A stretch of 64,000 bases of DNA from Maribacter algicola (GTDB lineage: Bacteria > Bacteroidota > Bacteroidia > Flavobacteriales > Flavobacteriaceae), in NCBI RefSeq assembly GCF_003933245.1, contig NZ_QUSX01000004.1:1-64000 (forward strand), given 5' to 3'. Numbering within the stretch: the stretch's first letter is position 1; every line of letters starts with the position of its first letter. Both the position numbers and the translations under genes were made by a program. Below are positions 1 to 64,000 of the stretch, piece by piece. The notes beneath the pieces are model-generated. The model saw only the letters and a list, made by a program, of their open reading frames with translations, did no database searches and was not told where the DNA came from.

Positions 1-3000
1 GCTACACTGAACGGCAGCAACCAGTTACAGATAGATATCGAGGGCGGAACCTCGGCCACGGTCGACCTATCGAGTTTGGTGGGTACGGACGACCAGACGG
101 CAGGCGAGGTGACCTATGACAACTCTACCTCCGGCCTAACGGCAGGTGACGTACAGTCTGCAATCGACGAGGTCGCCGCTGGAAGCACCGACGATCAGAA
201 CCTTACGGGAGCTACACTGAACGGCAGCAACCAGTTACAGATTGATATCGAGGGCGGGACTTCGGCCACGGTCGACCTATCAAGTTTGGTAGGCACCGAC
301 GACCAGAACATAAGCGGTTCCAGCTTTAACGGCGCTACGAACGAACTTACCATCGGCATCGAGGGAGGTACTTCCGAGACAGTTGATTTATCCGGACTTG
401 TCGGCACGGACGACCAGACGGCTTCGGAGGTGACCTATGACAACTCCACTTCGGGTCTAACGGCAGGTGACGTACAGTCTGCAATCGACGAGGTTGCCGC
501 TGGAAGCACCGACGACCAGAATTTAACGGGAGCTACACTGAACGGCAGCAACCAGTTACAGATAGATATCGAGGGCGGAACCTCGGCCACGGTCGACCTA
601 TCAAGTTTAGTAGGTACAGACGACCAGACGGCCTCCGAGGTGAATATCGCGGATGCCGGAGGCAATTTCACGGCTACTGACGTAGAGGGTGCTTTGTCGG
701 AACTTGCTGCGGGTAGCACCGACGACCAGAACCTAACAGGGGCCACTTTGAACGGCAGCAACCAGTTACAGATAGATATCGAGGGCGGAACCTCGGCCAC
801 TGTCGACCTATCGAGTTTGGTGGGCACAGACGACCAGAACATAAGCGGTTCCAGCTTTAACGGCGCTACGAACGAACTTACCATCGGCATCGAGGGAGGT
901 ACTTCCGAGACTGTGGATTTATCCGGACTTATCGGCACAGACGACCAGACAGCAGCTGAAGTAACCGTTGCAGATGTAGGAGGAAACTTCGCAAATAACC
1001 AGGTAGAGGGAGTACTCGAAGAAATTGATGCACGTATAGATGCGCTTGTACTTGCAGGTGGTTCAGATGGGAACGACTTCGTTACTGGAGGTTCTTTATC
1101 AGGTACCGACCTTACATTGAACGTTCCAAACCAAATAGATCCTGTAATTGATCTGTCGGGACTTCAAGATGGTACCGGAACCGACGACCAGAATATCAGT
1201 GGTTCGAGTTTCAACGGCGCTACGAACGAACTTACAATCGGCATCGAGGGAGGTACTTCCGAGACAGTTGATTTATCCGGACTTGTGGGCACGGACGACC
1301 AGACGGCCGGTGAGGTGACCTATGACAACTCCACTTCGGGTCTAACGGCAGGTGACGTGCAGTCGGCCATCGACGAGGTAGCTGCTGGAAGCACCGACGA
1401 CCAGAACCTTACGGGAGCTACCCTGAACGGCAGCAACCAGTTACAGATTGATATCGAGGGCGGGACTTCGGCCACTGTTGACCTATCAAGTTTGGTAGGC
1501 ACCGACGACCAGAACATAAGCGGTTCCAGTTTTAACGGCGCTACGAACGAACTTACCATCGGCATCGAGGGAGGTACTTCCGAGACTGTGGATTTATCCG
1601 GACTTGTCGGCACGGACGACCAGACGGCCGGTGAGGTGACCTATGACAACTCCACTTCGGGTCTAACGGCAGGTGACGTGCAGTCGGCCATCGACGAGGT
1701 AGCTGCTGGAAGCACCGACGACCAGAACCTTACGGGAGCTACCCTGAACGGCAGCAACCAGTTACAGATTGATATCGAGGGCGGGACTTCGGCCACTGTT
1801 GACCTATCAAGTTTGGTAGGCACCGACGACCAGAACATAAGCGGTTCCAGTTTTAACGGCGCTACGAACGAACTTACCATCGGCATCGAGGGAGGTACTT
1901 CCGAGACTGTGGATTTATCCGGACTTGTCGGCACGGACGACCAGACGGCCGGTGAGGTGACCTATGACAACTCCACTTCGGGTCTAACGGCAGGTGACGT
2001 GCAGTCGGCCATCGACGAGGTCGCTGCTGGAAGCACCGACGATCAGAACCTAACAGGGGCTACTTTGAACGGCAGCAACCAGTTACAGATAGATATCGAG
2101 GGCGGAACCTCTGCCACTGTTGACCTATCGAGTTTGGTGGGCACGGACGACCAGACGGCTTCCGAGGTTAACATTACGGATGCCGGAGGCAATTTCACCG
2201 CTACTGACGTAGAGGGCGCTTTGTCGGAACTTGCGGCAGGCAGCACAGATGACCAGAACCTGACGGGAGCTACCCTGAACGGCAGCAACCAGTTACAGAT
2301 AGATATCGAGGGCGGAACCTCGGCCACCGTTGACCTATCGAGTTTAGTAGGTACCGACGATCAGAATATCAGTGGTTCGAGTTTCAACGGCGCTACGAAC
2401 GAACTTACCATAGGCATCGAGGGAGGTACCTCCGAGACAGTTGATTTATCCGGACTTGTCGGCACTGACGACCAGACGGCTTCCGAGGTTAACATTACGG
2501 ACGCTGGCGGCAACTTTACGGCAACTGACGTAGAGGGCGCTTTGTCGGAACTTGCCGCGGGCAGCACGGACGACCAGAATTTAACGGGAGCTACCCTGAA
2601 CGGCAGCAACCAGTTACAGATAGACATCGAGGGCGGAACCTCGGCCACGGTCGACCTATCGAGTTTGGTGGGCACAGACGACCAGAACATAAGCGGTTCC
2701 AGCTTTAACGGCGCTACGAACGAACTTACTATCGGCATCGAGGGAGGTACTTCCGAGACAGTTGATTTATCCGGACTTGTCGGCACTGACGACCAGACGG
2801 CTTCCGAGGTTAACATTACGGACGCTGGCGGCAACTTTACGGCAACTGACGTAGAGGGCGCTTTGTCGGAACTTGCCGCGGGCAGCACGGACGACCAGAA
2901 TTTAACGGGAGCTACCCTGAACGGCAGCAACCAGTTACAGATAGACATCGAGGGCGGAACCTCGGCCACGGTCGACCTATCGAGTTTGGTGGGCACGGAC

Positions 3001-3426
3001 GACCAATTAGCTTCTGAAGTGGATTCCGATACTCCTGTGGATGTAGACGGTGACGGGGTTACAGATGATACTGTAGAAGATGTAATTCAGGCTATTGCAC
3101 CTATAACCTCAAAAGCAGCTAGGATTTTCTATCCACCATCTATAGCAATTGATGCTTCCGTTTTAGTGAATAATGTAACGGTGGACCTTTATCAGGAATA
3201 TTTAGACCAGTACGGAGGTTCGGCTGCAAACTTTACGGCGAGTGCGGGTGCACCAGGGACTGTTCCAACCTATGGTAGAACAGAACTATATTACTACGTG
3301 ACCTTTGCAGATCCGGCAGTTTTGAACATCGATTTTATTGATGCGAACGGTAACATGCAATACGATGTAATTGGTACACCTCCGGATTACAACTCTTTGA
3401 TCAACGTGGTATTCGTAGTAAAGTAA
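1..3426 (+). CDS. Repetitive fibre/adhesin-like protein, 5' end outside the window
   Basis: The frame is open from base 1, so the true start lies upstream; 1141 codons plus stop are visible. The protein is built from four interchangeable modules, each ending in TDDQ: N ([10 protein letters not shown]..., 36 aa), I ([10 protein letters not shown]..., 37 aa), T ([19 protein letters not shown], 34 aa) and A ([17 protein letters not shown], 34 aa). The order is N-T-N-I-T-N-A-N-I-X-I-T-N-I-T-N-I-T-N-A-N-I-A-N-I-A-N, where X (about 946-1182) is unique. A non-repetitive C-terminal region of about 140 aa starts near 3001. The T-type sentence resembles segments seen in phage tail fibres and flavobacterial surface proteins, so a trimeric fibre or adhesin is inferred. 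No T9SS sorting domain is visible at its C terminus. A type B T9SS protein and a PorP/SprF protein follow directly, which points to export by T9SS. The exact role is unknown. Confidence 0.85.
100..3000 (+). repeat. Coding tandem repeat array, 321-bp higher-order unit
   Basis: The modules of the fibre gene form higher-order units T-N-I or A-N-I, each 107 codons (321 bp). Adjacent units are almost identical at the DNA level: the stretch from about 1306 reappears from about 1627, and the stretch 2461-2679 reappears at 2782-3000. Identity extends to synonymous positions, which suggests recent duplication or gene conversion rather than selection on protein alone. Repeat modules use more G/C-ending codons than the unique X module and the C-terminal region. 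Confidence 0.9.
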
Positions 3427-3448
3427 TCAGATAAAGACCCATATCGGT

Positions 3449-5470
3449 TTGAAAAAAATCAATCAATATAAATCCATACTCCTGGGCCTTGTTTTTACAA
3501 TGTTCGGGATATTGGTATCCAATGCCCAGTTTTTACTACAGGCACCCAATTCCACCGATGAAAACAATTATCGCTGGTACGAGGCTTCGGATACCGGTAC
3601 CGTTTTGGGAACGGATTTTTTCTACGAAGTAACCGCACCTGGTATTTACTTTGCCACCTATGATGGTACGCTTTGTGGATCTAATGCCACTGGTTATTTC
3701 ATCGTTACAGATTGTAATAACCCGGATAATCAGGTAACCCTGGATATCACCAACAACGTAAGCGGAGGGGCTACGGTTAGCTGGTCTCCCGCAGTAAGTG
3801 GAGACCCCACAAGGCCTACCGTTACTGCTACGGATGCAGTAGTTAGGTATACGGCAACGGTGACCAAAGCTGGTAATGATTTTGCCTTGCCCAACTTTAC
3901 CGTTGTTTGTTTGCCGCAGGCAGCGACCTTGGTAGACGATGTTGTCTCCCTGGATGAGGATACATCGGTCATTGTGGATATCTATGCAAATGATTCGGAT
4001 TTACCCAATCCGGGTACTTTGACCACGACTTCACCATCCAACGGTACAATCACCATAGATGACAATGGCACACCCAATAATCCATTGGACGATGTGTTAA
4101 CCTATACCCCGAACCCAGATTTTAATGGTGCGGACAGTTTTGATTACACAATCTGCAATAGTTTTGGCGACTGTAGTACGGCGACCGTGAGTATAGATGT
4201 GCTGCCTATTGTTGATACTTTTGACGATAGTATTGCCATTTTGGTGAACGAAATTAGGGTCATCGATGAGTGGACGTTGAACGATAACGATATACCAACA
4301 ATAGGAACCTTCAGTATTACACAGCCAACAAACGGATCTGCTACCATTGATGATAATGGTACGCCCAATGATCCATCGGACGATACTATTACTTATTTCC
4401 CCAACAATGATTTTATAGGTTCGGATGCTTTCGAATATACACTATGTGACGATGCAGGAAACTGTAGTACGTCAACGATTACCATGATCGTGAGTCCGTC
4501 CAATACCGATTTGGATAGTGATAACGACGGCATACTCGATAGTTTTGAGGACCTTAACTTGGATGCGGACAACGATCCCGCAACAAATCCGACTGATACG
4601 GATTTGGACGGCTACCCGGATTATCTAGACATCGATAGCGATAATGATGGTATTCCCGATAATGTGGAGGCACAGACAACCTCTGGTTATATTGCTCCTA
4701 GCGGTACCGATGCCAATGGAAACGGTGTGGACGATGCTTATGAAGGTGGTGGTAATATTGGACTGTTCCCGATAGATACCGATGGCGATAGCCTTCCTGA
4801 TTATTTGGATGAGGACAGTGACAATGATAACGTACCCGATAGCATCGAAGCGCACGATCAGAACCATGATGGTATAGCAGATTTCACCTTGTTCGGGTCC
4901 GATCAGGATGGAGACGGTCTGGACGACGGCTACGAAGGAAGCAATGTCAATGATATCGATGTGAACGATGAGCTTGATGATCCTTATGGCCAATTACCCA
5001 ATACGGATAGTGATCTGGAATCCGATTACAGGGATACCGATGACGATGATGATGGCATAGAGACCATCGATGAGGATTTGAACGGTGACGGTGATTATAG
5101 CAATGATGATTCGGACGGCGACGGTACGCCAAACTATTTGGATTCCGATTTGGGCGAACTATCGGAACAGATAGAAGTCTTTAACGTTATCACACCTAAC
5201 GGCGACGGTGTTCATGATGTACTGCGAATCGATGGTCTGGAAAATTATCCGAACAATACTATCAGGATTTACAACAGATGGGGCGTATCCGTCTTTACCA
5301 CAAGGGCCTACAATACGGAGGGCAATGTTTTTGACGGAACTTCCCAAGGTAGGGTGACCGTTGATCAGAGCAACAAACTGCCGGTTGGAACGTATTTCTA
5401 CATCTTGGATTACGAGGAGCCCAACGGTACTATGAAACAGCTTTCAGGGTATATATATATTAATAGATAG
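3449..5470 (+). CDS. Secreted T9SS type B sorting-domain protein with Ig-like and Ca-binding repeats
   Basis: 673 aa from a TTG start, chosen because it opens a clear signal peptide (MKKINQYK, then a hydrophobic run ending SNAQ near residue 26) 22 bp after the fibre gene. About residues 160-350 hold two cadherin/Ig-like units with [13 protein letters not shown] ends. About 355-565 are aspartate-rich thrombospondin type 3-like repeats ([10 protein letters not shown] type), expected to bind calcium. The last 100 residues ([45 protein letters not shown]) are the gliding-motility-associated type B C-terminal domain used by the type IX system. The protein is probably exported to the cell surface. 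Tight spacing to both neighbours suggests one operon with the fibre and the PorP/SprF protein. Confidence 0.9.
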
Positions 5471-5474
5471 AAGG

Positions 5475-6431
5475 ATGTTAGACATAAAATTTTTAAAACC
5501 GAACAGTGACTTTTTAATTAAAGTTCTATGCATCCTTGTAGTCTTTTGGGCCGGAACATCATTGTTTGCGCAACAGGATGCCCAGTATACCCAATATATG
5601 TACAATACGGTAAGCGTGAACCCTGGTTATGCGGGTTCTAGGGGGCAAGTAAGTATTGCAGCGTTACACCGATCCCAATGGTTGGGTCTGGAGGGCGCAC
5701 CCACTACGCAAACATTCAATATCCATTCACCCATTGGTTATAAGGGAGTAGGTTTGGGACTTTCTATTGTAAACGATAGAATAGGTCCAACTTCTGAAAC
5801 AAATTTTGATGTCGATTTTTCCTATACGTTGACATTAGCGGAGGAAAGTCGGTTGAGTTTCGGTTTGAAGGCAAGTGCCAATTTATTGGATATTCGTTTT
5901 TCGGAACTCAACCAGTTTACGACGGACCAAACCCTTCAGCAGGATATAGACAACAGACTTTCTCCCAATGTAGGTGCTGGGGTATATTATCATACCGATA
6001 AATTCTATGCCGGACTTTCGGTTCCCAGAATTTTGGAGACCTCCCATTTTCAGGAATCTTCATTGAGTACAGCCAAGGAACAAATGAATTTTTACTTCAT
6101 AACCGGTTATGTATGGGATTTAAACCCTATGTTGAAATTTAAACCAACCTTGCTTACCAAGGTCGTACAAGGCGCTCCTTTGCAGGTCGATCTTTCGGCC
6201 AATTTTATGCTAAATGAACGATTCATTTTAGGGGCGGCCTATCGTTGGGATGCTGCCTTTAGTGGGATGGTAGGTTTTAATGTTAATGGCAACTTCTTGA
6301 TAGGACTCGCTTACGATAGGGAAACCACGGAGTTGGGAAGTGCCGCATTCAATGATGGTTCTTTCGAGGTCATACTTCGATATGATTTTATATCCATTAA
6401 AAACAACCTAAAATCACCAAGGTTCTTTTAA
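5475..6431 (+). CDS. PorP/SprF family type IX secretion outer-membrane protein
   Basis: 318 aa, starting 4 bp after the preceding stop, with GAAGG just upstream of the ATG. After a signal peptide (about residues 15-33, ending SLFAQ) comes the family opening QDAQYTQYMYNTVSVNPGYAGSR, followed by alternating amphipathic strands typical of an outer-membrane barrel, including GVGLGLSIVNDRIGPTSE and GAGVYYHTDKFYAGLSVP. SprF-like proteins are known to be needed for secretion of particular type B-domain cargo such as SprB. By position, this copy probably serves the protein at 3449-5470 and perhaps the fibre protein. It is not the core porP gene context. Confidence 0.93.
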   Translation: MLDIKFLKPNSDFLIKVLCILVVFWAGTSLFAQQDAQYTQYMYNTVSVNPGYAGSRGQVSIAALHRSQWLGLEGAPTTQTFNIHSPIGYKGVGLGLSIVNDRIGPTSETNFDVDFSYTLTLAEESRLSFGLKASANLLDIRFSELNQFTTDQTLQQDIDNRLSPNVGAGVYYHTDKFYAGLSVPRILETSHFQESSLSTAKEQMNFYFITGYVWDLNPMLKFKPTLLTKVVQGAPLQVDLSANFMLNERFILGAAYRWDAAFSGMVGFNVNGNFLIGLAYDRETTELGSAAFNDGSFEVILRYDFISIKNNLKSPRFF

Positions 6432-6482
6432 GAATTATTTTTTCATTCATTCTTTCATCTGTTTATTTTATTGTTTTTCATA

Positions 6483-6530
6483 GGTCAGATGTAATTCGCT
6501 ATCCCGATAGCTATCTGGAAATCTTGGTGG
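6483..6530. repeat. Intergenic element shared with 49319-49352
   Basis: The sequence GGTCAGATGTAATTCGC at 6483-6499 recurs as GGTCAGATGCAATTCGC at 49319-49335, and both are followed by ATCTTGGT (6521 and 49343). The copy here carries an extra palindromic stretch around CCCGATAGCTATC. Both copies lie between genes. This looks like a dispersed intergenic repeat, but only two copies are visible. Confidence 0.45.
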
Positions 6531-6613
6531 GCATCACGACTTTTGATGACTCATTTCTTATTTTTTTCATAAAGCCTTCGATTAAAATTGCCCAAAGGCC
6601 TTATTTTTACGTG

Positions 6614-7153
6614 ATGAAGGAAGAAGAAGTAATTCTCGTAGACAAAAACGATATTCCAAGGGGAACCATGCCTAAAATGGAAGCCCATGAAAAGGCCGAG
6701 TTGCACCGGGCTTTTTCCGTTTTTGTCCTCAATGACAAAAATGAGATCATGTTGCAACAAAGGGCGGCCCATAAATACCATTCCCCGTTGCTATGGACTA
6801 ACACCTGCTGTAGTCATCAAAGGGTAGGGGAGGCCAATTTGGAAGCAGGTAAGCGAAGGCTTCAAGAGGAAATGGGTTTTGAAACCGATTTAAAGGAACT
6901 TTTTTCATTTATCTACAAAGCGCCTTTTGATAATGGGTTGACGGAGCATGAACTTGATCATGTAATGATCGGATATTTCAATGATGTTCCAAATATCAAT
7001 AAGGATGAAGTTGAAGATTGGAAATGGATGACTCCCAAGGCCATCAAATTGGATATGGAGGTGCACCCGGAAAACTATACGGCTTGGTTCAAAATAATAT
7101 TTGAAAAATTTTATCAGCACTTAATCGATAATCTGGTAGAAAATGAGAGTTAA
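6614..7153 (+). CDS. idi: Isopentenyl-diphosphate delta-isomerase (type I, Nudix)
   Basis: 179 aa from the ATG at 6614 (MKEEEVILVDKND). The open frame extends upstream to 6524, but that part reads through an intergenic repeat and does not resemble the family. The enzyme interconverts isopentenyl and dimethylallyl diphosphate for isoprenoid synthesis in the cytosol. The catalytic cysteine is in TNTCCSHQ (Cys66), the Nudix-type helix is GKRRLQEEMGFE (about 79-90), and the acidic residues are in TEHELDH (about 110-116). Length matches bacterial type I enzymes. Its 3' end overlaps queD by 11 bp, suggesting co-translation although the two pathways are unrelated. Confidence 0.93.
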   Translation: MKEEEVILVDKNDIPRGTMPKMEAHEKAELHRAFSVFVLNDKNEIMLQQRAAHKYHSPLLWTNTCCSHQRVGEANLEAGKRRLQEEMGFETDLKELFSFIYKAPFDNGLTEHELDHVMIGYFNDVPNINKDEVEDWKWMTPKAIKLDMEVHPENYTAWFKIIFEKFYQHLIDNLVENES

Positions 7154-7550
7154 GGTAAGCAGAAAGGCACATTTTAATGCGGCCCATAGGCTTTATAGGC
7201 CGGATTGGGAAGATTCCAAAAACTGGGAAGTCTTTGGAAAATGTAACAACCCCAACTTTCATGGGCACAATTATGAATTGATCGTTAGTGTTACCGGTGA
7301 AATCGACCCGGAAACGGGTTTTGTAATGGATGTAAAGGTGTTGAAAGATCTTATCAAGGAAAAGATAGAAGATGCGTTCGACCACAAAAACTTGAACAAG
7401 GAAGTACCTGAATTCCAAGAATTAAATCCAACTGCTGAAAATATTGCCGTCGTTATTTGGAACAAGCTAAGGCCCAGTATTGAAAACAATAAGGAATTGG
7501 AGGTTGTGCTATATGAAACCCCCCGAAATTTTGTCACCTACAGTGGTTAA
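7143..7550 (+). CDS. queD: 6-carboxytetrahydropterin synthase / 6-pyruvoyl-tetrahydropterin synthase family
   Basis: 135 aa. The zinc-binding histidines are in FNAAHRL (His15) and NFHGHNYEL (His40, His42), with a cysteine at 34 (GKCNNPNFHGH) in the position of the catalytic Cys. FVMDVKVLKDLIKE, FDHKNLN and the terminal ETPRNFVTY are also family features. It is expected to convert dihydroneopterin triphosphate to carboxytetrahydropterin for queuosine synthesis; a pterin role is the alternative. The start codon lies inside the end of idi in another frame. No other queuosine genes are in view. Confidence 0.88.
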   Translation: MRVKVSRKAHFNAAHRLYRPDWEDSKNWEVFGKCNNPNFHGHNYELIVSVTGEIDPETGFVMDVKVLKDLIKEKIEDAFDHKNLNKEVPEFQELNPTAENIAVVIWNKLRPSIENNKELEVVLYETPRNFVTYSG

Positions 7551-7670
7551 TGGCCAAATATCTTGACAATTGATCGATTATCCGTTTTTGCACTAATTAG
7601 ATATTTCCAATTGTTTGAAATATTATAGTTATTGCTTCCGTTAGGTAAATGACATGTTTATAAACAAAAA

Positions 7671-8639
7671 ATGAATTTATACCCCTTAAAATTTAACCCG
7701 ATACTCAAAGAACGACTTTGGGGAGGAACCAAACTAAAGGACCTTTTTGGAAAGCCAAGCACGAGTGAAATAACAGGGGAAAGTTGGGAACTTTCTACAG
7801 TTAAAGATGATATTTCAATCGTTTCGAACGGTGAACTGGCAAGTACTTCTCTACAGGAACTAATTGACAAATATCCAGTAGAATTATTGGGCAAGAGCGT
7901 GGTGGATAGATTTGGAACGGAATTTCCAATACTTATCAAATTCATTGATGCCAAACAGGATCTTTCCATACAGGTGCACCCTAATGATGCATTGGCAAAG
8001 GAAAGACATAATTCTTTCGGTAAAACGGAGATGTGGTACATTATGGACGCCGATCCCGGGGCCGAACTTGTCGTAGGCTTTAACAAGGATGTTTCAAAAA
8101 CGGATTACAGGCAAAGTTTGACAAACGATACCTTGCTGGAGTTGTTGCATCATGAAAAAGTACATGAAGGGGATACATTTTTCATCAATACGGGTAAAAT
8201 CCATGCCATAGGTGCTGGGGTTTTACTAGCGGAAATACAGCAAACTTCAGATATTACCTATCGTGTATTTGATTTTAACAGAAAGGACAAGGAAGGAAAC
8301 TTAAGGGAATTGCATACTGAACTGGCATTGGAAGCCATAGATTACAAGAAGAAAGATGATTTTAAGGTGGGCTATTCGAAAAAAATGAACTCGGTCAATA
8401 CCATGGTAGACTGTCCGTATTTCAAAACAAATTTTTTGGAATTGGACAAGAACTTTACTATCGATACCAATAATAGGGATTCCTTTACAATCTATATGTG
8501 TGTGGACGGTAGGGCTCTTATTGAAAACGAGTTTGGAAAAGTAAGCCTACAAAAAGGCGAAACGACCTTGATTGCGGCCATGTCACAAAAAATAATTATA
8601 GATACGGAGGGTGCCAAATTACTGGAAGTAACTATTTAG
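7671..8639 (+). CDS. manA: Mannose-6-phosphate isomerase, class I
   Basis: 322 aa, short-form type I phosphomannose isomerase (cupin). It interconverts mannose-6-phosphate and fructose-6-phosphate, feeding GDP-mannose and surface polysaccharides. The opening PLKFNPILKERLWGGTKL is typical. Zinc ligands are visible in DLSIQVHPND (Gln101/His103), GKTEMWYIMD (Glu120) and NTGKIHAIGAG (His178). It stands alone behind a 120-bp gap that shows no clear terminator. Confidence 0.92.
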   Translation: MNLYPLKFNPILKERLWGGTKLKDLFGKPSTSEITGESWELSTVKDDISIVSNGELASTSLQELIDKYPVELLGKSVVDRFGTEFPILIKFIDAKQDLSIQVHPNDALAKERHNSFGKTEMWYIMDADPGAELVVGFNKDVSKTDYRQSLTNDTLLELLHHEKVHEGDTFFINTGKIHAIGAGVLLAEIQQTSDITYRVFDFNRKDKEGNLRELHTELALEAIDYKKKDDFKVGYSKKMNSVNTMVDCPYFKTNFLELDKNFTIDTNNRDSFTIYMCVDGRALIENEFGKVSLQKGETTLIAAMSQKIIIDTEGAKLLEVTI

Positions 8640-8667
8640 GCAGTATACATATTCAATGGTTTAATTG

Positions 8668-8675
8668 TACTTTTG
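8668..8675 (+). promoter_or_regulatory. Putative -7 promoter element, TACTTTTG
   Basis: TACTTTTG fits the Bacteroidetes -7 consensus TAnnTTTG and lies 15 bp before the ATG of the small protein at 8691. No good -33 TTTG is seen at the usual spacing. Confidence 0.55.
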
Positions 8676-8690
8676 TTCAAAATATAAAAT

Positions 8691-8963
8691 ATGGCAAGTA
8701 TTAGAAATTTAAAAAAGGATATAAATAACGTCCTGGGTGATATTATTGAAGGGGTATATATAGTAGAAGCCACTAATGGAGGAGGTTCCTCAAAAGAAGG
8801 AACTGCCATTATCGATGGTGCTATCGAAACGTTTGATGAGTTAATCTCCAAGGTGAACCAAGATGGTGTCGAAAACAAAAGGGCCCATTTCAATGGTATT
8901 AGGACGGAACTTGAAACTAAGGCCAATAAATTGGTCGACCAATTGAACAACATGGCTGAATAA
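8691..8963 (+). CDS. Small conserved flavobacterial protein of unknown function
   Basis: 90 aa, acidic and probably mostly helical, with no signal peptide or membrane segment. The N-terminal part (ASIRNLKKDINNVLGDIIEG) and the C-terminal part (IRTELETKANKLVDQLNNMAE) are amphipathic, consistent with a small cytosolic helical bundle. It has its own TAnnTTTG promoter and a strong terminator, so it is expressed as a single gene. I recognise it only as a type of short protein common in Flavobacteriaceae; no function can be given. Confidence 0.8.
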   Translation: MASIRNLKKDINNVLGDIIEGVYIVEATNGGGSSKEGTAIIDGAIETFDELISKVNQDGVENKRAHFNGIRTELETKANKLVDQLNNMAE

Positions 8964-8981
8964 GTTTCTTCTAACTTAAAT

Positions 8982-9010
8982 AAAAAAGCATCCTTAAAGG
9001 ATGCTTTTTT
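8982..9010. terminator. Bidirectional intrinsic terminator
   Basis: The 7-bp stem GCATCCT/AGGATGC with a 3-nt loop (8988-9004) is flanked by six A on the left and six T on the right. It can therefore end the plus-strand small gene and the minus-strand lipoprotein gene that converge here. Confidence 0.9.
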
Positions 9011-9705
9011 TATTCATTCTCTTCCAATAATTGTTTTAAGTCCTTTCCGTATTTGGAATTGGCAACCTCTGGAGCAAGGCCCTTGTATATGGAGTCCAGA
9101 TATTTAAGGTTGGCATCTGGAATTTCTTTTACCGCTATGTAGGGAGCAATATAGGAATCCTTATTGTTCAACGCATAATTTATGGAATAGGCGTATGCTC
9201 TTTGGGTATTTCTGGTTCCTATCCTTTCCAAGGAATCAATGGTGGCTGGATCCGAGTTTGCTTGCAATTGGGAAGCCTTGAGCATAATTTCCATATTCCT
9301 TAGATTGATGTTGGATAAGGCCTTCTGGTATTCTTCAAGCTTTTCCTGTGTAGGCGATCCCTTGATTTCTGCGGTTGTATCAAAAGTGTTCCAGTCTGTA
9401 TTGATGGTTATGGTTCCCGGTTCCGCAAAAAAGGTAATCCGGTCATTGATTGCGTTGTTGTCCTTTTTATTCAAGTACAGATAAAATATTTCCGGACTTT
9501 CCAACTGGGCCGAAAGGCTAAACGTTCCGTCTCCGTCGATTTCTAGGGAATCTACAGTGATGAGGGTAGTGTCCATCAAATGCTGTAGATAGAGCGTTCC
9601 TTTTTTTAAACCTCGAACCTTGCCATTTACGACCAAGTTATCTTCTCTGTCGCTTCCGCAAGAAACTATTAAAAGTATAGTAAGGATAAAAGCTACTTTT
9701 TTCAT
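9010..9705 (-). CDS. DUF4369 domain lipoprotein
   Basis: 231 aa. The N terminus MKKVAFILTILLIVSC is a lipoprotein signal with the modified cysteine at 16. Residues about 25-120 match the DUF4369 beta domain (VNGKVRGLKKGTLYLQHL, VDSLEIDGDGTFSLSAQL, FFAEPGTITI). In many Bacteroidetes proteins this domain precedes a thioredoxin domain, but no thioredoxin domain or CxxC follows here; the rest is a helical tail. It is likely anchored in the envelope. It is last in a possible minus-strand run beginning with the DUF5916 genes, 64 bp after the DUF819 gene. Confidence 0.85.
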   Translation of the reverse strand: MKKVAFILTILLIVSCGSDREDNLVVNGKVRGLKKGTLYLQHLMDTTLITVDSLEIDGDGTFSLSAQLESPEIFYLYLNKKDNNAINDRITFFAEPGTITINTDWNTFDTTAEIKGSPTQEKLEEYQKALSNINLRNMEIMLKASQLQANSDPATIDSLERIGTRNTQRAYAYSINYALNNKDSYIAPYIAVKEIPDANLKYLDSIYKGLAPEVANSKYGKDLKQLLEENE

Positions 9706-9769
9706 TCAAATAATTTAGGGGGCAAATATCATTAAATTTTTAAAAAAAATACAATTCAAAAAATAAATA

Positions 9770-11044
9770 CTATAAACTGGAGGCTACCTCCATGAGGTAC
9801 GCACAAAATAAGGCCCCTGCCGTACCAACCACATAGCCTAAAACAGCCAATAATACACCAACCGATGTTAAGGAGGGATGGAATTCCGCCGCTACCACGG
9901 GAGCCGAAGCCGCACCACCCACATTGGCCTGGCTGCCTACGGCCAAAAAGAAGTAAGGGGCCTTTATGAGTTTGGCCACCAGGATAAGCAGCAAGGCGTG
10001 AATGCTAATCCAAACAAAACCTATCGCGATGAGACCCGGATTTTCCAAAACCTTTCCAAGGTCCATTTTCATACCAATGGTGGCCACAAGTATGTAAATG
10101 AAAACCCCGCCAATTTTACTCGCTCCCGCACCTTCATAATTTTTAGCCTTGGTGAATGACATGGCAATGCCCGCACAGGTTGCGAGTACCACCATCCAAA
10201 AGAATCCGGATCCCAAAAAGGAGAGAAAACTCTTTTTATCGCTGACCGCTTCAAAGTTTAGGTTCAGGTACTCACTTATATAATCCCCTAAAAAATGTGA
10301 AAGGCCTACTGCTGAAAAGGCCAGGCATAGCATGATCATATAATCTTGGAGCGTAGGTACCCTTGTGATTTTTTCAGTGAACTGGGTTACTTTAACTTTT
10401 AAGGTCTCAATGGCCGAGTTGTCTGCCTTGAGCCATTTATCGATTCTTTTTGTTTTACCTACACCCAAAAGAATAATGGCCATCCAAATATTGGCTACTA
10501 CGATATCAATAAGAACCATTCCTCCATATTTTTCAGGATTGTATTTGAAAATTTCGAGCATTGCAGCCTGATTAGCCCCCCCACCGATCCAACTACCCGC
10601 AATGGTGGCCAATCCCCGCCAAACGGCATCGAAATCATTCCCCCCAACGGTTTCCGGAGAAATAAAAGAAACCAATAATATAGCAATTGGACCTCCAATA
10701 ATGATTCCGAAACTTCCTGTCAAAAACATGATCAGGGCCTTTGAACCCAAGTTGCTTATGGCTTTTAGGTCAATACTAAGCGTCATTAATACCAAGGCGG
10801 CGGGCAAGAGATACCTACTGGCCATAAAATATAGGTTTGAGGTATCGTCCGATATCAATCCCGCACTTGCCATCAACGCCGGCAATAAATAACACATGAG
10901 TACTGCTGGAACAATGGAATAGAATTTTGTCCAAAAACCAGTTTTTAAACTGGAGGTATAAAATATAAAACCAAGGGCGAGGGCCAAAAGACCAAAAACT
11001 ACAGTATCGTTTACGATCAATGGCTGGTTGACGGGGTTGTCCAT
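9770..11044 (-). CDS. DUF819 family inner-membrane protein
   Basis: 424 aa with about ten or more hydrophobic segments. The pattern matches DUF819 (YjcL-like): VFGLLALALGFIFYTSSLK at the start, a glycine-rich GSWIGGGANQAAMLE near residue 150, and VGSQANVGGAASAPVVAAEF near residue 375. The two GGxAN-type loops recall sodium-dependent transporters with two inverted halves, so a transport role is inferred; the substrate is unknown. It lies 32 bp after the HAD gene and also has a candidate promoter of its own (11068-11075, minus). Confidence 0.85.
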   Translation of the reverse strand: MDNPVNQPLIVNDTVVFGLLALALGFIFYTSSLKTGFWTKFYSIVPAVLMCYLLPALMASAGLISDDTSNLYFMASRYLLPAALVLMTLSIDLKAISNLGSKALIMFLTGSFGIIIGGPIAILLVSFISPETVGGNDFDAVWRGLATIAGSWIGGGANQAAMLEIFKYNPEKYGGMVLIDIVVANIWMAIILLGVGKTKRIDKWLKADNSAIETLKVKVTQFTEKITRVPTLQDYMIMLCLAFSAVGLSHFLGDYISEYLNLNFEAVSDKKSFLSFLGSGFFWMVVLATCAGIAMSFTKAKNYEGAGASKIGGVFIYILVATIGMKMDLGKVLENPGLIAIGFVWISIHALLLILVAKLIKAPYFFLAVGSQANVGGAASAPVVAAEFHPSLTSVGVLLAVLGYVVGTAGALFCAYLMEVASSL

Positions 11045-11067
11045 ATTGCTAGGTTTTCCTTTGAAAC

Positions 11068-11075
11068 CAAATATA
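11068..11075 (-). promoter_or_regulatory. Putative -7 element for the DUF819 gene
   Basis: On the minus strand this reads TATATTTG, matching TAnnTTTG, 23 bp before the DUF819 start. It would allow expression independent of the upstream HAD and DUF5916 genes. Confidence 0.5.
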
Positions 11076-11076
11076 C

Positions 11077-11880
11077 TTAAATAAGTAGATGTTGTTCAAT
11101 ATATAGGGCAACTCCGTGTTCTGTATTACTTGAGGTAATGGATTGGGCTATTTGTTTCACTTCTTCCCTGGCATTGGAGACCGCCACGCCCCAACCAACG
11201 TTGCTTAACATATCTATATCATTAAAATTGTCTCCAAAGGCAATGACATCCTGCAGGGCTTCCCCGGGACCCATTAGTTTTTGTATGGCCGTAAGTTTGG
11301 ACACGGATTTAGGTGCAATTTCTATGAGTGTGTCGTTGGAACGGTACAAATTAACTTCATTTCCAAATTTCTTGTTAAGTAAGGGCATTAATTGATCCGC
11401 AGAGGCTTTGGTCCCCATAAGCATAACCTTATGTGCTCCGATTTTTCTTCCTTCCCATTCCTCCAACGTTCGTAAGGTCGATTTAAAAACCGGGTTCGTC
11501 TTGGTGTATTTTATTTCTTTCTCGACCCTTTCCGATGCTTTGGGTACATGCCATTCATCAAATGCGTATAGGCCCATATCCGTTTTAAAACCTTCACATA
11601 CTTCATGGATTTGCTGAACGACCTTCAATGGAACGGTCACGGATAGTAGTTCCTTGGTACCATCCAGGACCAGTGCGCCATTATAACAAACAATGGGTTG
11701 GTCCAAGATTCCCAGGTCTCTCTGGATATAGTACATACCGTTGGGCATTCTGGCAGATACAAGAATGATTCGGGTGCTTTGCTTTATTCTATTGATCTGA
11801 GCAATGGTGTATGCTGAAACATCACTTTTAGTCGAGAGAAGTGTGCCATCCAGGTCTGAGCAGAGTAATTTGTATTTCAT
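11077..11880 (-). CDS. HAD-superfamily phosphatase, Cof type
   Basis: 267 aa, type IIB HAD hydrolase. Motif I is CSDLDGTLL (Asp9 nucleophile, Asp11), motif II lies in TRIILVSARM, and motif IV is IAFGDNFNDIDMLSNVGWGVAVSNA. The cap domain occupies about residues 85-190. Such enzymes hydrolyse sugar phosphates or similar small substrates in the cytosol, and the substrate cannot be told from sequence. Its start is 1 bp from the stop of the preceding DUF5916 gene, so it is almost certainly cotranscribed with the outer-membrane barrels. Confidence 0.9.
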   Translation of the reverse strand: MKYKLLCSDLDGTLLSTKSDVSAYTIAQINRIKQSTRIILVSARMPNGMYYIQRDLGILDQPIVCYNGALVLDGTKELLSVTVPLKVVQQIHEVCEGFKTDMGLYAFDEWHVPKASERVEKEIKYTKTNPVFKSTLRTLEEWEGRKIGAHKVMLMGTKASADQLMPLLNKKFGNEVNLYRSNDTLIEIAPKSVSKLTAIQKLMGPGEALQDVIAFGDNFNDIDMLSNVGWGVAVSNAREEVKQIAQSITSSNTEHGVALYIEQHLLI

Positions 11881-11881
11881 A

Positions 11882-14122
11882 TTAAATATTCAGCCAATAT
11901 GAAAGTTTCAGGTTGATAGATCGGAATCTTGGGGCAAATACATTTACCGAATAATTGTCATTATAAACAATGAATAGATCGGAAAGTGGAGCAAACCGCC
12001 ATTGTAATCTAGAATTGATGCCCAAGTTATCCCGTTGGTTGCTGTATTGGACCAACGTGGACCAGAAGATGGATTTGCTAAAGGTAAGGTCCATTCTTGG
12101 GCTTACCAACCATATATTGGCACTTGAATAGGGTTCGGGGAGGTCTATTTGGTCATAATTAAACTGAAGTGAGATGGACGCTTTAGGTTGAAACCGCATG
12201 GTCATCGAACCTTCCATAGAAAATCGGTTTCCATTAAAAAAATGACCCAATGTGGACCGGATATCATAAGAAAAAAGCTTTCGCTGATCAGACCTATACC
12301 CGGCTTGGACGCTATTGTAATGATAATTTTGATCAGCTGGGAGGGGTACCGCCCCTTCAGTGCGTGTCGGGTCAAAAGAATCGAACAGGAAGGTGTAAGT
12401 ATTTGTGTATTCTATTCGCGCCTGCGATTGATTATTGAATTGAACTTCATAACTGTATTGAAGGTCATAATCCGTATTTTTAAAATCCATGCTGGGGCTC
12501 CAGCGTATATTGGTAAAAGACCTAAGCGCGTGGTTTTGGACAATTCCTTTTCTTGGCCAGAAAACCCGTTCCAAGCTTAGGAGTGTTTTAAAAAGATCTG
12601 TTCTTCGCACAAAGCCTAAATCTGAACGAAAATCTTCATCTATAAAGGTTCCTTTTGCAAATACGTTGAGTTTTCTTGTGTTATATCGAATCAACGCGCT
12701 TGAGGCAAAGTTTCCCACATTATCGTCCGGTTGAAAGGATTTGTGGGTGATGAACGATCCATTCCATGTGTTATCCTTAGAGGCCAAGTTATAATCAACA
12801 CCTACAACGCGATTGTATTCATCTTCCCGATCTACAAAATCATAATTTTTGAAAGATTCCTTGTTGATAAAAAAAACACCAATGTTGGACCGTGAGAAAA
12901 CACGCTGCTGAACTGCCAACATAGTATTATTATTCGATGGGATCCTATTATCCAAATCCTCTGCCGTCTGGATGTTCAGCAAGCCAATCCTGGTATCATT
13001 GGTTAGCTTGCCACTTAGGCGAACGCCACCAATTATATTATTTTCAATGGTATTCCCTACGGTGTCCCTCGCGATGCCAATACGTCTTGAGAAAAATGGA
13101 CTAAAATCAAAGCCGTTGCCAAAACTTGCAAAAAGATCATTGTTATCTATGAAAAATTGACGGCGCTCCGGCAATGCAATTTCAAAACGGGTTAGGTTGG
13201 TGATGAAATTATCTACTTCTACAGTAGAAAAATCTGGATTTAATGTAAGGTCAAGATTTAAACTGTTGCCTATAGAAATCTTGGCATCTGCACCTACTTT
13301 AAAATTATCCAGATTTTCATTATTGTCAAAGTCCCTGGCGTTAATTCCGTTTACGTATGGTATAATCGCGAAAGGGGTTCTAGATTTGCCAAGAGGCTTC
13401 TCAAAAAGGATGTCACCCATAAAGGCAAGATTATAAATGAGCTGATTTTGAGGTATCCTTGTCCAGGTACTACGTTCGTTAGATTGAGTTTCAATGCGAT
13501 AGCTATTAAAGCGCCATTTGGTACCACCCTCCTCGAATTTTAAGGAGGTAAGGGGAATGATCATTTCAGCGGTGAAGTAGTCGTCATATATTTTGGCATC
13601 CCCTTTCCACTTTACGTCCCAAGAAAGTGTAAAGTCATCCTCGCCGGCGCCGCCGTTTGCAATCAGTGCTTCACGGCGAACGCCATAAGGGTTTATCCCA
13701 AATAAAAAAGCATTGGTGCCATCGTTAAAGGTGTCAAAAACAAGGGAGAAACTATCACTTCCACTACCTCTAAAATCCCGTTGAAGTGATTGGGTAGCAT
13801 AATTTTTTCCGCTAGAATAGGCCTTAATACCTACATACAAATTTTTGTCATCATAAAGAATTTTTATTTCGGATTGCTTTCGGGCTTGAACGGAATCCAA
13901 TGGAAAATATTCCCAATAATCTTTAGCACTTTCGGCTGTTTCCCAAGCACTTTCGTCCAAAATTCCGTCCGCCATTATTTTTTCGGTAGTAAATTTTACA
14001 GTGAAGGATTTTTTTTCTGCCTGGGCCTTCCCCAAAAAATGAGAGAACAGGCAGAGCACCAACAAATGATATGCTAAGAAAGGGGTAAATGTAATTTTTT
14101 GTTGATGGAGCTTATGGGGCAT
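11882..14122 (-). CDS. CBM9-like / DUF5916 outer-membrane protein (second of a tandem pair)
   Basis: 746 aa with a signal peptide (about residues 15-35, ending GKAQA). Residues about 40-230 are the carbohydrate-binding family 9-like domain (DGILDESAWETAES, YDDKNLYVGIKAY, FLFGINPYGVRREALIA). The rest is a DUF5916 beta-barrel-like region (LPERRQFFIDNNDLF, FSPFFSRRIGIARD) ending with an aromatic strand. It is paralogous to its upstream neighbour along its whole length, and the last 65 residues are nearly the same. A role in binding or handling a ligand at the outer membrane is inferred, and the ligand is unknown. It starts 18 bp after the paralogue's stop and is followed within 1 bp by the HAD gene. 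Confidence 0.9.
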   Translation of the reverse strand: MPHKLHQQKITFTPFLAYHLLVLCLFSHFLGKAQAEKKSFTVKFTTEKIMADGILDESAWETAESAKDYWEYFPLDSVQARKQSEIKILYDDKNLYVGIKAYSSGKNYATQSLQRDFRGSGSDSFSLVFDTFNDGTNAFLFGINPYGVRREALIANGGAGEDDFTLSWDVKWKGDAKIYDDYFTAEMIIPLTSLKFEEGGTKWRFNSYRIETQSNERSTWTRIPQNQLIYNLAFMGDILFEKPLGKSRTPFAIIPYVNGINARDFDNNENLDNFKVGADAKISIGNSLNLDLTLNPDFSTVEVDNFITNLTRFEIALPERRQFFIDNNDLFASFGNGFDFSPFFSRRIGIARDTVGNTIENNIIGGVRLSGKLTNDTRIGLLNIQTAEDLDNRIPSNNNTMLAVQQRVFSRSNIGVFFINKESFKNYDFVDREDEYNRVVGVDYNLASKDNTWNGSFITHKSFQPDDNVGNFASSALIRYNTRKLNVFAKGTFIDEDFRSDLGFVRRTDLFKTLLSLERVFWPRKGIVQNHALRSFTNIRWSPSMDFKNTDYDLQYSYEVQFNNQSQARIEYTNTYTFLFDSFDPTRTEGAVPLPADQNYHYNSVQAGYRSDQRKLFSYDIRSTLGHFFNGNRFSMEGSMTMRFQPKASISLQFNYDQIDLPEPYSSANIWLVSPRMDLTFSKSIFWSTLVQYSNQRDNLGINSRLQWRFAPLSDLFIVYNDNYSVNVFAPRFRSINLKLSYWLNI

Positions 14123-14140
14123 TGCTTTTGACTTCTGGTT

Positions 14141-16342
14141 TTAAATATTTAACCAATAGGTGAATTTAAGGTTTATGGACCTGTATTTGGGCTCAAACTG
14201 ATTTACCGCATAGTTATCATTGTAAACTATAAAAAGGTCGGATAGTGGTGCAAAACGCCATTGTAACCTAGAATTAATTCCAAGATTATCCCTTTGATTA
14301 CTATACTGAAAGAGTGTTGTCCAAAAAACGGACTTACTGAAAGTAAAGCCAAACCTGGGACTTACCAACCAAAGATTTGCACTTGGATAGGGGTCAGGTA
14401 AGCTAATTTTATCATAATTCACATTGAGGCTTATCCTTACTTTGGGCTGAAGTCTCAGCGTAGCCTCACCACCAATCGAAAACCGTTGCCCATTAAAAAA
14501 ATTACCAATGGAGGTTTCGCCTTCAAAGGCAAAAACGTTGGCCAAATTGGATTGATATCCCATGGTAAAGGTGCCAAACCTGTATTCTTGGTTTCCTGGC
14601 AGTTCAACGGCACCTTCCGTACCCGTAGGATCAAAGGGTTCAAAGAGGTATACATAGCTGGTAGAATATTCCGCACCAAACTCCGTAAAGTCCTTGAGTA
14701 TAAAATTGTATCGGCCACGTACATCATAGTCTGCCAACTGATAATCCAATGAGGTTCTCCAATTTGAAATACCAAATACTTCAACTCCATGGTTGTTGAT
14801 GTTTCCATTTTTTGGCCAAAACAAGCGTTGTACCGAACCTACCGTTTTCACGATATCCGTCCTTGGTATAAAACCTAGGTCTGACTGAAAATCCTCATTG
14901 ATATACGCAAGATCAACAAAGGAATTCCAGTATCTTGAATTATAGCTCAATAATGCTCCTGCCGATATATTTCCTTCCGTATCACCTGGCTGAAAGGATT
15001 TATGCAGATAGTACTTTCCGGACCAAACGTTATCCGCACTCGCTAAATAATAGTCCAAACCCAAAACTCGGTTGTATTCTTCATCCGCAGTAGCGAAGGG
15101 TTCATCTCCAAAAGCCTGTCTATTTATGAAGAACATGCCAATATTGGAACGGGCAAATACCTTATGCTGTAGGGCCAACATTAGATTATTGTTGGATGCT
15201 ACCTCCTGATCCTCATTTTTGGCCGTTTGGATATCCAAAAAGCCCAACCGTAGGTTTTTGTTCAGTTTTCCACTTAGGCGGAGTCCACCTAAGATATCGT
15301 TCTGAACGGAGTTTCCAAGTCGATCCGTTGCAATGCCTATTCGTCTAGAAAAGAAGGGATTGGAATGCCTTATACTTCCAAAGCTTCCAAAGAGGTCGTT
15401 GTTGTCTATAAAAAATTGCCGCCTTTCGGGCAGGGAAACCTCAAAACGGGTCAAGTTGGTGATAATAGCATCCACCTCCACATTTGAAAAATCCGGATTG
15501 ATGGTGACATCCAAGTTCATACCGTTACCAATGGCAATTTTAGCATCGCCCCCTACTTTAAGTTTGTTGTTAGTTTCGTCCGTAGTAAAATCCTTATCGG
15601 ATATGGCATTGATGTAAGGAATCAGTGCCACAGGTGTTCTGGACCTACCCAAGGGTTTTTCAAAATACATATCTCCCATGAAGGCCAAATTGATCACACT
15701 TTGGTTTTGAGGGATGACAAACCAATTGCTACGCTCATTGGATTGCATATCAAACCGGTAGCTCTGGAATCGCCATTTGGTTTCTCCTTCGGCGAATTTT
15801 AGGGAGGTCAGGGGTATGGCTATTTCTGCAGTGTAGTACTTATCATAGATTTTGGTTTCGGCCTTCCATTTGACGTCCCATGAAGTCGTGAAACCGCTTT
15901 CAACATCCTGTCCGCCCCCAGATATAAGTACTTCCCTTCTAACGCCGTAGGGATTGATTCCAAACAAAAAGGCATTGGTACCATCATTAAAAGTGTCAAA
16001 TACCAAACTGATGTTATCATTGCCACTCGCCCTAAAATCCCGTTCCAGGGAGGGTATTATGTAATTTGGGCCGGGTGTATGCACGGTCATACCAATGTAT
16101 AACGTAGTATCATCGGTGAGCATACGGATATCCGTTTGATACTGAGCTGGGACCTTATCCGATGGAAAATACTGTTGAAATTCCCCTGCGCTTTGGGCAA
16201 AGGTCCATACAGGCTCGTCCAAAACACCATCCAAAAGGATTTTTTCAGTGGTATATTTTACGGTAAAGGATTTTTCAGGTATTTGAGCGTAAAGGGAACA
16301 GCCTGCAAGAAACAGTACTACAATACTGATTAATTTGGTCAT
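14141..16342 (-). CDS. CBM9-like / DUF5916 outer-membrane protein (first of a tandem pair)
   Basis: 733 aa with signal peptide MTKLISIVVLFLAGCSLYAQ. It has the same architecture as the next gene: a CBM9-like N-terminal domain (DGVLDEPVWTFAQS, FLFGINPYGVRREVLIS) and a DUF5916 barrel (LPERRQFFIDNNDLFGSFG, NPFFSRRIGIATD). It ends in the shared block SNQRDNLGINSRLQWRFAPL. The level of identity points to a tandem duplication. A TAACTTTG promoter element sits 24 bp upstream, so this is the first gene of the minus-strand run to 9010. The cysteine at 15 could be read as a lipobox, but the following SLYAQ favours ordinary signal cleavage. Confidence 0.9.
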   Translation of the reverse strand: MTKLISIVVLFLAGCSLYAQIPEKSFTVKYTTEKILLDGVLDEPVWTFAQSAGEFQQYFPSDKVPAQYQTDIRMLTDDTTLYIGMTVHTPGPNYIIPSLERDFRASGNDNISLVFDTFNDGTNAFLFGINPYGVRREVLISGGGQDVESGFTTSWDVKWKAETKIYDKYYTAEIAIPLTSLKFAEGETKWRFQSYRFDMQSNERSNWFVIPQNQSVINLAFMGDMYFEKPLGRSRTPVALIPYINAISDKDFTTDETNNKLKVGGDAKIAIGNGMNLDVTINPDFSNVEVDAIITNLTRFEVSLPERRQFFIDNNDLFGSFGSIRHSNPFFSRRIGIATDRLGNSVQNDILGGLRLSGKLNKNLRLGFLDIQTAKNEDQEVASNNNLMLALQHKVFARSNIGMFFINRQAFGDEPFATADEEYNRVLGLDYYLASADNVWSGKYYLHKSFQPGDTEGNISAGALLSYNSRYWNSFVDLAYINEDFQSDLGFIPRTDIVKTVGSVQRLFWPKNGNINNHGVEVFGISNWRTSLDYQLADYDVRGRYNFILKDFTEFGAEYSTSYVYLFEPFDPTGTEGAVELPGNQEYRFGTFTMGYQSNLANVFAFEGETSIGNFFNGQRFSIGGEATLRLQPKVRISLNVNYDKISLPDPYPSANLWLVSPRFGFTFSKSVFWTTLFQYSNQRDNLGINSRLQWRFAPLSDLFIVYNDNYAVNQFEPKYRSINLKFTYWLNI

Positions 16343-16365
16343 TTTGGATTGGAAACTTTAACCAA

Positions 16366-16373
16366 CAAAGTTA
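16366..16373 (-). promoter_or_regulatory. Putative -7 element for the DUF5916 operon
   Basis: The minus strand reads TAACTTTG (TAnnTTTG), 24 bp before the start of the first DUF5916 gene. Confidence 0.5.
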
Positions 16374-16405
16374 GAGTTTTGTTCCGTTAAAAAAACCTTA
16401 AAAGA

Positions 16406-16570
16406 CTATTCCTTTTTGTTTTTGGGTTCTCTTTTGGCATCTTTCAGACTTTTCATCAACATCCATTCAATTTGGCCATTAGTGCTGCGGAATTCATCCG
16501 CGGCCCATTTTTCAATGGCCTTCAACATGTCTTCACTGACCCGCAATGCAAACGCTTTTTTCTTACCCAT
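16406..16570 (-). CDS. Small ribbon-helix-helix (Arc-like) DNA-binding protein
   Basis: 54 aa read directly from the sequence: starts MGKKKAFALRVSEDML, ends PKNKKE, stop at 16406-16408. The strand KKAFALRVSEDMLKAIEKWA followed by STNGQIEWMLMKSLKDAK is the beta-helix-helix pattern of Arc/MetJ-type repressors, where the strand contacts DNA and two chains make the fold. A purine-rich GAGGGAGAGG lies 9-18 bp upstream of the ATG. It is the last gene of the SPFH operon, so it may regulate that operon or others; no operator could be identified. A similar short RHH gene often accompanies SPFH genes in Bacteroidetes. Confidence 0.8.
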   Translation of the reverse strand: MGKKKAFALRVSEDMLKAIEKWAADEFRSTNGQIEWMLMKSLKDAKREPKNKKE

Positions 16571-16625
16571 AGTCGTGTTTCCTCTCCCTCTGTTATGGTA
16601 GTAATGAAATACGAAATTTCATTAT

Positions 16626-16784
16626 TTATCGGTTTCTGTCCCTTTCGAATACGATACGGTTCCGATCATGGTCCAAATCTATGGCCTTCCATCCCTGTCT
16701 GCCATATTCGTTCAATGTGTCCTCCAGCCGTTGGTTGTTATTGGTGAGGCCTACGGTCCAACTGACTACCTTATATTCTTTCAT
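16626..16784 (-). CDS. Small DUF4177-like protein
   Basis: 52 aa read directly from the sequence, starting MKEYKVVSWTVGLT and ending IVFERDRNR. The pattern (short strand, helix with LEDTLNEYGRQGWKAIDLD, strand) is that of DUF4177, a small alpha/beta fold of unknown function. The ATG lies 14 bp inside the 3' end of the PH-like gene in another frame, so translation is probably coupled. A second DUF4177-type gene lies at 46632-46826. Confidence 0.78.
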   Translation of the reverse strand: MKEYKVVSWTVGLTNNNQRLEDTLNEYGRQGWKAIDLDHDRNRIVFERDRNR

Positions 16785-17268
16785 CTTCCTTTAAATATCT
16801 GTTGATGGTTTGTTGTGCTTCCTTGGGTCTTTGGGTGCCAATTAAGAGCATGTTTCCTGTTTTAAGCGCAATTTGTATACCCTTGTTGCCACGTATGTTA
16901 TACGCTTTTTTCTTTCGGCCGATACCCCTGTAGCCCCATCCACCGAATTCTTTAATAGGGCTATACGTTTTAGTATAGCACTTATCCATATCGGTCCAAA
17001 GAATAACCTTATAGTTTATTTGAAAAGGAAAAAATCTAAAATGAATGCCCTTTTCATCTATTTGGGTTGTAAGCCTTATGGAATAAACCACACCGAGAAC
17101 AATCAAAACGGTTATAAAGGTCAAAATTAGGATATTTCTTTCTGGGGTATCCAAATTTTTGGTGGCAAAGGCTTTATATGTGGAGAAAACCGAAATACCC
17201 AGAACAATCAAATTCAGCAGGTGAAGCCACCACTGGTCAAATCGCTGTGTTTCCTTAAAAAAACGCAT
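16771..17268 (-). CDS. Membrane protein with two N-terminal helices and a PH-like domain
   Basis: 165 aa. Hydrophobic segments lie at about residues 15-33 and 45-65. The remaining part (VYSIRLTTQIDEKGIHFRFFPF, ILWTDMDKCYTKTYSP, GNKGIQIALKTGNMLLIGTQRP) alternates strands as in bacterial PH-like (bPH) domains, and a single helix ends the protein. The family resembles DUF6141-type proteins, but that name is from memory. It sits 1 bp after the SPFH gene, overlaps the DUF4177 gene, and therefore belongs to the SPFH operon. A membrane partner of the SPFH protein is inferred. Confidence 0.75.
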   Translation of the reverse strand: MRFFKETQRFDQWWLHLLNLIVLGISVFSTYKAFATKNLDTPERNILILTFITVLIVLGVVYSIRLTTQIDEKGIHFRFFPFQINYKVILWTDMDKCYTKTYSPIKEFGGWGYRGIGRKKKAYNIRGNKGIQIALKTGNMLLIGTQRPKEAQQTINRYLKEDERI

Positions 17269-17269
17269 A

Positions 17270-18121
17270 TCAATGGTTTAAAGTACCTGCATTGACAATG
17301 GGAGATGCATCTTTATCGGAACACAATACAACCATCAAATTACTTACCATGGCCGCTTTGCGTTCCTCGTCCAAATCTACCAATTCCTTTTTGCTCAACT
17401 CGTGCAAAGCCATTTCTACCATGCTTACCGCCCCTTCCACGATTTTGTGCCTTGCCGCTACAATGGCCGTTGCCTGTTGTCTTTTTAGCATGGCATTGGC
17501 AATTTCCTGGGCGTAGGCCAGGTAACCGATACGTGCCTCCAACACCTCGATACCGGCCATGGCAAGACGTTCCTGGACCTCGGCCTCTAGGGCTTCGCTT
17601 ACTTCGTTCACGCTTGACCGCAGGGTGATATCCTCGTCCAAACCTTCATCGGCAAAGTTGTCATAGGGATACATACTGGCCAATTTCCGTACGGCGGCAT
17701 CGGTCTGTACCCTAACAAAGTTTTGATAATCGTCCACATCAAATGCGGCCTTGTAGGTGTTCGTTACCCGCCATACCAAAATTGTGCTAATCATAATGGG
17801 ATTCCCTAGTTTGTCGTTGACCTTTAATCGCTCGCTATCGAAATTACTTGCCCGTAACGAAATCTTTTTCTTGGTGAAAAAAGGATTTACCCAAAAAAAG
17901 CCATTCTTTTTTATGGTCCCAACGTATTTTCCGAATAGCAACAATACCCTTGAACCATTGGGGTTGACCAGAACAAATCCGGCGAGACTTATAACTCCCA
18001 AAAGAATCAAAAAAATACCCAAGTAAATTCTCAATAGGGCAACACCGCCTATAATAAGCCCTAGAACAACTAAAATCATCACGTAGCCATTGATCGGGCT
18101 ATAGTTTTTTTCGTTTGACAT
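17270..18121 (-). CDS. SPFH (stomatin/prohibitin) domain membrane protein
   Basis: 283 aa. Two close hydrophobic segments (about residues 10-55) are followed by the SPFH/band 7 domain (VNPFFTKKKISLRASNFDSE, NPIMISTILVWRVTNTYKAAFDVDDYQNFV, LRSSVNEVSEALEAEVQERLAMAGIEVLEARIGYLAYA). A helical tail follows (KRQQATAIVAARHKIVEGAVSMVEMAL). Such proteins oligomerise on the inner membrane and organise domains or protect proteins. It is first of four minus-strand genes: SPFH, PH-like, DUF4177, RHH. Note the usual NfeD partner is absent. Confidence 0.9.
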   Translation of the reverse strand: MSNEKNYSPINGYVMILVVLGLIIGGVALLRIYLGIFLILLGVISLAGFVLVNPNGSRVLLLFGKYVGTIKKNGFFWVNPFFTKKKISLRASNFDSERLKVNDKLGNPIMISTILVWRVTNTYKAAFDVDDYQNFVRVQTDAAVRKLASMYPYDNFADEGLDEDITLRSSVNEVSEALEAEVQERLAMAGIEVLEARIGYLAYAQEIANAMLKRQQATAIVAARHKIVEGAVSMVEMALHELSKKELVDLDEERKAAMVSNLMVVLCSDKDASPIVNAGTLNH

Positions 18122-18191
18122 GGTATATGATATTAAAATGATATCATAAATATATCAATAAAAAATTAAAACTTACCAGAAAATGAGGATA

Positions 18192-20459
18192 TTAGTTCTG
18201 ACTTTTAAATTTTCGGGTCTTTTTCTTATTCGGGTTTTTGAAAAGTCTTTTGAAGAAGCCATCCCTTTTTATCGGTTCACAATCCAACATTTCTTGAACC
18301 CGATCGCTTGGTGCGGGAAATCTTGCTCGGGTTATGTAGTTGAATTGTTCGTCCTTGTTCATTTTTTGCAATAATAGGGCGTACATGGGCAATGCCGCAT
18401 TGGCACCTTGGCCGATCGATGTATTTCTGAACCCAATTTCATGGTTGTCCAAACCTACCCAGGTTATATGCAGTAGGTTTGGGGAAAGGGCTACAAACCA
18501 AGCATCCTTATTGTTTTGGGTGGTTCCTGTCTTTCCCGCAATGTCATTGGGCAATTTATAGGTAGACCGAATCCGTGAGGCGGTCCCGGAATTTATGGTC
18601 GATTTCATCATTTCCAACATAATTTGTCCGTTTTCCGCAGAAAATGCGGCATTTTCACTTTTTCTAGGTTCAAATGTTGCCAAAAGGGAATCATTTTTTG
18701 TGGTAATATATTTTATAAGAAAAGGTTCTACCGACCTACCTTCGTTTAAATAGCTTGTATAAGCTTTTGCTAATTCGGTCATTTTTATTTCCCCTGTACC
18801 CAAGGCAATGGAGGGTTCCATTGGGAGTACTTCCTCAATTCCCATTTTTTTCGCAAGGTCAAGTACTTCATCGATACCTGTTTTTTCCATAACCTTAACC
18901 GCAATGGTATTTACGGATTTGCTAAGTCCTTCCTCCATGGAATAGTTGAGGTAGGCTTCATCCTTATCTCCTGAATTACTTGGGGACCAACCTTCCAAAT
19001 TTTCATACGCAACTTCTTCCGCGGAAAAATAAGTACAAGGTTCAATTCCCCGTTCCAAGGCTGCCGTGTAGACGATAGGTTTAAAGGTAGAACCAACTTG
19101 ACGTTTGCTTTGGGATATATGGTCATATTTGAACTGTTTAAAATCCACCCCGCCGATCCAGGTCAGTACTTCACCGGTTTTGGGATCAAGGGATATGGAG
19201 CCTGTGTTTAAAAACTTCATGAAGTGCTGTATGCTGTCCATGATACTTAGTTCCCGTTCCTCTTCTTCATCCCATGATTTTAAAATCATTTTTCGTTTGG
19301 TTCGTTGCAGGCTGTCAAAAATATCATCATCGCTTAGGCCAATTTTTTTAAGGTTTTGATATGCCGGACTTCTTCTTGCCACTGTTTTAATAAGATTTTT
19401 ATTGATAAGCCATGGTGCGTTTTTTCCATAGCTTTTTTCAAAGTCCCTTTGTAGCTTACCCATATGCTCTACCATACTCTGCTCCGCCAATTGTTGCATT
19501 TTATAATTTAGGGTGGTATATACTTTTAGGCCCGATGTGTAAATATTATATGACTCGCCTTTCTCATTTAGTTTTTTGGTCCATTCCAATAATTGTTTTC
19601 GCACTTCTTCCCTGAAATAAGGGGCAAGCCCCGAATTATAATCGTAATCCCTATAATCCAACTCGATTTCTGTTATTTTTAAAGAATCATATTCGGCTTG
19701 CTCCAAAAAACCGTTGTTTACCATCGTGAACAATACCAAATTCCTACGTTCCTTACTTTTTTCCGGGAATATCCTAGGGTTGTAACCGTATGTGGCCTTG
19801 AGCATCCCGACCAAGGTGGCGGCCTGCGCCACAGTAAGATTTTTTGTTCTTGTATTGAAAAATTTTAAAGCCGCACTTTCAATGCCAAAGGTGTTGTCGC
19901 CAAAGGAAACTGTGTTGAGGTAATGGGTAAGTATTTCGTTTTTATCGTAGATATCCTCTAATCTACCGGCAATAATCATTTCTTTGATTTTATCGACCAC
20001 GATATTTGTTTGCTTCCTGTCCCTCCTAGGATACAGGTTTTTCGCCAATTGCTGACTGATGGTACTTCCTCCTCCGGACGATTCGTCCCCCATAAGTATG
20101 GTCTTTAGACCCACCCTGAACAGACTTGGGTAGTCCACGCCGGAATGCTCGTAAAAGCGCTGGTCCTCAATGGATATTAAGGCCTGTATCAGGTGTTCCG
20201 GGAAGTCTTTAAAAGTAATAGGTTGTCGGTCGTTGAGGTAGTATTTTCCTATCAATACACTATCGGCCGTAAACACCTCGGAGGCTACTTGATACTGGAA
20301 ATTGGAGAGTTCCTGTTTATTGGGGATTTTCCCCCAGGCACCTATGTATATGGTGCCTACAAAAACTATCAGTAATAAAAGGAGCCCAACGATTCCCACG
20401 GTGAAATACCTGAGAAGAGGTGGTTTGATTTTACTAAGTATCCTTTTTATTTTTTGCAT
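18192..20459 (-). CDS. Class A penicillin-binding protein (PBP1A-type)
   Basis: 755 aa. One membrane helix (about residues 19-40) is followed by the GT51 transglycosylase domain with EDQRFYEHSGVD (catalytic Glu99) and GGSTISQQLAKNLYP. The transpeptidase domain has QVGSTFKP (Ser457, Lys460), SVN (515-517) and KTGTTQNNKDAWF near residue 630. It polymerises and crosslinks peptidoglycan in the periplasm. All catalytic motifs are present. It is divergent from the nuclease gene at 20549. Confidence 0.95.
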   Translation of the reverse strand: MQKIKRILSKIKPPLLRYFTVGIVGLLLLLIVFVGTIYIGAWGKIPNKQELSNFQYQVASEVFTADSVLIGKYYLNDRQPITFKDFPEHLIQALISIEDQRFYEHSGVDYPSLFRVGLKTILMGDESSGGGSTISQQLAKNLYPRRDRKQTNIVVDKIKEMIIAGRLEDIYDKNEILTHYLNTVSFGDNTFGIESAALKFFNTRTKNLTVAQAATLVGMLKATYGYNPRIFPEKSKERRNLVLFTMVNNGFLEQAEYDSLKITEIELDYRDYDYNSGLAPYFREEVRKQLLEWTKKLNEKGESYNIYTSGLKVYTTLNYKMQQLAEQSMVEHMGKLQRDFEKSYGKNAPWLINKNLIKTVARRSPAYQNLKKIGLSDDDIFDSLQRTKRKMILKSWDEEEERELSIMDSIQHFMKFLNTGSISLDPKTGEVLTWIGGVDFKQFKYDHISQSKRQVGSTFKPIVYTAALERGIEPCTYFSAEEVAYENLEGWSPSNSGDKDEAYLNYSMEEGLSKSVNTIAVKVMEKTGIDEVLDLAKKMGIEEVLPMEPSIALGTGEIKMTELAKAYTSYLNEGRSVEPFLIKYITTKNDSLLATFEPRKSENAAFSAENGQIMLEMMKSTINSGTASRIRSTYKLPNDIAGKTGTTQNNKDAWFVALSPNLLHITWVGLDNHEIGFRNTSIGQGANAALPMYALLLQKMNKDEQFNYITRARFPAPSDRVQEMLDCEPIKRDGFFKRLFKNPNKKKTRKFKSQN

Positions 20460-20525
20460 ATGCGCAAGTTCCTATTAATATTTAAGCTGACCTGAGTTTT
20501 AACAATACCTTAAAACTTGTTGTCC

Positions 20526-20533
20526 TATTTTTG
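20526..20533 (+). promoter_or_regulatory. Putative -7 element, TATTTTTG
   Basis: Matches TAnnTTTG and lies 15 bp before the ATG of the S1/P1 nuclease gene. This is one reason to prefer that ATG over the TTG at 20531, which overlaps the element. Confidence 0.5.
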
Positions 20534-20548
20534 TCCAAAACCTTTTCC

Positions 20549-21322
20549 ATGAAGAAACTTACACTGATTTTCCTACTTATAGTTCAATGTTCCTTTGCTA
20601 ATGATGAAATCTGGTCAAAAACTGGTCATCGGGTCATAGGTGATGTAGCCCAAGAGTATTTAAGTAGAAAGACACGGAAGGCGATAGGGGAACTATTGGA
20701 CGGACAAAGTTTGGCATCGGTCTCCAATTTTGCCGATGAAATAAAGGCCGATAGAAAATACAGTGAATTCAGTGCTTGGCATTATGTCAATTTTCCAGCC
20801 GATAAGGATTACAAGGATGTGGAACCCAGTGAATATGGCGATCTGGTTATTGGAATCAACAAATGCATCGAAATAATCACCGCAACGGAAAGTTCCAAGG
20901 AGGACAAGGCATTCTACCTAAAGTTTTTGGTACACCTCATTGGGGATTTGCATCAGCCCATGCATATTGGTCGGCTGGAAGACAAAGGAGGGAACGACAT
21001 CCAATTACAGTGGTTTGGAAGGGGCAGTAACCTGCATCGGGTATGGGATTCCAATATGATCGATGATTATGGTATGAGTTTTACCGAACTTTCAAACTCC
21101 CTACCAAAGCTTACCAAGCAGCAAGTAAAACAAATTCAGCAGGGCGATATTTATGATTGGATCGAGGAAACCCAGGAAATCACCAATGAGGTTTATGATT
21201 CCGTGGAAGTTGGGGAGAAACTGGGGTATCAATATAGTTATAGATGGTGGGGTACGGTTGAAAACCAATTATTAAAAGGGGGCATACGGTTGGCTGCGGT
21301 GCTGAATGATATTTTCAAATAG
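20549..21322 (+). CDS. S1/P1 family nuclease, secreted
   Basis: 257 aa from the ATG at 20549 (MKKLTLIFLLIVQCSFA is a signal peptide; an upstream TTG at 20531 would put a polar stretch before it). The zinc site of the family is visible: IWSKTGHRVIGDVA (Trp22, His27), SAWHYVNFPAD, FLVHLIGDLHQPMHIGRLEDKGGND and LHRVWDSNMID. These enzymes cleave single-stranded DNA and RNA and remove 3' phosphates outside the cytoplasm, giving a phosphate or nucleoside source. In classical members the tryptophan is the mature N terminus; here four residues may precede it unless further trimmed. Confidence 0.92.
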   Translation: MKKLTLIFLLIVQCSFANDEIWSKTGHRVIGDVAQEYLSRKTRKAIGELLDGQSLASVSNFADEIKADRKYSEFSAWHYVNFPADKDYKDVEPSEYGDLVIGINKCIEIITATESSKEDKAFYLKFLVHLIGDLHQPMHIGRLEDKGGNDIQLQWFGRGSNLHRVWDSNMIDDYGMSFTELSNSLPKLTKQQVKQIQQGDIYDWIEETQEITNEVYDSVEVGEKLGYQYSYRWWGTVENQLLKGGIRLAAVLNDIFK

Positions 21323-21329
21323 AACTAAA

Positions 21330-21608
21330 CTATCTTTTTGAAATCTTGTTCCCGCTGATATTTTTCTGTCGGGAGCACTTGAACCTTCCGGAAACATTTT
21401 CGCGTAAATTTCTGTGCTTGGTAGCTCTTCCTTGAACCCTTTTCCGCCACATTCGAAAACTGCTGGGCTTCATTTCCCTTCGCATGATCTCTATGGTTTC
21501 CTGTTCGCTGATACCAAACTGAAAGGTTATGGCTTCAAAAGGGGTTCTGTCCTCCCAGGCCATTTCTATGATTCGGTCCAGTTCCCTTTCTGTAAATTCT
21601 TTTGTCAT
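21330..21608 (-). CDS. TIGR03643 family protein
   Basis: 92 aa from the ATG at 21608 (MTKEFTERELDRIIEMAWEDRTPF); a TTG 18 bp upstream overlaps the promoter. The sequence FGISEQETIEIMRREMKPSSFRMWRKRV is the signature of TIGR03643, a small conserved protein with a helix-turn-helix-like segment and unknown role. The C terminus is rich in Arg/Lys, which would fit nucleic-acid binding. The TATATTTG element lies only 8 bp before the ATG, so the mRNA may have almost no leader. It converges on the nuclease gene with 7 bp between stops. Confidence 0.83.
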   Translation of the reverse strand: MTKEFTERELDRIIEMAWEDRTPFEAITFQFGISEQETIEIMRREMKPSSFRMWRKRVQGRATKHRNLRENVSGRFKCSRQKNISGNKISKR

Positions 21609-21615
21609 AACAATA

Positions 21616-21623
21616 CAAATATA
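21616..21623 (-). promoter_or_regulatory. Putative -7 element for the TIGR03643 gene
   Basis: The minus strand reads TATATTTG. Its 3' G is 8 bp before the ATG, so the transcript would start within a few bases of the start codon. Confidence 0.5.
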
Positions 21624-21750
21624 CAAAGCTTAGAGTAAAAAGAGTTTGGCATGACCTTTGAAAATATGTTGCTAACGTAGAATCCCGACAAGCAGATTAT
21701 TATTGGTGTGCCCTGGTAATAAAGATGGTCGGACTACAAAAAGGCATAAA

Positions 21751-21779
21751 AAATCGGTTCTAACGACCGATTTTTTTTA
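21751..21779 (-). terminator. Intrinsic terminator of the AraC-AlkB operon
   Basis: AAATCGGTT (21751-21759) pairs with GACCGATTT (21765-21773) around a 5-nt loop. On the minus strand a T-run follows, and the hairpin begins at the alkB-like stop codon. A-runs on both sides make it potentially bidirectional. Confidence 0.82.
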
Positions 21780-22373
21780 TTTGATTATCCTAAACGTCAG
21801 GTTTATCCGTTCCCCTACCGGCTTTGCCGTTTTTGGAACCTGATGCTTCCAAGTATGTTGGGTCTCACCCTGCATCACTAACAAACTGCCATGCTCCAAT
21901 ATCATTTTGTGCTTTGCTAATGGGTTTGTATTGTGTTTGAGATGGAACATACGTTCCACTCCCAAACTTACGGAAGCAATTACAGGGTTTATGCCTAGTT
22001 CCTTTTCATTATCTGCGTGCCAACCATTACTATCCCTTCCGTCTCTATATAGATTTAAAAGGCAGGTGGTAAATTCGTTAGGAACATACTTTTCTATTTC
22101 CGATTTAATTTCCAGGAGAACCCCGTTAAACACATTTGGCCACATGGTAATGTTGGAATAGGAGTAGGGTTTGTCATTGTTTGCGTATAAAGCCGTAAGT
22201 CTTGGCTGGGCATACACTTTTCCGAAAACCTTTATGTCATCCTGTTGCCAATGTGTTTTGGTCCTTAGCTTTTCAAAATAGGCATCAGCAACCTCTTGAG
22301 AAAAAAAATTAGGATAATATCGTATGTCACAATCGGGCAAATCCAATTGTTTAAAATTCTTTTCTTCAGGCAT
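21777..22373 (-). CDS. AlkB-like 2-oxoglutarate/Fe(II) dioxygenase
   Basis: 198 aa. Iron ligands are visible in SNGWHADNEKELG (His119, Asp121) and HTWKHQVP (His177), and RINLTFRIIK at the end supplies the 2-oxoglutarate arginine (Arg189). PRLTALYAN and SYSNITMWPN match the substrate-lid region of AlkB homologues. It probably repairs alkylated bases by oxidative demethylation, although some homologues act on RNA or other substrates. Its ATG shares one base with the stop of the upstream AraC gene, so the two are translationally coupled. Confidence 0.9.
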   Translation of the reverse strand: MPEEKNFKQLDLPDCDIRYYPNFFSQEVADAYFEKLRTKTHWQQDDIKVFGKVYAQPRLTALYANNDKPYSYSNITMWPNVFNGVLLEIKSEIEKYVPNEFTTCLLNLYRDGRDSNGWHADNEKELGINPVIASVSLGVERMFHLKHNTNPLAKHKMILEHGSLLVMQGETQHTWKHQVPKTAKPVGERINLTFRIIK

Positions 22374-23245
22374 TAGACCAACACGGCTTTTAGCTCATTC
22401 CTGTATTCACTGGGGTTTTGTCCTGTAAACGCTTTGAACGACTTGTTAAAGTGGGAAAAGTTGTTGAAACCACATTCAAAACAGACTTCCGTGATACTCA
22501 TGGGTTTTTCCGCCAATAGTTTAGATGCATGCACCAATCGGTACTCGTTTACAAATTGGACAAAGGTTTTATTGGTCAGCTTTTTGAAGTATCTGCAGAA
22601 GGATGGAATGGTCATACTTACCATGGATGAGATTTCCTCCAAGGTAATCTCCTCCTTAAAGTTGTTTTTTACATGATTGAAGACGATATTGATCCGGTCA
22701 TTGTCCTTGACATCGGTAGCCAACGAAAAACCATCCGCATTTAGAAGTTTCATTTCTTGTGAACCTCCCAACTCGTTCAGGATGTTCAAAATGCTCAAAA
22801 GGCGCTGGAAATCGGTTTGGTATTCCAGCACTTCCATTTTATCGCCTATTTTTCTTTTGGTTTTTCCATAAAAGGCGATTCCACCACTGGCGATTTCAAA
22901 AAGTTTTTTGATTTTCTTCATTTCAGGAATGGTGAAAAAGTCGGTTCCCAAAAAATCGAGCTTCATTTGTACGACCGTTTCGCTTGTGTTTCCCGTAAGT
23001 GCATCGGTAAATCCGCAATGGGGCAGGTTACTACCTATTAATATAAGGTCGCCATCGGTATAATACGAAACATGGCTTCCTATTTGCCGTTTACCAGAAC
23101 CGCCGTTTACATAGACCAATTCCAGTTCTGGATGGTAGTGCCAAACATTGTTCTTGTTCACCCTGTGCTCATCAAATCTTTGATAGGTGAAGGAATGCCC
23201 AAAATCCGGTTCAATGGCTTCAAACGTAGGTTTTTGTGTAATCAT
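22373..23245 (-). CDS. AraC family transcriptional regulator with N-terminal cupin
   Basis: 290 aa. The N-terminal cupin-like half (HRVNKNNVWHYHPELELVYVNGG, DLILIGSNLPHCGF) would sense a small ligand. The C-terminal AraC domain (about 185-285) has two helix-turn-helix units, with ITLEEISSMVSMTIPSFCRYFKKLTNKTFVQFVNEYR and SITEVCFECGFNNFSHFNKSFKAFTGQNPSEYR split across them. It overlaps the AlkB-like gene by 1 base. The N-terminal domain has no Ada-type metal-bound cysteine cluster, so an Ada-like methyl sensor is not supported. Confidence 0.92.
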   Translation of the reverse strand: MITQKPTFEAIEPDFGHSFTYQRFDEHRVNKNNVWHYHPELELVYVNGGSGKRQIGSHVSYYTDGDLILIGSNLPHCGFTDALTGNTSETVVQMKLDFLGTDFFTIPEMKKIKKLFEIASGGIAFYGKTKRKIGDKMEVLEYQTDFQRLLSILNILNELGGSQEMKLLNADGFSLATDVKDNDRINIVFNHVKNNFKEEITLEEISSMVSMTIPSFCRYFKKLTNKTFVQFVNEYRLVHASKLLAEKPMSITEVCFECGFNNFSHFNKSFKAFTGQNPSEYRNELKAVLV

Positions 23246-23415
23246 CTTTGTGGTGTTTACTTATGTAAAGTTAGATAACCTTTTTTGGAGGTCACTTTGC
23301 AAAATTAACCCAATTATGTGGAATATTAACATAGCTGCCTTAAAAGTGTGTTGAGGTTGGTAAAATAGCACATAAATTGGAAAAATCAGCTGTAGTGGTG
23401 GCGACAAAACGGGAG

Positions 23416-23423
23416 TATGTTTG
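23416..23423 (+). promoter_or_regulatory. Putative -7 element, TATGTTTG
   Basis: Fits TAnnTTTG and lies 39 bp before the ATG of the secreted protein, leaving a leader of about 30 nt with an AT-rich start region. Confidence 0.5.
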
Positions 23424-23462
23424 TAATGTAAGTTATTAATTAATCCTTTAAAGTAATTTATT

Positions 23463-24047
23463 ATGAAAACAATTGTAAAAATCACAACAGTAGTTGCCTT
23501 TATGTTCGCTACAGTAGCGGGTATGGCAAGAGAGCCTAAATTGGACGTTGTTACCCTTGGCAATTCCAAAAGTGTCCTTTTGACCTTGGATGCACCAGAT
23601 CAAATCGTAACAATCCAGCTTTTGGACTCAGATTCTAATAGCATCTATTTCGAAAAACTTTCAAAAGGTCGTTTCAGTAAAAAACTGAACATGAAAGACT
23701 TGGTAGATGGGTATTATTATTTGGTGGCCGAAAGTGGTCTAAAAAGTAACATGTACACCATTTCCTTGAAGGACGGTGTCATCAACATCATTGATTCTGA
23801 GGTAGATGCAAAACCATTCTTTAGAAAGACTGAAACTAGGGTTTTCATGAATTTTTTAAACTTGGATAAATCCGAAATAACCTTAAAAGTTTATGATCAA
23901 AACTATAGATTGGTGTTTTCCGAGACCGTATCCGATGAAATGATTATAGAGAAGGCCTTCAACTTTGAAGGGGCTTACTCAGGAAGTTATATGGTTGTAG
24001 TATCCGATGATACCAAAACCTACAGTGAAGAATTTGTTGTTAATTAA
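23463..24047 (+). CDS. Secreted protein of unknown function
   Basis: 194 aa. Signal peptide MKTIVKITTVVAFMFATVAGMA is cleaved near residue 22. The mature part looks all-beta and may be two similar halves: LTLDAPDQIVTIQLLDSDSN / YFEKL / GYYYLVAES and ITLKVYDQNYRLVFSETV / GSYMVVVSDDTKTY. The halves resemble the Ig-like folds at the ends of many Bacteroidetes exported proteins, but there is no type A or B sorting consensus. It has its own promoter and a terminator, so it is a single-gene unit. No function can be assigned. Confidence 0.8.
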   Translation: MKTIVKITTVVAFMFATVAGMAREPKLDVVTLGNSKSVLLTLDAPDQIVTIQLLDSDSNSIYFEKLSKGRFSKKLNMKDLVDGYYYLVAESGLKSNMYTISLKDGVINIIDSEVDAKPFFRKTETRVFMNFLNLDKSEITLKVYDQNYRLVFSETVSDEMIIEKAFNFEGAYSGSYMVVVSDDTKTYSEEFVVN

Positions 24048-24070
24048 GTTGGTTTAAGTTAATTTCAAGA

Positions 24071-24096
24071 AAAGGGGGCTGGAGAGCCTCCTTTTT
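24071..24096 (+). terminator. Intrinsic terminator
   Basis: AAAGGGGGCT (24071-24080) pairs with AGCCTCCTTT (24085-24094) with one G-T pair and a GGAG loop, followed by T. It ends the secreted-protein gene. Confidence 0.85.
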
Positions 24097-24100
24097 GCAT

Positions 24101-24466
24101 TTATAGGGGTAGGTAAACATAGGCCCAATACATCAACAGAAATTGGAGCGGAATACGCAAGATCAATATCCATTTTGGAATACCCGCAGATTCCTTTTCT
24201 CCCTTGAGCATATAAAAGTGCACCAACAAAAACACGGACAACATAGCTATGATTCCATAAATAGCTTCATTTTTGGTTTCCTGAAAGCATAGCCCAATGC
24301 CTAAAAGAATTTCAAAAACACCACTTACAAGTACCAAAAATTTAGGAAAGGGCAAATACTTTGGCATGATTCGCATGTAAACCTTGGGTCGGATAAAATG
24401 CATGATGCCGGCGAATACATACATAATCGCCATAAGATATAGGTGCCACGGATAATTGAAGTCCAT
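24101..24466 (-). CDS. DoxX-like membrane protein
   Basis: 121 aa with four hydrophobic segments (about residues 7-23, 40-60, 66-85 and 98-118). IMYVFAGIMHFIRPKVYMRIMPKYLP followed by GVFEILLGIGL matches the DoxX/DUF4345-like small membrane families. The function of these is unsettled, with redox and terminal-oxidase links reported for some. The start shares one base with the stop of the MOSC gene upstream. Confidence 0.82.
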   Translation of the reverse strand: MDFNYPWHLYLMAIMYVFAGIMHFIRPKVYMRIMPKYLPFPKFLVLVSGVFEILLGIGLCFQETKNEAIYGIIAMLSVFLLVHFYMLKGEKESAGIPKWILILRIPLQFLLMYWAYVYLPL

Positions 24467-25101
24467 TAAAGATATTTTTGCATTCGGTCCTTTTTGTACT
24501 GGGGCACCGCGGGGTTTTCCATAAAACGTTGCAGTAATTCCTTGGGTTTTTCCTTTAGGAACATGAGTTCATAGAATTCCTGGACCGTTAAGGTATTCTC
24601 CGATAGTTGTATCAATTGAAGTTCGTCCCCAATTCCTACTTCGCCCTCCTCTAATATTTTCACATAGGTTCCTGGATGGTTTTGATCTATAAACTGCTTT
24701 AAAATTTCTTGGGTCCCAAAACGTATTCCCAATTTATAACAAGGTTCCCTAGGTTGTGAAACCTGAACCAAGGCATTTCCCAATTTATAGATATTTCCGA
24801 CCCTAATTTTTGATTCGTCCAGGCCTTCTACCGTTAAATTTTCCCCAAACATGCCCCAATTCCAATCATGGTTTGGATATTTTTTCTTCCAAAACGGATA
24901 TTGATCCTCTGAAAACAAGTAGCACGCCTTGTTCTCTCCACCATGATGAACCCTATCAATAATACTGTCCCTTTGAACATCGCTTTTGGTCAGGAACAAT
25001 TTTTCTTTCGTTGGATATTTAAAAATACCGGTTTGTTCTTCTTTGCCGTTCCAAACAAAGGTTTTGGGCTCGTTGCAGATATTGGTGGAGATAATCTTCA
25101 T
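24466..25101 (-). CDS. MOSC domain protein
   Basis: 211 aa, YiiM-like. VQRDSIIDRVHHGGENKACYLF, HDWNWGMFGENLTVEGLDES and QPREPCYKLGIRFG are characteristic, and Cys in REPCYKL is the conserved MOSC cysteine. The domain occupies about residues 30-165, with a helical C-terminal part (VQEFYELMFLKEKPKELLQRFM) as in YiiM. Relatives reduce N-hydroxylated compounds using molybdenum cofactor. It is coupled to the DoxX-like gene by a 1-base overlap. Confidence 0.9.
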   Translation of the reverse strand: MKIISTNICNEPKTFVWNGKEEQTGIFKYPTKEKLFLTKSDVQRDSIIDRVHHGGENKACYLFSEDQYPFWKKKYPNHDWNWGMFGENLTVEGLDESKIRVGNIYKLGNALVQVSQPREPCYKLGIRFGTQEILKQFIDQNHPGTYVKILEEGEVGIGDELQLIQLSENTLTVQEFYELMFLKEKPKELLQRFMENPAVPQYKKDRMQKYL

Positions 25102-25683
25102 AAGGTGAAGATAGAAAAAACCGTTTTAGGAAAATTGACGGTTTAATATTTTGTTTGGAATTCTTTCTAGTTTCTTTTTCAATTTTTTGGTGAGATAAAA
25201 TCGAGATAATGGCCCAATTCCCGCTATAAGGAATAAAGTTCAAGGATAGGTGACGCCATCCTCCAAGTCAAAAAAAATGGTACAACTAATAAGGATGAAT
25301 TATTGGACAAAGGGCTATTTATTGGTAAAAAAGCCATGAATGAACTATAAATCCCAAGTTGAATCAATAGCAACATAATGAAAAATAATAACTTATGGAT
25401 TTTAAAGAAACCAATTTGGAGGTTCTGAAAACCAAACTTCAAAAAAAAAGAGGATTATGCAGTTGCTGACTTGATGTAGAATAACATGAGTAGTGTTTTT
25501 GCCCTACGGATGGTTTATGAAATTAAATGGGTTGGATGCATTATTTCATATGTTTCCAATTGCTTTTGTTTTCTATATCCTAGTCTTGGATAAAAGGTAT
25601 AAAAAAATAATGCAGAATAAGAATTTAGGAGGTAAGTTGACTTCCTGCAAAAAAATTCATTGACAATAAATATGTTAAGAATA

Positions 25684-25713
25684 TAAAAGGGCCAAGTTAC
25701 CTCGGCCCTTTAT
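25684..25713 (-). terminator. Probable htpG terminator
   Basis: AAAGGGCC (25686-25693) pairs with GGCCCTTT (25704-25711), and the flanking ATATAA/TTATAT extends the stem with one bulge. It lies about 70 bp beyond the htpG stop on the minus strand, followed by T-rich sequence. Confidence 0.65.
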
Positions 25714-25732
25714 ATCAATATTTCCGCATATA

Positions 25733-25779
25733 CCTCTCCCTTGGAGAAGTCAGAACTGCATTGCAGTTTTGGCTGAGGC
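25733..25779. repeat. Intergenic hairpin, REP-like
   Basis: AGTCAGAACTGCA and TGCAGTTTTGGCT form a 13-bp stem with G-T pairs, next to the self-complementary CTCTCCCTTGGAGA. This layout resembles dispersed intergenic palindromes seen in flavobacterial genomes. There is no second copy in the window. Confidence 0.4.
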
Positions 25780-25781
25780 TC

Positions 25782-27671
25782 TTATTTCACCATTTCGTAA
25801 CTACGCTTAATAAAGTTCGTTAACTCCGCGCCTTTAAGCAAACCTTTGGAAAGTTTTGCCAAATCCAGGGATTGGTTGATCAATCGTTTCTTTTTCTTCG
25901 CGGTTTTTGTATTCAGGATTTCGCCTACCAATTCATGATTGGTGTTTACTATGAGGTTGAACATTTCCGGCATATTGCCCATACCGAACATACCTCCACC
26001 ACCTGTTTGTTGCATCTCTTTCATACGGCGTAAAAATTCCGGCTCTGTAATCACAAATGGGGAAGCATCGCTGTCCATGGCTTCCAATTGTATTGTGTAA
26101 TTGCTTTTTTCACCAAAAACAGCCTCCAAATCGGCTTTTAGCTTTTCCTTCTCCTCATCGGATAACTTGGAGATTTGGGTATCCTCTTTTTGGATCAGCT
26201 TGTCGATATGGTCCGCATCCACCCTGGCGAAGGATATTTTCTCCTTGGTAGTTTCCAGTTTCTGCATTAGATGGCCGATAATGGGCGAATCCAACAGCAA
26301 TACTTCATAGCCTTTGGACTTGGCTGTTTCTATATAGCTATGCTGCGCTTCTTTATCGGAAGCATACAAAATGACCAATTTATCGTCCTTATCCGTTTGG
26401 TTGCCCTTGATTTTCTCCTGTAGCTCCTCAAACGTATAAAAGGCACCATCAACTGTTGGATAAAGTGCAAACTTGTCAGCTTTTTCAAAGAATTTGTCTT
26501 CGGAAAGCATACCATATTCAATAACGATTTTGATATCGTTCCATTTCTTTTCAAAATCCTCACGGTTGTTCTTGAAAAGAGACGTCAATTTATCAGCAAC
26601 CTTTCTGGTAATGTAAGTGGATATTTTTTTGACCGCTCCATCGGCTTGTAGATATGATCTGGACACGTTCAAAGGAATATCAGGGGAATCGATGACACCG
26701 CGCAACATGGTCAAAAATTCCGGTACGATACCTTCTACATTGTCCGTTACAAATACTTGGTTCTGGTACAACTGAATCTTGTCCTTTTGAATATTCAGGT
26801 CGTTCGTAAGCTTCGGAAAATAAAGAATCCCCGTTAGGTTAAAAGGATAATCTACATTCAGGTGGATATGGAACAAAGGCTCCTCGAACTGCATTGGGTA
26901 GAGTTCCCTGTAAAAATTCTTATAATCCTCGTCCTTTAAATCCGTTGGTTGTTTTGTCCAGGCCGGATTTGGATTGTTGATGATATTGTCCACTTCCTTG
27001 GTAGGCGCTGGATCTTCTTCCTTGGCACCTTCCGGTTTGGGAAGGGTCTCCGTTTTGGTTCCAAACTTAATGGGGACCGGCATAAATTTGTTATACTTTC
27101 TAAGTAGTTCACGTATTCTGCTTTCTTCCAAAAACTCCGTGGAGTCATCGGCTATATGCAGAATGATTTCGGTACCACGTTCCTTTTTATCGGATTCCTC
27201 AATGGTGAAATTTGGTGAGCCGTCACAAGTCCAATGGACCGCAGGTTCGTCCTGAAAACTTTTGGTGATGATCTCCACTTTGTGGGCGACCATAAAGGCA
27301 GAGTAAAATCCAAGGCCAAAATGCCCAATGATCCCGGCATCCTTGGCGGAATCTTCATATTTGTTCAGAAATTCCTCTGCACCAGAGAAGGCAACTTCAT
27401 TAATATACTTTTTGACCTCTTCTTCCGTCATCCCCAAACCTTGGTCTATGACATGAAGTTTTTTCCCTTTTTTGTCAACCTTTATTTCAATTAAAGGATT
27501 GCCATACTCCACTTTTGCCTCACCTATTGAGGTTAGATGCTTTAATTTAAGGGTTGCATCCGTAGCATTGGATACCAATTCCCGAAGAAAAATTTCATGA
27601 TCGGAATACAAAAACTTCTTTATGAGTGGAAATATATTGTCTACCGAAACATTTATTTTACCTGTAGCCAT
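25782..27671 (-). CDS. htpG: Hsp90-family chaperone HtpG
   Basis: 629 aa, full length. The N-terminal GHKL ATPase domain shows the family motifs FLRELVSNATDA (catalytic Glu and ATP-site Asn), VIDQGLGMT and IGHFGLGFYSAFMVA. The middle domain holds PLNVSRSYLQ, and the C-terminal dimerisation part ends in NFIKRSYEMVK. It acts as an ATP-driven cytosolic chaperone under stress. The gene is a single unit; its upstream region (27672-27840) is AT-rich and faces the small-RNA candidate and TetR-like gene. Confidence 0.97.
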   Translation of the reverse strand: MATGKINVSVDNIFPLIKKFLYSDHEIFLRELVSNATDATLKLKHLTSIGEAKVEYGNPLIEIKVDKKGKKLHVIDQGLGMTEEEVKKYINEVAFSGAEEFLNKYEDSAKDAGIIGHFGLGFYSAFMVAHKVEIITKSFQDEPAVHWTCDGSPNFTIEESDKKERGTEIILHIADDSTEFLEESRIRELLRKYNKFMPVPIKFGTKTETLPKPEGAKEEDPAPTKEVDNIINNPNPAWTKQPTDLKDEDYKNFYRELYPMQFEEPLFHIHLNVDYPFNLTGILYFPKLTNDLNIQKDKIQLYQNQVFVTDNVEGIVPEFLTMLRGVIDSPDIPLNVSRSYLQADGAVKKISTYITRKVADKLTSLFKNNREDFEKKWNDIKIVIEYGMLSEDKFFEKADKFALYPTVDGAFYTFEELQEKIKGNQTDKDDKLVILYASDKEAQHSYIETAKSKGYEVLLLDSPIIGHLMQKLETTKEKISFARVDADHIDKLIQKEDTQISKLSDEEKEKLKADLEAVFGEKSNYTIQLEAMDSDASPFVITEPEFLRRMKEMQQTGGGGMFGMGNMPEMFNLIVNTNHELVGEILNTKTAKKKKRLINQSLDLAKLSKGLLKGAELTNFIKRSYEMVK

Positions 27672-27837
27672 TACTTAGAATTTTAAATTAGTACAAAACC
27701 ACTAAGTCAAAAAAAATACCATACTGATAGAAAGTGACAAACTGACACATATCTCGCTATACAAAACTTTAACAAAACTTTTGTTTAATATTTTTTTATA
27801 AACATTAAACATTATTTAATTTTACATGTGATTAGGA

Positions 27838-27938
27838 AAAAAAATGCTATGAAAAAGTTTTAATCATAATCACGTTTGATTATTTATTGGTTAGGTTGTT
27901 TGAAAACGTGCTTTCCCTCCGAAAGCACGTTTTTTAGT
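27838..27938 (+). ncRNA. Candidate small RNA, copy A of a three-copy family
   Basis: The 5' box AATGCTATGAAAAAG (27843-27857) is followed by a hairpin ATAATCA-cgtt-TGATTAT (27866-27883), a box TTAGGTTGTTTGA, and a 13-bp terminator stem AAAACGTGCTTTC/GAAAGCACGTTTT (27903-27933) with a T-run. The same order of boxes occurs at 54541 and 54687 with different stem sequences. The ATG inside the box gives only four codons (MKKF), so a coding role is unlikely. The downstream gene has a separate promoter element at 27950, so the transcript probably ends at the hairpin. Confidence 0.6.
27903..27936 (+). terminator. Terminator of small-RNA copy A
   Basis: A 13-bp perfect stem around the loop CCTCC, followed by six T on the plus strand. 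Confidence 0.85.
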
Positions 27939-27949
27939 CTAAATCCGCA

Positions 27950-27957
27950 TATTTTTG
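27950..27957 (+). promoter_or_regulatory. Putative -7 element, TATTTTTG
   Basis: Matches TAnnTTTG, 31 bp before the ATG of the TetR-like gene and just after the terminator of small-RNA copy A. Confidence 0.5.
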
Positions 27958-27988
27958 TAAGAAACCCTAATACTCAAAGAATTAAGAT

Positions 27989-28642
27989 ATGGCTACGAAG
28001 AACAAAAAAATTACGAAGGAGGAAATCATTTCAAAATACATGGACTATGTGCTTGAGCATGAAAAGGAACCCAAAACGGTATATAAATTCTGCAAGCAAC
28101 ATGAAATCCCAGAATCCGATTTTTATAAATTCTTTGCGTCCATCCCCGCTATTAAGAAAGGTATTTGGAACACCTTTTTCACTAATACCATTGCATTGAT
28201 GAAAAAGAACAAGGACTACGAATCCTTTGCAAACAGGGACAAATTATTGACATTTTTCTATACGTTTTTCGAGATGTTGACCCTCAACAGAAGTTATGCC
28301 CTCTTTACGTTGAACCAAGGCGGCAACCAGCTTAAGAACATGGAGCAACTAAAGGAATTGAGAAAGCACCTGAAAGAGTTTGCCAAAGAATTGATCGTGG
28401 ATGGAAACCAGCAAAAAACCAGTAAGATTACCAAACACAATCCTTCCATTTTCTCAGAAGGAGCTTGGCTGCAATTTCTGTTCCTTTTAAAATTCTGGAT
28501 GAACGATGAATCTCAGGGATTTGAAAAGACAGACCTCGCGATTGAGAAATCCGTCAATACCGTATTTGACCTATTCGACAATACTCCATTGGACAACCTT
28601 GTCGACTTTGGAAAATTTCTTTACAAGGAGACCTTTGCCTAA
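27989..28642 (+). CDS. TetR-like regulator, C-terminal-domain type
   Basis: 217 aa. Residues about 10-60 form a TetR-like helix-turn-helix with a weak consensus (IISKYMDYVLEHEKEPKTVY, HEIPESDFYKFFASIPAIKKGIW). The remainder is helical and matches the TetR C-terminal ligand-binding type that accompanies UbiB-family kinase genes in Flavobacteriia. It lies 18 bp before the kinase gene, so the two form an operon. Whether it still binds DNA is uncertain; the recognition helix lacks the usual small residues. Confidence 0.78.
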   Translation: MATKNKKITKEEIISKYMDYVLEHEKEPKTVYKFCKQHEIPESDFYKFFASIPAIKKGIWNTFFTNTIALMKKNKDYESFANRDKLLTFFYTFFEMLTLNRSYALFTLNQGGNQLKNMEQLKELRKHLKEFAKELIVDGNQQKTSKITKHNPSIFSEGAWLQFLFLLKFWMNDESQGFEKTDLAIEKSVNTVFDLFDNTPLDNLVDFGKFLYKETFA

Positions 28643-28660
28643 TATTAAAAGAATTCAACA

Positions 28661-29968
28661 TTGAAGACACTTGATAAAATCCCTACGGGAAAAATCGAAC
28701 GCGCCAGTAAATTGTTCAAGACGGGCGTGAAAATAGGAGGGAACTATGCCAAATATTATGGTAAGAAAATAGTAAATCCGGAATTAACAAGGGATGAATT
28801 GGACAATGACAACGCAGGCGATATCTACGACGGACTTAAAAGTCTAAAAGGCAGTGCACTGAAAGTTGCCCAAATGTTAAGTATGGAGAAAAACCTGCTT
28901 CCCAATGCCTATGTAGAAAAGTTTTCGCTTTCGCAGTTTTCCGTGCCACCCTTATCGGCGCCGCTAGTGCGAAAAACTTTCAAAAAATACCTGGATAAAT
29001 ATCCAGAGGAGGTTTTCGATACTTTTGAAAAGGACTCCGTAAATGCTGCAAGTATCGGACAGGTACATCGTGCCACTAAAGATGGCAAGGATTTGGCCGT
29101 TAAAATACAGTATCCCGGCGTGGCTGAAAGTATCAGCAGCGATCTCGCCCTGGTGAAGCCCGTGGCTTTGCGCATGTTCAACTTGCAGGGAAAGGATTCC
29201 GATAAATACTTTAAGGAGGTAGAGGATAAATTACTCGAAGAGACCAATTATCTTTTGGAAATTCAACAGAGCAAGGAAATTACCAACAAGTGTAGCCATA
29301 TAGAAAACTTACGATTTCCCAATTATTACGAGGCTCTTTCCAGTGATCGGATTATTACCATGGATTGGATGACCGGTAGCCATCTAAGCGAGTTCACTAA
29401 GACTGGTTTTTCACAGGAAGTAGGGAATAAGTTGGGTCAGACCCTCTGGGATTTTTATATGTTTCAAATACATGGGTTAAGAAAGGTGCATGCAGACCCA
29501 CATCCCGGTAATTTTTTGGTCAATTCCAATGGGGAGCTGGTCGTCATCGATTTTGGATGCATCAAGGAGGTGCCCGATGATTTTTACAATCCCTACTTTG
29601 AACTGGCCAAAAAGGAGAATATTTTCAACGATGCCATTTTTACCGAAAAGCTATACCAGCTTGAAATCTTGACCCCCTCTGATACCCAAAAGGAAATAAC
29701 ATTTTTTAAAAACCTTTTTCATGAAATGTTAAGCCTGTTCACATCCCCGTTCCATGAGGAGACCTTTGACTTTGGCAGTGCCGATTTTTGGGGGAAGATT
29801 GCGGCCTTGAGCGAGCAATATGCATCGGATAAACAAATACGTAAAATGAACGGAAACAGGGGTTCCAAGCACTTTTTATACATGAACAGGACCTTCTTCG
29901 GACTATACAATTTGTTGAACGACCTAAAGGCCGAAATTCAGGTGAATCATTTTCAGAAGTATCTGTAA
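28661..29968 (+). CDS. AarF/ABC1/UbiB family atypical kinase
   Basis: 435 aa from a TTG start (MKTLDKIPTGKIERASK); no earlier in-frame start fits. Conserved ABC1 motifs are visible: LKGSALKVAQMLSME (KxGQ-like motif, here KVAQ), VNAASIGQVHRA (alanine-rich loop), DLAVKIQYPGV (Lys of the nucleotide site), LEETNYLLE, VHADPHPGNFLV (catalytic Asp/Asn) and VIDFGCIKEV (metal-binding DFG). Family members support quinone synthesis or lipid handling at membranes. The pairing with the TetR-like gene is the only clue to its role here. Confidence 0.9.
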   Translation: MKTLDKIPTGKIERASKLFKTGVKIGGNYAKYYGKKIVNPELTRDELDNDNAGDIYDGLKSLKGSALKVAQMLSMEKNLLPNAYVEKFSLSQFSVPPLSAPLVRKTFKKYLDKYPEEVFDTFEKDSVNAASIGQVHRATKDGKDLAVKIQYPGVAESISSDLALVKPVALRMFNLQGKDSDKYFKEVEDKLLEETNYLLEIQQSKEITNKCSHIENLRFPNYYEALSSDRIITMDWMTGSHLSEFTKTGFSQEVGNKLGQTLWDFYMFQIHGLRKVHADPHPGNFLVNSNGELVVIDFGCIKEVPDDFYNPYFELAKKENIFNDAIFTEKLYQLEILTPSDTQKEITFFKNLFHEMLSLFTSPFHEETFDFGSADFWGKIAALSEQYASDKQIRKMNGNRGSKHFLYMNRTFFGLYNLLNDLKAEIQVNHFQKYL

Positions 29969-30062
29969 GTGCAACAAGCTTTTTTAAAATGGATGTGAAA
30001 TTCGTAATTGTTGCTATATTGCACTGCTTGTATGGGCAATAAATACGGCTAAAATTCACAAT

Positions 30063-31070
30063 ATGTACAATTCAAAAATTACAGGTCTGGGCTATTATGT
30101 CCCGGATAATGTGGTAACCAACGATGATCTTTCCAAAATAATGGATACTAACGATGCTTGGATCCAAGAGAGAACCGGTATCAAGGAACGTAGGCATGTC
30201 ATCAAGGGCGAGGACACCACTACCACAATGGGAGTAAAGGCTGCCAAGATCGCCATTGAGCGCGCCGGTATTGATAAAGATGATATCGATTTTATCGTTT
30301 TCGCCACCCTAAGCCCTGATTACTATTTTCCAGGACCCGGCGTACTGGTACAGCGGGATTTGGATATAAAAACCGTGGGGGCCTTGGATGTCAGGAACCA
30401 ATGTTCCGGGTTCGTATACGCTATTTCCGTGGCGGACCAATATATTAAAACAGGGATGTATAAGAACATACTGGTCATTGGTTCCGAGCTGCATTCCCAT
30501 GGATTGGATATGACAACAAGGGGCAGGGGCGTTTCCGTAATTTTTGGAGACGGTGCCGGTGCTGCCGTTTTGAGTAGGGCAGAAAATGAGGAAGAAGGAA
30601 TCCTTTCCACCCATTTACATTCCGAAGGGCAGCATGCCGAAGAGCTTTCCTTGATAGCTCCCGGTATGGGAAAACGATGGGTATCGGATATCATAGCGGA
30701 TAATGACCCTAACGATGAATCCTACTTCCCCTACATGAACGGGCAATTTGTGTTTAAAAATGCCGTAGTCCGATTTAGCGAGGTGATCATGGAAGGTCTA
30801 AAGAAAAACGGCTTGCAACCAACGGATATTGATTTGTTGGTGCCACATCAGGCCAATCTTAGGATTTCACAGTTTATTCAGAATAAATTCGGCCTTACCA
30901 ATGATCAAGTATTCAACAATATTATGAGTTACGGAAATACCACGGCCGCTTCCATTCCCATAGCATTGACCGAAGCTTGGGAAGCTGGAAAGGTAAATAA
31001 AGGGGACTTGGTCGTACTGGCAGCGTTTGGTAGTGGATTTACTTGGGGCAGCGTCATTATTAGATGGTAA
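30063..31070 (+). CDS. 3-oxoacyl-ACP synthase III family protein (FabH-like)
   Basis: 335 aa. The catalytic triad is intact: Cys114 in DVRNQCSGFVYA, His262 in LLVPHQANLRIS and Asn292 in SYGNTTAASIP. NDAWIQERTGIKERR near the start is typical of the family. The length exceeds that of standard FabH (about 317 aa), and the gene is not next to plsX or rpmF. It may therefore be the housekeeping initiator of fatty-acid synthesis or a second copy with other acyl substrates. It stands alone, 94 bp after the UbiB-family gene. Confidence 0.88.
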   Translation: MYNSKITGLGYYVPDNVVTNDDLSKIMDTNDAWIQERTGIKERRHVIKGEDTTTTMGVKAAKIAIERAGIDKDDIDFIVFATLSPDYYFPGPGVLVQRDLDIKTVGALDVRNQCSGFVYAISVADQYIKTGMYKNILVIGSELHSHGLDMTTRGRGVSVIFGDGAGAAVLSRAENEEEGILSTHLHSEGQHAEELSLIAPGMGKRWVSDIIADNDPNDESYFPYMNGQFVFKNAVVRFSEVIMEGLKKNGLQPTDIDLLVPHQANLRISQFIQNKFGLTNDQVFNNIMSYGNTTAASIPIALTEAWEAGKVNKGDLVVLAAFGSGFTWGSVIIRW

Positions 31071-31174
31071 GCAAATATACCTTGAAGTAATCCTAAATTC
31101 TTTTGACAATTAAGGGAAGCAACGGGATTTGTGTCCCATCATATATAGAGGTAATACTATACTCTTTAATCAGT

Positions 31175-31206
31175 AAAAAACCCGCGGCCTAAACCACGGG
31201 TTTTCC
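31175..31206 (-). terminator. Terminator-like hairpin 1
   Basis: AAAACCCGCGG pairs with CCACGGGTTTT (one mismatch) around CCTAAA. The minus strand has a six-T tract after the stem, the plus strand four T. Best read as a minus-strand terminator, though it could also act after the FabH-like gene. Confidence 0.65.
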
Positions 31207-31339
31207 TCAGGATAAAGTCTAAAGGGAAAACCAACCAATTCCCAAATAGAGAACTTTCTCCCTAGTATGATAGACTTATAAAAGAGGCTAATGTTACAGG
31301 TAGAATACCGTTTAACATTTTTTTGATGCCTTAAAAAGC

Positions 31340-31365
31340 GAAACCCGGACAAAAGCCCGGGTTTC
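31340..31365. terminator. Terminator-like hairpin 2
   Basis: GAAACCCGG (31340-31348) pairs with CCGGGTTTC (31357-31365). The T-runs on either strand are interrupted, so direction is unclear. Confidence 0.5.
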
Positions 31366-31534
31366 TTGCTGATAAGCTATACTAAACACTAACCATTAAC
31401 TATAAATATATAGCACTATCAACTTTTTATATATTTTACCAAAAATAAAAATAGACCTTCCTGTAATACTTATAACAATATAAAGACTATTATTCCTGAA
31501 AATAGTTACAGAACTTATAAAATTTAACACCCTG

Positions 31535-31900
31535 ATGAAAATGGATACAACGCTGGTATTTGGTGCATCCTTAAAACCAAACCGTTACAGTAATTTAGTC
31601 ATTCATAGATTGGTTGGTAACGGAATTAAAACCGAAGCATTCGGTTTAAAATCTGGAGTTATCGGGGGGGTGCAAGTTAAAACCAATATCGAAGATTTCC
31701 AAAATATTCAGACCATAACTCTCTATTTAAACCCACACAATCAAAAAGGGTATTACGATACGATTATTGGGTTACGACCAAACCGGGTTATTTTTAATCC
31801 GGGTACAGAAAATCCTGAATTTCAGAACTTGCTTGAATCCAAGGGAATAGAGGCTCAAGTTGCCTGTACCTTGGTCTTGCTGGCGACCGGTCAATATTAA
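31535..31900 (+). CDS. CoA-binding domain protein (CoA_binding_2)
   Basis: 121 aa, a single Rossmann-like domain. TTLVFGASLKPNRYSNLVIHRL forms the nucleotide-binding start, and GLRPNRVIFNPGTENPEF matches the end of the CoA-binding fold of the YccU type. Relatives bind CoA but are not known to catalyse a reaction by themselves. It is a single gene that converges on the symporter gene at 31930. Confidence 0.87.
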   Translation: MKMDTTLVFGASLKPNRYSNLVIHRLVGNGIKTEAFGLKSGVIGGVQVKTNIEDFQNIQTITLYLNPHNQKGYYDTIIGLRPNRVIFNPGTENPEFQNLLESKGIEAQVACTLVLLATGQY

Positions 31901-31929
31901 CATTTTTCTTAATCGGAAGTAGATTCGGT

Positions 31930-33390
31930 TTAGGGACTTTTTCTAATTAGCCAAAGGCCGATGAATGTAATTAACCCGTTAAGGGGTAGAAGTTCGTACC
32001 CAAATTCATAGCCTCCTATCAACTCCGTCGGAATTTTTGCCAATCCGAAAATAATCAATACCGAAACTAGGGCAACTACCCATGAAAGACCATCCTTAAT
32101 TTTATGTTTAGTGAAAATTCCAAAGGCGAACAACCCCAAGAGTGGTCCGTAGGTGTACGAAGCAACGGTCAGTAGGCCATCGATAACATTTCGGTCCAAT
32201 ACATATTTAAAGGTTATGACTACTAGAATGAGTAGAACACTCATGCCAATGTGGGTGCGTCTTCTAAGCTTTTTGGCCTCTTGCTCCGTTTTCTTGCCAG
32301 TTCCCAAAAAGTCGACGCAAAAAGAGGTCGTCAAGGACGTTAGGGCACTGTCCGCACTACTGTAGGCCGCAGCAATAAGGCCCAGCATAAAGGTGGCGGC
32401 TACCGTAATACCTAATCCGCTGTTGAGGGCAATTTCCGGAAAAAGAAGGTCCGTCTTGGGTTGGCCTTCCATTAAAGGCATCCCAATTTGATATTTGTCC
32501 GCATAGATAAATAATAGCGCTCCCAAGAGCATGAACAGAAAGGTTACGAAAACAAGCACAAAACTGAACGATACCATATTTTTTTGGGCATCCCCTAAAT
32601 TTCTGCAGGTAAGGTTTTTTTGCATCATGTCCTGGTCCAATCCGGTCATACAAATGGTTACGAACATGCCTCCTATAAAAGACTTTAGAAAATGGTTTTT
32701 GGCAAAGAAATCATCCATTACAAAGGTTTCGCTATAGGAGGCAAATTCCTTTGAAGTTAAAAATTCGCCCATGGACCAATCCAACTTGTCCAAAATGAAA
32801 TAAATGGAAAGGCCAACGGATATCAACATGAACAAGGTCTGTAGGGTGTCCGTCCATACAATGGTCTTGATGCCGCCTTTGAAGGTATATATCCAAATCA
32901 AGAGAATTGAAAGTGTCACCGTGATTTCAAAAGGAACGTTCCATGCGTCGAATACGAATTGCTGCAAGACGATTGCCACCAGAAAAAGTCGGAATGCGGC
33001 ACCCAACACTCGGGATACGAAGAACGATATCGCTCCCACCTTATAACTGACAAAACCAAAGCGTTCGTCCAAATATTCGTATATGGAGGTCACATTTTGG
33101 CGATAGTAGATGGGAAGCAGGACATAGGCCGTCACAAAGTATCCCACCAAATAACCAAAAACGACCTGTAGGTAACTGAATTTGGATGCTTCCACCCATC
33201 CTGGAACCGATATAAAGGTTACCCCGGATAACGAAGCGCCTACCATCCCAAAAGCTACCAAATACCATGGGGATTGCTTCCCTGCCTTAAAGAAATCCTC
33301 ATTGGAATCGTTTTTTCCGGTGAAGTAGGAGATTAAGATTAGCACTGCAAAATATCCCCCAATAAGAAGAAGAATGTGTGATGCGGTCAT
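31930..33390 (-). CDS. Sodium:solute symporter (SSS family)
   Basis: 486 aa with about 13 membrane segments. The family signature region is visible: [22 protein letters not shown] in TM2-3, [36 protein letters not shown], and [21 protein letters not shown] with the sodium-site serines. It imports an unknown organic solute with sodium. Flavobacterial relatives are often annotated with sugars or sialic acid, but nothing here identifies the substrate. It diverges from recR with 68 bp between starts. Confidence 0.92.
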
Positions 33391-33458
33391 GGTAAATTAT
33401 TTGTGGTCAAAGTACAAAAAGTAAAAATAGTGCGTAATTTTACCGGAAACGCAAAGCA

Positions 33459-34079
33459 ATGGATTTTTCTTCCAAATTGTTGGAAAATGCCGTAAATGAA
33501 ATGTCCCAATTACCAGGTATTGGTAAGCGGACCGCACTACGTTTGGTCCTTCATATCTTAAAGCAACCGGAGCGGCAGACCGAAGATCTGTCCAATGCCC
33601 TGATGAAATTGAGGAACTCTGTTCAGTTTTGTAAGAAGTGCCATAATATTTCTGATACGGAACTATGTGAAATCTGTTCCAACCCAAAACGGGATGCTTC
33701 CTTGGTCTGTGTGGTAGAGGATATCAGGGACGTTATGGCCATAGAAAATACCGGTCAATATAGAGGTCTATACCACGTTTTGGGAGGGAAGATATCGCCT
33801 ATAGAAGGCATGGGGCCGCAGGACCTGACTATCTCCTCATTAGTGCATAAAGTGAAGCAAGGGGAGGTAAAGGAACTGATTCTCGCATTAAGTTCCACGA
33901 TGGAAGGGGACACCACCAATTTCTATATCTTTAAACAATTGGAGGGAACTGGGGTAAAGACTTCCACCATAGCTAGGGGCATTGCCGTTGGGGACGAATT
34001 GGAATACGCAGATGAAGTCACATTGGGTCGTAGTATTTTGAACAGGGTACCTTTTGAAGGAAGTTTCAATAACAATTGA
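33459..34079 (+). CDS. recR: Recombination protein RecR
   Basis: 206 aa. It has the helix-hairpin-helix [20 protein letters not shown], a four-cysteine zinc finger ([17 protein letters not shown]) and the Toprim domain ([26 protein letters not shown]). It works with RecF/RecO to load RecA at single-strand gaps. Length and motifs are normal. It is transcribed divergently from the symporter. Confidence 0.96.
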
Positions 34080-34126
34080 TTCCGATCAAAGTTGTTACAA
34101 AAACATAAAAAGGTATTGAATTTTAT

Positions 34127-34134
34127 TATTTTTG
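34127..34134 (+). promoter_or_regulatory. Putative -7 element, TATTTTTG
   Basis: Fits TAnnTTTG, 37 bp before the E2 start, in the gap after recR. Confidence 0.5.
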
Positions 34135-34171
34135 CAAAAAAAATACACGAAAAGGACGTTAGATTGTTGAT

Positions 34172-35530
34172 ATGTCAAAATTCGAATTAAAATTACCAAG
34201 AATGGGTGAAAGCGTGGCGGAAGCTACATTAACATCCTGGTTAAAGGAGGTAGGGGACAAAGTGGAAATGGATGAGGCCATCTTTGAAATTGCTACGGAC
34301 AAAGTGGATAGTGAGGTTCCTAGTGAGGTGGATGGGGTTTTGATCGAAAAAAGATTTGATGTCGATGATATCGTCAAAGTGGGACAGGTTGTAGCCGTCA
34401 TAGAAATAGAGGGTGGTTCTGGAAATGACATTGGGTTAACAAGGGATACTGAGGAAACTGCTGAGGAGGAAATGGCCTCCATAGCGGAGGAGGCTGTGGT
34501 AAAGGCCCAGGAAACGGTTGGCGGTCCTGTTCCGGACTATGCGGCATCTGAAAGGTTCTATTCGCCCCTAGTGAAAAATATAGCAAAGGAGGAAGGAGTT
34601 TCTTTTTCCGAGCTGGAATCCATTTCCGGTACCGGAAAGGAAGGTAGGGTCACCAAAAACGATATTCTCGATTATATTGCCGGAAGAAGCAACGGGGCCC
34701 AAGTAAAAACCGAGCCCAAGAAAACCCCCGATGCTTCTCAGCCCGTACAAAGTAAAATAGAGGAGGTATTAACGCCCACAAATAATTCTATAAAGGAGGA
34801 GACCCAGATTAAAATAGGGGCCGGGGATGAGATAATACCCATGTCCAGAATGGGCAAATTGATTGCCAAGCACATGACGGAAAGTGTTTCCACTTCGGCA
34901 CATGTTCAAAGTTTTATTGAGGTGGATGTGACCAATATCGTCAACTGGAGAAACAAGGTAAAGGATGCCTTTGAAAAGCAGGAAGGTGAAAAACTGACAT
35001 TTACCCCAATTTTCATGGAAGCTGTGGCGAAGGCCTTGAAAAAATACCCCATGATGAATATTTCCGTGGATGGGGACAATGTCATAAAAAAGAAAAACAT
35101 CAATATAGGTATGGCGGCGGCCCTTCCAGATGGTAACCTGATAGTGCCAGTAATAAAGAATGCGGACCAATTGAATTTGGTGGGCATGGCCAGGGTTGTG
35201 AACGATTTGGCGGAGCGATCTAGAAAAAATGCCCTAAAACCGGACGAAGTTAAAGATGGTACCTATACGGTAACCAATGTAGGTACTTTTGGAAGTGTTT
35301 TTGGCACTCCAATCATCAATCAGCCGCAAGTAGGAATCATGGCGTTAGGGGCGATTAGAAAGATTCCTTCCGTGATAGAAACGGAGGAAGGGGATTTCAT
35401 TGGTGTAAGAAGTAAGATGTTCCTGTCCCACAGTTATGATCATAGGGTGGTCAATGGTGCCTTGGGCAGCATGTTTGCCAAGGCCGTGGCAGATTATTTG
35501 GAGGCATGGGATGTGAATAGGGAAATTTAA
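34172..35530 (+). CDS. Dihydrolipoamide acyltransferase (2-oxo acid dehydrogenase E2)
   Basis: 452 aa. The lipoyl domain occupies residues 1-78 with the lipoylated Lys44 in EIATDKVDSEVPSE. A peripheral subunit-binding domain lies at about 130-167 (FYSPLVKNIAKEEGVSFSEL), then a linker, then the catalytic domain from about 215 (IPMSRMGKLIAKHMTES). The active site reads SHSYDHRVVNGALG, so the usual HxxxDG is HRVVNG with Asn in place of Asp. It transfers acyl groups to CoA in a pyruvate- or branched-chain-type complex. No E1 or E3 gene adjoins it, which is common for the branched-chain-like E2 of Flavobacteriia. Confidence 0.92.
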   Translation: MSKFELKLPRMGESVAEATLTSWLKEVGDKVEMDEAIFEIATDKVDSEVPSEVDGVLIEKRFDVDDIVKVGQVVAVIEIEGGSGNDIGLTRDTEETAEEEMASIAEEAVVKAQETVGGPVPDYAASERFYSPLVKNIAKEEGVSFSELESISGTGKEGRVTKNDILDYIAGRSNGAQVKTEPKKTPDASQPVQSKIEEVLTPTNNSIKEETQIKIGAGDEIIPMSRMGKLIAKHMTESVSTSAHVQSFIEVDVTNIVNWRNKVKDAFEKQEGEKLTFTPIFMEAVAKALKKYPMMNISVDGDNVIKKKNINIGMAAALPDGNLIVPVIKNADQLNLVGMARVVNDLAERSRKNALKPDEVKDGTYTVTNVGTFGSVFGTPIINQPQVGIMALGAIRKIPSVIETEEGDFIGVRSKMFLSHSYDHRVVNGALGSMFAKAVADYLEAWDVNREI

Positions 35531-35632
35531 TGCTTGTTTTAAAAAAAAGATCTTTATAGAACTAGCCCCATCCTATTACTAAAACCTTAAAAAAGACAAA
35601 GGCTGTAAATTCTGCGGCTTCGCACATTAAAC

Positions 35633-35640
35633 CTATATTT
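35633..35640 (+). promoter_or_regulatory. Putative -7 element, TATATTTG
   Basis: Matches TAnnTTTG, 17 bp before the ATG at 35658 of the exonuclease gene; supports that ATG over the TTG at 35649. Confidence 0.5.
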
Positions 35641-35657
35641 GCCATAAATTGGAATCC

Positions 35658-36434
35658 ATGGAGCTAAAGCTTACCAGACCTATTTGTTTTTTTGATTTGG
35701 AGACGACAGGAACCAATGTGGCCAAAGACCGAATCGTGGAAATATCCATATTGAAGGTTTTTCCCAACGGCAACAAGGAGAGTAGAACATGGTTGGTAAA
35801 TCCTGAGATGGATATTCCTGAAGATGTGGTGGCCATCCATGGCATTTCAAATGAAAAAGTTGCCAACGAACCCACTTTCAAGGAGCTGTCCAAGGAAATC
35901 TATAGGATGATAAAAGACAGCGATTTGGCCGGTTTTAATTCCGATAGATTTGATATCCCTTTGCTGGCAGAGGAATTGTTAAGGGCGGATATAGACTTCG
36001 ATATGAAGAATACAGTTTCCGTTGATGTGCAGACCATATTTCACAAAATGGAGAAAAGGACATTAGAGGCCGCCTACAAGTTTTACTGTGACAAGGACCT
36101 TACGGACGCCCATAGTGCCGAGGCCGATACAACAGCCACGTATGAGGTATTGCTTTCGCAGTTGGAACGTTATCCAGACCTTGAAAACAACATAAAAAAG
36201 CTGTCCGAATTCTCAAAAAGAAAACAGTTCGTGGACTTTGCCGGATTTATTGCATTGGATGAGGAGGGCGATGAAGTCTTTTCCTTTGGGAAACACAAGG
36301 GAAGAAAGGTACACGATGTTCTGGAAAAGGAGCCGGGGTATTTCGGATGGATCTTAAATGCCGATTTCCCGTTGTACACCAAAAAAATTCTTACCCAGAT
36401 AAAGCTGAGTAAACTAAACAATAAACTTAGTTAG
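35658..36434 (+). CDS. DnaQ-like 3'-5' exonuclease with C-terminal DUF3820-like domain
   Basis: 258 aa from the ATG at 35658. The exonuclease part (1-165) has Exo I CFFDLETTGT, Exo II GFNSDRFDIPLL and Exo III DAHSAEADTTATYEVL, giving the DEDD acidic set. After a linker, residues about 205-255 (FSFGKHKGRKVHDVLEKEPG, YFGWILNADFPLYTKKIL) resemble DUF3820, as in the separate small protein at 61415. It is probably a DNA repair or RNA-processing exonuclease, and the tail could bind nucleic acid. It is followed 10 bp later by the FAH gene, starting a likely operon to cinA. Confidence 0.88.
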   Translation: MELKLTRPICFFDLETTGTNVAKDRIVEISILKVFPNGNKESRTWLVNPEMDIPEDVVAIHGISNEKVANEPTFKELSKEIYRMIKDSDLAGFNSDRFDIPLLAEELLRADIDFDMKNTVSVDVQTIFHKMEKRTLEAAYKFYCDKDLTDAHSAEADTTATYEVLLSQLERYPDLENNIKKLSEFSKRKQFVDFAGFIALDEEGDEVFSFGKHKGRKVHDVLEKEPGYFGWILNADFPLYTKKILTQIKLSKLNNKLS

Positions 36435-36444
36435 CAGTAAGAGT

Positions 36445-37056
36445 ATGAAGATAATCTGTATCGGTAGAAATTACACCGAACACATCGAGGAACTTAAGAA
36501 CGAAAAACCATCGGAACCCGTTATTTTTATTAAGCCGGATTCTGCGGTCCTGCCCAAGGAACAAGATTTTTACATCCCCGAATTTTCCAATGACGTGCAT
36601 TATGAGGTCGAGGTGCTGATAAAAATCAAGCGGGTTGGAAAGCACATTAAGGAGGAATTTGCAGGAACCTATTATGACGAGATAGGCTTGGGAATCGATT
36701 TTACGGCAAGGGACCTTCAGTCCAAATTAAAGGAAAAAGGACTGCCGTGGGAAAAGGCAAAGGGTTTTGATGGCGCTGCGGTGATTGGTCAATGGTTACC
36801 AAAATCCAATTTTAAGGATCTTAACAGCCTAAATTTTGGTTTGTTTAAGAATGGTGAGGCCGTACAAAAGGGAAACACCTCTTTAATGTTGTGGAAAATA
36901 GATGAAATAATATCCTATGTGTCCACGTTCTTTATGCTAAAAAAAGGGGATGTTATTTTTACGGGAACACCAGCAGGAGTTGGGAAAGTTAGTGCAAATG
37001 ACTACCTTACGGGGTACTTGGAGGATAAGGAACTTTTTAACGTCAAAATAAGGTAA
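36445..37056 (+). CDS. Fumarylacetoacetate hydrolase family protein
   Basis: 203 aa, minimal FAH domain. MKIICIGRNYTEHIEELKN, DVHYEVEVLIKIKRVGK with the metal-binding Glu pair, GIDFTARDLQSKLKEKGLPWEKAKGFDGAA and GDVIFTGTPAGVGKV are the standard motifs. Short members are acylpyruvases or oxaloacetate decarboxylases, so the substrate is likely a small 2,4-dioxo or oxo acid. The stop overlaps the start of the Hpt gene (TAATG). Confidence 0.93.
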   Translation: MKIICIGRNYTEHIEELKNEKPSEPVIFIKPDSAVLPKEQDFYIPEFSNDVHYEVEVLIKIKRVGKHIKEEFAGTYYDEIGLGIDFTARDLQSKLKEKGLPWEKAKGFDGAAVIGQWLPKSNFKDLNSLNFGLFKNGEAVQKGNTSLMLWKIDEIISYVSTFFMLKKGDVIFTGTPAGVGKVSANDYLTGYLEDKELFNVKIR

Positions 37057-37394
37057 TGATATATAGTTTGGACAAAATCAATGAGATGGCGGAGGGGGAT
37101 CAGGATTTCATACTATCCGTCATTTCCGTTTTTTTGGATGAGGTTCCAGAAGATCTGGAAGGACTCGAAGCGGCCATACAGGAACGTGACTATGAAAAGA
37201 CCTACCAGCTGGCCCATAAAATAAAGCCCAACGTGGATTTATTGGGAATGGAACAGACCAGGGCTGCTGCTTTGGAAGTGGAGACCCTTGGAAAGCTAAG
37301 TGCCGGTTGGGAACAGATCGAGAAAACCTTTCCCATTCTTAAAACCGACATCCATCAAGTAATTGGCGAGCTTAAAAAAGACTTTCATATATAA
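37056..37394 (+). CDS. Hpt (histidine phosphotransfer) domain protein
   Basis: 112 aa, a single Hpt helical bundle. The phosphorylation motif is [15 protein letters not shown]: His54, Lys57 and Gly64 fit HxxKxxxxxxG. It would carry phosphate between hybrid kinases and response regulators, but no such gene is near. Start and stop each overlap the neighbouring genes by one base (FAH before, cinA after), so all three are translated together. Such stand-alone Hpt proteins can be orphan relay parts. Confidence 0.85.
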
Positions 37395-38644
37395 TGTTCG
37401 CAGATATAATTACCATTGGCGATGAGATTCTCATAGGCCAAATTATTGATACCAATTCCGCCTTTATTGCCCAGGAACTCAATAAAATTGGCATCTCCGT
37501 ATATCAGATAACCTCGGTGCAGGACGATCGCGAGCATATTCTCACAGCATTGGAGGAATCCAAGGCCCATGCTGATATTGTAATCGTAACCGGGGGTCTG
37601 GGCCCCACCAAGGACGATATTACAAAGCACACATTTTGTGAATTTTTCAATGATCAACTTGTTGAAAACAAGGAAGTGCTAAGGCATGTGGAGCATCTTT
37701 TTGCAAAACATATTTCCAATACCCCTATTTCAGACCTAAATAGAAAACAGGCTTTGGTTCCCAGCAAGGCCAAAGTGTTGCACAACGAAAATGGAACGGC
37801 TCCGGGCATGTGGTTTTATGAGGATGGTACTATGTTCATTTCGTTGCCGGGGGTGCCATTCGAGATGAAACATCTTATAAAGGAAGTGGTGATTCCGGAG
37901 TTGGTCACGTTTTATGAACGTCCGCATATTATCCATAAGACCGTGCATACCTATGGCATTGGCGAAAGTGCCATTGCCCAAAAAATAGAGGATTGGGAGG
38001 ATAACCTACCCAGTTTCATCAAATTGGCCTATTTGCCAAGCTTAGGCAAGGTACGATTGAGACTGACCGCCAAAGGAACAGACTATGAAAAACTTTCCAA
38101 GGCCATTGACGAGGAATCCCAAAAGCTATTTCCTTTACTTGGTGATATAATTTTGGGAACGGAAAGCGATGAAAATATTGAGGAGGTCATTGCCAAGTTA
38201 TTGACAAAAAAAGGAATGACCTTAGCAACCGCAGAAAGTTTTACAGGTGGTGCCATTGCCACTCAAATTACGGCAGTTCCGGGAGCTTCGGCTTATTTTA
38301 AGGGCAGTGTGGTATGCTATGCCACGGAGGTTAAAGTGCAGGTATTGGGGGTGTCCCAAGAATTGGTGGACACCTATTCCGTGGTGAGCGAGCAAGTAGC
38401 CATGGGCATGGCCAATGGTGTAAAGAAATTATTGGATACGGATTTTGCTATCGCTACCACCGGCAATGCAGGGCCTGCCAAAGGTGATTCCAACGCGGAC
38501 GTGGGAACGGTATACATTGGGATTGCGTCCCCCTCTAATGTTTTTGCCCTTAAATTCACCATGGGAAGTCAGCGCGAAAGGATAGTGCAAAAGTCTGTAA
38601 ATAAGGCATTTGAATTGCTTCAAAAAGAAATTTTAAAAATGTGA
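37394..38644 (+). CDS. cinA: CinA family protein (nicotinamide-nucleotide amidohydrolase)
   Basis: 416 aa. The N-terminal MoCF/COG1058 domain ([45 protein letters not shown]) acts as ADP-ribose pyrophosphatase in characterised members. The C-terminal CinA domain (about 255-416; [37 protein letters not shown]) deamidates NMN for NAD recycling. Both domains look intact. It overlaps the Hpt gene by one base and is followed by the rpmB promoter. Confidence 0.94.
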
Positions 38645-38653
38645 GGAGGATTG

Positions 38654-38684
38654 TTGGACGTAAGATAAAAATGATATAAATTTG
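38654..38684 (+). promoter_or_regulatory. Promoter of the rpmB-rpmG-DUF4295 operon
   Basis: TTG at 38654-38656, a 20-bp spacer and TAAATTTG at 38677-38684 fit the Bacteroidetes pattern TTTG-n19/20-TAnnTTTG. The start codon of rpmB is 31 bp further on. Confidence 0.65.
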
Positions 38685-38714
38685 CACCCTGTTTAAAAGA
38701 AAAAATTCGGCACG

Positions 38715-38951
38715 ATGTCAAAAGTTTGTGAAATTACTGGAAAGAAGGCGATGGTCGGTAATAATGTTTCCTTCTCTATCAACAAGACTAAAAGAAGGTT
38801 TGATGTAAATCTTTCCAAAAAGAGATTTTACATTCCAGAGGAAGACCGGTGGATAACCTTGAAGGTTTCTGCACGAGCGGTGAAGATTATCAATAAGAAA
38901 GGAATTTCTGCCGTGTTGAAGGATGCAAAAGCTAATGGGTTGGTAAAGTAA
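38715..38951 (+). CDS. rpmB: 50S ribosomal protein L28
   Basis: 78 aa. CEITGKKAMVGNNVSFSINKTKRRFDVNL and ITLKVSARAVKIINKKGISAVLK, each a family-typical stretch, give a clear L28 match. First gene of the L28-L33-DUF4295 set, a fixed order in Bacteroidetes. Confidence 0.97.
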   Translation: MSKVCEITGKKAMVGNNVSFSINKTKRRFDVNLSKKRFYIPEEDRWITLKVSARAVKIINKKGISAVLKDAKANGLVK

Positions 38952-38970
38952 CCTATAATTATAGAGTACA

Positions 38971-39153
38971 ATGGCAAAAAAAGGCAATAGAATACAAGTA
39001 ATATTAGAGTGCACTGAGCACAAGGAGTCCGGAAAACCTGGAACTTCCAGATATGTTACTACAAAGAATAAGAAAAATACTCCTGAGAGATTAGAGATTA
39101 AAAAATTCAATCCTATCTTGAAGAGAATGACAGTTCATAAAGAAATTAAATAA
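38971..39153 (+). CDS. rpmG: 50S ribosomal protein L33
   Basis: 60 aa. [18 protein letters not shown] and [19 protein letters not shown] identify L33. Only one cysteine is present, so this is the zinc-free (C-minus) form. It lies 19 bp after rpmB. Confidence 0.96.
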
Positions 39154-39160
39154 GTAAGTC

Positions 39161-39313
39161 ATGGCAAAGAAGACGGTAGCAAGTTTACAAACAAGTTCGA
39201 AAAGATTGACGAAGGCCATAAAAATGGTCAAGTCACCAAAGTCCGGCGCGTATGTTTTTGTGGAATCGGTCATGGCTCCAGAAATGGTTAATGAGTGGTT
39301 GGACAAAAAATAA
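39161..39313 (+). CDS. DUF4295 small ribosome-linked protein
   Basis: 50 aa read directly from the sequence, beginning MAKKTVASLQTSSKRLTKAI and ending MVNEWLDKK. It starts 7 bp after the rpmG stop. It is basic, matches DUF4295, and is found next to L28/L33 in Bacteroidetes, so a role on or near the ribosome is likely, though the exact function is not established. Confidence 0.9.
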   Translation: MAKKTVASLQTSSKRLTKAIKMVKSPKSGAYVFVESVMAPEMVNEWLDKK

Positions 39314-39332
39314 CCAGGTTTTGAAAAGTTTT

Positions 39333-39367
39333 AAAAGCCCCTTTCCGTACGAAAGGGGCTTTTTAAT
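39333..39367 (+). terminator. Intrinsic terminator of the rpmB operon
   Basis: A 13-bp stem AAAAGCCCCTTTC/GAAAGGGGCTTTT around CGTAC (39333-39363), followed by T-rich sequence. Confidence 0.9.
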
Positions 39368-39370
39368 TTT

Positions 39371-39378
39371 TATATTTG
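39371..39378 (+). promoter_or_regulatory. Putative -7 element of ftsY
   Basis: TATATTTG matches TAnnTTTG, 19 bp before the ftsY ATG and just after the ribosomal-operon terminator. Confidence 0.5.
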
Positions 39379-39397
39379 ATGAACTATTGATAACAAG

Positions 39398-40360
39398 ATG
39401 AGCTTATTTAAAAAGATATTTTCTTCAGAAAAAAAGGAGACCTTGGACAAGGGACTTGAAAAGTCAAAAGCAAGTTTTTTTACCAAGTTGGGAAAGGCCG
39501 TTGCCGGAAAATCCAAGGTGGACGAAGATGTACTAGATAACTTGGAGGAGGTTTTGGTTACCTCGGATGTAGGTGTTAATACAACTTTAAAGATTATAGA
39601 ACGTATTGAGGCGCGGGTAGCCAAGGACAAATACATGGGTACCGACGAGCTGAACACCATCTTAAGGGAAGAAATAGCCGGATTGTTGTCTGAGACCCAT
39701 TCCGGTGAGGAATCTGAAGTTCATGTACCATTGGGAAAAAGGCCTTATGTCATTATGGTAGTAGGTGTAAACGGCGTTGGGAAGACCACCACCATTGGAA
39801 AATTGGCACATCAGTTTAAAAAACAGGGCTTAAGTGTGGTCCTTGGCGCTGCAGATACCTTTCGAGCTGCGGCCATTGATCAATTGCAGGTGTGGGCCGA
39901 TCGTGTTGGCGTACCTATTATAAAACAACAAATGGGCAGTGATCCCGCTTCGGTTGCCTTTGATACATTGAGTTCCGCGGTAAAACAAGATGCGGATGTG
40001 GTCATTATCGATACGGCTGGTAGACTGCATAATAAGGTGAACCTCATGAACGAGTTGAGCAAGGTAAAAAGAGTCATGCAAAAAGTGGTGGAAGATACCC
40101 CACATGAAGTCCTACTGGTGTTGGACGGTTCCACAGGGCAGAACGCCTTTGAACAGGCCAAACAGTTTACAAAAGCTACCGAAGTGACTTCATTGGCCGT
40201 TACCAAATTGGACGGTACGGCAAAGGGAGGAGTGGTTATTGGAATATCCGATCAATTTCAGATTCCGGTTAAATATATTGGGGTAGGGGAAGGAATTGAA
40301 GATCTTCAGGTTTTCAATAAGTACGAATTTGTAGATTCTTTTTTTAATATAAATAATTGA
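39398..40360 (+). CDS. ftsY: Signal recognition particle receptor FtsY
   Basis: 320 aa, the short form without a long acidic A domain. NG domain motifs: GVNGVGKTTTIGKLA (P-loop), LGAADTFRAAAIDQL, DVVIIDTAGRL, VTKLDGTAKGGV. It docks ribosome-SRP complexes at the membrane. Its TGA stop overlaps the TTG start of the next gene (TTGA). Confidence 0.96.
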   Translation: MSLFKKIFSSEKKETLDKGLEKSKASFFTKLGKAVAGKSKVDEDVLDNLEEVLVTSDVGVNTTLKIIERIEARVAKDKYMGTDELNTILREEIAGLLSETHSGEESEVHVPLGKRPYVIMVVGVNGVGKTTTIGKLAHQFKKQGLSVVLGAADTFRAAAIDQLQVWADRVGVPIIKQQMGSDPASVAFDTLSSAVKQDADVVIIDTAGRLHNKVNLMNELSKVKRVMQKVVEDTPHEVLLVLDGSTGQNAFEQAKQFTKATEVTSLAVTKLDGTAKGGVVIGISDQFQIPVKYIGVGEGIEDLQVFNKYEFVDSFFNINN

Positions 40361-41232
40361 AAGTAGTAGGGTTATTTATTCTTCCATTAGTATGGACCAC
40401 GATTGGTTGGTCACAAATTACACACCCTAAAGCAAGTCCGTTTACCAAAACAGAGCAAGTCATTGGTCTCTCCAAGATTTCTTTGGAGTACTCCAGACCG
40501 GCCGTTAGAAAAAGAAAAGTTTTCGGTCTTCAAGCAGATGGAACGCCAGCGTTGGTACCCTATGGACGAATTTGGCGCGTAGGTGCGAATGAATCCACAA
40601 AAATAACTTTTGATTCTGATGTCAAAATAGAAGGCAAAAACTTGCCCAAAGGGACCTATGCACTCTATATTTTCCCCTATGAAAACCTATGGGAAGTCGT
40701 TTTTCATAAAAATACCTCGCATTGGGGGGACGGAAGGGATAATTATAACCCGGAGGAAGATGCGCTGAGGGTTTCTGTTATTCCCCTTAAAACTTTGGCT
40801 TTTCAGGAAAATCTTTTGATATATTTTGATGAACTTCAGCATGATTCGGCCCAAATGATAATCCACTGGGCAAGCACAAAAGTTCAAGTTTCCCTGTCCT
40901 TGGATACTACGTCCATGATGGACATGGAAATCCAACAGAAATTAGAGGATAATCCATCTGCCCAAACCTATTACGAGGTTGCCCGTTATTATCAGGAGCA
41001 AGGAATACGCCTTGAGGAAGCACTATCCTATTTGGAAAGGGCCCTGGAAAAAGGGGGCGACACCTATTATTTCTTTAGGGTAAAGGCGCTTGTTGAAGCC
41101 GATTTAGGTAACTATGAAGCTGCTATCGTTTCGGCGGGAAAATCCCTTATACTGGCCGATGCCGAGAACAAGGATGAGTTCGTACGGCTCAACCAAAAAA
41201 GTATAGCGCTTTGGAAATCCAAGCTATATTAA
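40357..41232 (+). CDS. DUF2911 domain secreted protein
   Basis: 291 aa from a TTG that overlaps the ftsY stop by 4 bases; MKVVGLFILPLVWTTIGWSQ is then a signal peptide. The DUF2911 domain (about 22-170) has KISLEYSRPAVRKRKVFG, YGRIWRVGANESTKITF and KGTYALYIFPYENLWEVVFHK. The C-terminal part (about 190-290) is helical and TPR-like (YYEVARYYQEQGIRLEEALSYLERALEKG split over two helices). It is periplasmic; its function is unknown. Confidence 0.87.
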   Translation: MKVVGLFILPLVWTTIGWSQITHPKASPFTKTEQVIGLSKISLEYSRPAVRKRKVFGLQADGTPALVPYGRIWRVGANESTKITFDSDVKIEGKNLPKGTYALYIFPYENLWEVVFHKNTSHWGDGRDNYNPEEDALRVSVIPLKTLAFQENLLIYFDELQHDSAQMIIHWASTKVQVSLSLDTTSMMDMEIQQKLEDNPSAQTYYEVARYYQEQGIRLEEALSYLERALEKGGDTYYFFRVKALVEADLGNYEAAIVSAGKSLILADAENKDEFVRLNQKSIALWKSKLY

Positions 41233-41251
41233 ATATAAAATAAAGAGAAAT

Positions 41252-42925
41252 ATGAAAAAGTTAATAGGACTATTTTTAATGGGACTGCTGTTTTCTTGTA
41301 AAACGGATACGCCAAAGCAAGAACCAATCGTATTATGGGAGCCTTATAAGGATTCTGCCGAAGTAGCTGCCAATGCCGATCATGAAATTAGCAGGATGCG
41401 CTACAAACTCATCCAATCCAAAGTATTGGATAAAAATGCCGTTTTTCTCCCGTTGTATGATGAGGTGGTAAAAATGAAGGAAGACGAATATGAATCGTTA
41501 AAACCTTTGATCCTGGAGCGGGATATCTTTTCAATACGTAATAGTATTGAGCAAGACAAGCTGACCTACGAACAACTGGTGTTGTTCTATCTCTACAGGA
41601 TCTACAAATATGAACTGAACAATGAAACCACTTTAAATACGGTAATCGCCCTAAATGAAGAGGTGTTGGCAGCTGCCAGAAAACTGGATGAACAGAGGCG
41701 GGAGGGTAGCTTGCCGGACGTCCGTCACCCTATTTTTGGTATGCCGATACTTTTAAAGGACAATATCAATACTGCTGGTATGAAAACCACGGCAGGAAGT
41801 ATTGCGCTGATGAATAATGAAGTAGGGGATTCATTTATCGTGGAGCGGCTAAAGGAAAACGGAGCGCTCATTTTGGGGAAAGTCAATTTAAGCGAATGGG
41901 CTTATTTTTTATGCAGTGGATGCCCTGTAGGCTATAGTGCCGTTGGTGGACAAACCTTAAATCCCTATGGAAGACGAATATTTGAAACGGGAGGCTCCAG
42001 TTCTGGGAGTGGAACTTCGGTAGCCGCCAACTATGCTGTGGCCGCCGTGGGTACGGAAACTTCGGGTTCTATTTTGTCGCCTAGCAGTCAGAATTCCGTG
42101 GTGGGATTAAAACCAACGATCGGGCTTTTGAGTCGGTCTGGAATTGTACCTATTTCAAGTACCTTGGATACACCGGGTCCCATGACCAAAAATGTGGTGG
42201 ACAATGCGATATTGCTGTCGGCCATGATGGGGTACGATGCAGCCGATTCCAAATCCGTAAAAGAGGAATATTCCGGGATTTTATCGGCAGGTTTAAACCC
42301 AGAACCATTGAAAACAATGAGATTGGGCGCTATGACAACGCTTATGGAGCGCGATAGTTTATATAGGGAAACGGTTAAGGAATTAAAGCAAGCTGGAGTG
42401 GAAATCATAGAATTTACGCCTCCAGAGGTTGAAATGGATGGGTTTTTAAGTATCCTGAACATAGATATGCGCAATGACTTACCCGCATACTTAAAGGCGT
42501 ATTCAAATCCAGAATCTGTATCAATTACCTCCATTGCCAATGCTGTTGATTTCAATAATGCCGATTCTCTGGTCCGAATTCCCTACGGTCAGGCGCTGTT
42601 TGAGGGTATTTTGGCCGACTCCACCACGGCGGAAGGTTTGGAGGAAATTAAGGCCAAATTGGAAAATAGCGGACGCACCTTTTTTGATACAGCTCTGGAC
42701 GCACATGATTTGGATGCTGTGCTATCCATCAATAATTATCATGCAGGATATGCCGCTGTAGCCAAATATCCGGCCTTGACCGTTCCTATGGGATACAAGA
42801 AAAGTGGGGAGCCTATAAGCCTTACCTTTGTAGGGAAACCATTTTCCGAGGCACACTTGTTACGTATGGGAAAGGCTTTTGAAGATGCATTTCCTAAAAG
42901 GAAAATGCCCAAGGATTATCAATAA
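41252..42925 (+). CDS. Amidase-signature family lipoprotein
   Basis: 557 aa. MKKLIGLFLMGLLFSC is a lipoprotein signal (Cys16). The amidase signature has Lys169 (MPILLKDNINTAG), the cis-Ser region GGSSSGSGTSVA (about 247-258) and the nucleophile Ser273 in GTETSGSILSPSS. The fold is complete up to GYKKSGEPISLTFVGKPFSE. It probably hydrolyses an amide outside the cytoplasm. It lies 19 bp after the DUF2911 gene and 12 bp before the P1 peptidase, suggesting a shared peptide- or amide-use function. Confidence 0.92.
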   Translation: MKKLIGLFLMGLLFSCKTDTPKQEPIVLWEPYKDSAEVAANADHEISRMRYKLIQSKVLDKNAVFLPLYDEVVKMKEDEYESLKPLILERDIFSIRNSIEQDKLTYEQLVLFYLYRIYKYELNNETTLNTVIALNEEVLAAARKLDEQRREGSLPDVRHPIFGMPILLKDNINTAGMKTTAGSIALMNNEVGDSFIVERLKENGALILGKVNLSEWAYFLCSGCPVGYSAVGGQTLNPYGRRIFETGGSSSGSGTSVAANYAVAAVGTETSGSILSPSSQNSVVGLKPTIGLLSRSGIVPISSTLDTPGPMTKNVVDNAILLSAMMGYDAADSKSVKEEYSGILSAGLNPEPLKTMRLGAMTTLMERDSLYRETVKELKQAGVEIIEFTPPEVEMDGFLSILNIDMRNDLPAYLKAYSNPESVSITSIANAVDFNNADSLVRIPYGQALFEGILADSTTAEGLEEIKAKLENSGRTFFDTALDAHDLDAVLSINNYHAGYAAVAKYPALTVPMGYKKSGEPISLTFVGKPFSEAHLLRMGKAFEDAFPKRKMPKDYQ

Positions 42926-42937
42926 ACAGGCCTCTTT

Positions 42938-44065
42938 ATGAAACTTAGGATTTTTATACTACTTTTTCTAATTCAAGTCGGCATCATGAATGCACAAAAA
43001 CGAATACGGGATTACGGAATCGAGATCGGTGTATTGAAAACCGGAAAATTCAATGCCATTACGGATGTAGATGGTATTTTAGTGGGGCACGAAACCTTGA
43101 TCGAAGGTGATAATATAAGGACCGGAGTTACGGCAATTCTTCCCCATTCCGGGAACATCTTCCAATCAAAGGTTCCAGCAGCGATTTACATTGGCAATGG
43201 CTTTGGGAAACTAGCGGGTTACAGTCAAGTAAGGGAATTGGGAAATATTGAGACCCCTATTATATTGACCAATACGCTAAGCGTTCCTGCAGCATCCGAA
43301 GCCTTGATTTCATATACCTTGGATTTAACCGGCAATGAGGACGTACGCTCCGTAAATTCGGTAGTAGGAGAAACAAATGACGGTTGGTTGAACGACATTC
43401 GGGGTAGACATGTAAAACAGGAGCACGTATTGAGTGCCATAAGAAGCGCCACTTCCGGCCCTGTTAAAGAGGGAAATGTGGGTGCTGGCACCGGAACGAT
43501 TTGTTTTGGATATAAAGGCGGAATCGGGACTTCTTCAAGGGTGCTTCCAAACTCTTTGGGCGGATTTACCGTCGGGGTTTTGGTACAATCGAATTTTGGC
43601 GGAGTGTTGGAAATCAATGGAGCACCTGTGGGGAAGGAACTGAATACATATCCATATCAGGATAAAATTCTGAACGATGCCGATGGTTCCTGTATGATCG
43701 TCATTATGACAGATGCACCACTGGATGCGAGAAACCTGGAACGTTTGGCCAAGAGGGGTATAATGGGGTTGGCGAAAACGGGTGGCATCGCATCTAATGG
43801 AAGTGGGGATTATGTGATTGCCGTCTCCACCCATGAAGCTGTAAGGATAGCCCATACTAGCAAACTTCAGTTCAATACCATGGAATTGTTGCGGAACGAT
43901 GAAATGTCGCCCTTATTTTTGGCCGCCATAGAGGCAACGGAAGAAGCCATACTGAATTCCTTATTTACGGCCGGAACCATGACAGGAAGAGATGGACATC
44001 AAATAGAGGCATTACCCCTTTACGAAGTATTACCTATTCTCAAAAAGTACGGGAAAATAAAATAA
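42938..44065 (+). CDS. P1 family peptidase (DmpA/BapA-type), secreted
   Basis: 375 aa with signal peptide MKLRIFILLFLIQVGIMNAQ. Family features: RIRDYGIEIGVLKTGKFNAITDV split around residue 35, GNVGAGTGTICFGYKGGIGTSS, and ADGSCMIVIMTDAPLDARNLERL. Gly250-Ser251 matches the self-cleavage site at which DmpA-type enzymes expose the nucleophilic serine. They are aminopeptidases for N-terminal D- or beta-amino acids or ordinary peptides. It belongs to the amidase-peptidase pair, which makes a role in degrading unusual peptides plausible. Confidence 0.92.
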   Translation: MKLRIFILLFLIQVGIMNAQKRIRDYGIEIGVLKTGKFNAITDVDGILVGHETLIEGDNIRTGVTAILPHSGNIFQSKVPAAIYIGNGFGKLAGYSQVRELGNIETPIILTNTLSVPAASEALISYTLDLTGNEDVRSVNSVVGETNDGWLNDIRGRHVKQEHVLSAIRSATSGPVKEGNVGAGTGTICFGYKGGIGTSSRVLPNSLGGFTVGVLVQSNFGGVLEINGAPVGKELNTYPYQDKILNDADGSCMIVIMTDAPLDARNLERLAKRGIMGLAKTGGIASNGSGDYVIAVSTHEAVRIAHTSKLQFNTMELLRNDEMSPLFLAAIEATEEAILNSLFTAGTMTGRDGHQIEALPLYEVLPILKKYGKIK

Positions 44066-44079
44066 TTGGTCCTTAACTA

Positions 44080-45174
44080 CTATTCTATAATAGCATTGAT
44101 TGCCTCCCAAAGGGTATTGTCAAAACTGGAAGGCCCCAAAGCCGCTTCGCCCGTATCCTGACCCATGCGTACGACCACCATGTTTTTACTAGGAATTATA
44201 TACAGTTTTTGGTCGTCTTTTCCAAGTCCGGCGTAAAGATCGCTGGGAGCATTTGCCATTAATGGAAAATTGAAAACAGCTTGGGATTGCGGTACCATAG
44301 CACTTTCCTTGCCGTTGAGCCACCAAAGGTAACCGTAGGATTTGTTCAGCTCCTGGGAGGTATTTTTCATATTGGCGATATAGTCTTGGTCTCCCAAAAT
44401 CACTTGAGCATCCCAAACCCCTTCGTTCAAATTCAAAAGTCCAAACCGGGCCATGCTCCTTGCGGTGCTCCAATACACGTTATTGTCTCCATTGCTGGAG
44501 AGCCAGGTACCGTTCATACCAATTTTATCCTTAAGCGTATTGGCAAAATAAAGTTCAAAATCCTCACCGGTCGCATTTGTGATAACTTCCTGAACTAAGG
44601 TGTAGGGAGCGTTGTGGTACGCCCATCGGGTGCCTGCATCCGCGATATACGTTAGGCAATCCGGGGTTTTGCAATCTCCTTGGGTGTCATCCAAACCTGT
44701 GGTCATGGTCAATTGATTCCAAACGGTAATCAAATTTTCTTTTTCTGTAGGAAGCGAGGTCCAGCCTGACCCTAAGTAATCTGAAGTTGGATCGTTCAAT
44801 TCTAAAAAGCTTTCTTCAACGGCAATACCGGTAACGAAAGATGTTAAGGTCTTTCCGGCCGAGGCCCAGTACCATGGCGAATTCATATTAGAGTCGGATG
44901 CGTACCATTCAACGGCTATGCGGCCATTTTGAAGTATGATGAACGCCTTGGTTCCTGATTGTTCTAAAACATCGTACAGTTCAGGAAGGGAATCTTCGTT
45001 CCATTGCAAAGTTTCCAGTGAGACGGTTTCCCAAGCATCCGAATTTAAGGGAGGGAAGTATAGGGAGTTGGTCTCGATTTCGGTTACCCTTTCATCTTCC
45101 AAATCAATTTTGTCCGTGGAACAACCGTTTGAAATGAGGATTAACGGTACTAGTAAAGAGAAAATCTGGCGCAT
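44080..45174 (-). CDS. Serine hydrolase, beta-lactamase/class C PBP family
   Basis: 364 aa. The N terminus (LLVPLILISNGCSTDK) is a possible lipoprotein signal with a weak lipobox. Active-site motifs are SAGK (Ser105, Lys108 in YWASAGKTLTSF) and YHN (YHNAPYTL). The third motif is not obvious. GWTSLPTEKENLITVWNQLTMTTGLDD, split, is typical of the family. Substrates range from peptides to esters. It converges on the P1 peptidase and diverges from rimO. Confidence 0.9.
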   Translation of the reverse strand: MRQIFSLLVPLILISNGCSTDKIDLEDERVTEIETNSLYFPPLNSDAWETVSLETLQWNEDSLPELYDVLEQSGTKAFIILQNGRIAVEWYASDSNMNSPWYWASAGKTLTSFVTGIAVEESFLELNDPTSDYLGSGWTSLPTEKENLITVWNQLTMTTGLDDTQGDCKTPDCLTYIADAGTRWAYHNAPYTLVQEVITNATGEDFELYFANTLKDKIGMNGTWLSSNGDNNVYWSTARSMARFGLLNLNEGVWDAQVILGDQDYIANMKNTSQELNKSYGYLWWLNGKESAMVPQSQAVFNFPLMANAPSDLYAGLGKDDQKLYIIPSKNMVVVRMGQDTGEAALGPSSFDNTLWEAINAIIE

Positions 45175-45268
45175 ATTTTTTTATTTTAAGACTAAAACTT
45201 AAGGCTTTGGTTTAACGTAAAATCCAAAGAAATAGTCTGTTAAAGTAAATTTATTGCCATGCAAATTG

Positions 45269-45276
45269 TACTTTTG
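45269..45276 (+). promoter_or_regulatory. Putative -7 element of rimO
   Basis: TACTTTTG fits TAnnTTTG, 37 bp before the rimO ATG. The same octamer precedes pyrG and the small gene at 8691. Confidence 0.55.
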
Positions 45277-45313
45277 CACCCGCCTTGGAAATAGGTATAA
45301 AGCAGGATATTAG

Positions 45314-46615
45314 ATGCGGACAAAGACACGTAAAAAGAATAAAATCAATGTGGTCACCTTAGGTTGCAGCAAAAATGTGTACGACTCGGAGGTGCTAATG
45401 GGGCAATTACGTGCCAATGACAAGGAAGTGGTCCACGAAGAGGAAGGCAATGTGGTGGTCATCAATACCTGTGGTTTTATTGCCAATGCAAAACAGGAGA
45501 GCGTAAATACCATTTTGGAATATGTTCAAAAGAAGGAGGCTGGCATGGTGGATAAAGTCTTTGTAACAGGATGTTTGAGCGAACGCTATAAGCCCGACCT
45601 GCAAAAGGAAATTCCCAATGTGGACGAATATTTTGGGACCAGTGAATTACCCAATCTTTTAAAGGCTTTGGGGGCCGACTATAAGCATGAGCTTATTGGC
45701 GAACGCTTGACAACGACCCCAAAAAATTATGCCTATTTAAAAATTGCGGAAGGTTGTGATAGACCGTGTTCCTTTTGTGCCATCCCCTTAATGCGAGGTA
45801 AGCACAAGAGTACCCCTATAGAGGATTTGGTTACAGAAGCGGAAAAATTGGCAAGTAATGGCGTTAAGGAACTGATTTTAATTGCCCAAGACCTTACCTA
45901 TTATGGGCTGGACCTCTATAAGAAGAGAAATCTTGCGGAACTTCTTAGGGCTTTGGTTAAGGTTGAAGGTATTGAGTGGATCCGGTTGCATTATGCCTTT
46001 CCAACAGGATTCCCCATGGATGTATTGGATGTTATGCGGGACGAACCCAAGGTCTGCAATTATCTGGATATTCCTTTGCAACATATTTCCGATAGTATTT
46101 TGAAGAGTATGCGTAGGGGTACCACAAAGGAAAAGACGACCCAATTACTTCAGGATTTTAGGAAGGCCGTTCCGGGTATGACCATTAGAACCACCTTGAT
46201 AGTGGGGTATCCCGGTGAAACCCAAGAAGATTTTGAAACTTTGAAATCGTGGGTGGAAGAGATGCGGTTCGAACGTTTGGGATGTTTTACTTATAGCCAC
46301 GAGGAAAATACGCATGCCTACAATTTGGTCGATGATGTTCCCGAAGAAGTAAAACAGGAACGTGCCAATGAAATCATGGAGATACAGTCCCAAATTTCAT
46401 GGGAACTGAATCAGGAAAAAATAGGCAAAATCTTTCGATGCATTATTGACCGAAAGGAAGGTAATTACTTTGTGGGTAGAACGGAGTTCGATTCCCCGGA
46501 TGTGGACAATGAAGTATTGGTGGATGCCACCAAACACTATCTAAAACAAGGGGAATTCGTCAATCTTAAAATAACTGATGCAGCGGATTTTGACCTTTAT
46601 GGGGAGCCTGTTTAA
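45314..46615 (+). CDS. rimO: Ribosomal protein S12 methylthiotransferase RimO
   Basis: 433 aa. The N-terminal UPF0004 domain has NVVTLGCSKNVYDSEVLMGQ and INTCGFIANAK with its cysteines. The radical SAM domain has EGCDRPCSFCAIPLMRGKH (CxxxCxxC). A TRAM-like tail ends the protein (LVDATKHYLKQGEFVNLKI). It adds a methylthio group to Asp of S12. In many Flavobacteriia rimO follows ftsY closely; here four other genes lie between them. Confidence 0.96.
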   Translation: MRTKTRKKNKINVVTLGCSKNVYDSEVLMGQLRANDKEVVHEEEGNVVVINTCGFIANAKQESVNTILEYVQKKEAGMVDKVFVTGCLSERYKPDLQKEIPNVDEYFGTSELPNLLKALGADYKHELIGERLTTTPKNYAYLKIAEGCDRPCSFCAIPLMRGKHKSTPIEDLVTEAEKLASNGVKELILIAQDLTYYGLDLYKKRNLAELLRALVKVEGIEWIRLHYAFPTGFPMDVLDVMRDEPKVCNYLDIPLQHISDSILKSMRRGTTKEKTTQLLQDFRKAVPGMTIRTTLIVGYPGETQEDFETLKSWVEEMRFERLGCFTYSHEENTHAYNLVDDVPEEVKQERANEIMEIQSQISWELNQEKIGKIFRCIIDRKEGNYFVGRTEFDSPDVDNEVLVDATKHYLKQGEFVNLKITDAADFDLYGEPV

Positions 46616-46631
46616 TTCACTAATTTCAAAA

Positions 46632-46826
46632 TTATTTCTCAAAATAGAGATAAACGTAAATCGCGGCCCCAAAACTAACGGCATCCGTAGAAGAGAGTCG
46701 CCAACCCTCTTTTGCGTGTTCATTCAATTTTTCCTGAATTTCCTTTTGTGAGGACTTTGCGATATGCTTGCTGTCCAAGGTTAGTTTACTGTAATAAATG
46801 AGGGTCTCAACCTTATATTCCGCCAT
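46632..46826 (-). CDS. Small DUF4177-like protein
   Basis: 64 aa, MAEYKVETLIYYSKLTLDS at the start and VYLYFEK at the end. The central helix EIQEKLNEHAKEGWRLSSTDA has the DUF4177 pattern seen also in the 52-aa protein at 16626. It lies 18 bp after the start of the minus-strand carboxypeptidase unit's end region, downstream of that gene, so it may be the last gene of that transcript. Function unknown. Confidence 0.75.
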   Translation of the reverse strand: MAEYKVETLIYYSKLTLDSKHIAKSSQKEIQEKLNEHAKEGWRLSSTDAVSFGAAIYVYLYFEK

Positions 46827-46844
46827 ATTTGTCTTGTTTTTGGA

Positions 46845-49295
46845 CTAATTCACCATGAACAATGCATTGGCAAAAAATAATTTACCGTTCTCCCAAAAAC
46901 CTCTAAAAAGAGGATTGTCTATCATATAAATCACATGGCCCCTGCCCATTCGTTCCGTACCAAAGATAAGGGTTTCCGCAATTTTCTTCTTGGCGTCGCT
47001 ACCTGCAAATCCGGATACGGGATTGTTCTCGCCTTTAGCGAGGTACACGGCATTTCCACCTTCTAGATAATTATAGGAACGGTCTCCCAATTTAAGCGTA
47101 AAATAAGGTTCCTCATATCCATAGGCCAAGGGATTCGTAGTGTCAACGGTGGTCTTAAATATGGCGCCTGTAATGGCGGATTTTATATACTCACGTTCCG
47201 AGGTATCGAATGCCTGTAATTGGCTGGTAGAATCCTTTTTTTGTTCCTTTTCCTTGATGCCAAACCCTTTTTGTTTCGCCAGGCCGTCCACTGCGCCGCC
47301 CATGGCAATCAACTTACCACCTTTGTTCACCCAGTCCTTTATTTTGTCGGCCACTTTTTCGGTAAAAAAACTGTAATATCCCCATCCATCGGGCAAAATG
47401 AGGATATCATATTTTGAAAGGTCTACCCGGTTAAAATAGCTTTCGTCCAATACAGAAATAGGATAGTTCAATTGTTGCTCAAAGAAGTGCCATATTTCGC
47501 CAAATCGCAACGTAGAGGTTGGCTCTCCAGATAAAACCGCAATTCTTAGTTCTTGGAGTACTTCAACATAACTGGATCCAAAGTCCTTTCCGCTATCCAC
47601 AAATCCCGTACTGGCCGGTGTTAGCTTTTTTAAATACTTCTTAGAGGCACCGTCCAAAATTTGTATGAAGTCATCGATATTTTTATTATCAGCCTTGGTA
47701 ATTATCAAACTTCCCCTATCATAGTTGATACCATCCAAACTAAACGGTTTTTGAGCATACCTTACGCGAACTTTTTTGTTTAAAAGTTCCGCCAGGAATT
47801 TGGCATCCTTCATACTGTTCCAATCCGCTAAATACCCATAGCTGTTGGGGTTGGTTATACCATAGGTCTCATTGGAGGATTCATACGGTGTCTGTTGTAC
47901 GCTGCTTTCGGTAGCCAGGGCATCCAGACCATAAGCATAGGGCAAGGACCATGCGGTAATATCGTAGGTGACGGAATCGCTTAACTTGGCCTTGGGTTCG
48001 AATAAAACTTTTGCCAGGGTTCCTTTTGTCTGGTCCGTGGAAACCACTAGACTATTTTTTGAGGCCCTGAGACTGCCCGAAGAGGATGTTGAGTAATTAA
48101 AGCCCTTATAACTGGCGTTGCTCCCCGTATTATATTCTATCCCGTGTTGATCTAATAAATTAGCCAGCGCTTCCAGTTTATCTGGATTGCCGTTGAGGAT
48201 AAAATGCTGAGGTCTAAAATTCTTTTGCTGGTAGAATTTTCTGAATTCCGTGTTCAATCTCCCTATATTTTTACTAGCCACTTCTACCGTTGAAAGTCCC
48301 GTTGTATGATGATGGGCGATTCGGTCTTTTAAGGTAAGGGTATCACCAATACTGTTTATAATTCCCAATCCGGCCCTGCCGCTACCTCCTTGTTCGTAGG
48401 TCATACCTATACCTCCATTGTAGGTTGGGTAGGTATCGCCATAGCTAGGATATAGCAGGTCAAAAACCTCCTTTGTAAAATAAAACCAGCCGTTGGCATC
48501 AAAATACTTCGCATGGTTTTTACCGATGGTCTCCTGGAACTCCCGTTGGAAATCCGTAATTACCTCATGATAAGGTTCCGCTGCAGGTGCAAAGTAGTAA
48601 GGATTGTCCACCCCTTGCTCATGGAAATCTACATGTACATGCGGTAGCCATTTATTGTACTGTTTTAATCGTTGCTGACTTTCCACTTGGGTAAGCCAGG
48701 CCCAGTCGCGGTTGAGGTCGAACATATAATGGTTACTTCTGCCGCTCCACCAACCTTCGTGGTGTTCCTTGCTGTTTGGGTCCACATTGAATGGCGAGTT
48801 TTTATATTGGTTGTACCAGTTTACGTATCGGTCTCTACCATCTGGATTTATACATGGGTCCATTATTACCACTAAGTCTTCTAAATAGTCCTTTTTGCTC
48901 GTCAATAAGTCGTAAATGGTTTGCATGGAAGCTTCCGTACTTACACTTTCGTTTCCATGGACATTATAGCTAAGCCAGACAATTGCCTTGTTTGGAGCTC
49001 CTTCCCCTTTGATGTTGTCTAAATGCGCATTCCTGATTTCCTCCAAATTTTTCATGTTGGATTCCGTCGATATAAAGGCCAACATTAATGGCCTTCTTTC
49101 ATTGGTCTCCCCATATTGCAACAATTGCATTCTGTTTGGTTCTTTCTGTGCCAAATACTGATAGTAGTCCACCACTTGGTGATGCCTGGTAAACTGGGTA
49201 CCCAAATCATAGCCCAAAAACTCAGAGGGTGATTTTAACTGGGCAAGCAATACGAGGGGAAGTAATAGAAATAAAGAAGATAGAAATTTTTTCAT
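46845..49295 (-). CDS. M14 family zinc carboxypeptidase with C-terminal GATase1-like domain
   Basis: 816 aa with signal peptide MKKFLSSLFLLLPLVLLAQ. The M14 domain (about 35-350) shows zinc ligands in NVHGNESVSTEAS (His, Glu) and VDFHEQGVDNPYYF (His). FAPAAEPY and GGIGMTYEQGGSGRAG carry the catalytic-side Tyr/Glu region. Residues about 585-700 (IAVLSGEPTSTLRFGEIW, YDILILPDGWGYYSF, WVNKGGKLIAMGGA) resemble a class I glutamine amidotransferase-like fold. It is likely a periplasmic or surface exopeptidase. It diverges from bshC across 259 bp. Confidence 0.92.
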   Translation of the reverse strand: MKKFLSSLFLLLPLVLLAQLKSPSEFLGYDLGTQFTRHHQVVDYYQYLAQKEPNRMQLLQYGETNERRPLMLAFISTESNMKNLEEIRNAHLDNIKGEGAPNKAIVWLSYNVHGNESVSTEASMQTIYDLLTSKKDYLEDLVVIMDPCINPDGRDRYVNWYNQYKNSPFNVDPNSKEHHEGWWSGRSNHYMFDLNRDWAWLTQVESQQRLKQYNKWLPHVHVDFHEQGVDNPYYFAPAAEPYHEVITDFQREFQETIGKNHAKYFDANGWFYFTKEVFDLLYPSYGDTYPTYNGGIGMTYEQGGSGRAGLGIINSIGDTLTLKDRIAHHHTTGLSTVEVASKNIGRLNTEFRKFYQQKNFRPQHFILNGNPDKLEALANLLDQHGIEYNTGSNASYKGFNYSTSSSGSLRASKNSLVVSTDQTKGTLAKVLFEPKAKLSDSVTYDITAWSLPYAYGLDALATESSVQQTPYESSNETYGITNPNSYGYLADWNSMKDAKFLAELLNKKVRVRYAQKPFSLDGINYDRGSLIITKADNKNIDDFIQILDGASKKYLKKLTPASTGFVDSGKDFGSSYVEVLQELRIAVLSGEPTSTLRFGEIWHFFEQQLNYPISVLDESYFNRVDLSKYDILILPDGWGYYSFFTEKVADKIKDWVNKGGKLIAMGGAVDGLAKQKGFGIKEKEQKKDSTSQLQAFDTSEREYIKSAITGAIFKTTVDTTNPLAYGYEEPYFTLKLGDRSYNYLEGGNAVYLAKGENNPVSGFAGSDAKKKIAETLIFGTERMGRGHVIYMIDNPLFRGFWENGKLFFANALFMVN

Positions 49296-49318
49296 CTGAT
49301 GCTATTTAGTTTTTATCG

Positions 49319-49352
49319 GGTCAGATGCAATTCGCCAAAATCATCTTGGTAG
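49319..49352. repeat. Intergenic element shared with 6483-6530
   Basis: GGTCAGATGCAATTCGC differs by one base from the copy at 6483 and is followed by ATCTTGGT; here the spacer is 14 bp shorter and lacks the CCCGATAGC palindrome. ATCTTG and CAAGAT (49343-49362) can pair. The rest of the 259-bp gap before bshC shows no gene. Confidence 0.45.
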
Positions 49353-49554
49353 ATATCAAGATTTGATAGGGCTCATTTCATACAGTGTCGATATAATGTT
49401 CAAAAGTCTCAAATCTACCAAATTATTGATAACTTTTATCATGCTAAATGGGGTTTTCGACGATAATATAAACTATTTCATCTAGGCTAATTAACGTATT
49501 TTTAGGAACTGTAAGGAAGGAGTGTTTTATATTTACGTGGATTAACTTTTTTAT

Positions 49555-51159
49555 ATGGATATTGATTGTTTGCCTTTTCGAAAAACAGGCTATTTTTCTA
49601 AATTGATTTGTGATTATATTGAGGAAAAAGAAGCACTTGTACCATTATACGATCAATTTCCCAAACTGGAAAATTTTGAAACCCAAATAAGGGGTAAGAA
49701 GGCAAGTTTTTCCGTGGCCAATAGAAAGACTTTGGTAAAAAGCTTGGAGCATCAATATAAAGATGTAAAAATCTCCAAGCAGACCTCTACAAACATACAA
49801 TCATTAAGCTCCCATAATACCTTTACAGTCACCACCGGGCATCAACTCAACCTCTTCACGGGACCCCTCTATTTTCTTTATAAAATCGTATCCACGATCA
49901 ACCTTGCAAAGGTTTTAAAGGAGAACTATGCCGATTACCATTTCGTTCCGGTTTATTGGATGGCAACGGAAGACCATGATTTTGATGAAATAAATTACTT
50001 CAATTTTCAGGGAAAAAAAATTCAATGGAACAAAGAGGTCTCGGGAGCTGTTGGCCGATTGTCAACTCAAGGTTTGGATGAAGTATTTGAAATTTTTTCG
50101 CTCGGCGTTGGGGGTAGTAAAAATGCCACGTATCTAAAGGAGCTTTTTGCTAAGGCTTACTTGGAGCATGAAACATTAACCGCAGCCACTCGATTCTTGG
50201 CCAATGAACTTTTTAAGGAACAAGGTTTGGTCATTGTGGATGGGGATGATAAAAGCCTTAAAAAACTGTTGGGGCCCTACGCAAAAAAGGACATTTTTGA
50301 ACAGGTATCGTTTGAGAAAGTATCGGATAAAATATTGGAAATTCAGCAAATTGATGCGGATTATCCTATTCAGGTAAACCCTAGGGAAATCAATTATTTT
50401 TATTTAAAAGACAATATTCGGGAAAGAATAATTGAACAGGATGGTACTTATTTTGTAAATGATACCCAGTTATCGTTTTCCAAAGAGGAATTGATTGCCG
50501 AGTTAGAGGAACATCCTGAGCGATTTTCTCCCAATGTGGTAGCAAGGCCATTGTATCAAGAAGTGATATTGCCGAATATATGTTACATTGGAGGCGGAGG
50601 GGAATTGGCCTATTGGCTTGAGCTAAAATCGTCCTTTGAAGCGATGAACGTACCATTTCCCATACTTTTACTCCGTAATTCGACCTTGATAATTACCGAA
50701 AAACAAAACGAAAAATTGCAAAAATTAAATGTTTCCCATGCAGACATTTTCTTGAAGCAACATAGTCTGATTAATAAGAAAATCAGGGAAATATCCAATA
50801 TCGATATCGATTTTACACCTCAAAAAGAGCTTTTAAAGGAACAATTTAAGGGAATGTACGAGCTTGCGGAACAGACGGACAAATCCTTTCTAGGTGCGGT
50901 AAAGGCGCAGGAGGTGAAACAAAAGAAGGGTCTTGATAATCTGGAAAAAAGATTGCTTAAGGCCCAAAAAAGAAAATTGGAAGACCATGTGGTACGTTTG
51001 AGCGATATACAGAATCAATTGTTTCCCGGTCAATCCCTTCAGGAACGACAATTAAACTTCTCCGAACTCTATTTGGAATACGGAGAGGAATTGATTCCTA
51101 TGCTTTTAAAATCCCTTAGTCCTTTGGATTTAACGTTCACGATAATCACAAAAAAATAA
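49555..51159 (+). CDS. bshC: Bacillithiol biosynthesis cysteine-adding enzyme BshC
   Basis: 534 aa, normal length. Conserved parts include TVTTGHQLNLFTGPLYFLYK, YHFVPVYWMATEDHDFDEIN, RPLYQEVILPNICYIGGGGELAYW, and a C-terminal helical region (QEVKQKKGLDNLEKRLLKAQ). It adds cysteine to glucosaminyl-malate in the last step of bacillithiol synthesis, the low-molecular-weight thiol of many Bacteroidetes. A TTATATTTAC stretch upstream is near the promoter consensus. The GT39 gene follows 5 bp later. Confidence 0.96.
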   Translation: MDIDCLPFRKTGYFSKLICDYIEEKEALVPLYDQFPKLENFETQIRGKKASFSVANRKTLVKSLEHQYKDVKISKQTSTNIQSLSSHNTFTVTTGHQLNLFTGPLYFLYKIVSTINLAKVLKENYADYHFVPVYWMATEDHDFDEINYFNFQGKKIQWNKEVSGAVGRLSTQGLDEVFEIFSLGVGGSKNATYLKELFAKAYLEHETLTAATRFLANELFKEQGLVIVDGDDKSLKKLLGPYAKKDIFEQVSFEKVSDKILEIQQIDADYPIQVNPREINYFYLKDNIRERIIEQDGTYFVNDTQLSFSKEELIAELEEHPERFSPNVVARPLYQEVILPNICYIGGGGELAYWLELKSSFEAMNVPFPILLLRNSTLIITEKQNEKLQKLNVSHADIFLKQHSLINKKIREISNIDIDFTPQKELLKEQFKGMYELAEQTDKSFLGAVKAQEVKQKKGLDNLEKRLLKAQKRKLEDHVVRLSDIQNQLFPGQSLQERQLNFSELYLEYGEELIPMLLKSLSPLDLTFTIITKK

Positions 51160-51164
51160 GTAGT

Positions 51165-52550
51165 TTGTTACAAGGTCTGTGGCCAAAAAGGATAATTATA
51201 CTTGTCGTTTTATCCGTTTTGGTGATTGCGGCAAGTACTATTTTTAAGGCAGCCGTAGAATTGGAAGACGCTGAACAGGCCTATTATTCGCAATGGTTAC
51301 GTTGGGGATATGATGACCAGCCGCCTTTATATACTTGGATACAATATTTCTTTAACCAGGTACTTGGATTCAACAAATTGTCTTTTTCCTTTTTACGGGG
51401 AATTATATTCGGGGGTATTCTGTTGTTGTTATACCAATTTGCCAAGAAAATGCACAAAGATGTTCAAAAGGCCGGAATCACGGTTTTTATGATGGTCTTG
51501 ATACCTGTTTTTATTGATTTCACCTTTAGGCGGCTGTCCCATACTTCTCTTTTGTGTTTTTCAATATTGGCAACGTACCTCATATTGGAAAGGCTGCTTA
51601 CTAAGAAAACAGTTTGGAATTATATCCTTTTTGGTGTTTGTATCGCTTTTGGTCTATTGTCCAAATACAACTATGTCTTGTTTTTATCGGCCTTTGCCAT
51701 AGTCGTTCTATTTGATGGACAACTTAGGAAGGTAGTTTTCAATGGGAAAATATTAGCAACGATTCTATTGGCCATGGTTCTTGTGGCACCCCATTTCTAC
51801 TGGCTTTTTGGGCCAAATGAAAATTGGTCCATGGTACGGGAAAGTATACAAGATAAAACTGGGGATGGTACTGCAGATTATTTATTAGGAATTACACCGG
51901 TAATCTTGATAATTAAGGGTTTAATAGCTTTAATGGCACCATTACTTCTGGTTTTCTTGGTTTTGGTCCTATTGAAAAAAGTGACTTTACAACGATCTAA
52001 ATGGGATTGGTTTTCGAAGCTTTTTGTAGTTCAAATTTTGATTTTATTGCTATTTTTCTTGCTAGTAAAGGCACAAAAGGTTGAGGTAAGATGGTTATTG
52101 CCCTTATTGCTACCTTTCATAATACTGTGGGCCAAATCATTTCAATTTGAAAATATTATAAAAATCAAAAGGTATGCTTTTGTGACCTTTATTGTAATAA
52201 TAGGCTTTCAGTTCTTAAGAACGCCCATGGAAAAAGTATTGGGCATTCCGTCTTCCGTTCATTTCGGGTTTGAACCGATTTCCAATATATTACGTCAGAA
52301 TTATTCCGGCAAAGAATGGGTATTACCCAACGTTACCTACGCTGGAAATATTAAATTGCTAAACCCGAACAGGTTGATTATTTCCAATGACGACTTTTCC
52401 TTTGGGACAAGCATCAATGGCAAGAACAGAGTTTTTGTGTATATAGGGAAGATCCCAGATGAATGCAGAAAACCTACCGACAGTATATTAGGTTTTGGTA
52501 GGGAAAAGGACACCTTATTTTTTGTGCCGAATCTAAATGAATTGAATTAA
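51165..52550 (+). CDS. GT39/ArnT-like membrane glycosyltransferase
   Basis: 461 aa from a TTG start. About ten to twelve membrane segments follow a first periplasmic loop with VELEDAEQAYYSQWLRWGYDDQPPL, where the acidic residue pair and the YxxQPPL stretch are typical of GT39/GT83 enzymes that use lipid-linked sugars. GLLSKYNYVLFLSAFAIVVL is also characteristic. It would transfer a sugar to a lipid or protein outside the inner membrane. The target is unknown. Confidence 0.85.
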   Translation: MLQGLWPKRIIILVVLSVLVIAASTIFKAAVELEDAEQAYYSQWLRWGYDDQPPLYTWIQYFFNQVLGFNKLSFSFLRGIIFGGILLLLYQFAKKMHKDVQKAGITVFMMVLIPVFIDFTFRRLSHTSLLCFSILATYLILERLLTKKTVWNYILFGVCIAFGLLSKYNYVLFLSAFAIVVLFDGQLRKVVFNGKILATILLAMVLVAPHFYWLFGPNENWSMVRESIQDKTGDGTADYLLGITPVILIIKGLIALMAPLLLVFLVLVLLKKVTLQRSKWDWFSKLFVVQILILLLFFLLVKAQKVEVRWLLPLLLPFIILWAKSFQFENIIKIKRYAFVTFIVIIGFQFLRTPMEKVLGIPSSVHFGFEPISNILRQNYSGKEWVLPNVTYAGNIKLLNPNRLIISNDDFSFGTSINGKNRVFVYIGKIPDECRKPTDSILGFGREKDTLFFVPNLNELN

Positions 52551-52561
52551 AGGATTAAAAA

Positions 52562-53932
52562 ATGCACGATATAGATATAGACATGGTTGAAATGACCCTT
52601 GACGTGGTCAAATATGCCATCAACAGAATCACCCAGACCAATCCAGAGCTGGGCAAGCCAAAAACTGAGGCCGAACTTCGGAGATTGGTCGGGGAAACAG
52701 TCACTAATAGTGGAATAGGAGGGGAGAAGGCTTTTGAGCTGTTTAGGCAGGTTCTGGTCAAGGCCACGGTGCCTATTGACCACCCAAGACATTTGGCTTT
52801 TGTTCCTGCATCACCTACCAGAGCCGCCATTTTATTCGATTTGGTGACCTCGGCATCGAGCATCCACGGGGCCTATTGGATGGAAGGTGCAGGGGGAATT
52901 TTTTGTGAAAACGAGGCCATGAAGTGGTTGGTTTCACTTACGGGTATGCCAGAACCTGCTTTTGGCGTGTTCACCAGTGGGGGAACTGCCGCCAACTTAT
53001 CGGCTATAGTCGTGGCCAGGGAAAAATGGAGAAAAAATCCAAGGAACATAAATCATAAAGGAATTTTAATTACTTCCATTGGAGCGCATTCCTCCATCAA
53101 GGCCATGGCCAAGGTGATCGATGCAGATGTTTTGCTGGTAGCGTCCGAAGATGCCATGAGTCAATTGGCCTTGGAAGCGTTTTACAACAAATTACCGGAA
53201 ACTGAAAAAGCAAGGGTTTTTGCCGTTGTGGCCACAGGGGGCACTACAAATGCCGGGATTATTGATGAGTTGGATGGAATTGCAAACTTTTGTCGCTCCA
53301 AAAATCTCTGGTTTCATGTGGATGCTGCCTATGGTGGCGGTGCGCTTGCCGCAAAATCGGTACGTCATTTGTTCAAAGGAATAGAACTTGCGGACAGCGT
53401 TACCATCGATCCCCATAAGTGGTTGTTTTCTCCCTATGATTGTGGTGCAGTCATATATAAAAACCCGGAGGAGGCAAAGGAAGCCCATGCTCAGGAAGGT
53501 TCCTATTTGGAAATTTTTAAGGATGAAGGTGCGCATGGATTTAATCCGTCCGATTATCAAATCCAATTGACCAGACGTTTAAGAGGTCTGCCACTTTGGT
53601 TTTCCTTGGCGACCCATGGTACTGAAAAATACGAGTGGGCTGTAGAGCAGGGTATCAAATTAGCAAAAATAGCTGGAGAGCTCATAGAAAAGAATCCATT
53701 AACGGAATTGGTCAGGGAACCCAGTCTTTCCTGTGTATTGTATAGGAGAATTGGCTGGTCCGCAGATGATTATAGAAACTGGACCTATAGGAACCACGAA
53801 GCTGGCTTTGCATTGGTAACGCCTACCAAATGGAAGTCTGCCAAAGGTTACGAAACCGTATCCCGATTTTGTTTCATCAATCCGGATACAATGCAAAAGG
53901 ATATTGAGGATATATTAAAAAGTATGGAGTAG
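52562..53932 (+). CDS. PLP-dependent decarboxylase (group II)
   Basis: 456 aa. The PLP lysine is Lys286 in SVTIDPHKWLFSPYDCG; His176 in SIGAHSSIKAM stacks on the cofactor and Asp254 in WFHVDAAYGGG binds its ring nitrogen. The family covers glutamate, aromatic amino-acid and diaminobutyrate decarboxylases; GAYWMEGAGGIFCENEAMKWL fits aromatic-type or tyrosine-decarboxylase-like members, so substrate assignment is open. It lies 12 bp after the GT39 gene. Confidence 0.9.
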   Translation: MHDIDIDMVEMTLDVVKYAINRITQTNPELGKPKTEAELRRLVGETVTNSGIGGEKAFELFRQVLVKATVPIDHPRHLAFVPASPTRAAILFDLVTSASSIHGAYWMEGAGGIFCENEAMKWLVSLTGMPEPAFGVFTSGGTAANLSAIVVAREKWRKNPRNINHKGILITSIGAHSSIKAMAKVIDADVLLVASEDAMSQLALEAFYNKLPETEKARVFAVVATGGTTNAGIIDELDGIANFCRSKNLWFHVDAAYGGGALAAKSVRHLFKGIELADSVTIDPHKWLFSPYDCGAVIYKNPEEAKEAHAQEGSYLEIFKDEGAHGFNPSDYQIQLTRRLRGLPLWFSLATHGTEKYEWAVEQGIKLAKIAGELIEKNPLTELVREPSLSCVLYRRIGWSADDYRNWTYRNHEAGFALVTPTKWKSAKGYETVSRFCFINPDTMQKDIEDILKSME

Positions 53933-53940
53933 CGGGGAAA

Positions 53941-54483
53941 CTAGGGAACCAAAAACTCACCCTTCCAATCATCTTCTTTTGCATAGGCTATTCGTAAGTG
54001 ATGCGGTCTTTTTAACCTAAGGTATTCGATTCTGAACGGTTCAATTTCAATCATACAAAAGAAATGATCTCCAGTTAGATATTCTAGGTTATCGGGATTT
54101 TTCAAGGTGCTTCCCGGAGCGGTCTCCGTAGTGTAGTCCTTCTTGTTACTTTCGGGGATTTCCTTCCACATGGTCTGAAGTTTGCTTTCATCGGTTACTA
54201 CCGAAGCAAGTCCTTCAATTTTCACTTGCAATAGTTTCTCGGGATGATAGAACAAAAGACTTACGTTAGGGTTTTCCGTAATATGCATCACCTTTTTGGA
54301 GCGCTTGTCTGTATAAAAACAAAGGTGTCCATTTTCGAACACATGTCTAAGGACTACGGTCCGTAATCGTGGTAATTTGTCAACTCCCACCGTGGCAAAT
54401 GTGCCAAATCTAAACGGGTGTCCTTTTTCGTCAACACCTTTTTTCAGTTCTTCGTGAAGTTCGTTCCAAAAACTGTCTGTCAT
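53941..54483 (-). CDS. Pyridoxamine 5'-phosphate oxidase-related FMN-binding protein
   Basis: 180 aa, split-barrel flavin fold. PRLRTVVLRHVFENGHLCFYTDKRSKKVMHI, across two strands, corresponds to the FMN-binding core, and FRIEYLRLKRPHHLRI ends the protein as in Alr4036-type members. True PdxH has a longer C terminus, so this is probably a flavin reductase-like relative. It converges on the decarboxylase with 8 bp between stops. Confidence 0.87.
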   Translation of the reverse strand: MTDSFWNELHEELKKGVDEKGHPFRFGTFATVGVDKLPRLRTVVLRHVFENGHLCFYTDKRSKKVMHITENPNVSLLFYHPEKLLQVKIEGLASVVTDESKLQTMWKEIPESNKKDYTTETAPGSTLKNPDNLEYLTGDHFFCMIEIEPFRIEYLRLKRPHHLRIAYAKEDDWKGEFLVP

Positions 54484-54540
54484 TTTTATTTATAAAAATA
54501 CAAAAACAAGGTAGGGTTTTTTACGGCTTGGTTGTTATTA

Positions 54541-54646
54541 ATACAAATTGCTATGAAAAAGAAAGTTTAGTTGATGATTCATTATTAGGTTGGTTTTTGA
54601 TTTTAATTAGTAAGCTCGGGGTGGTTCCCGAGCTTTTCTTTTTTTT
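54541..54646 (+). ncRNA. Candidate small RNA, copy B
   Basis: ATACAAATTGCTATGAAAAAG (54541-54561) matches copy C at 20 of 21 positions and copy A in the GCTATGAAAAAG core. Then come a weak hairpin TGATGA-ttca-TTATTA (54572-54587, two G-U pairs), the box TAGGTTGGTTTTTGA, and a terminator stem AAGCTCGGG/CCCGAGCTT (54612-54635) followed by a long T-run. The ATG gives only MKKKV. No plus-strand gene lies downstream before a terminator, so a stand-alone RNA is likely. Confidence 0.62.
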
Positions 54647-54650
54647 AATG
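54612..54650 (+). terminator. Terminator of small-RNA copy B
   Basis: A 9-bp stem around GTGGTT followed by TTCTTTTTTTT. Confidence 0.88.
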
Positions 54651-54686
54651 TAAGGTTTGGAAGTTTTTTCGACCAATTGATCAGGA

Positions 54687-54772
54687 ATACAAAATGCTAT
54701 GAAAAAGAATTTTTTCAGTATTGTATTCCAATTACGTTGGTTGAGAAAGCCCGGTATTCGCCGGGCTTTTAA
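54687..54772 (+). ncRNA. Candidate small RNA, copy C
   Basis: ATACAAAATGCTATGAAAAAG (54687-54707) is followed by GTATTG-tattc-CAATTAC (54718-54735, one bulge), the box TACGTTGGTTGAGA and the terminator stem AAAGCCCGG/CCGGGCTTT (54746-54769). It is only 40 bp after copy B, in the same direction, so the two may be one tandem transcript unit or two promoters. All stems differ from copies A and B in sequence but pair. Confidence 0.62.
54746..54771 (+). terminator. Terminator of small-RNA copy C
   Basis: A perfect 9-bp stem with the loop TATTCG, followed by four T. Confidence 0.8.
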
Positions 54773-54874
54773 TTGTTTGATTCATAATTTTAATTACAAA
54801 TTCAATTGGTAGGAATTAATTTAAAATGTTTATTTCCAGTAATTTAAAATTATATATCTAAACTGTTAATTTAA

Positions 54875-55600
54875 TCACCTCACCTTATAGTCCAAGCGCA
54901 TAGTTATAGAAGCTGTCTTGTTTTTTGAGTCGGTATTATAGGCGCCGCCCCAAGAATAATCCTCCCCGGAATTTTGTCCGGTAATTTGAAATACTCCCAT
55001 TTTGGCCGATACCAAATCGCCTAAATTACTACCAGAATTTTCCGCAATTTTTTCGGCTCTCAACCGGGCATCCTCGGTCGCCTTGGAGATCATTTCAATT
55101 TTAAGATCGGCCAATTTGGTATAATAATATCTTGGCGGGTAACTATTGAACTGCACCCCTTTATTCAAAAGTTCGGTTATTTCCCTTGATACGTTTTCTA
55201 CCAGACTTACATCCTGGGACTCAATTTTAACGGTTTGGGTAAGTTGATACCCCCTAAAGATACTTCCTACATAATTGCCATTTTCATATTTATTGTCTCT
55301 CAGCTCGGTAGTCTGGACGCTATTGAAAATGATCTGTTCGGCCTTGATGCCTTTTGAGGTCAAGTATTCCTTGACAATGTTTTTATCGCTATTCAGTTGG
55401 TCAAAGGCCGATTTTAATACGGTATTAGTGGTTGAAAAATGACCTTCCCAAACAATAAGGTCCGATGTAAAGTTTTCATTGCCCAAACCGGTAACCGAAA
55501 TTATCTGTGCAGGGCTGGCACGCCTAACATAGGCATTGCCCAGGAAATAGGCAGCAATTACGATGGCGGCCCCAAAAATTATAGCTGAAATATGTTTCAA
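54875..55600 (-). CDS. SIMPL domain membrane-anchored protein
   Basis: 241 aa from the TTG at 55600 (MKHISAIIFGAAIVIAAYFLG); a farther TTG at 55648 would overlap the guaA promoter region, and no in-frame ATG exists. One N-terminal anchor (about 5-22) is followed by the SIMPL (DUF541) domain: ISVTGLGNENFTSDLIVWEG, VQTTELRDNKYENGNYVGSI, GVQFNSYPPRYYYTKLADLKIEMISKATEDARLRAEKIAEN in parts, and ASITMRLDYKV at the end. It acts in the periplasm; a signalling or stress role has been suggested for relatives. Confidence 0.87.
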   Translation of the reverse strand: MKHISAIIFGAAIVIAAYFLGNAYVRRASPAQIISVTGLGNENFTSDLIVWEGHFSTTNTVLKSAFDQLNSDKNIVKEYLTSKGIKAEQIIFNSVQTTELRDNKYENGNYVGSIFRGYQLTQTVKIESQDVSLVENVSREITELLNKGVQFNSYPPRYYYTKLADLKIEMISKATEDARLRAEKIAENSGSNLGDLVSAKMGVFQITGQNSGEDYSWGGAYNTDSKNKTASITMRLDYKVR

Positions 55601-55663
55601 AACAATTGTTTTTAAATAATGATAAATATACCAAAAGATAGTTTTCAAAAAACTTCAAATTGC

Positions 55664-55671
55664 TATTTTTG
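55664..55671 (+). promoter_or_regulatory. Putative -7 element of guaA
   Basis: TATTTTTG ends 3 bp before the guaA ATG (55675). With the usual spacing, transcription would start at or within a few bases of the ATG, implying a leaderless mRNA. Confidence 0.5.
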
Positions 55672-55674
55672 CCC

Positions 55675-57207
55675 ATGCAAAATAATGTTCTGATACTAGA
55701 TTTTGGCTCCCAGTACACACAACTCATCGCTAGAAGGGTTAGGGAACTGAATATTTTCTGTGAAATAAAACCTTTCAATAAGCCACCGGATGATTTATCC
55801 GAGTACAAAGCAGTAATCCTTTCGGGGTCGCCTCATTCCGTGAGGGCGGAGGATGCCCCACACCCCGACCTGAGCAACATAAAAGGGAAAAAGCCACTTT
55901 TGGGGGTTTGTTACGGGGCCCAGTATTTGGCCCATTTTAATGGCGGCAATGTTGAAAAATCCAATACAAGGGAGTATGGCAGGGCCAATTTGGCCAAAAT
56001 ACAGAAAGAGGATCCTTTTTTGAACAAAATTGGGGTTGGAAGCCAAGTATGGATGAGCCATGCAGATACGATAAAAAGTCTCCCGGAGAACTCAACTTTA
56101 TTGGCCAGTACACACGATGTTGAAAACGCTGCGTTCAAATTTATAGGGGAGGATACCTACGGAATACAATTTCACCCAGAGGTGTATCATTCCACAGACG
56201 GAAAACAGATCCTGGAAAACTTCTTGGTGAACATTGCCAAAGTAGAACAGACCTGGACGCCTGCCGCCTTTGTAGAAACCACGGTTGCGGAACTAAAAGC
56301 CAAGATTGGGGATGAAAAGGTGATTCTGGGACTTTCCGGTGGGGTGGATTCTTCCGTAGCTGCTGTGCTTTTGAACAAAGCTATAGGTGATAATTTACAC
56401 TGTATTTTCGTAAATAACGGCCTTCTTAGAAAGAACGAGTTTGAGGATGTACTGCATCAGTACAAGGATATGGGCCTAAATGTAAAGGGGGTCGATGCTT
56501 CGGCACGCTTTTTGGACGCTTTGGAAGGGGAAAGTGACCCGGAAAAGAAAAGAAAAATTATAGGAAGGGTTTTTATAGAGGTTTTTGACGATGAGGCACA
56601 TAAGGTCGAAAATGCCAAATGGTTGGCGCAAGGAACCATTTATCCAGATGTGATAGAATCGGTTTCCGCTACAGGGGGTCCGTCGGCAACAATCAAAAGT
56701 CATCATAACGTGGGAGGTTTACCAGATTTTATGAAACTGAAGGTGGTTGAACCTTTAAAGATGCTGTTCAAGGACGAGGTTCGAAGAGTAGGTAAAAGTA
56801 TGGGATTGGAACCAAACTTGTTGGGAAGACATCCATTTCCCGGTCCTGGACTGGCAATACGTATTTTGGGAGACATAACTCGGGAAAAAGTGGCAATTTT
56901 ACAGGAAGTAGACCATATTTTTATACAAGGTTTAAAGGAATGGGGACTTTATGATCAGGTCTGGCAGGCCGGAGCTATGCTTTTACCCGTAAATAGTGTA
57001 GGGGTGATGGGAGATGAGCGCACCTATGAAAAGTGCGTTGCCCTGAGAGCTGTGGAAAGTACGGATGGTATGACCGCGGATTGGGTAAATTTACCGTACG
57101 CATTTTTGCAAAAGACCTCGAACGATATTATAAACAAAGTACCCGGTGTAAATAGGGTGGTGTACGATATAAGCTCTAAACCCCCGGCGACCATAGAATG
57201 GGAATAA
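55675..57207 (+). CDS. guaA: GMP synthase (glutamine-hydrolysing)
   Basis: 510 aa from the ATG at 55675. The glutaminase domain has [11 protein letters not shown] (Cys79) and [11 protein letters not shown] (His/Glu). The ATP-pyrophosphatase domain has [13 protein letters not shown] and the C-terminal dimerisation domain ends in [20 protein letters not shown]. It converts XMP to GMP. The LysM gene follows 1 bp after the stop. Confidence 0.97.
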
Positions 57208-57208
57208 T

Positions 57209-59431
57209 ATGAAAAATTTAGTCAAGGTATTTTTTACCGTTTGTTTTAGTGTTTTTTTGGGATGCAAGGCCCTTGGCCAAAAATTTACGACCCATGCTGT
57301 AAAGCAGAATGAAACGTTGTACAGTATTGCCAAACAATACGGTGTTTCCCAGGAAGAAATTCTAAAATATAACAAGGAACTTAAAAGTGGGGAATCCTTG
57401 GGAATCAACACCATATTGGTAATTCCAAGTGCAAATGGTAAAGTGGTCGATACAAAGCCAAAGGGACCCGAAAAGGGCCAACCAGTAAATGGTGAAGTAG
57501 CGGAACTGGTCAACAGGATCATGAACGATTCCGTTGTCAAAAGGGAACCCATTGGATTCGTGGAACATAAGGTGAAGAAAAGGGAAACCTTGTACGGTAT
57601 TGCAAAGGAATATGGCGTAACGGAAGAGGAAATAAAAAAATACAATACACAATTGTATGCCGCCCAACTGGATCGCAAAATGGTAATTAAAATCCCTAAA
57701 TATAGAAAGGTAAAGGAACCTCAGAACACCATTGATGTAGGAGATTATGAGAAATACATTGTAGCGCCAAAGGAAACACGGTGGAGCATTGCCAATAAAT
57801 ACGGGATTACCATTGATAGCCTCTTGGTATTGAATCCGTCACTTTCAAAAACTTCGAATTACCTTCAGGAAGGTTACGAGCTATTACTTCCAAAAATTGC
57901 GGGTTCCACGGTAGAAAATCAGGAAACGCAATTATTTACATCCTATACGGTTCCCCCAAAGATGAATTTTTATAGGCTTGAGAAGGAATTTGGGGTAAAA
58001 TCCGATGAAGTGGTGCGATTGAACCCAGAGATAACAGAACGTGGGGGACTCAAGGAAGGCATGATAATACGGTTGCCCGAAACAAAATTGGATCCCGGGG
58101 AAATCAATACCGATAACTATATTTTCTACGAAGTAAAACCCAAGCAGAACGAGTTTAGGTTAACGCGAAAGTTTGGTATGTCCTGGGAGGAATTGATAAA
58201 GCTCAACCCGGAACTTAGGGATGGTCTTAAAGCTGGAATGGTCCTTAAACTACCCAAAAATCAAGTGGGTGAATTTGAAGTTAGGAATTCATTGGTATTG
58301 GACAAGATCAATCTATTGGATAGCATAAACGTGGATAATAAGCCCAAGATAATGTTCCTATTGCCGTTCAGGTTGGATAAATTGGATTTGAACGATACCG
58401 AAACGGTTGAGTGGACCATACAAAACAGAAACAGTCTAAAATACAGTCTTGGTCTATATTCGGGGGCATTGGTAGCGTTGGATTCAATTAAATCCTTGGG
58501 TGTATCCGTTGATGTCAAAACATTTGACAATCGTCTAGATCTTCAAAGAACAAAGGAAATTTTACAGCGGGAAAACTTAGGGTCTTACAATGCTATTTTT
58601 GGCCCTTTGGATGTGCTTTCCCTTAAAGAGGCTTCAACACAGGCGGCTGGCTACGACCTGCCTGTTATTGCCCCTGTTCCCGCTAAAAGTGACATAAGTT
58701 TGGGAAACGTTTTTTTCTCCTACACGCCAGAGCATACCTTAAGGGAGCATATGCTTAGTTTTGTTCTTGAAAAACGGGTGGATGAAAATATCATCATCAT
58801 CGCAGATGCCAAAAACAGGGTTGTAAAGGATTCTATTTTAAGAAAATTCCCAACTGCGAAAATAATTTCGGTTAAGGAAGAGGAAAAAAACATTGGTATC
58901 AATCGAGATAAGTTGGAGCTTCAATTGTCCAAGGAGACCGAGAATTGGGTATTTGTAGAATCAGATAATTTTAAATTGATATCCAGTGTGGTTTCCATTT
59001 TAAATTCCTTTCATAATTCTGTTTTGGATATAGAGGAGCCTAATGCCAAAAAGATTCGGGTACGCATGTTTACTACAGATAAGAACAATGCTTTTGACAA
59101 CGATGTTATTTCAAGCACACACCTGTCCAATCTAAGGTTTACGTATCCGTCCGTATATAGGGAAGCTCCGTCGGATTCCTTTGAAAAAAGATATAAGGCA
59201 CGTTTTGGGGTCGTGCCGGATAGATTTGCGGTCAGGGGTTTTGATGTGACTTTTGACCTTCTTCTAAAACTGGCATATAAGAACGATTTGTTGGATGTTT
59301 CCAAGTTTATTGGCGAAACCCAATACAGTGGTAGCAAATTCGACTACGAGAAGGATATTTCCTCTGGATATTTTAACAAGGCCTCTTATATCATGGGGTA
59401 TGACAATATGTATATCAAGGAATTGGAGTAG
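57209..59431 (+). CDS. LysM-repeat protein with C-terminal periplasmic-binding-like domain
   Basis: 740 aa with a signal peptide (about 1-24). About five LysM units follow: HAVKQNETLYSIAKQYGVS (~28), HKVKKRETLYGIAKEYGVT (~118), YIVAPKETRWSIANKYGIT (~182), YTVPPKMNFYRLEKEFGVK (~247) and YEVKPKQNEFRLTRKFGMS (~310). Residues about 375-735 (KIMFLLPFRLDKLDLND, YNAIFGPLDVLSLKEASTQA) have the look of a type I periplasmic-binding fold as in LpoA-type proteins. It probably binds peptidoglycan and may help a synthase. It is cotranscribed with guaA, 1 bp away. Confidence 0.88.
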   Translation: MKNLVKVFFTVCFSVFLGCKALGQKFTTHAVKQNETLYSIAKQYGVSQEEILKYNKELKSGESLGINTILVIPSANGKVVDTKPKGPEKGQPVNGEVAELVNRIMNDSVVKREPIGFVEHKVKKRETLYGIAKEYGVTEEEIKKYNTQLYAAQLDRKMVIKIPKYRKVKEPQNTIDVGDYEKYIVAPKETRWSIANKYGITIDSLLVLNPSLSKTSNYLQEGYELLLPKIAGSTVENQETQLFTSYTVPPKMNFYRLEKEFGVKSDEVVRLNPEITERGGLKEGMIIRLPETKLDPGEINTDNYIFYEVKPKQNEFRLTRKFGMSWEELIKLNPELRDGLKAGMVLKLPKNQVGEFEVRNSLVLDKINLLDSINVDNKPKIMFLLPFRLDKLDLNDTETVEWTIQNRNSLKYSLGLYSGALVALDSIKSLGVSVDVKTFDNRLDLQRTKEILQRENLGSYNAIFGPLDVLSLKEASTQAAGYDLPVIAPVPAKSDISLGNVFFSYTPEHTLREHMLSFVLEKRVDENIIIIADAKNRVVKDSILRKFPTAKIISVKEEEKNIGINRDKLELQLSKETENWVFVESDNFKLISSVVSILNSFHNSVLDIEEPNAKKIRVRMFTTDKNNAFDNDVISSTHLSNLRFTYPSVYREAPSDSFEKRYKARFGVVPDRFAVRGFDVTFDLLLKLAYKNDLLDVSKFIGETQYSGSKFDYEKDISSGYFNKASYIMGYDNMYIKELE

Positions 59432-59493
59432 TACAACCTCCAGTGCTTCGTTTTCGTTGTTTTTCCAACAATAATTCCCCAATCCCTTTGGTA

Positions 59494-60030
59494 ATGTGGA
59501 GATATATATTGGTATTGAAAATTCTATTCACCTTTTATTCCTCTTTTATATGGGCTCAGGAAGAAATCCTATGGTCGCCCCACGGAAAATTGGAATGGAG
59601 GGATTTTCAGGGGGACGTTCCCCCAGGTTCCAAAGCCGCGGCCACTACGGCGAGCGGAATCAGTTATAGCTTTTCAACCTTTTTTGAAAATGGGGAGATG
59701 AAAGTGAATTACAAGGTAGAGTCCTTTTTTTATCCCACGAAATCATGGTTTAGACCAAAAATTTGCAACGATGTGACCTTGCTTCACGAACAGTTGCATT
59801 TCGATATTTCCGAAGTATTTGCCAGAAAAATGGATAGTGAAATGTCCGAAACAAAATTTACAAAAAACATCAAGCAAGAAGTTAGGCTACTTTACAAACG
59901 GATTTTAACGGAGTTGGATGCATTTCAAAGGCGGTACGATTTGGAAACCGATTTTTCCCGAAACATCGAGAAACAAAAACTCTGGCAGAAACAAATAAGT
60001 AGTATGCTCAAGGAGAATGAAAACTTTTAA
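59494..60030 (+). CDS. DUF922 domain protein with HExxH motif
   Basis: 178 aa from the ATG at 59494 (MWRYILVLKILFTFYSSFIWAQ is a signal peptide; an earlier start gives a polar extension). The DUF922 region contains LEWRDFQGDVPPGSKAAATT, YPTKSWFRP and CNDVTLLHEQLHFDISEVFA with the zincin-type HEQLH. It may therefore be a metal-dependent protease of the envelope; activity is unproven. It ends in a 4-base overlap with the convergent lipoprotein gene. Confidence 0.82.
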   Translation: MWRYILVLKILFTFYSSFIWAQEEILWSPHGKLEWRDFQGDVPPGSKAAATTASGISYSFSTFFENGEMKVNYKVESFFYPTKSWFRPKICNDVTLLHEQLHFDISEVFARKMDSEMSETKFTKNIKQEVRLLYKRILTELDAFQRRYDLETDFSRNIEKQKLWQKQISSMLKENENF

Positions 60031-60302
60031 TTACTCGAACAGGCTGTTCTCAAATCTGCAAAAGACTGCCTAGTACTTTCCGATAAGTAGTCCCTACAGG
60101 TCCTTTCCAAGTCGTCTAAATCTGCTATAATTGCAGTACAACTTCTATCAGGGTTTGCTTCATTTGTGTCCTCAAATTCTTGTACACGGTTTGCACATGT
60201 CAAAGCTTCCGTAGTTTCATCAAAAGCGTCCTTTACTTGTTTTACACAGCTGGAAAGTAGCAATATCGATAAAGTTAAAGCAGTTAGGTTTTTTAATTTC
60301 AT
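60027..60302 (-). CDS. Small lipoprotein of unknown function
   Basis: 91 aa. MKLKNLTALTLSILLLSSC is a lipoprotein signal with Cys19. The mature part is short and helical with four further cysteines (TCANR, RSCTA, RTCRD, TACSS) that could form two disulfides. It converges on the DUF922 gene. I do not recognise the family. Confidence 0.75.
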   Translation of the reverse strand: MKLKNLTALTLSILLLSSCVKQVKDAFDETTEALTCANRVQEFEDTNEANPDRSCTAIIADLDDLERTCRDYLSESTRQSFADLRTACSSN

Positions 60303-60361
60303 GATTTTGATTTTGTGGTAAAAAGGTCGGGATTTTGGTTTGCAATAAAAAGCTAACGAAT

Positions 60362-60388
60362 AAAAAACCCTTTTCTTGTGAAAAGGGT
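60362..60388 (-). terminator. Intrinsic terminator of the isomerase-like gene
   Basis: ACCCTTTTC (60367-60375) pairs with GAAAAGGGT (60380-60388) around TTGT. On the minus strand it is followed by six T, 30 bp beyond the stop at 60418. Confidence 0.85.
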
Positions 60389-60417
60389 CAATTAAGTCTT
60401 GTAGCCAATTACTTTAT

Positions 60418-61287
60418 CTAAACATCACATATCGTTACACCTTGTTTTAGGGCTGCAATCTTATCTTCCCAACTGGGCACAAATTCTTGGGCAACATATC
60501 CTGTATATCCTGTATCCAAAATAGCTTTCATGACTGCTGGATAAAAAATCTCCTGGGTTTCGTCTATTTCATGGCGTCCCGGATTGCCTCCGGTGTGGTA
60601 GTGGCCGTAATACTGATGATAGTCCTGTATATTCCTGATTATATCACCTTCCATTATTTGCATATGATAAATATCGTAAAGGAGTTTAAAGTTATCAGAA
60701 CCAATGGTCTCACAAAGGGACACTCCCCACTCGGATGTATCGCACATATAATCCTTGTGGTTTACCTTGCTATTTAATAATTCCATTTGAATAACTACTC
60801 CATGCTCTTCGGCCATCGGTATAATTTCCTTAAGCCCTTTGGCACAGTTCCGCAGTCCTACCATGTCGTTCATACCGTTTCTATTTCCGCTAAAACAGAT
60901 CAGGTTGGTGTACCCTCCTTCAGCGACCAAGGGAATGACACGTTTATAATCTTCAATAAGTTCTTTATGGTATTGCGGGTCGTTCCATCCTTTTTCAATA
61001 CCAAGACCGGCTCCCCAACACATAGAGGCATGGATATTATATTTCTTTAGTAATGGAAATTGTTCCGCGTCCACCAAATCTATTGCCCTAATATCCAGTT
61101 TGTTCAACTCTTGTAAAAACGTTTCGAAAGGGATAGAACCATAGCACCAATAGCAAGCACTATGGTTGATATTATGCTTAAGCTTAAAAGGTTTTTCAGA
61201 GAGGTTGGTTTCCGTAACTGTTTTGGCAGAAGCCATAAAACCAACGGAAGCCGCAGCGGATGTGCCTATAAAGTCTCGTCTTTTCAT
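60418..61287 (-). CDS. TIM-barrel sugar isomerase/epimerase, Tat-exported
   Basis: 289 aa. MKRRDFIGTSAAASVGFMASA is a Tat signal (RRDF). The AP-endonuclease-type TIM barrel shows the hydroxypyruvate-isomerase family layout: LNKLDIRAIDLVDAEQFPLL, VIQMELLNSKVNHKDYMCD, FKLLYDIYHMQIMEGDIIRN and GYVAQEFVPSW supply the acidic and histidine metal ligands. The substrate is a sugar or small keto acid, not identified. Single-gene unit with a terminator at 60362-60388. Confidence 0.9.
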   Translation of the reverse strand: MKRRDFIGTSAAASVGFMASAKTVTETNLSEKPFKLKHNINHSACYWCYGSIPFETFLQELNKLDIRAIDLVDAEQFPLLKKYNIHASMCWGAGLGIEKGWNDPQYHKELIEDYKRVIPLVAEGGYTNLICFSGNRNGMNDMVGLRNCAKGLKEIIPMAEEHGVVIQMELLNSKVNHKDYMCDTSEWGVSLCETIGSDNFKLLYDIYHMQIMEGDIIRNIQDYHQYYGHYHTGGNPGRHEIDETQEIFYPAVMKAILDTGYTGYVAQEFVPSWEDKIAALKQGVTICDV

Positions 61288-61414
61288 CTGTTAATTTTTA
61301 AAGTACACATGCAATCGGCAATTTTAATCTTTTCAATGAAAAGATTTTAAAATGCCCATTTCATATTGATTGTTAAAGTTGATTTCCTAAAGATAATTTT
61401 TTTAGCTTTAAAAA

Positions 61415-61657
61415 ATGGATTTAAAACCGGATAACCAAAAATTAATTGAATTGGCACATTATAGAATGCCATACGGAAAATATAAAGGCCGCTATTTGGT
61501 GGACTTGCCTGAACCGTATCTGGTTTGGTTCCAACAAAAAGGGTTTCCTGATGGAAAATTGGGAGAATTGTTGCGTTCTATGCTGGAAATCAAAACAAAT
61601 AGTTTGGAAACCTTAATTAGGGGAATCCAAAAACATTTTCCAAAGGAAAGTCCTTAA
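61415..61657 (+). CDS. DUF3820 family small protein
   Basis: 80 aa. MPYGKYKGRYLVDLPEPYLVWFQQKGFPDGKLGELL, read across residues 19-54, is the DUF3820 pattern of glycine/lysine turns. Function unknown; the fold is related to the C-terminal part of the exonuclease at 35658. It lies 50 bp before the pyrG ATG, with the pyrG promoter element in between. Confidence 0.87.
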   Translation: MDLKPDNQKLIELAHYRMPYGKYKGRYLVDLPEPYLVWFQQKGFPDGKLGELLRSMLEIKTNSLETLIRGIQKHFPKESP

Positions 61658-61674
61658 GTTTTATTCTCAATTTG

Positions 61675-61682
61675 TACTTTTG
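61675..61682 (+). promoter_or_regulatory. Putative -7 element of pyrG
   Basis: TACTTTTG fits TAnnTTTG, 25 bp before the pyrG ATG. Confidence 0.55.
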
Positions 61683-61692
61683 TGTCCCGTAA

Positions 61693-63345
<1,653 letters not shown>

Positions 63346-63361
63346 ACTGCGTATTTGGGCA

Positions 63362-63369
63362 TATATTTG
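63362..63369 (+). promoter_or_regulatory. Putative -7 element of yidC
   Basis: TATATTTG matches TAnnTTTG, 41 bp before the yidC ATG. Confidence 0.5.
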
Positions 63370-63410
63370 CTCCTTGAGAACCAAATAATTACCGCACATA
63401 TTATATTTAA

Positions 63411-64000
63411 ATGGAAGAGAAGAAATTAGATGTAAAGTCTATCATTGGGTTTGTCTTGATTTTTGGAATCTTGATTTTCATGTTCTATCAAAACAAACCT
63501 ACTCCAGAAGAACTTGAGGCTCAGAAAGCGAAACAGGAACAAATGGATGCTGCTGCGGCCGAGGAGTCATCTCCCGAGGATATTGTAATTGACGATACCC
63601 CTGCCGTAAACCTAAATGATTCTACCGCCGTTGCAGGCTACAAGAGTCAAATAGGTGCATTTGGATTTACCACGCCAAAAGGAGGAACCACGGTATTGGA
63701 GAATGATGTGCTTTATTTGGAGATAAGTAACAAAGGAGGCCATGTGGTAGAGGCAAAAATGAAAAATTTTGTCACCTATGATTCGGTTCCCGTTTATTTG
63801 GTTAAGGATGGCAATTCTGCCTATGCCATTGATTTTTCTACTACTGATAATAGGGTCTTAAATACCAAGGATTTATTCTTTGAACCCACATTGAGCAAAT
63901 CAGGAGATAACCAGGTCCTCTCCATGAAGGCCAAGACTGCCAATAACCAATTTTTGGAATATAGGTATGAGATGAAGCCAAATGAATATTTGGTAGATTT
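63411..64000 (+). CDS. yidC: Membrane protein insertase YidC, 3' end outside the window
   Basis: 196 codons are visible. The N terminus MEEKKLDVKSIIGFVLIFGI contains the first membrane helix (about 11-25), followed by a charged linker (EELEAQKAKQEQMDAA) and the start of the large periplasmic beta-sandwich (LYLEISNKGGHVVEAKMKNF). YidC inserts proteins into the inner membrane. The pyrG-yidC order is common in Flavobacteriia. The gene runs off the window. Confidence 0.93.
   Translation, partial: MEEKKLDVKSIIGFVLIFGILIFMFYQNKPTPEELEAQKAKQEQMDAAAAEESSPEDIVIDDTPAVNLNDSTAVAGYKSQIGAFGFTTPKGGTTVLENDVLYLEISNKGGHVVEAKMKNFVTYDSVPVYLVKDGNSAYAIDFSTTDNRVLNTKDLFFEPTLSKSGDNQVLSMKAKTANNQFLEYRYEMKPNEYLVD

Follow-up and report, generated by a model that had tools for sequence, protein, structure and literature searches.

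The stretch of DNA analyzed here (the window; 64,000 nucleotides) comprises positions 1 to 64,000 of the forward strand of Maribacter algicola contig NZ_QUSX01000004.1 (GCF_003933245.1) and contains three short elements, A, B, and C (Table 1). Each carries the same box, GCTATGAAAAAG, followed downstream by a GGTTG-type box and then by a terminator (hairpin plus T run). This order, already noticed in the first-pass annotation, exceeded chance: the box followed after 14 to 44 nt by GGTTG was matched three times in the M. algicola genome (reversed control, 0) and occurred in 32 of 60 genomes (reversed control, 3 matches across all 60), namely, in 29 of the 36 genomes of the genus (M. algicola included) and in G036, G042, and G052, with the matches in the latter two counted uninspected. 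The conserved parts of the elements start upstream of where that annotation had placed them. Two further box matches (L018 and L052) resembled a gene start and were excluded from the three types. Since A, B, and C were initially collected by the exact box, its invariance within these sets reflects selection; alignments A4 and A6 were fitted to a model.

Table 1. Features of elements A, B, and C in the window and of the candidate RNA R elsewhere in the same genome
Feature	Position	Strand	Remark
A, whole element	27828-27935	+	
A, degenerate -7-like promoter box TAATTTTA	27817..27824	+	window copy an imperfect match
A, helix 5' strand GTGATTA	27828..27834	+	covariation tests
A, box GCTATGAAAAAG, hairpin loop	27846..27857	+	complementary to R
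A, helix 3' strand TAATCAC	27867..27873	+	covariation tests
A, conserved single strand TATTGGTTAGGTTGTTT	27885..27901	+	
A, terminator	27903..27935	+	
B, two-part promoter-like motif GTAGGG ... TTGTTAT	54511..54538	+	12/12 B sequences
B, whole element	about 54541-54646	+	
B, box with flanks CAAATTGCTATGAAAAAGAA	54544..54563	+	complementary to R; box proper at 54550-54561
B, weak hairpin TGATGATTCATTATTA	54572..54587	+	seen in sequence; no RNAalifold support
B, conserved stretch TTAGGTTGGTTTTTGATTTT	54585..54604	+	
B, terminator	54612..54646	+	RNAalifold
C, two-part promoter-like motif GTAAGG ... CGACC(AA)	54650..54676	+	11/11 C sequences
C, whole element	about 54684-54770	+	
C, helix 5' strand GGAATACAA	54684..54692	+	covariation
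C, box GCTATGAAAAAG, hairpin loop	54696..54707	+	
C, helix 3' strand TTGTATTCC	54721..54729	+	covariation
C, TTGGTTG box	54737..54743	+	
C, terminator	54746..54770	+	
R, candidate sRNA	contig C1:93151-93234	-	directly after dnaJ, outside the window

In A and C, the strands flanking the box formed a covarying helix that leaves the box in the loop, with GGAATACAA and TTGTATTCC giving C the same design as A. Two alignment-free tests revealed this helix. Strands paired with their own partners gave -11.55 compared to -7.96 after permutation, and 0 of 10,000 permutations were as low (for C sequences L021 and L030, the cut was made at a GGTTG farther downstream than in the others). At 24 A loci outside the genus, some genera possibly contributing more than one locus, z was -8.0, and two control pairs gave 0.4 and -1.4. 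The internal stems proposed in the first-pass annotation fared less well. The hairpin ATAATCA/TGATTAT of A had a mean of -3.1 (permuted, -2.4; 0 of 10,000 as low), and 23 of the 48 A sequences attained -5 kcal/mol; it thus exists, but is weak and local, and was rejected as the main fold, the strongly covarying helix being the box-flanking one. The proposed hairpin of B (TGATGA/TTATTA) requires two G-U pairs, and RNAalifold supported only the terminator in this element, whose box, unlike the loop-borne box of A and C, is located near the 5' end. In C, the TTGGTTG box could pair with CGACCAA (54670-54676) if the transcript begins upstream of the latter.

Wider searches offered 126 A-type loci, 106 of them via the 3' motif without the box and 20 via a model including it. 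Among 108 distinct sequences, 86 matched the box with at most 3 mismatches in 14 positions (1.1 expected). A separate table of named stretches covers 80 of 106. At 105 loci with the 3' motif, the full box was present in 47, TTGCTATGAA in 14, and a partial box in 22, while 22 had none, a few of which are probably chance matches outside the family. TAnnTTTG preceded the box in 32 of the 48 A sequences, against an expectation of 1.64. The two-part motif of B, carried by all 12 sequences of the scripted B class, was matched in 12 of 299 genomes (control, 0); two B-type loci outside that class, L069 and L073, are not among the 12 sequences, and GTAGGG was seen by eye in both.

The genes flanking the B-C pair are on the opposite strand on both sides, so that B and C stand alone. 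Within the genus, A precedes a TetR-type gene, from which a terminator separates it; at the 24 loci outside the genus, TetR matches followed in 10 and FabH in 4, A lay behind an ABC1 gene in 8, and 2 showed neither arrangement. Open reading frames starting at the ATG of the box stopped within 18 codons in 32 of 48 A sequences and within 11 codons in 12 of 12 B sequences; 16 of 48 A frames spanned at least 24 codons, and 6 of 11 C sequences, from close relatives within the genus, share a MKKxFFxxVFxLxWL-type peptide, which may be encoded by C in that clade. The TetR-type gene next to A, the longer A frames, and the C peptide would suit short mRNAs or else leaders or attenuators, among them a toxin-antitoxin pair in which the RNA R described below is the antitoxin to a small peptide, but the shifting neighbors of A, the opposite-strand genes beside B and C, and the early stops in most A and all B frames render this very improbable. 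Specifically, we rejected a leader of a fixed neighbor, because the downstream neighbor of A changes between genera and B-C is flanked by opposite-strand genes; conservation of a peptide encoded by A and B, because the box frames vary in length; and a type I toxin-antitoxin system, because of the same variation in A and B and because the shared peptide is confined to 6 of 11 C sequences.

The data thus favor a structured small RNA (sRNA) family over a coding leader, and the first-pass reading to this effect held up: the box-flanking helix stays paired despite changes on both sides, more homologues with compensatory changes were obtained, and the neighbor of A varies. As judged from sequence, the set would possess its own promoters, intrinsic terminators, and no fixed neighbor, like genes for trans-acting sRNAs. 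A comparison with Rfam 15, Flavo-1 included, returned no match in the window at curated score; at E values up to 10, the three element loci gave only weak matches of other families, and Flavo-1 was absent. A, B, and C look like genes for an undescribed sRNA group of Maribacter and other Flavobacteriaceae.

The reverse complement of the box, TTTTCTTTTTCATAGCAATT, is located in R, apparently a second, unlisted sRNA, which the first-pass annotation could not have seen because it lies outside the window. In R, which is presumably transcribed, this strand is situated between a 5' hairpin and a terminator. Its pattern occurred in 36 of 60 genomes, in a single copy each (control, 0), and its model matched 258 of 299 family genomes and 207 of the 236 Flavobacteriaceae genera searched, compared to 98 of 236 for A; some genomes contained several copies. 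All 29 exact-seed R loci examined follow dnaJ, and 28 of the 29 precede an ABC-ATPase gene. Invariance of the seed within the R alignment (A5) is due to its having been gathered with the exact seed, and two loci of genus g146, which follow dnaJ and have a terminator, lack the seed, indicating that R is not universal. R-like RNAs were also present on contigs of a viral collection. Three R loci had no match in Rfam, and we therefore rejected A, B, C, or R as a known Rfam family.

When both strands of the window were scanned for duplexes with R, the three best sites were B (-26.7), A (-20.2), and C (-20.0), followed by a fourth at -19.4; B leads this ranking by far, and A and C lead the next window site by less than 1 kcal/mol. 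Co-folding with R gained -17.7 for A and -21.1 for B, values reached by 0 of 200 shuffled R sequences. For C the gain was 0.0, as low as in all 200 shuffles, because the predicted fold of full-length C closes the box; a loop-loop contact cannot be represented by the method. An accessible complement of the seed, as a sponge would offer, was thus predicted by co-folding for A and B, not for C. R was present in 85 of 86 strong A genomes (74.2 expected), a co-occurrence that may reflect ancestry and genome completeness, and was intact in 25 of 25 genomes examined, most of them picked for a decayed A box. In a comparison of box variants with R, no paired changes of box and seed that would restore complementarity were seen. 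Substitutions in the box kept pairing by G-U in 24 cases and lost it in 45 (transitions, 24 kept and 12 lost), which is weak evidence at most.

From the computed genes, folds, covariation, conservation, complementarity, and synteny, we infer the following circuit. A, B, and C would be independently transcribed sRNAs that present the box in a loop (A and C) or near the 5' end (B), under at least two promoter types, and the complementary strand of R, between its 5' hairpin and terminator, would pair with them in the cell. The box would then be a docking site for R, and pairing would titrate R from other targets, perhaps mRNAs with the start region AUGAAAAAG, making A, B, and C sponges of R. Since no terminator was seen between dnaJ and R at the M. 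algicola locus, transcription continuing from dnaJ might contribute to R and link it to the chaperone gene. We give this sponge model as a whole about an even chance. In a scan of five genomes for near-perfect mRNA targets of R, forward and reverse matches were near control, and the best matches were the antisense strand of R itself and, in M. algicola, B. Start-like sites from M. algicola gave -11.6 to -18.7 with R, most of them within other reading frames, and a gene start in another genus gave -20.0; neither the scan nor these sites yielded a convincing mRNA target.

Two observations speak against a pure sponge: the 3' motif of A outlasts the decayed box, and the box is hidden in the predicted fold of full-length C. 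Retention of TATTGGTTAGGTTGTTT where the R box has decayed indicates that A does something besides binding R, and this would fit control in the reverse direction, with A, B, and C regulating mRNAs via the second stretch (TTAGGTTG type) and R acting as an anti-sRNA or sponge, a single R being able to control all three. However, R is far more widespread among genera than A and is present in multiple copies in certain genomes, and in 10 genomes, near-perfect mRNA complements of the second box of A (14 nt) were about as frequent as in the reversed control; we regard the reverse direction as rather unlikely. Alternatively, A, B, and C might be structured sRNAs or protein ligands whose box binds a protein or the ribosome, with the complementarity to R playing no role. 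The box resembles a start codon (AUGAAAAAG) within A-rich surroundings, and both the nil co-folding gain of C and the lack of compensatory change between box variants and R agree with this. Against it, the lengths of the box frames vary, and R, a syntenic sRNA, has a perfect complement of at least 12 nt in each of the three unlinked elements, with which it also forms its best duplexes in the window; we consider this reading improbable, clearly more so than the reverse direction.

Taken together, A, B, C, and R point to an undescribed RNA-on-RNA control circuit. Tentatively, and with somewhat less confidence than in the sponge model itself, we picture an old two-sided circuit in Flavobacteriaceae, in which a master sRNA (R, encoded after dnaJ and copied on viral contigs) would be restrained by structured decoys (A, B, and C) that display one common sequence and are expressed from promoters of housekeeping and of alternative type. 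Since R-like copies also occur on viral contigs, taking over the circuit seems to be worthwhile. To our knowledge, the phylum Bacteroidota is generally said to lack Hfq, and sRNA control in it is known chiefly from Bacteroides; here, an sRNA whose position after dnaJ is conserved across numerous genera, together with several RNAs bearing its exact complement, provides a testable RNA family pair from a large lineage of marine bacteria. Culturable strains of Maribacter, Zobellia, and Kordia are available for direct tests of the seed, the box, the promoter motifs, and the partners.

Among known systems, Flavo-1, reportedly an Rfam small RNA motif described by Weinberg in 2010, resembles A, B, and C in being a small RNA of Flavobacteriaceae. 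The titles and opening lines of abstracts in the literature searched contained no description of A, B, C, or R. Rfp11 and Rfp18 of Flavobacterium psychrophilum are likewise conserved flavobacterial sRNAs, the former with an ECF-type promoter motif and the latter described as pairing via its third stem-loop (PMC9723704); the main text gives no Rfp sequences, and the comparison is by description. FopS of Bacteroides thetaiotaomicron is described as a multimember sRNA family with a single-stranded 5' seed that represses SusC-type mRNAs, pairing near start codons, and according to its paper was deposited in Rfam (PMC11697453). Like A, B, C, and R, it is a Bacteroidota sRNA family in which the seed is conserved and exposed and a terminator is present. 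By description, it differs in the single-stranded 5' location of the seed and in its SusC-type targets; the lack of Rfam matches for A, B, C, and R would set it further apart if the Rfam copy used includes FopS. Further parallels are the reported RNA sponges of base-pairing sRNAs, that of RoxS in Bacillus subtilis (PMC8216469) and one in Caulobacter (PMC12559287), which, like A, B, and C, are small RNAs bearing the complement of a single strand of another sRNA. In contrast to these, as far as their descriptions extend, several RNAs with differing folds and promoter-type motifs here carry one site for a dnaJ-syntenic sRNA, which we propose they titrate.

The three intergenic candidate small-RNA elements of the window, A, B and C, form a group with a common 12-nt box, and R, a predicted syntenic small RNA encoded after dnaJ, bears the complement of this box. 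Of the element order proposed in the first-pass annotation, the box, a GGTTG-type second box after it and then a terminator were borne out in all three copies. A pattern search for the box with GGTTG at a spacing of 14 to 44 nt returned 3 matches in the M. algicola genome and detected the pattern in 32 of 60 genomes, compared with 3 matches of the reversed control across all 60. Within Maribacter, the pattern was present in 29 of 36 genomes, M. algicola included; outside the genus, it was found in G036 (a B element), G042 and G052. An A-type model matched 119 of 299 Flavobacteriaceae genomes (98 of 236 genera). In total, eight exact boxes occur in the M. algicola genome, five of them in addition to those of A, B and C.

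Positions and parts of the features in the window, at the R locus and on viral-collection contigs
Feature	Position	Remark
Box GCTATGAAAAAG, A	27846-27857	
Box GCTATGAAAAAG, B	54550-54561	
Box GCTATGAAAAAG, C	54696-54707	
Two-part conserved motif GTAGGG...TTGTTAT (B)	54511-54538	differs from housekeeping promoter
Two-part conserved motif GTAAGG...CGACC (C)	54650-54676	differs from housekeeping promoter
R, in order: promoter TATATTTG; hairpin AATATTGG-GTAA-CCAATATT; strand AATTTTCTTTTTCATAGCAATTTTTTT; terminator CCCATCC...GGGTGGG	strand opposite L001 box	
R-like small RNA	L423:2983-3005	viral collection
R-like small RNA	L424:382-404	viral collection
R-like small RNA	L425:479-501	viral collection

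In A, the strand 5' of the box pairs with the strand 3' of it, leaving the box in a loop. Paired changes in this helix were seen in L036 (GTGGTTATG/CATAACCAT) and L015 (GTGATTG/CAATCAC) and, outside the genus, in L063 (TTACAGAA/TTCTGTAA) and L075 (CAATTAAG/CTTAATTG). When 5' strands were set against 3' strands without any alignment, own-strand pairing reached -11.55 versus -7.96 kcal/mol with the strands of other sequences for A (n = 48) and -10.79 versus -8.98 kcal/mol for C (n = 11; 0 of 10,000 permutations in both cases). For the 24 A loci from other genera, the corresponding z was -8.0, compared with 0.4 and -1.4 for two control segment pairs. All 8 pairs of the A helix had changes on both sides in 36 A sequences, in an alignment fitted to the model. 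The internal hairpin of A described in the first-pass annotation reached -5 or better in 23 of 48 A sequences. In B, the terminator alone was supported.

Upstream of A, TAnnTTTG, the housekeeping -7 box of flavobacteria according to an excerpt of PMC9723704, was present in 32 of the 48 sequences, against an expected 1.64; the copy in the window is TAATTTTA. B was preceded by GTAGGG-N13-16-[TG]TGTT in 12/12 sequences and C by GTAAG-N13-18-CGAC in 11/11; GTAGGGT ahead of the box was found in 12 of 299 family genomes, representing 12 genera (control, 0). These two-part motifs may be promoters recognized by an alternative sigma factor of the ECF type. Within the genus, A is flanked by htpG and a TetR-ABC1 pair; among the 24 loci outside it, TetR lay downstream in 10 and FabH in 4, A followed an ABC1 gene in 8, and of the rest one had htpG alone and one none of these. 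B and C are flanked by pyridoxamine-oxidase-like and SIMPL genes, both on the opposite strand. Reading frames from the box stopped within 18 codons in 32 of 48 A sequences (24 or more codons in 16) and within 11 codons in 12/12 B sequences; a similar peptide was common to 6 of 11 C sequences. L238 (G176:C80:393500-394400) carries two boxes in tandem, 172 nt apart, and a short frame starts at each; the two frames are alike in type (MKK..FYC..FVAK), and no terminator is evident.

R was discovered opposite one of the five other exact boxes (L001), 3' of dnaJ. Its pattern occurred once per genome in 35 of 36 Maribacter genomes and in G036, giving 36 of the 60 genomes in all (control, 0), and its model matched 258 of the 299 genomes from the family, covering 207 of 236 genera; among 148 genomes of the order searched, the best match outside the family had E=0.001. 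Three R loci had no match in Rfam. R lay downstream of dnaJ at all 29 exact-seed loci examined, with an ABC-ATPase gene next in 28. At two loci of genus g146 (L192, L195), a CCCATCC...GGATGGG terminator is kept after dnaJ but not the seed. Five of the six hairpin pairs vary in both strands, with pairing kept in 75% of cells, in an alignment with Maribacter one column out of register; seed invariance there is an effect of selection, the loci having been gathered by seed. Since no terminator was seen between dnaJ and R at the M. algicola locus, R could additionally be carried on the dnaJ transcript. Several genomes had multiple matches at E<=0.1 (G400, 8, the maximum; G188, 5; G176, 3), which constitute an R paralogue family. 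The R seed with a separate hairpin and terminator also occurred on three viral-collection contigs, none with a dnaJ match nearby; L423 matched a tail tape-measure protein, and neither of two proteins searched from L424 had a match.

Among R duplexes on both strands of the window, B (-26.7) stood clearly apart, and A (-20.2) and C (-20.0) were narrowly ahead of the next site (-19.4, within a reading frame at 18991, minus strand). Co-folding with R gained -17.7 in the case of A and -21.1 in that of B, values that none of 200 shuffled R sequences reached; for C the gain was 0.0, because the predicted C fold closes the box. The box was found within 3 mismatches of 14 in 86 of 108 distinct A-type sequences, most gathered through the 3' motif alone (1.1 expected). 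R was present in 85 of 86 genomes with a strong A (E<=1e-4; 74.2 expected), a co-occurrence possibly inflated by ancestry and genome completeness, and in 116 of 119 with A at E<=0.01. A lipoprotein gene of M. algicola has the start AATTACTATGAAAAAG (-15.9 with R); in the 3' region of this gene, an exact box is followed by a terminator-like hairpin (L004, ~1500-1560; G000:C1 ~995828).

This complementarity suggests that R would pair with A, B and C in cells. That the three elements would thereby titrate R, as a sponge, we consider about an even bet; the reverse direction, titration of A, B and C by R, appears rather unlikely. A strong mRNA target of R was looked for and none was found. The complete box was present at 47 of the 105 loci found by the A 3' motif; 14 had TTGCTATGAA in its place, 22 had part of it and the remaining 22 lacked it, a few of these box-less loci probably being chance matches outside the family. 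R with an exact seed was present in 25/25 named genomes reached via A loci, most picked for a decayed A box, using a model that contains the seed. Since the box has decayed at many A loci that keep the 3' motif while R is intact, A does something besides binding R, which counts against a simple sponge. No description of these families was found in the literature searched; the kind of system, a small RNA with its sponge, is already known.
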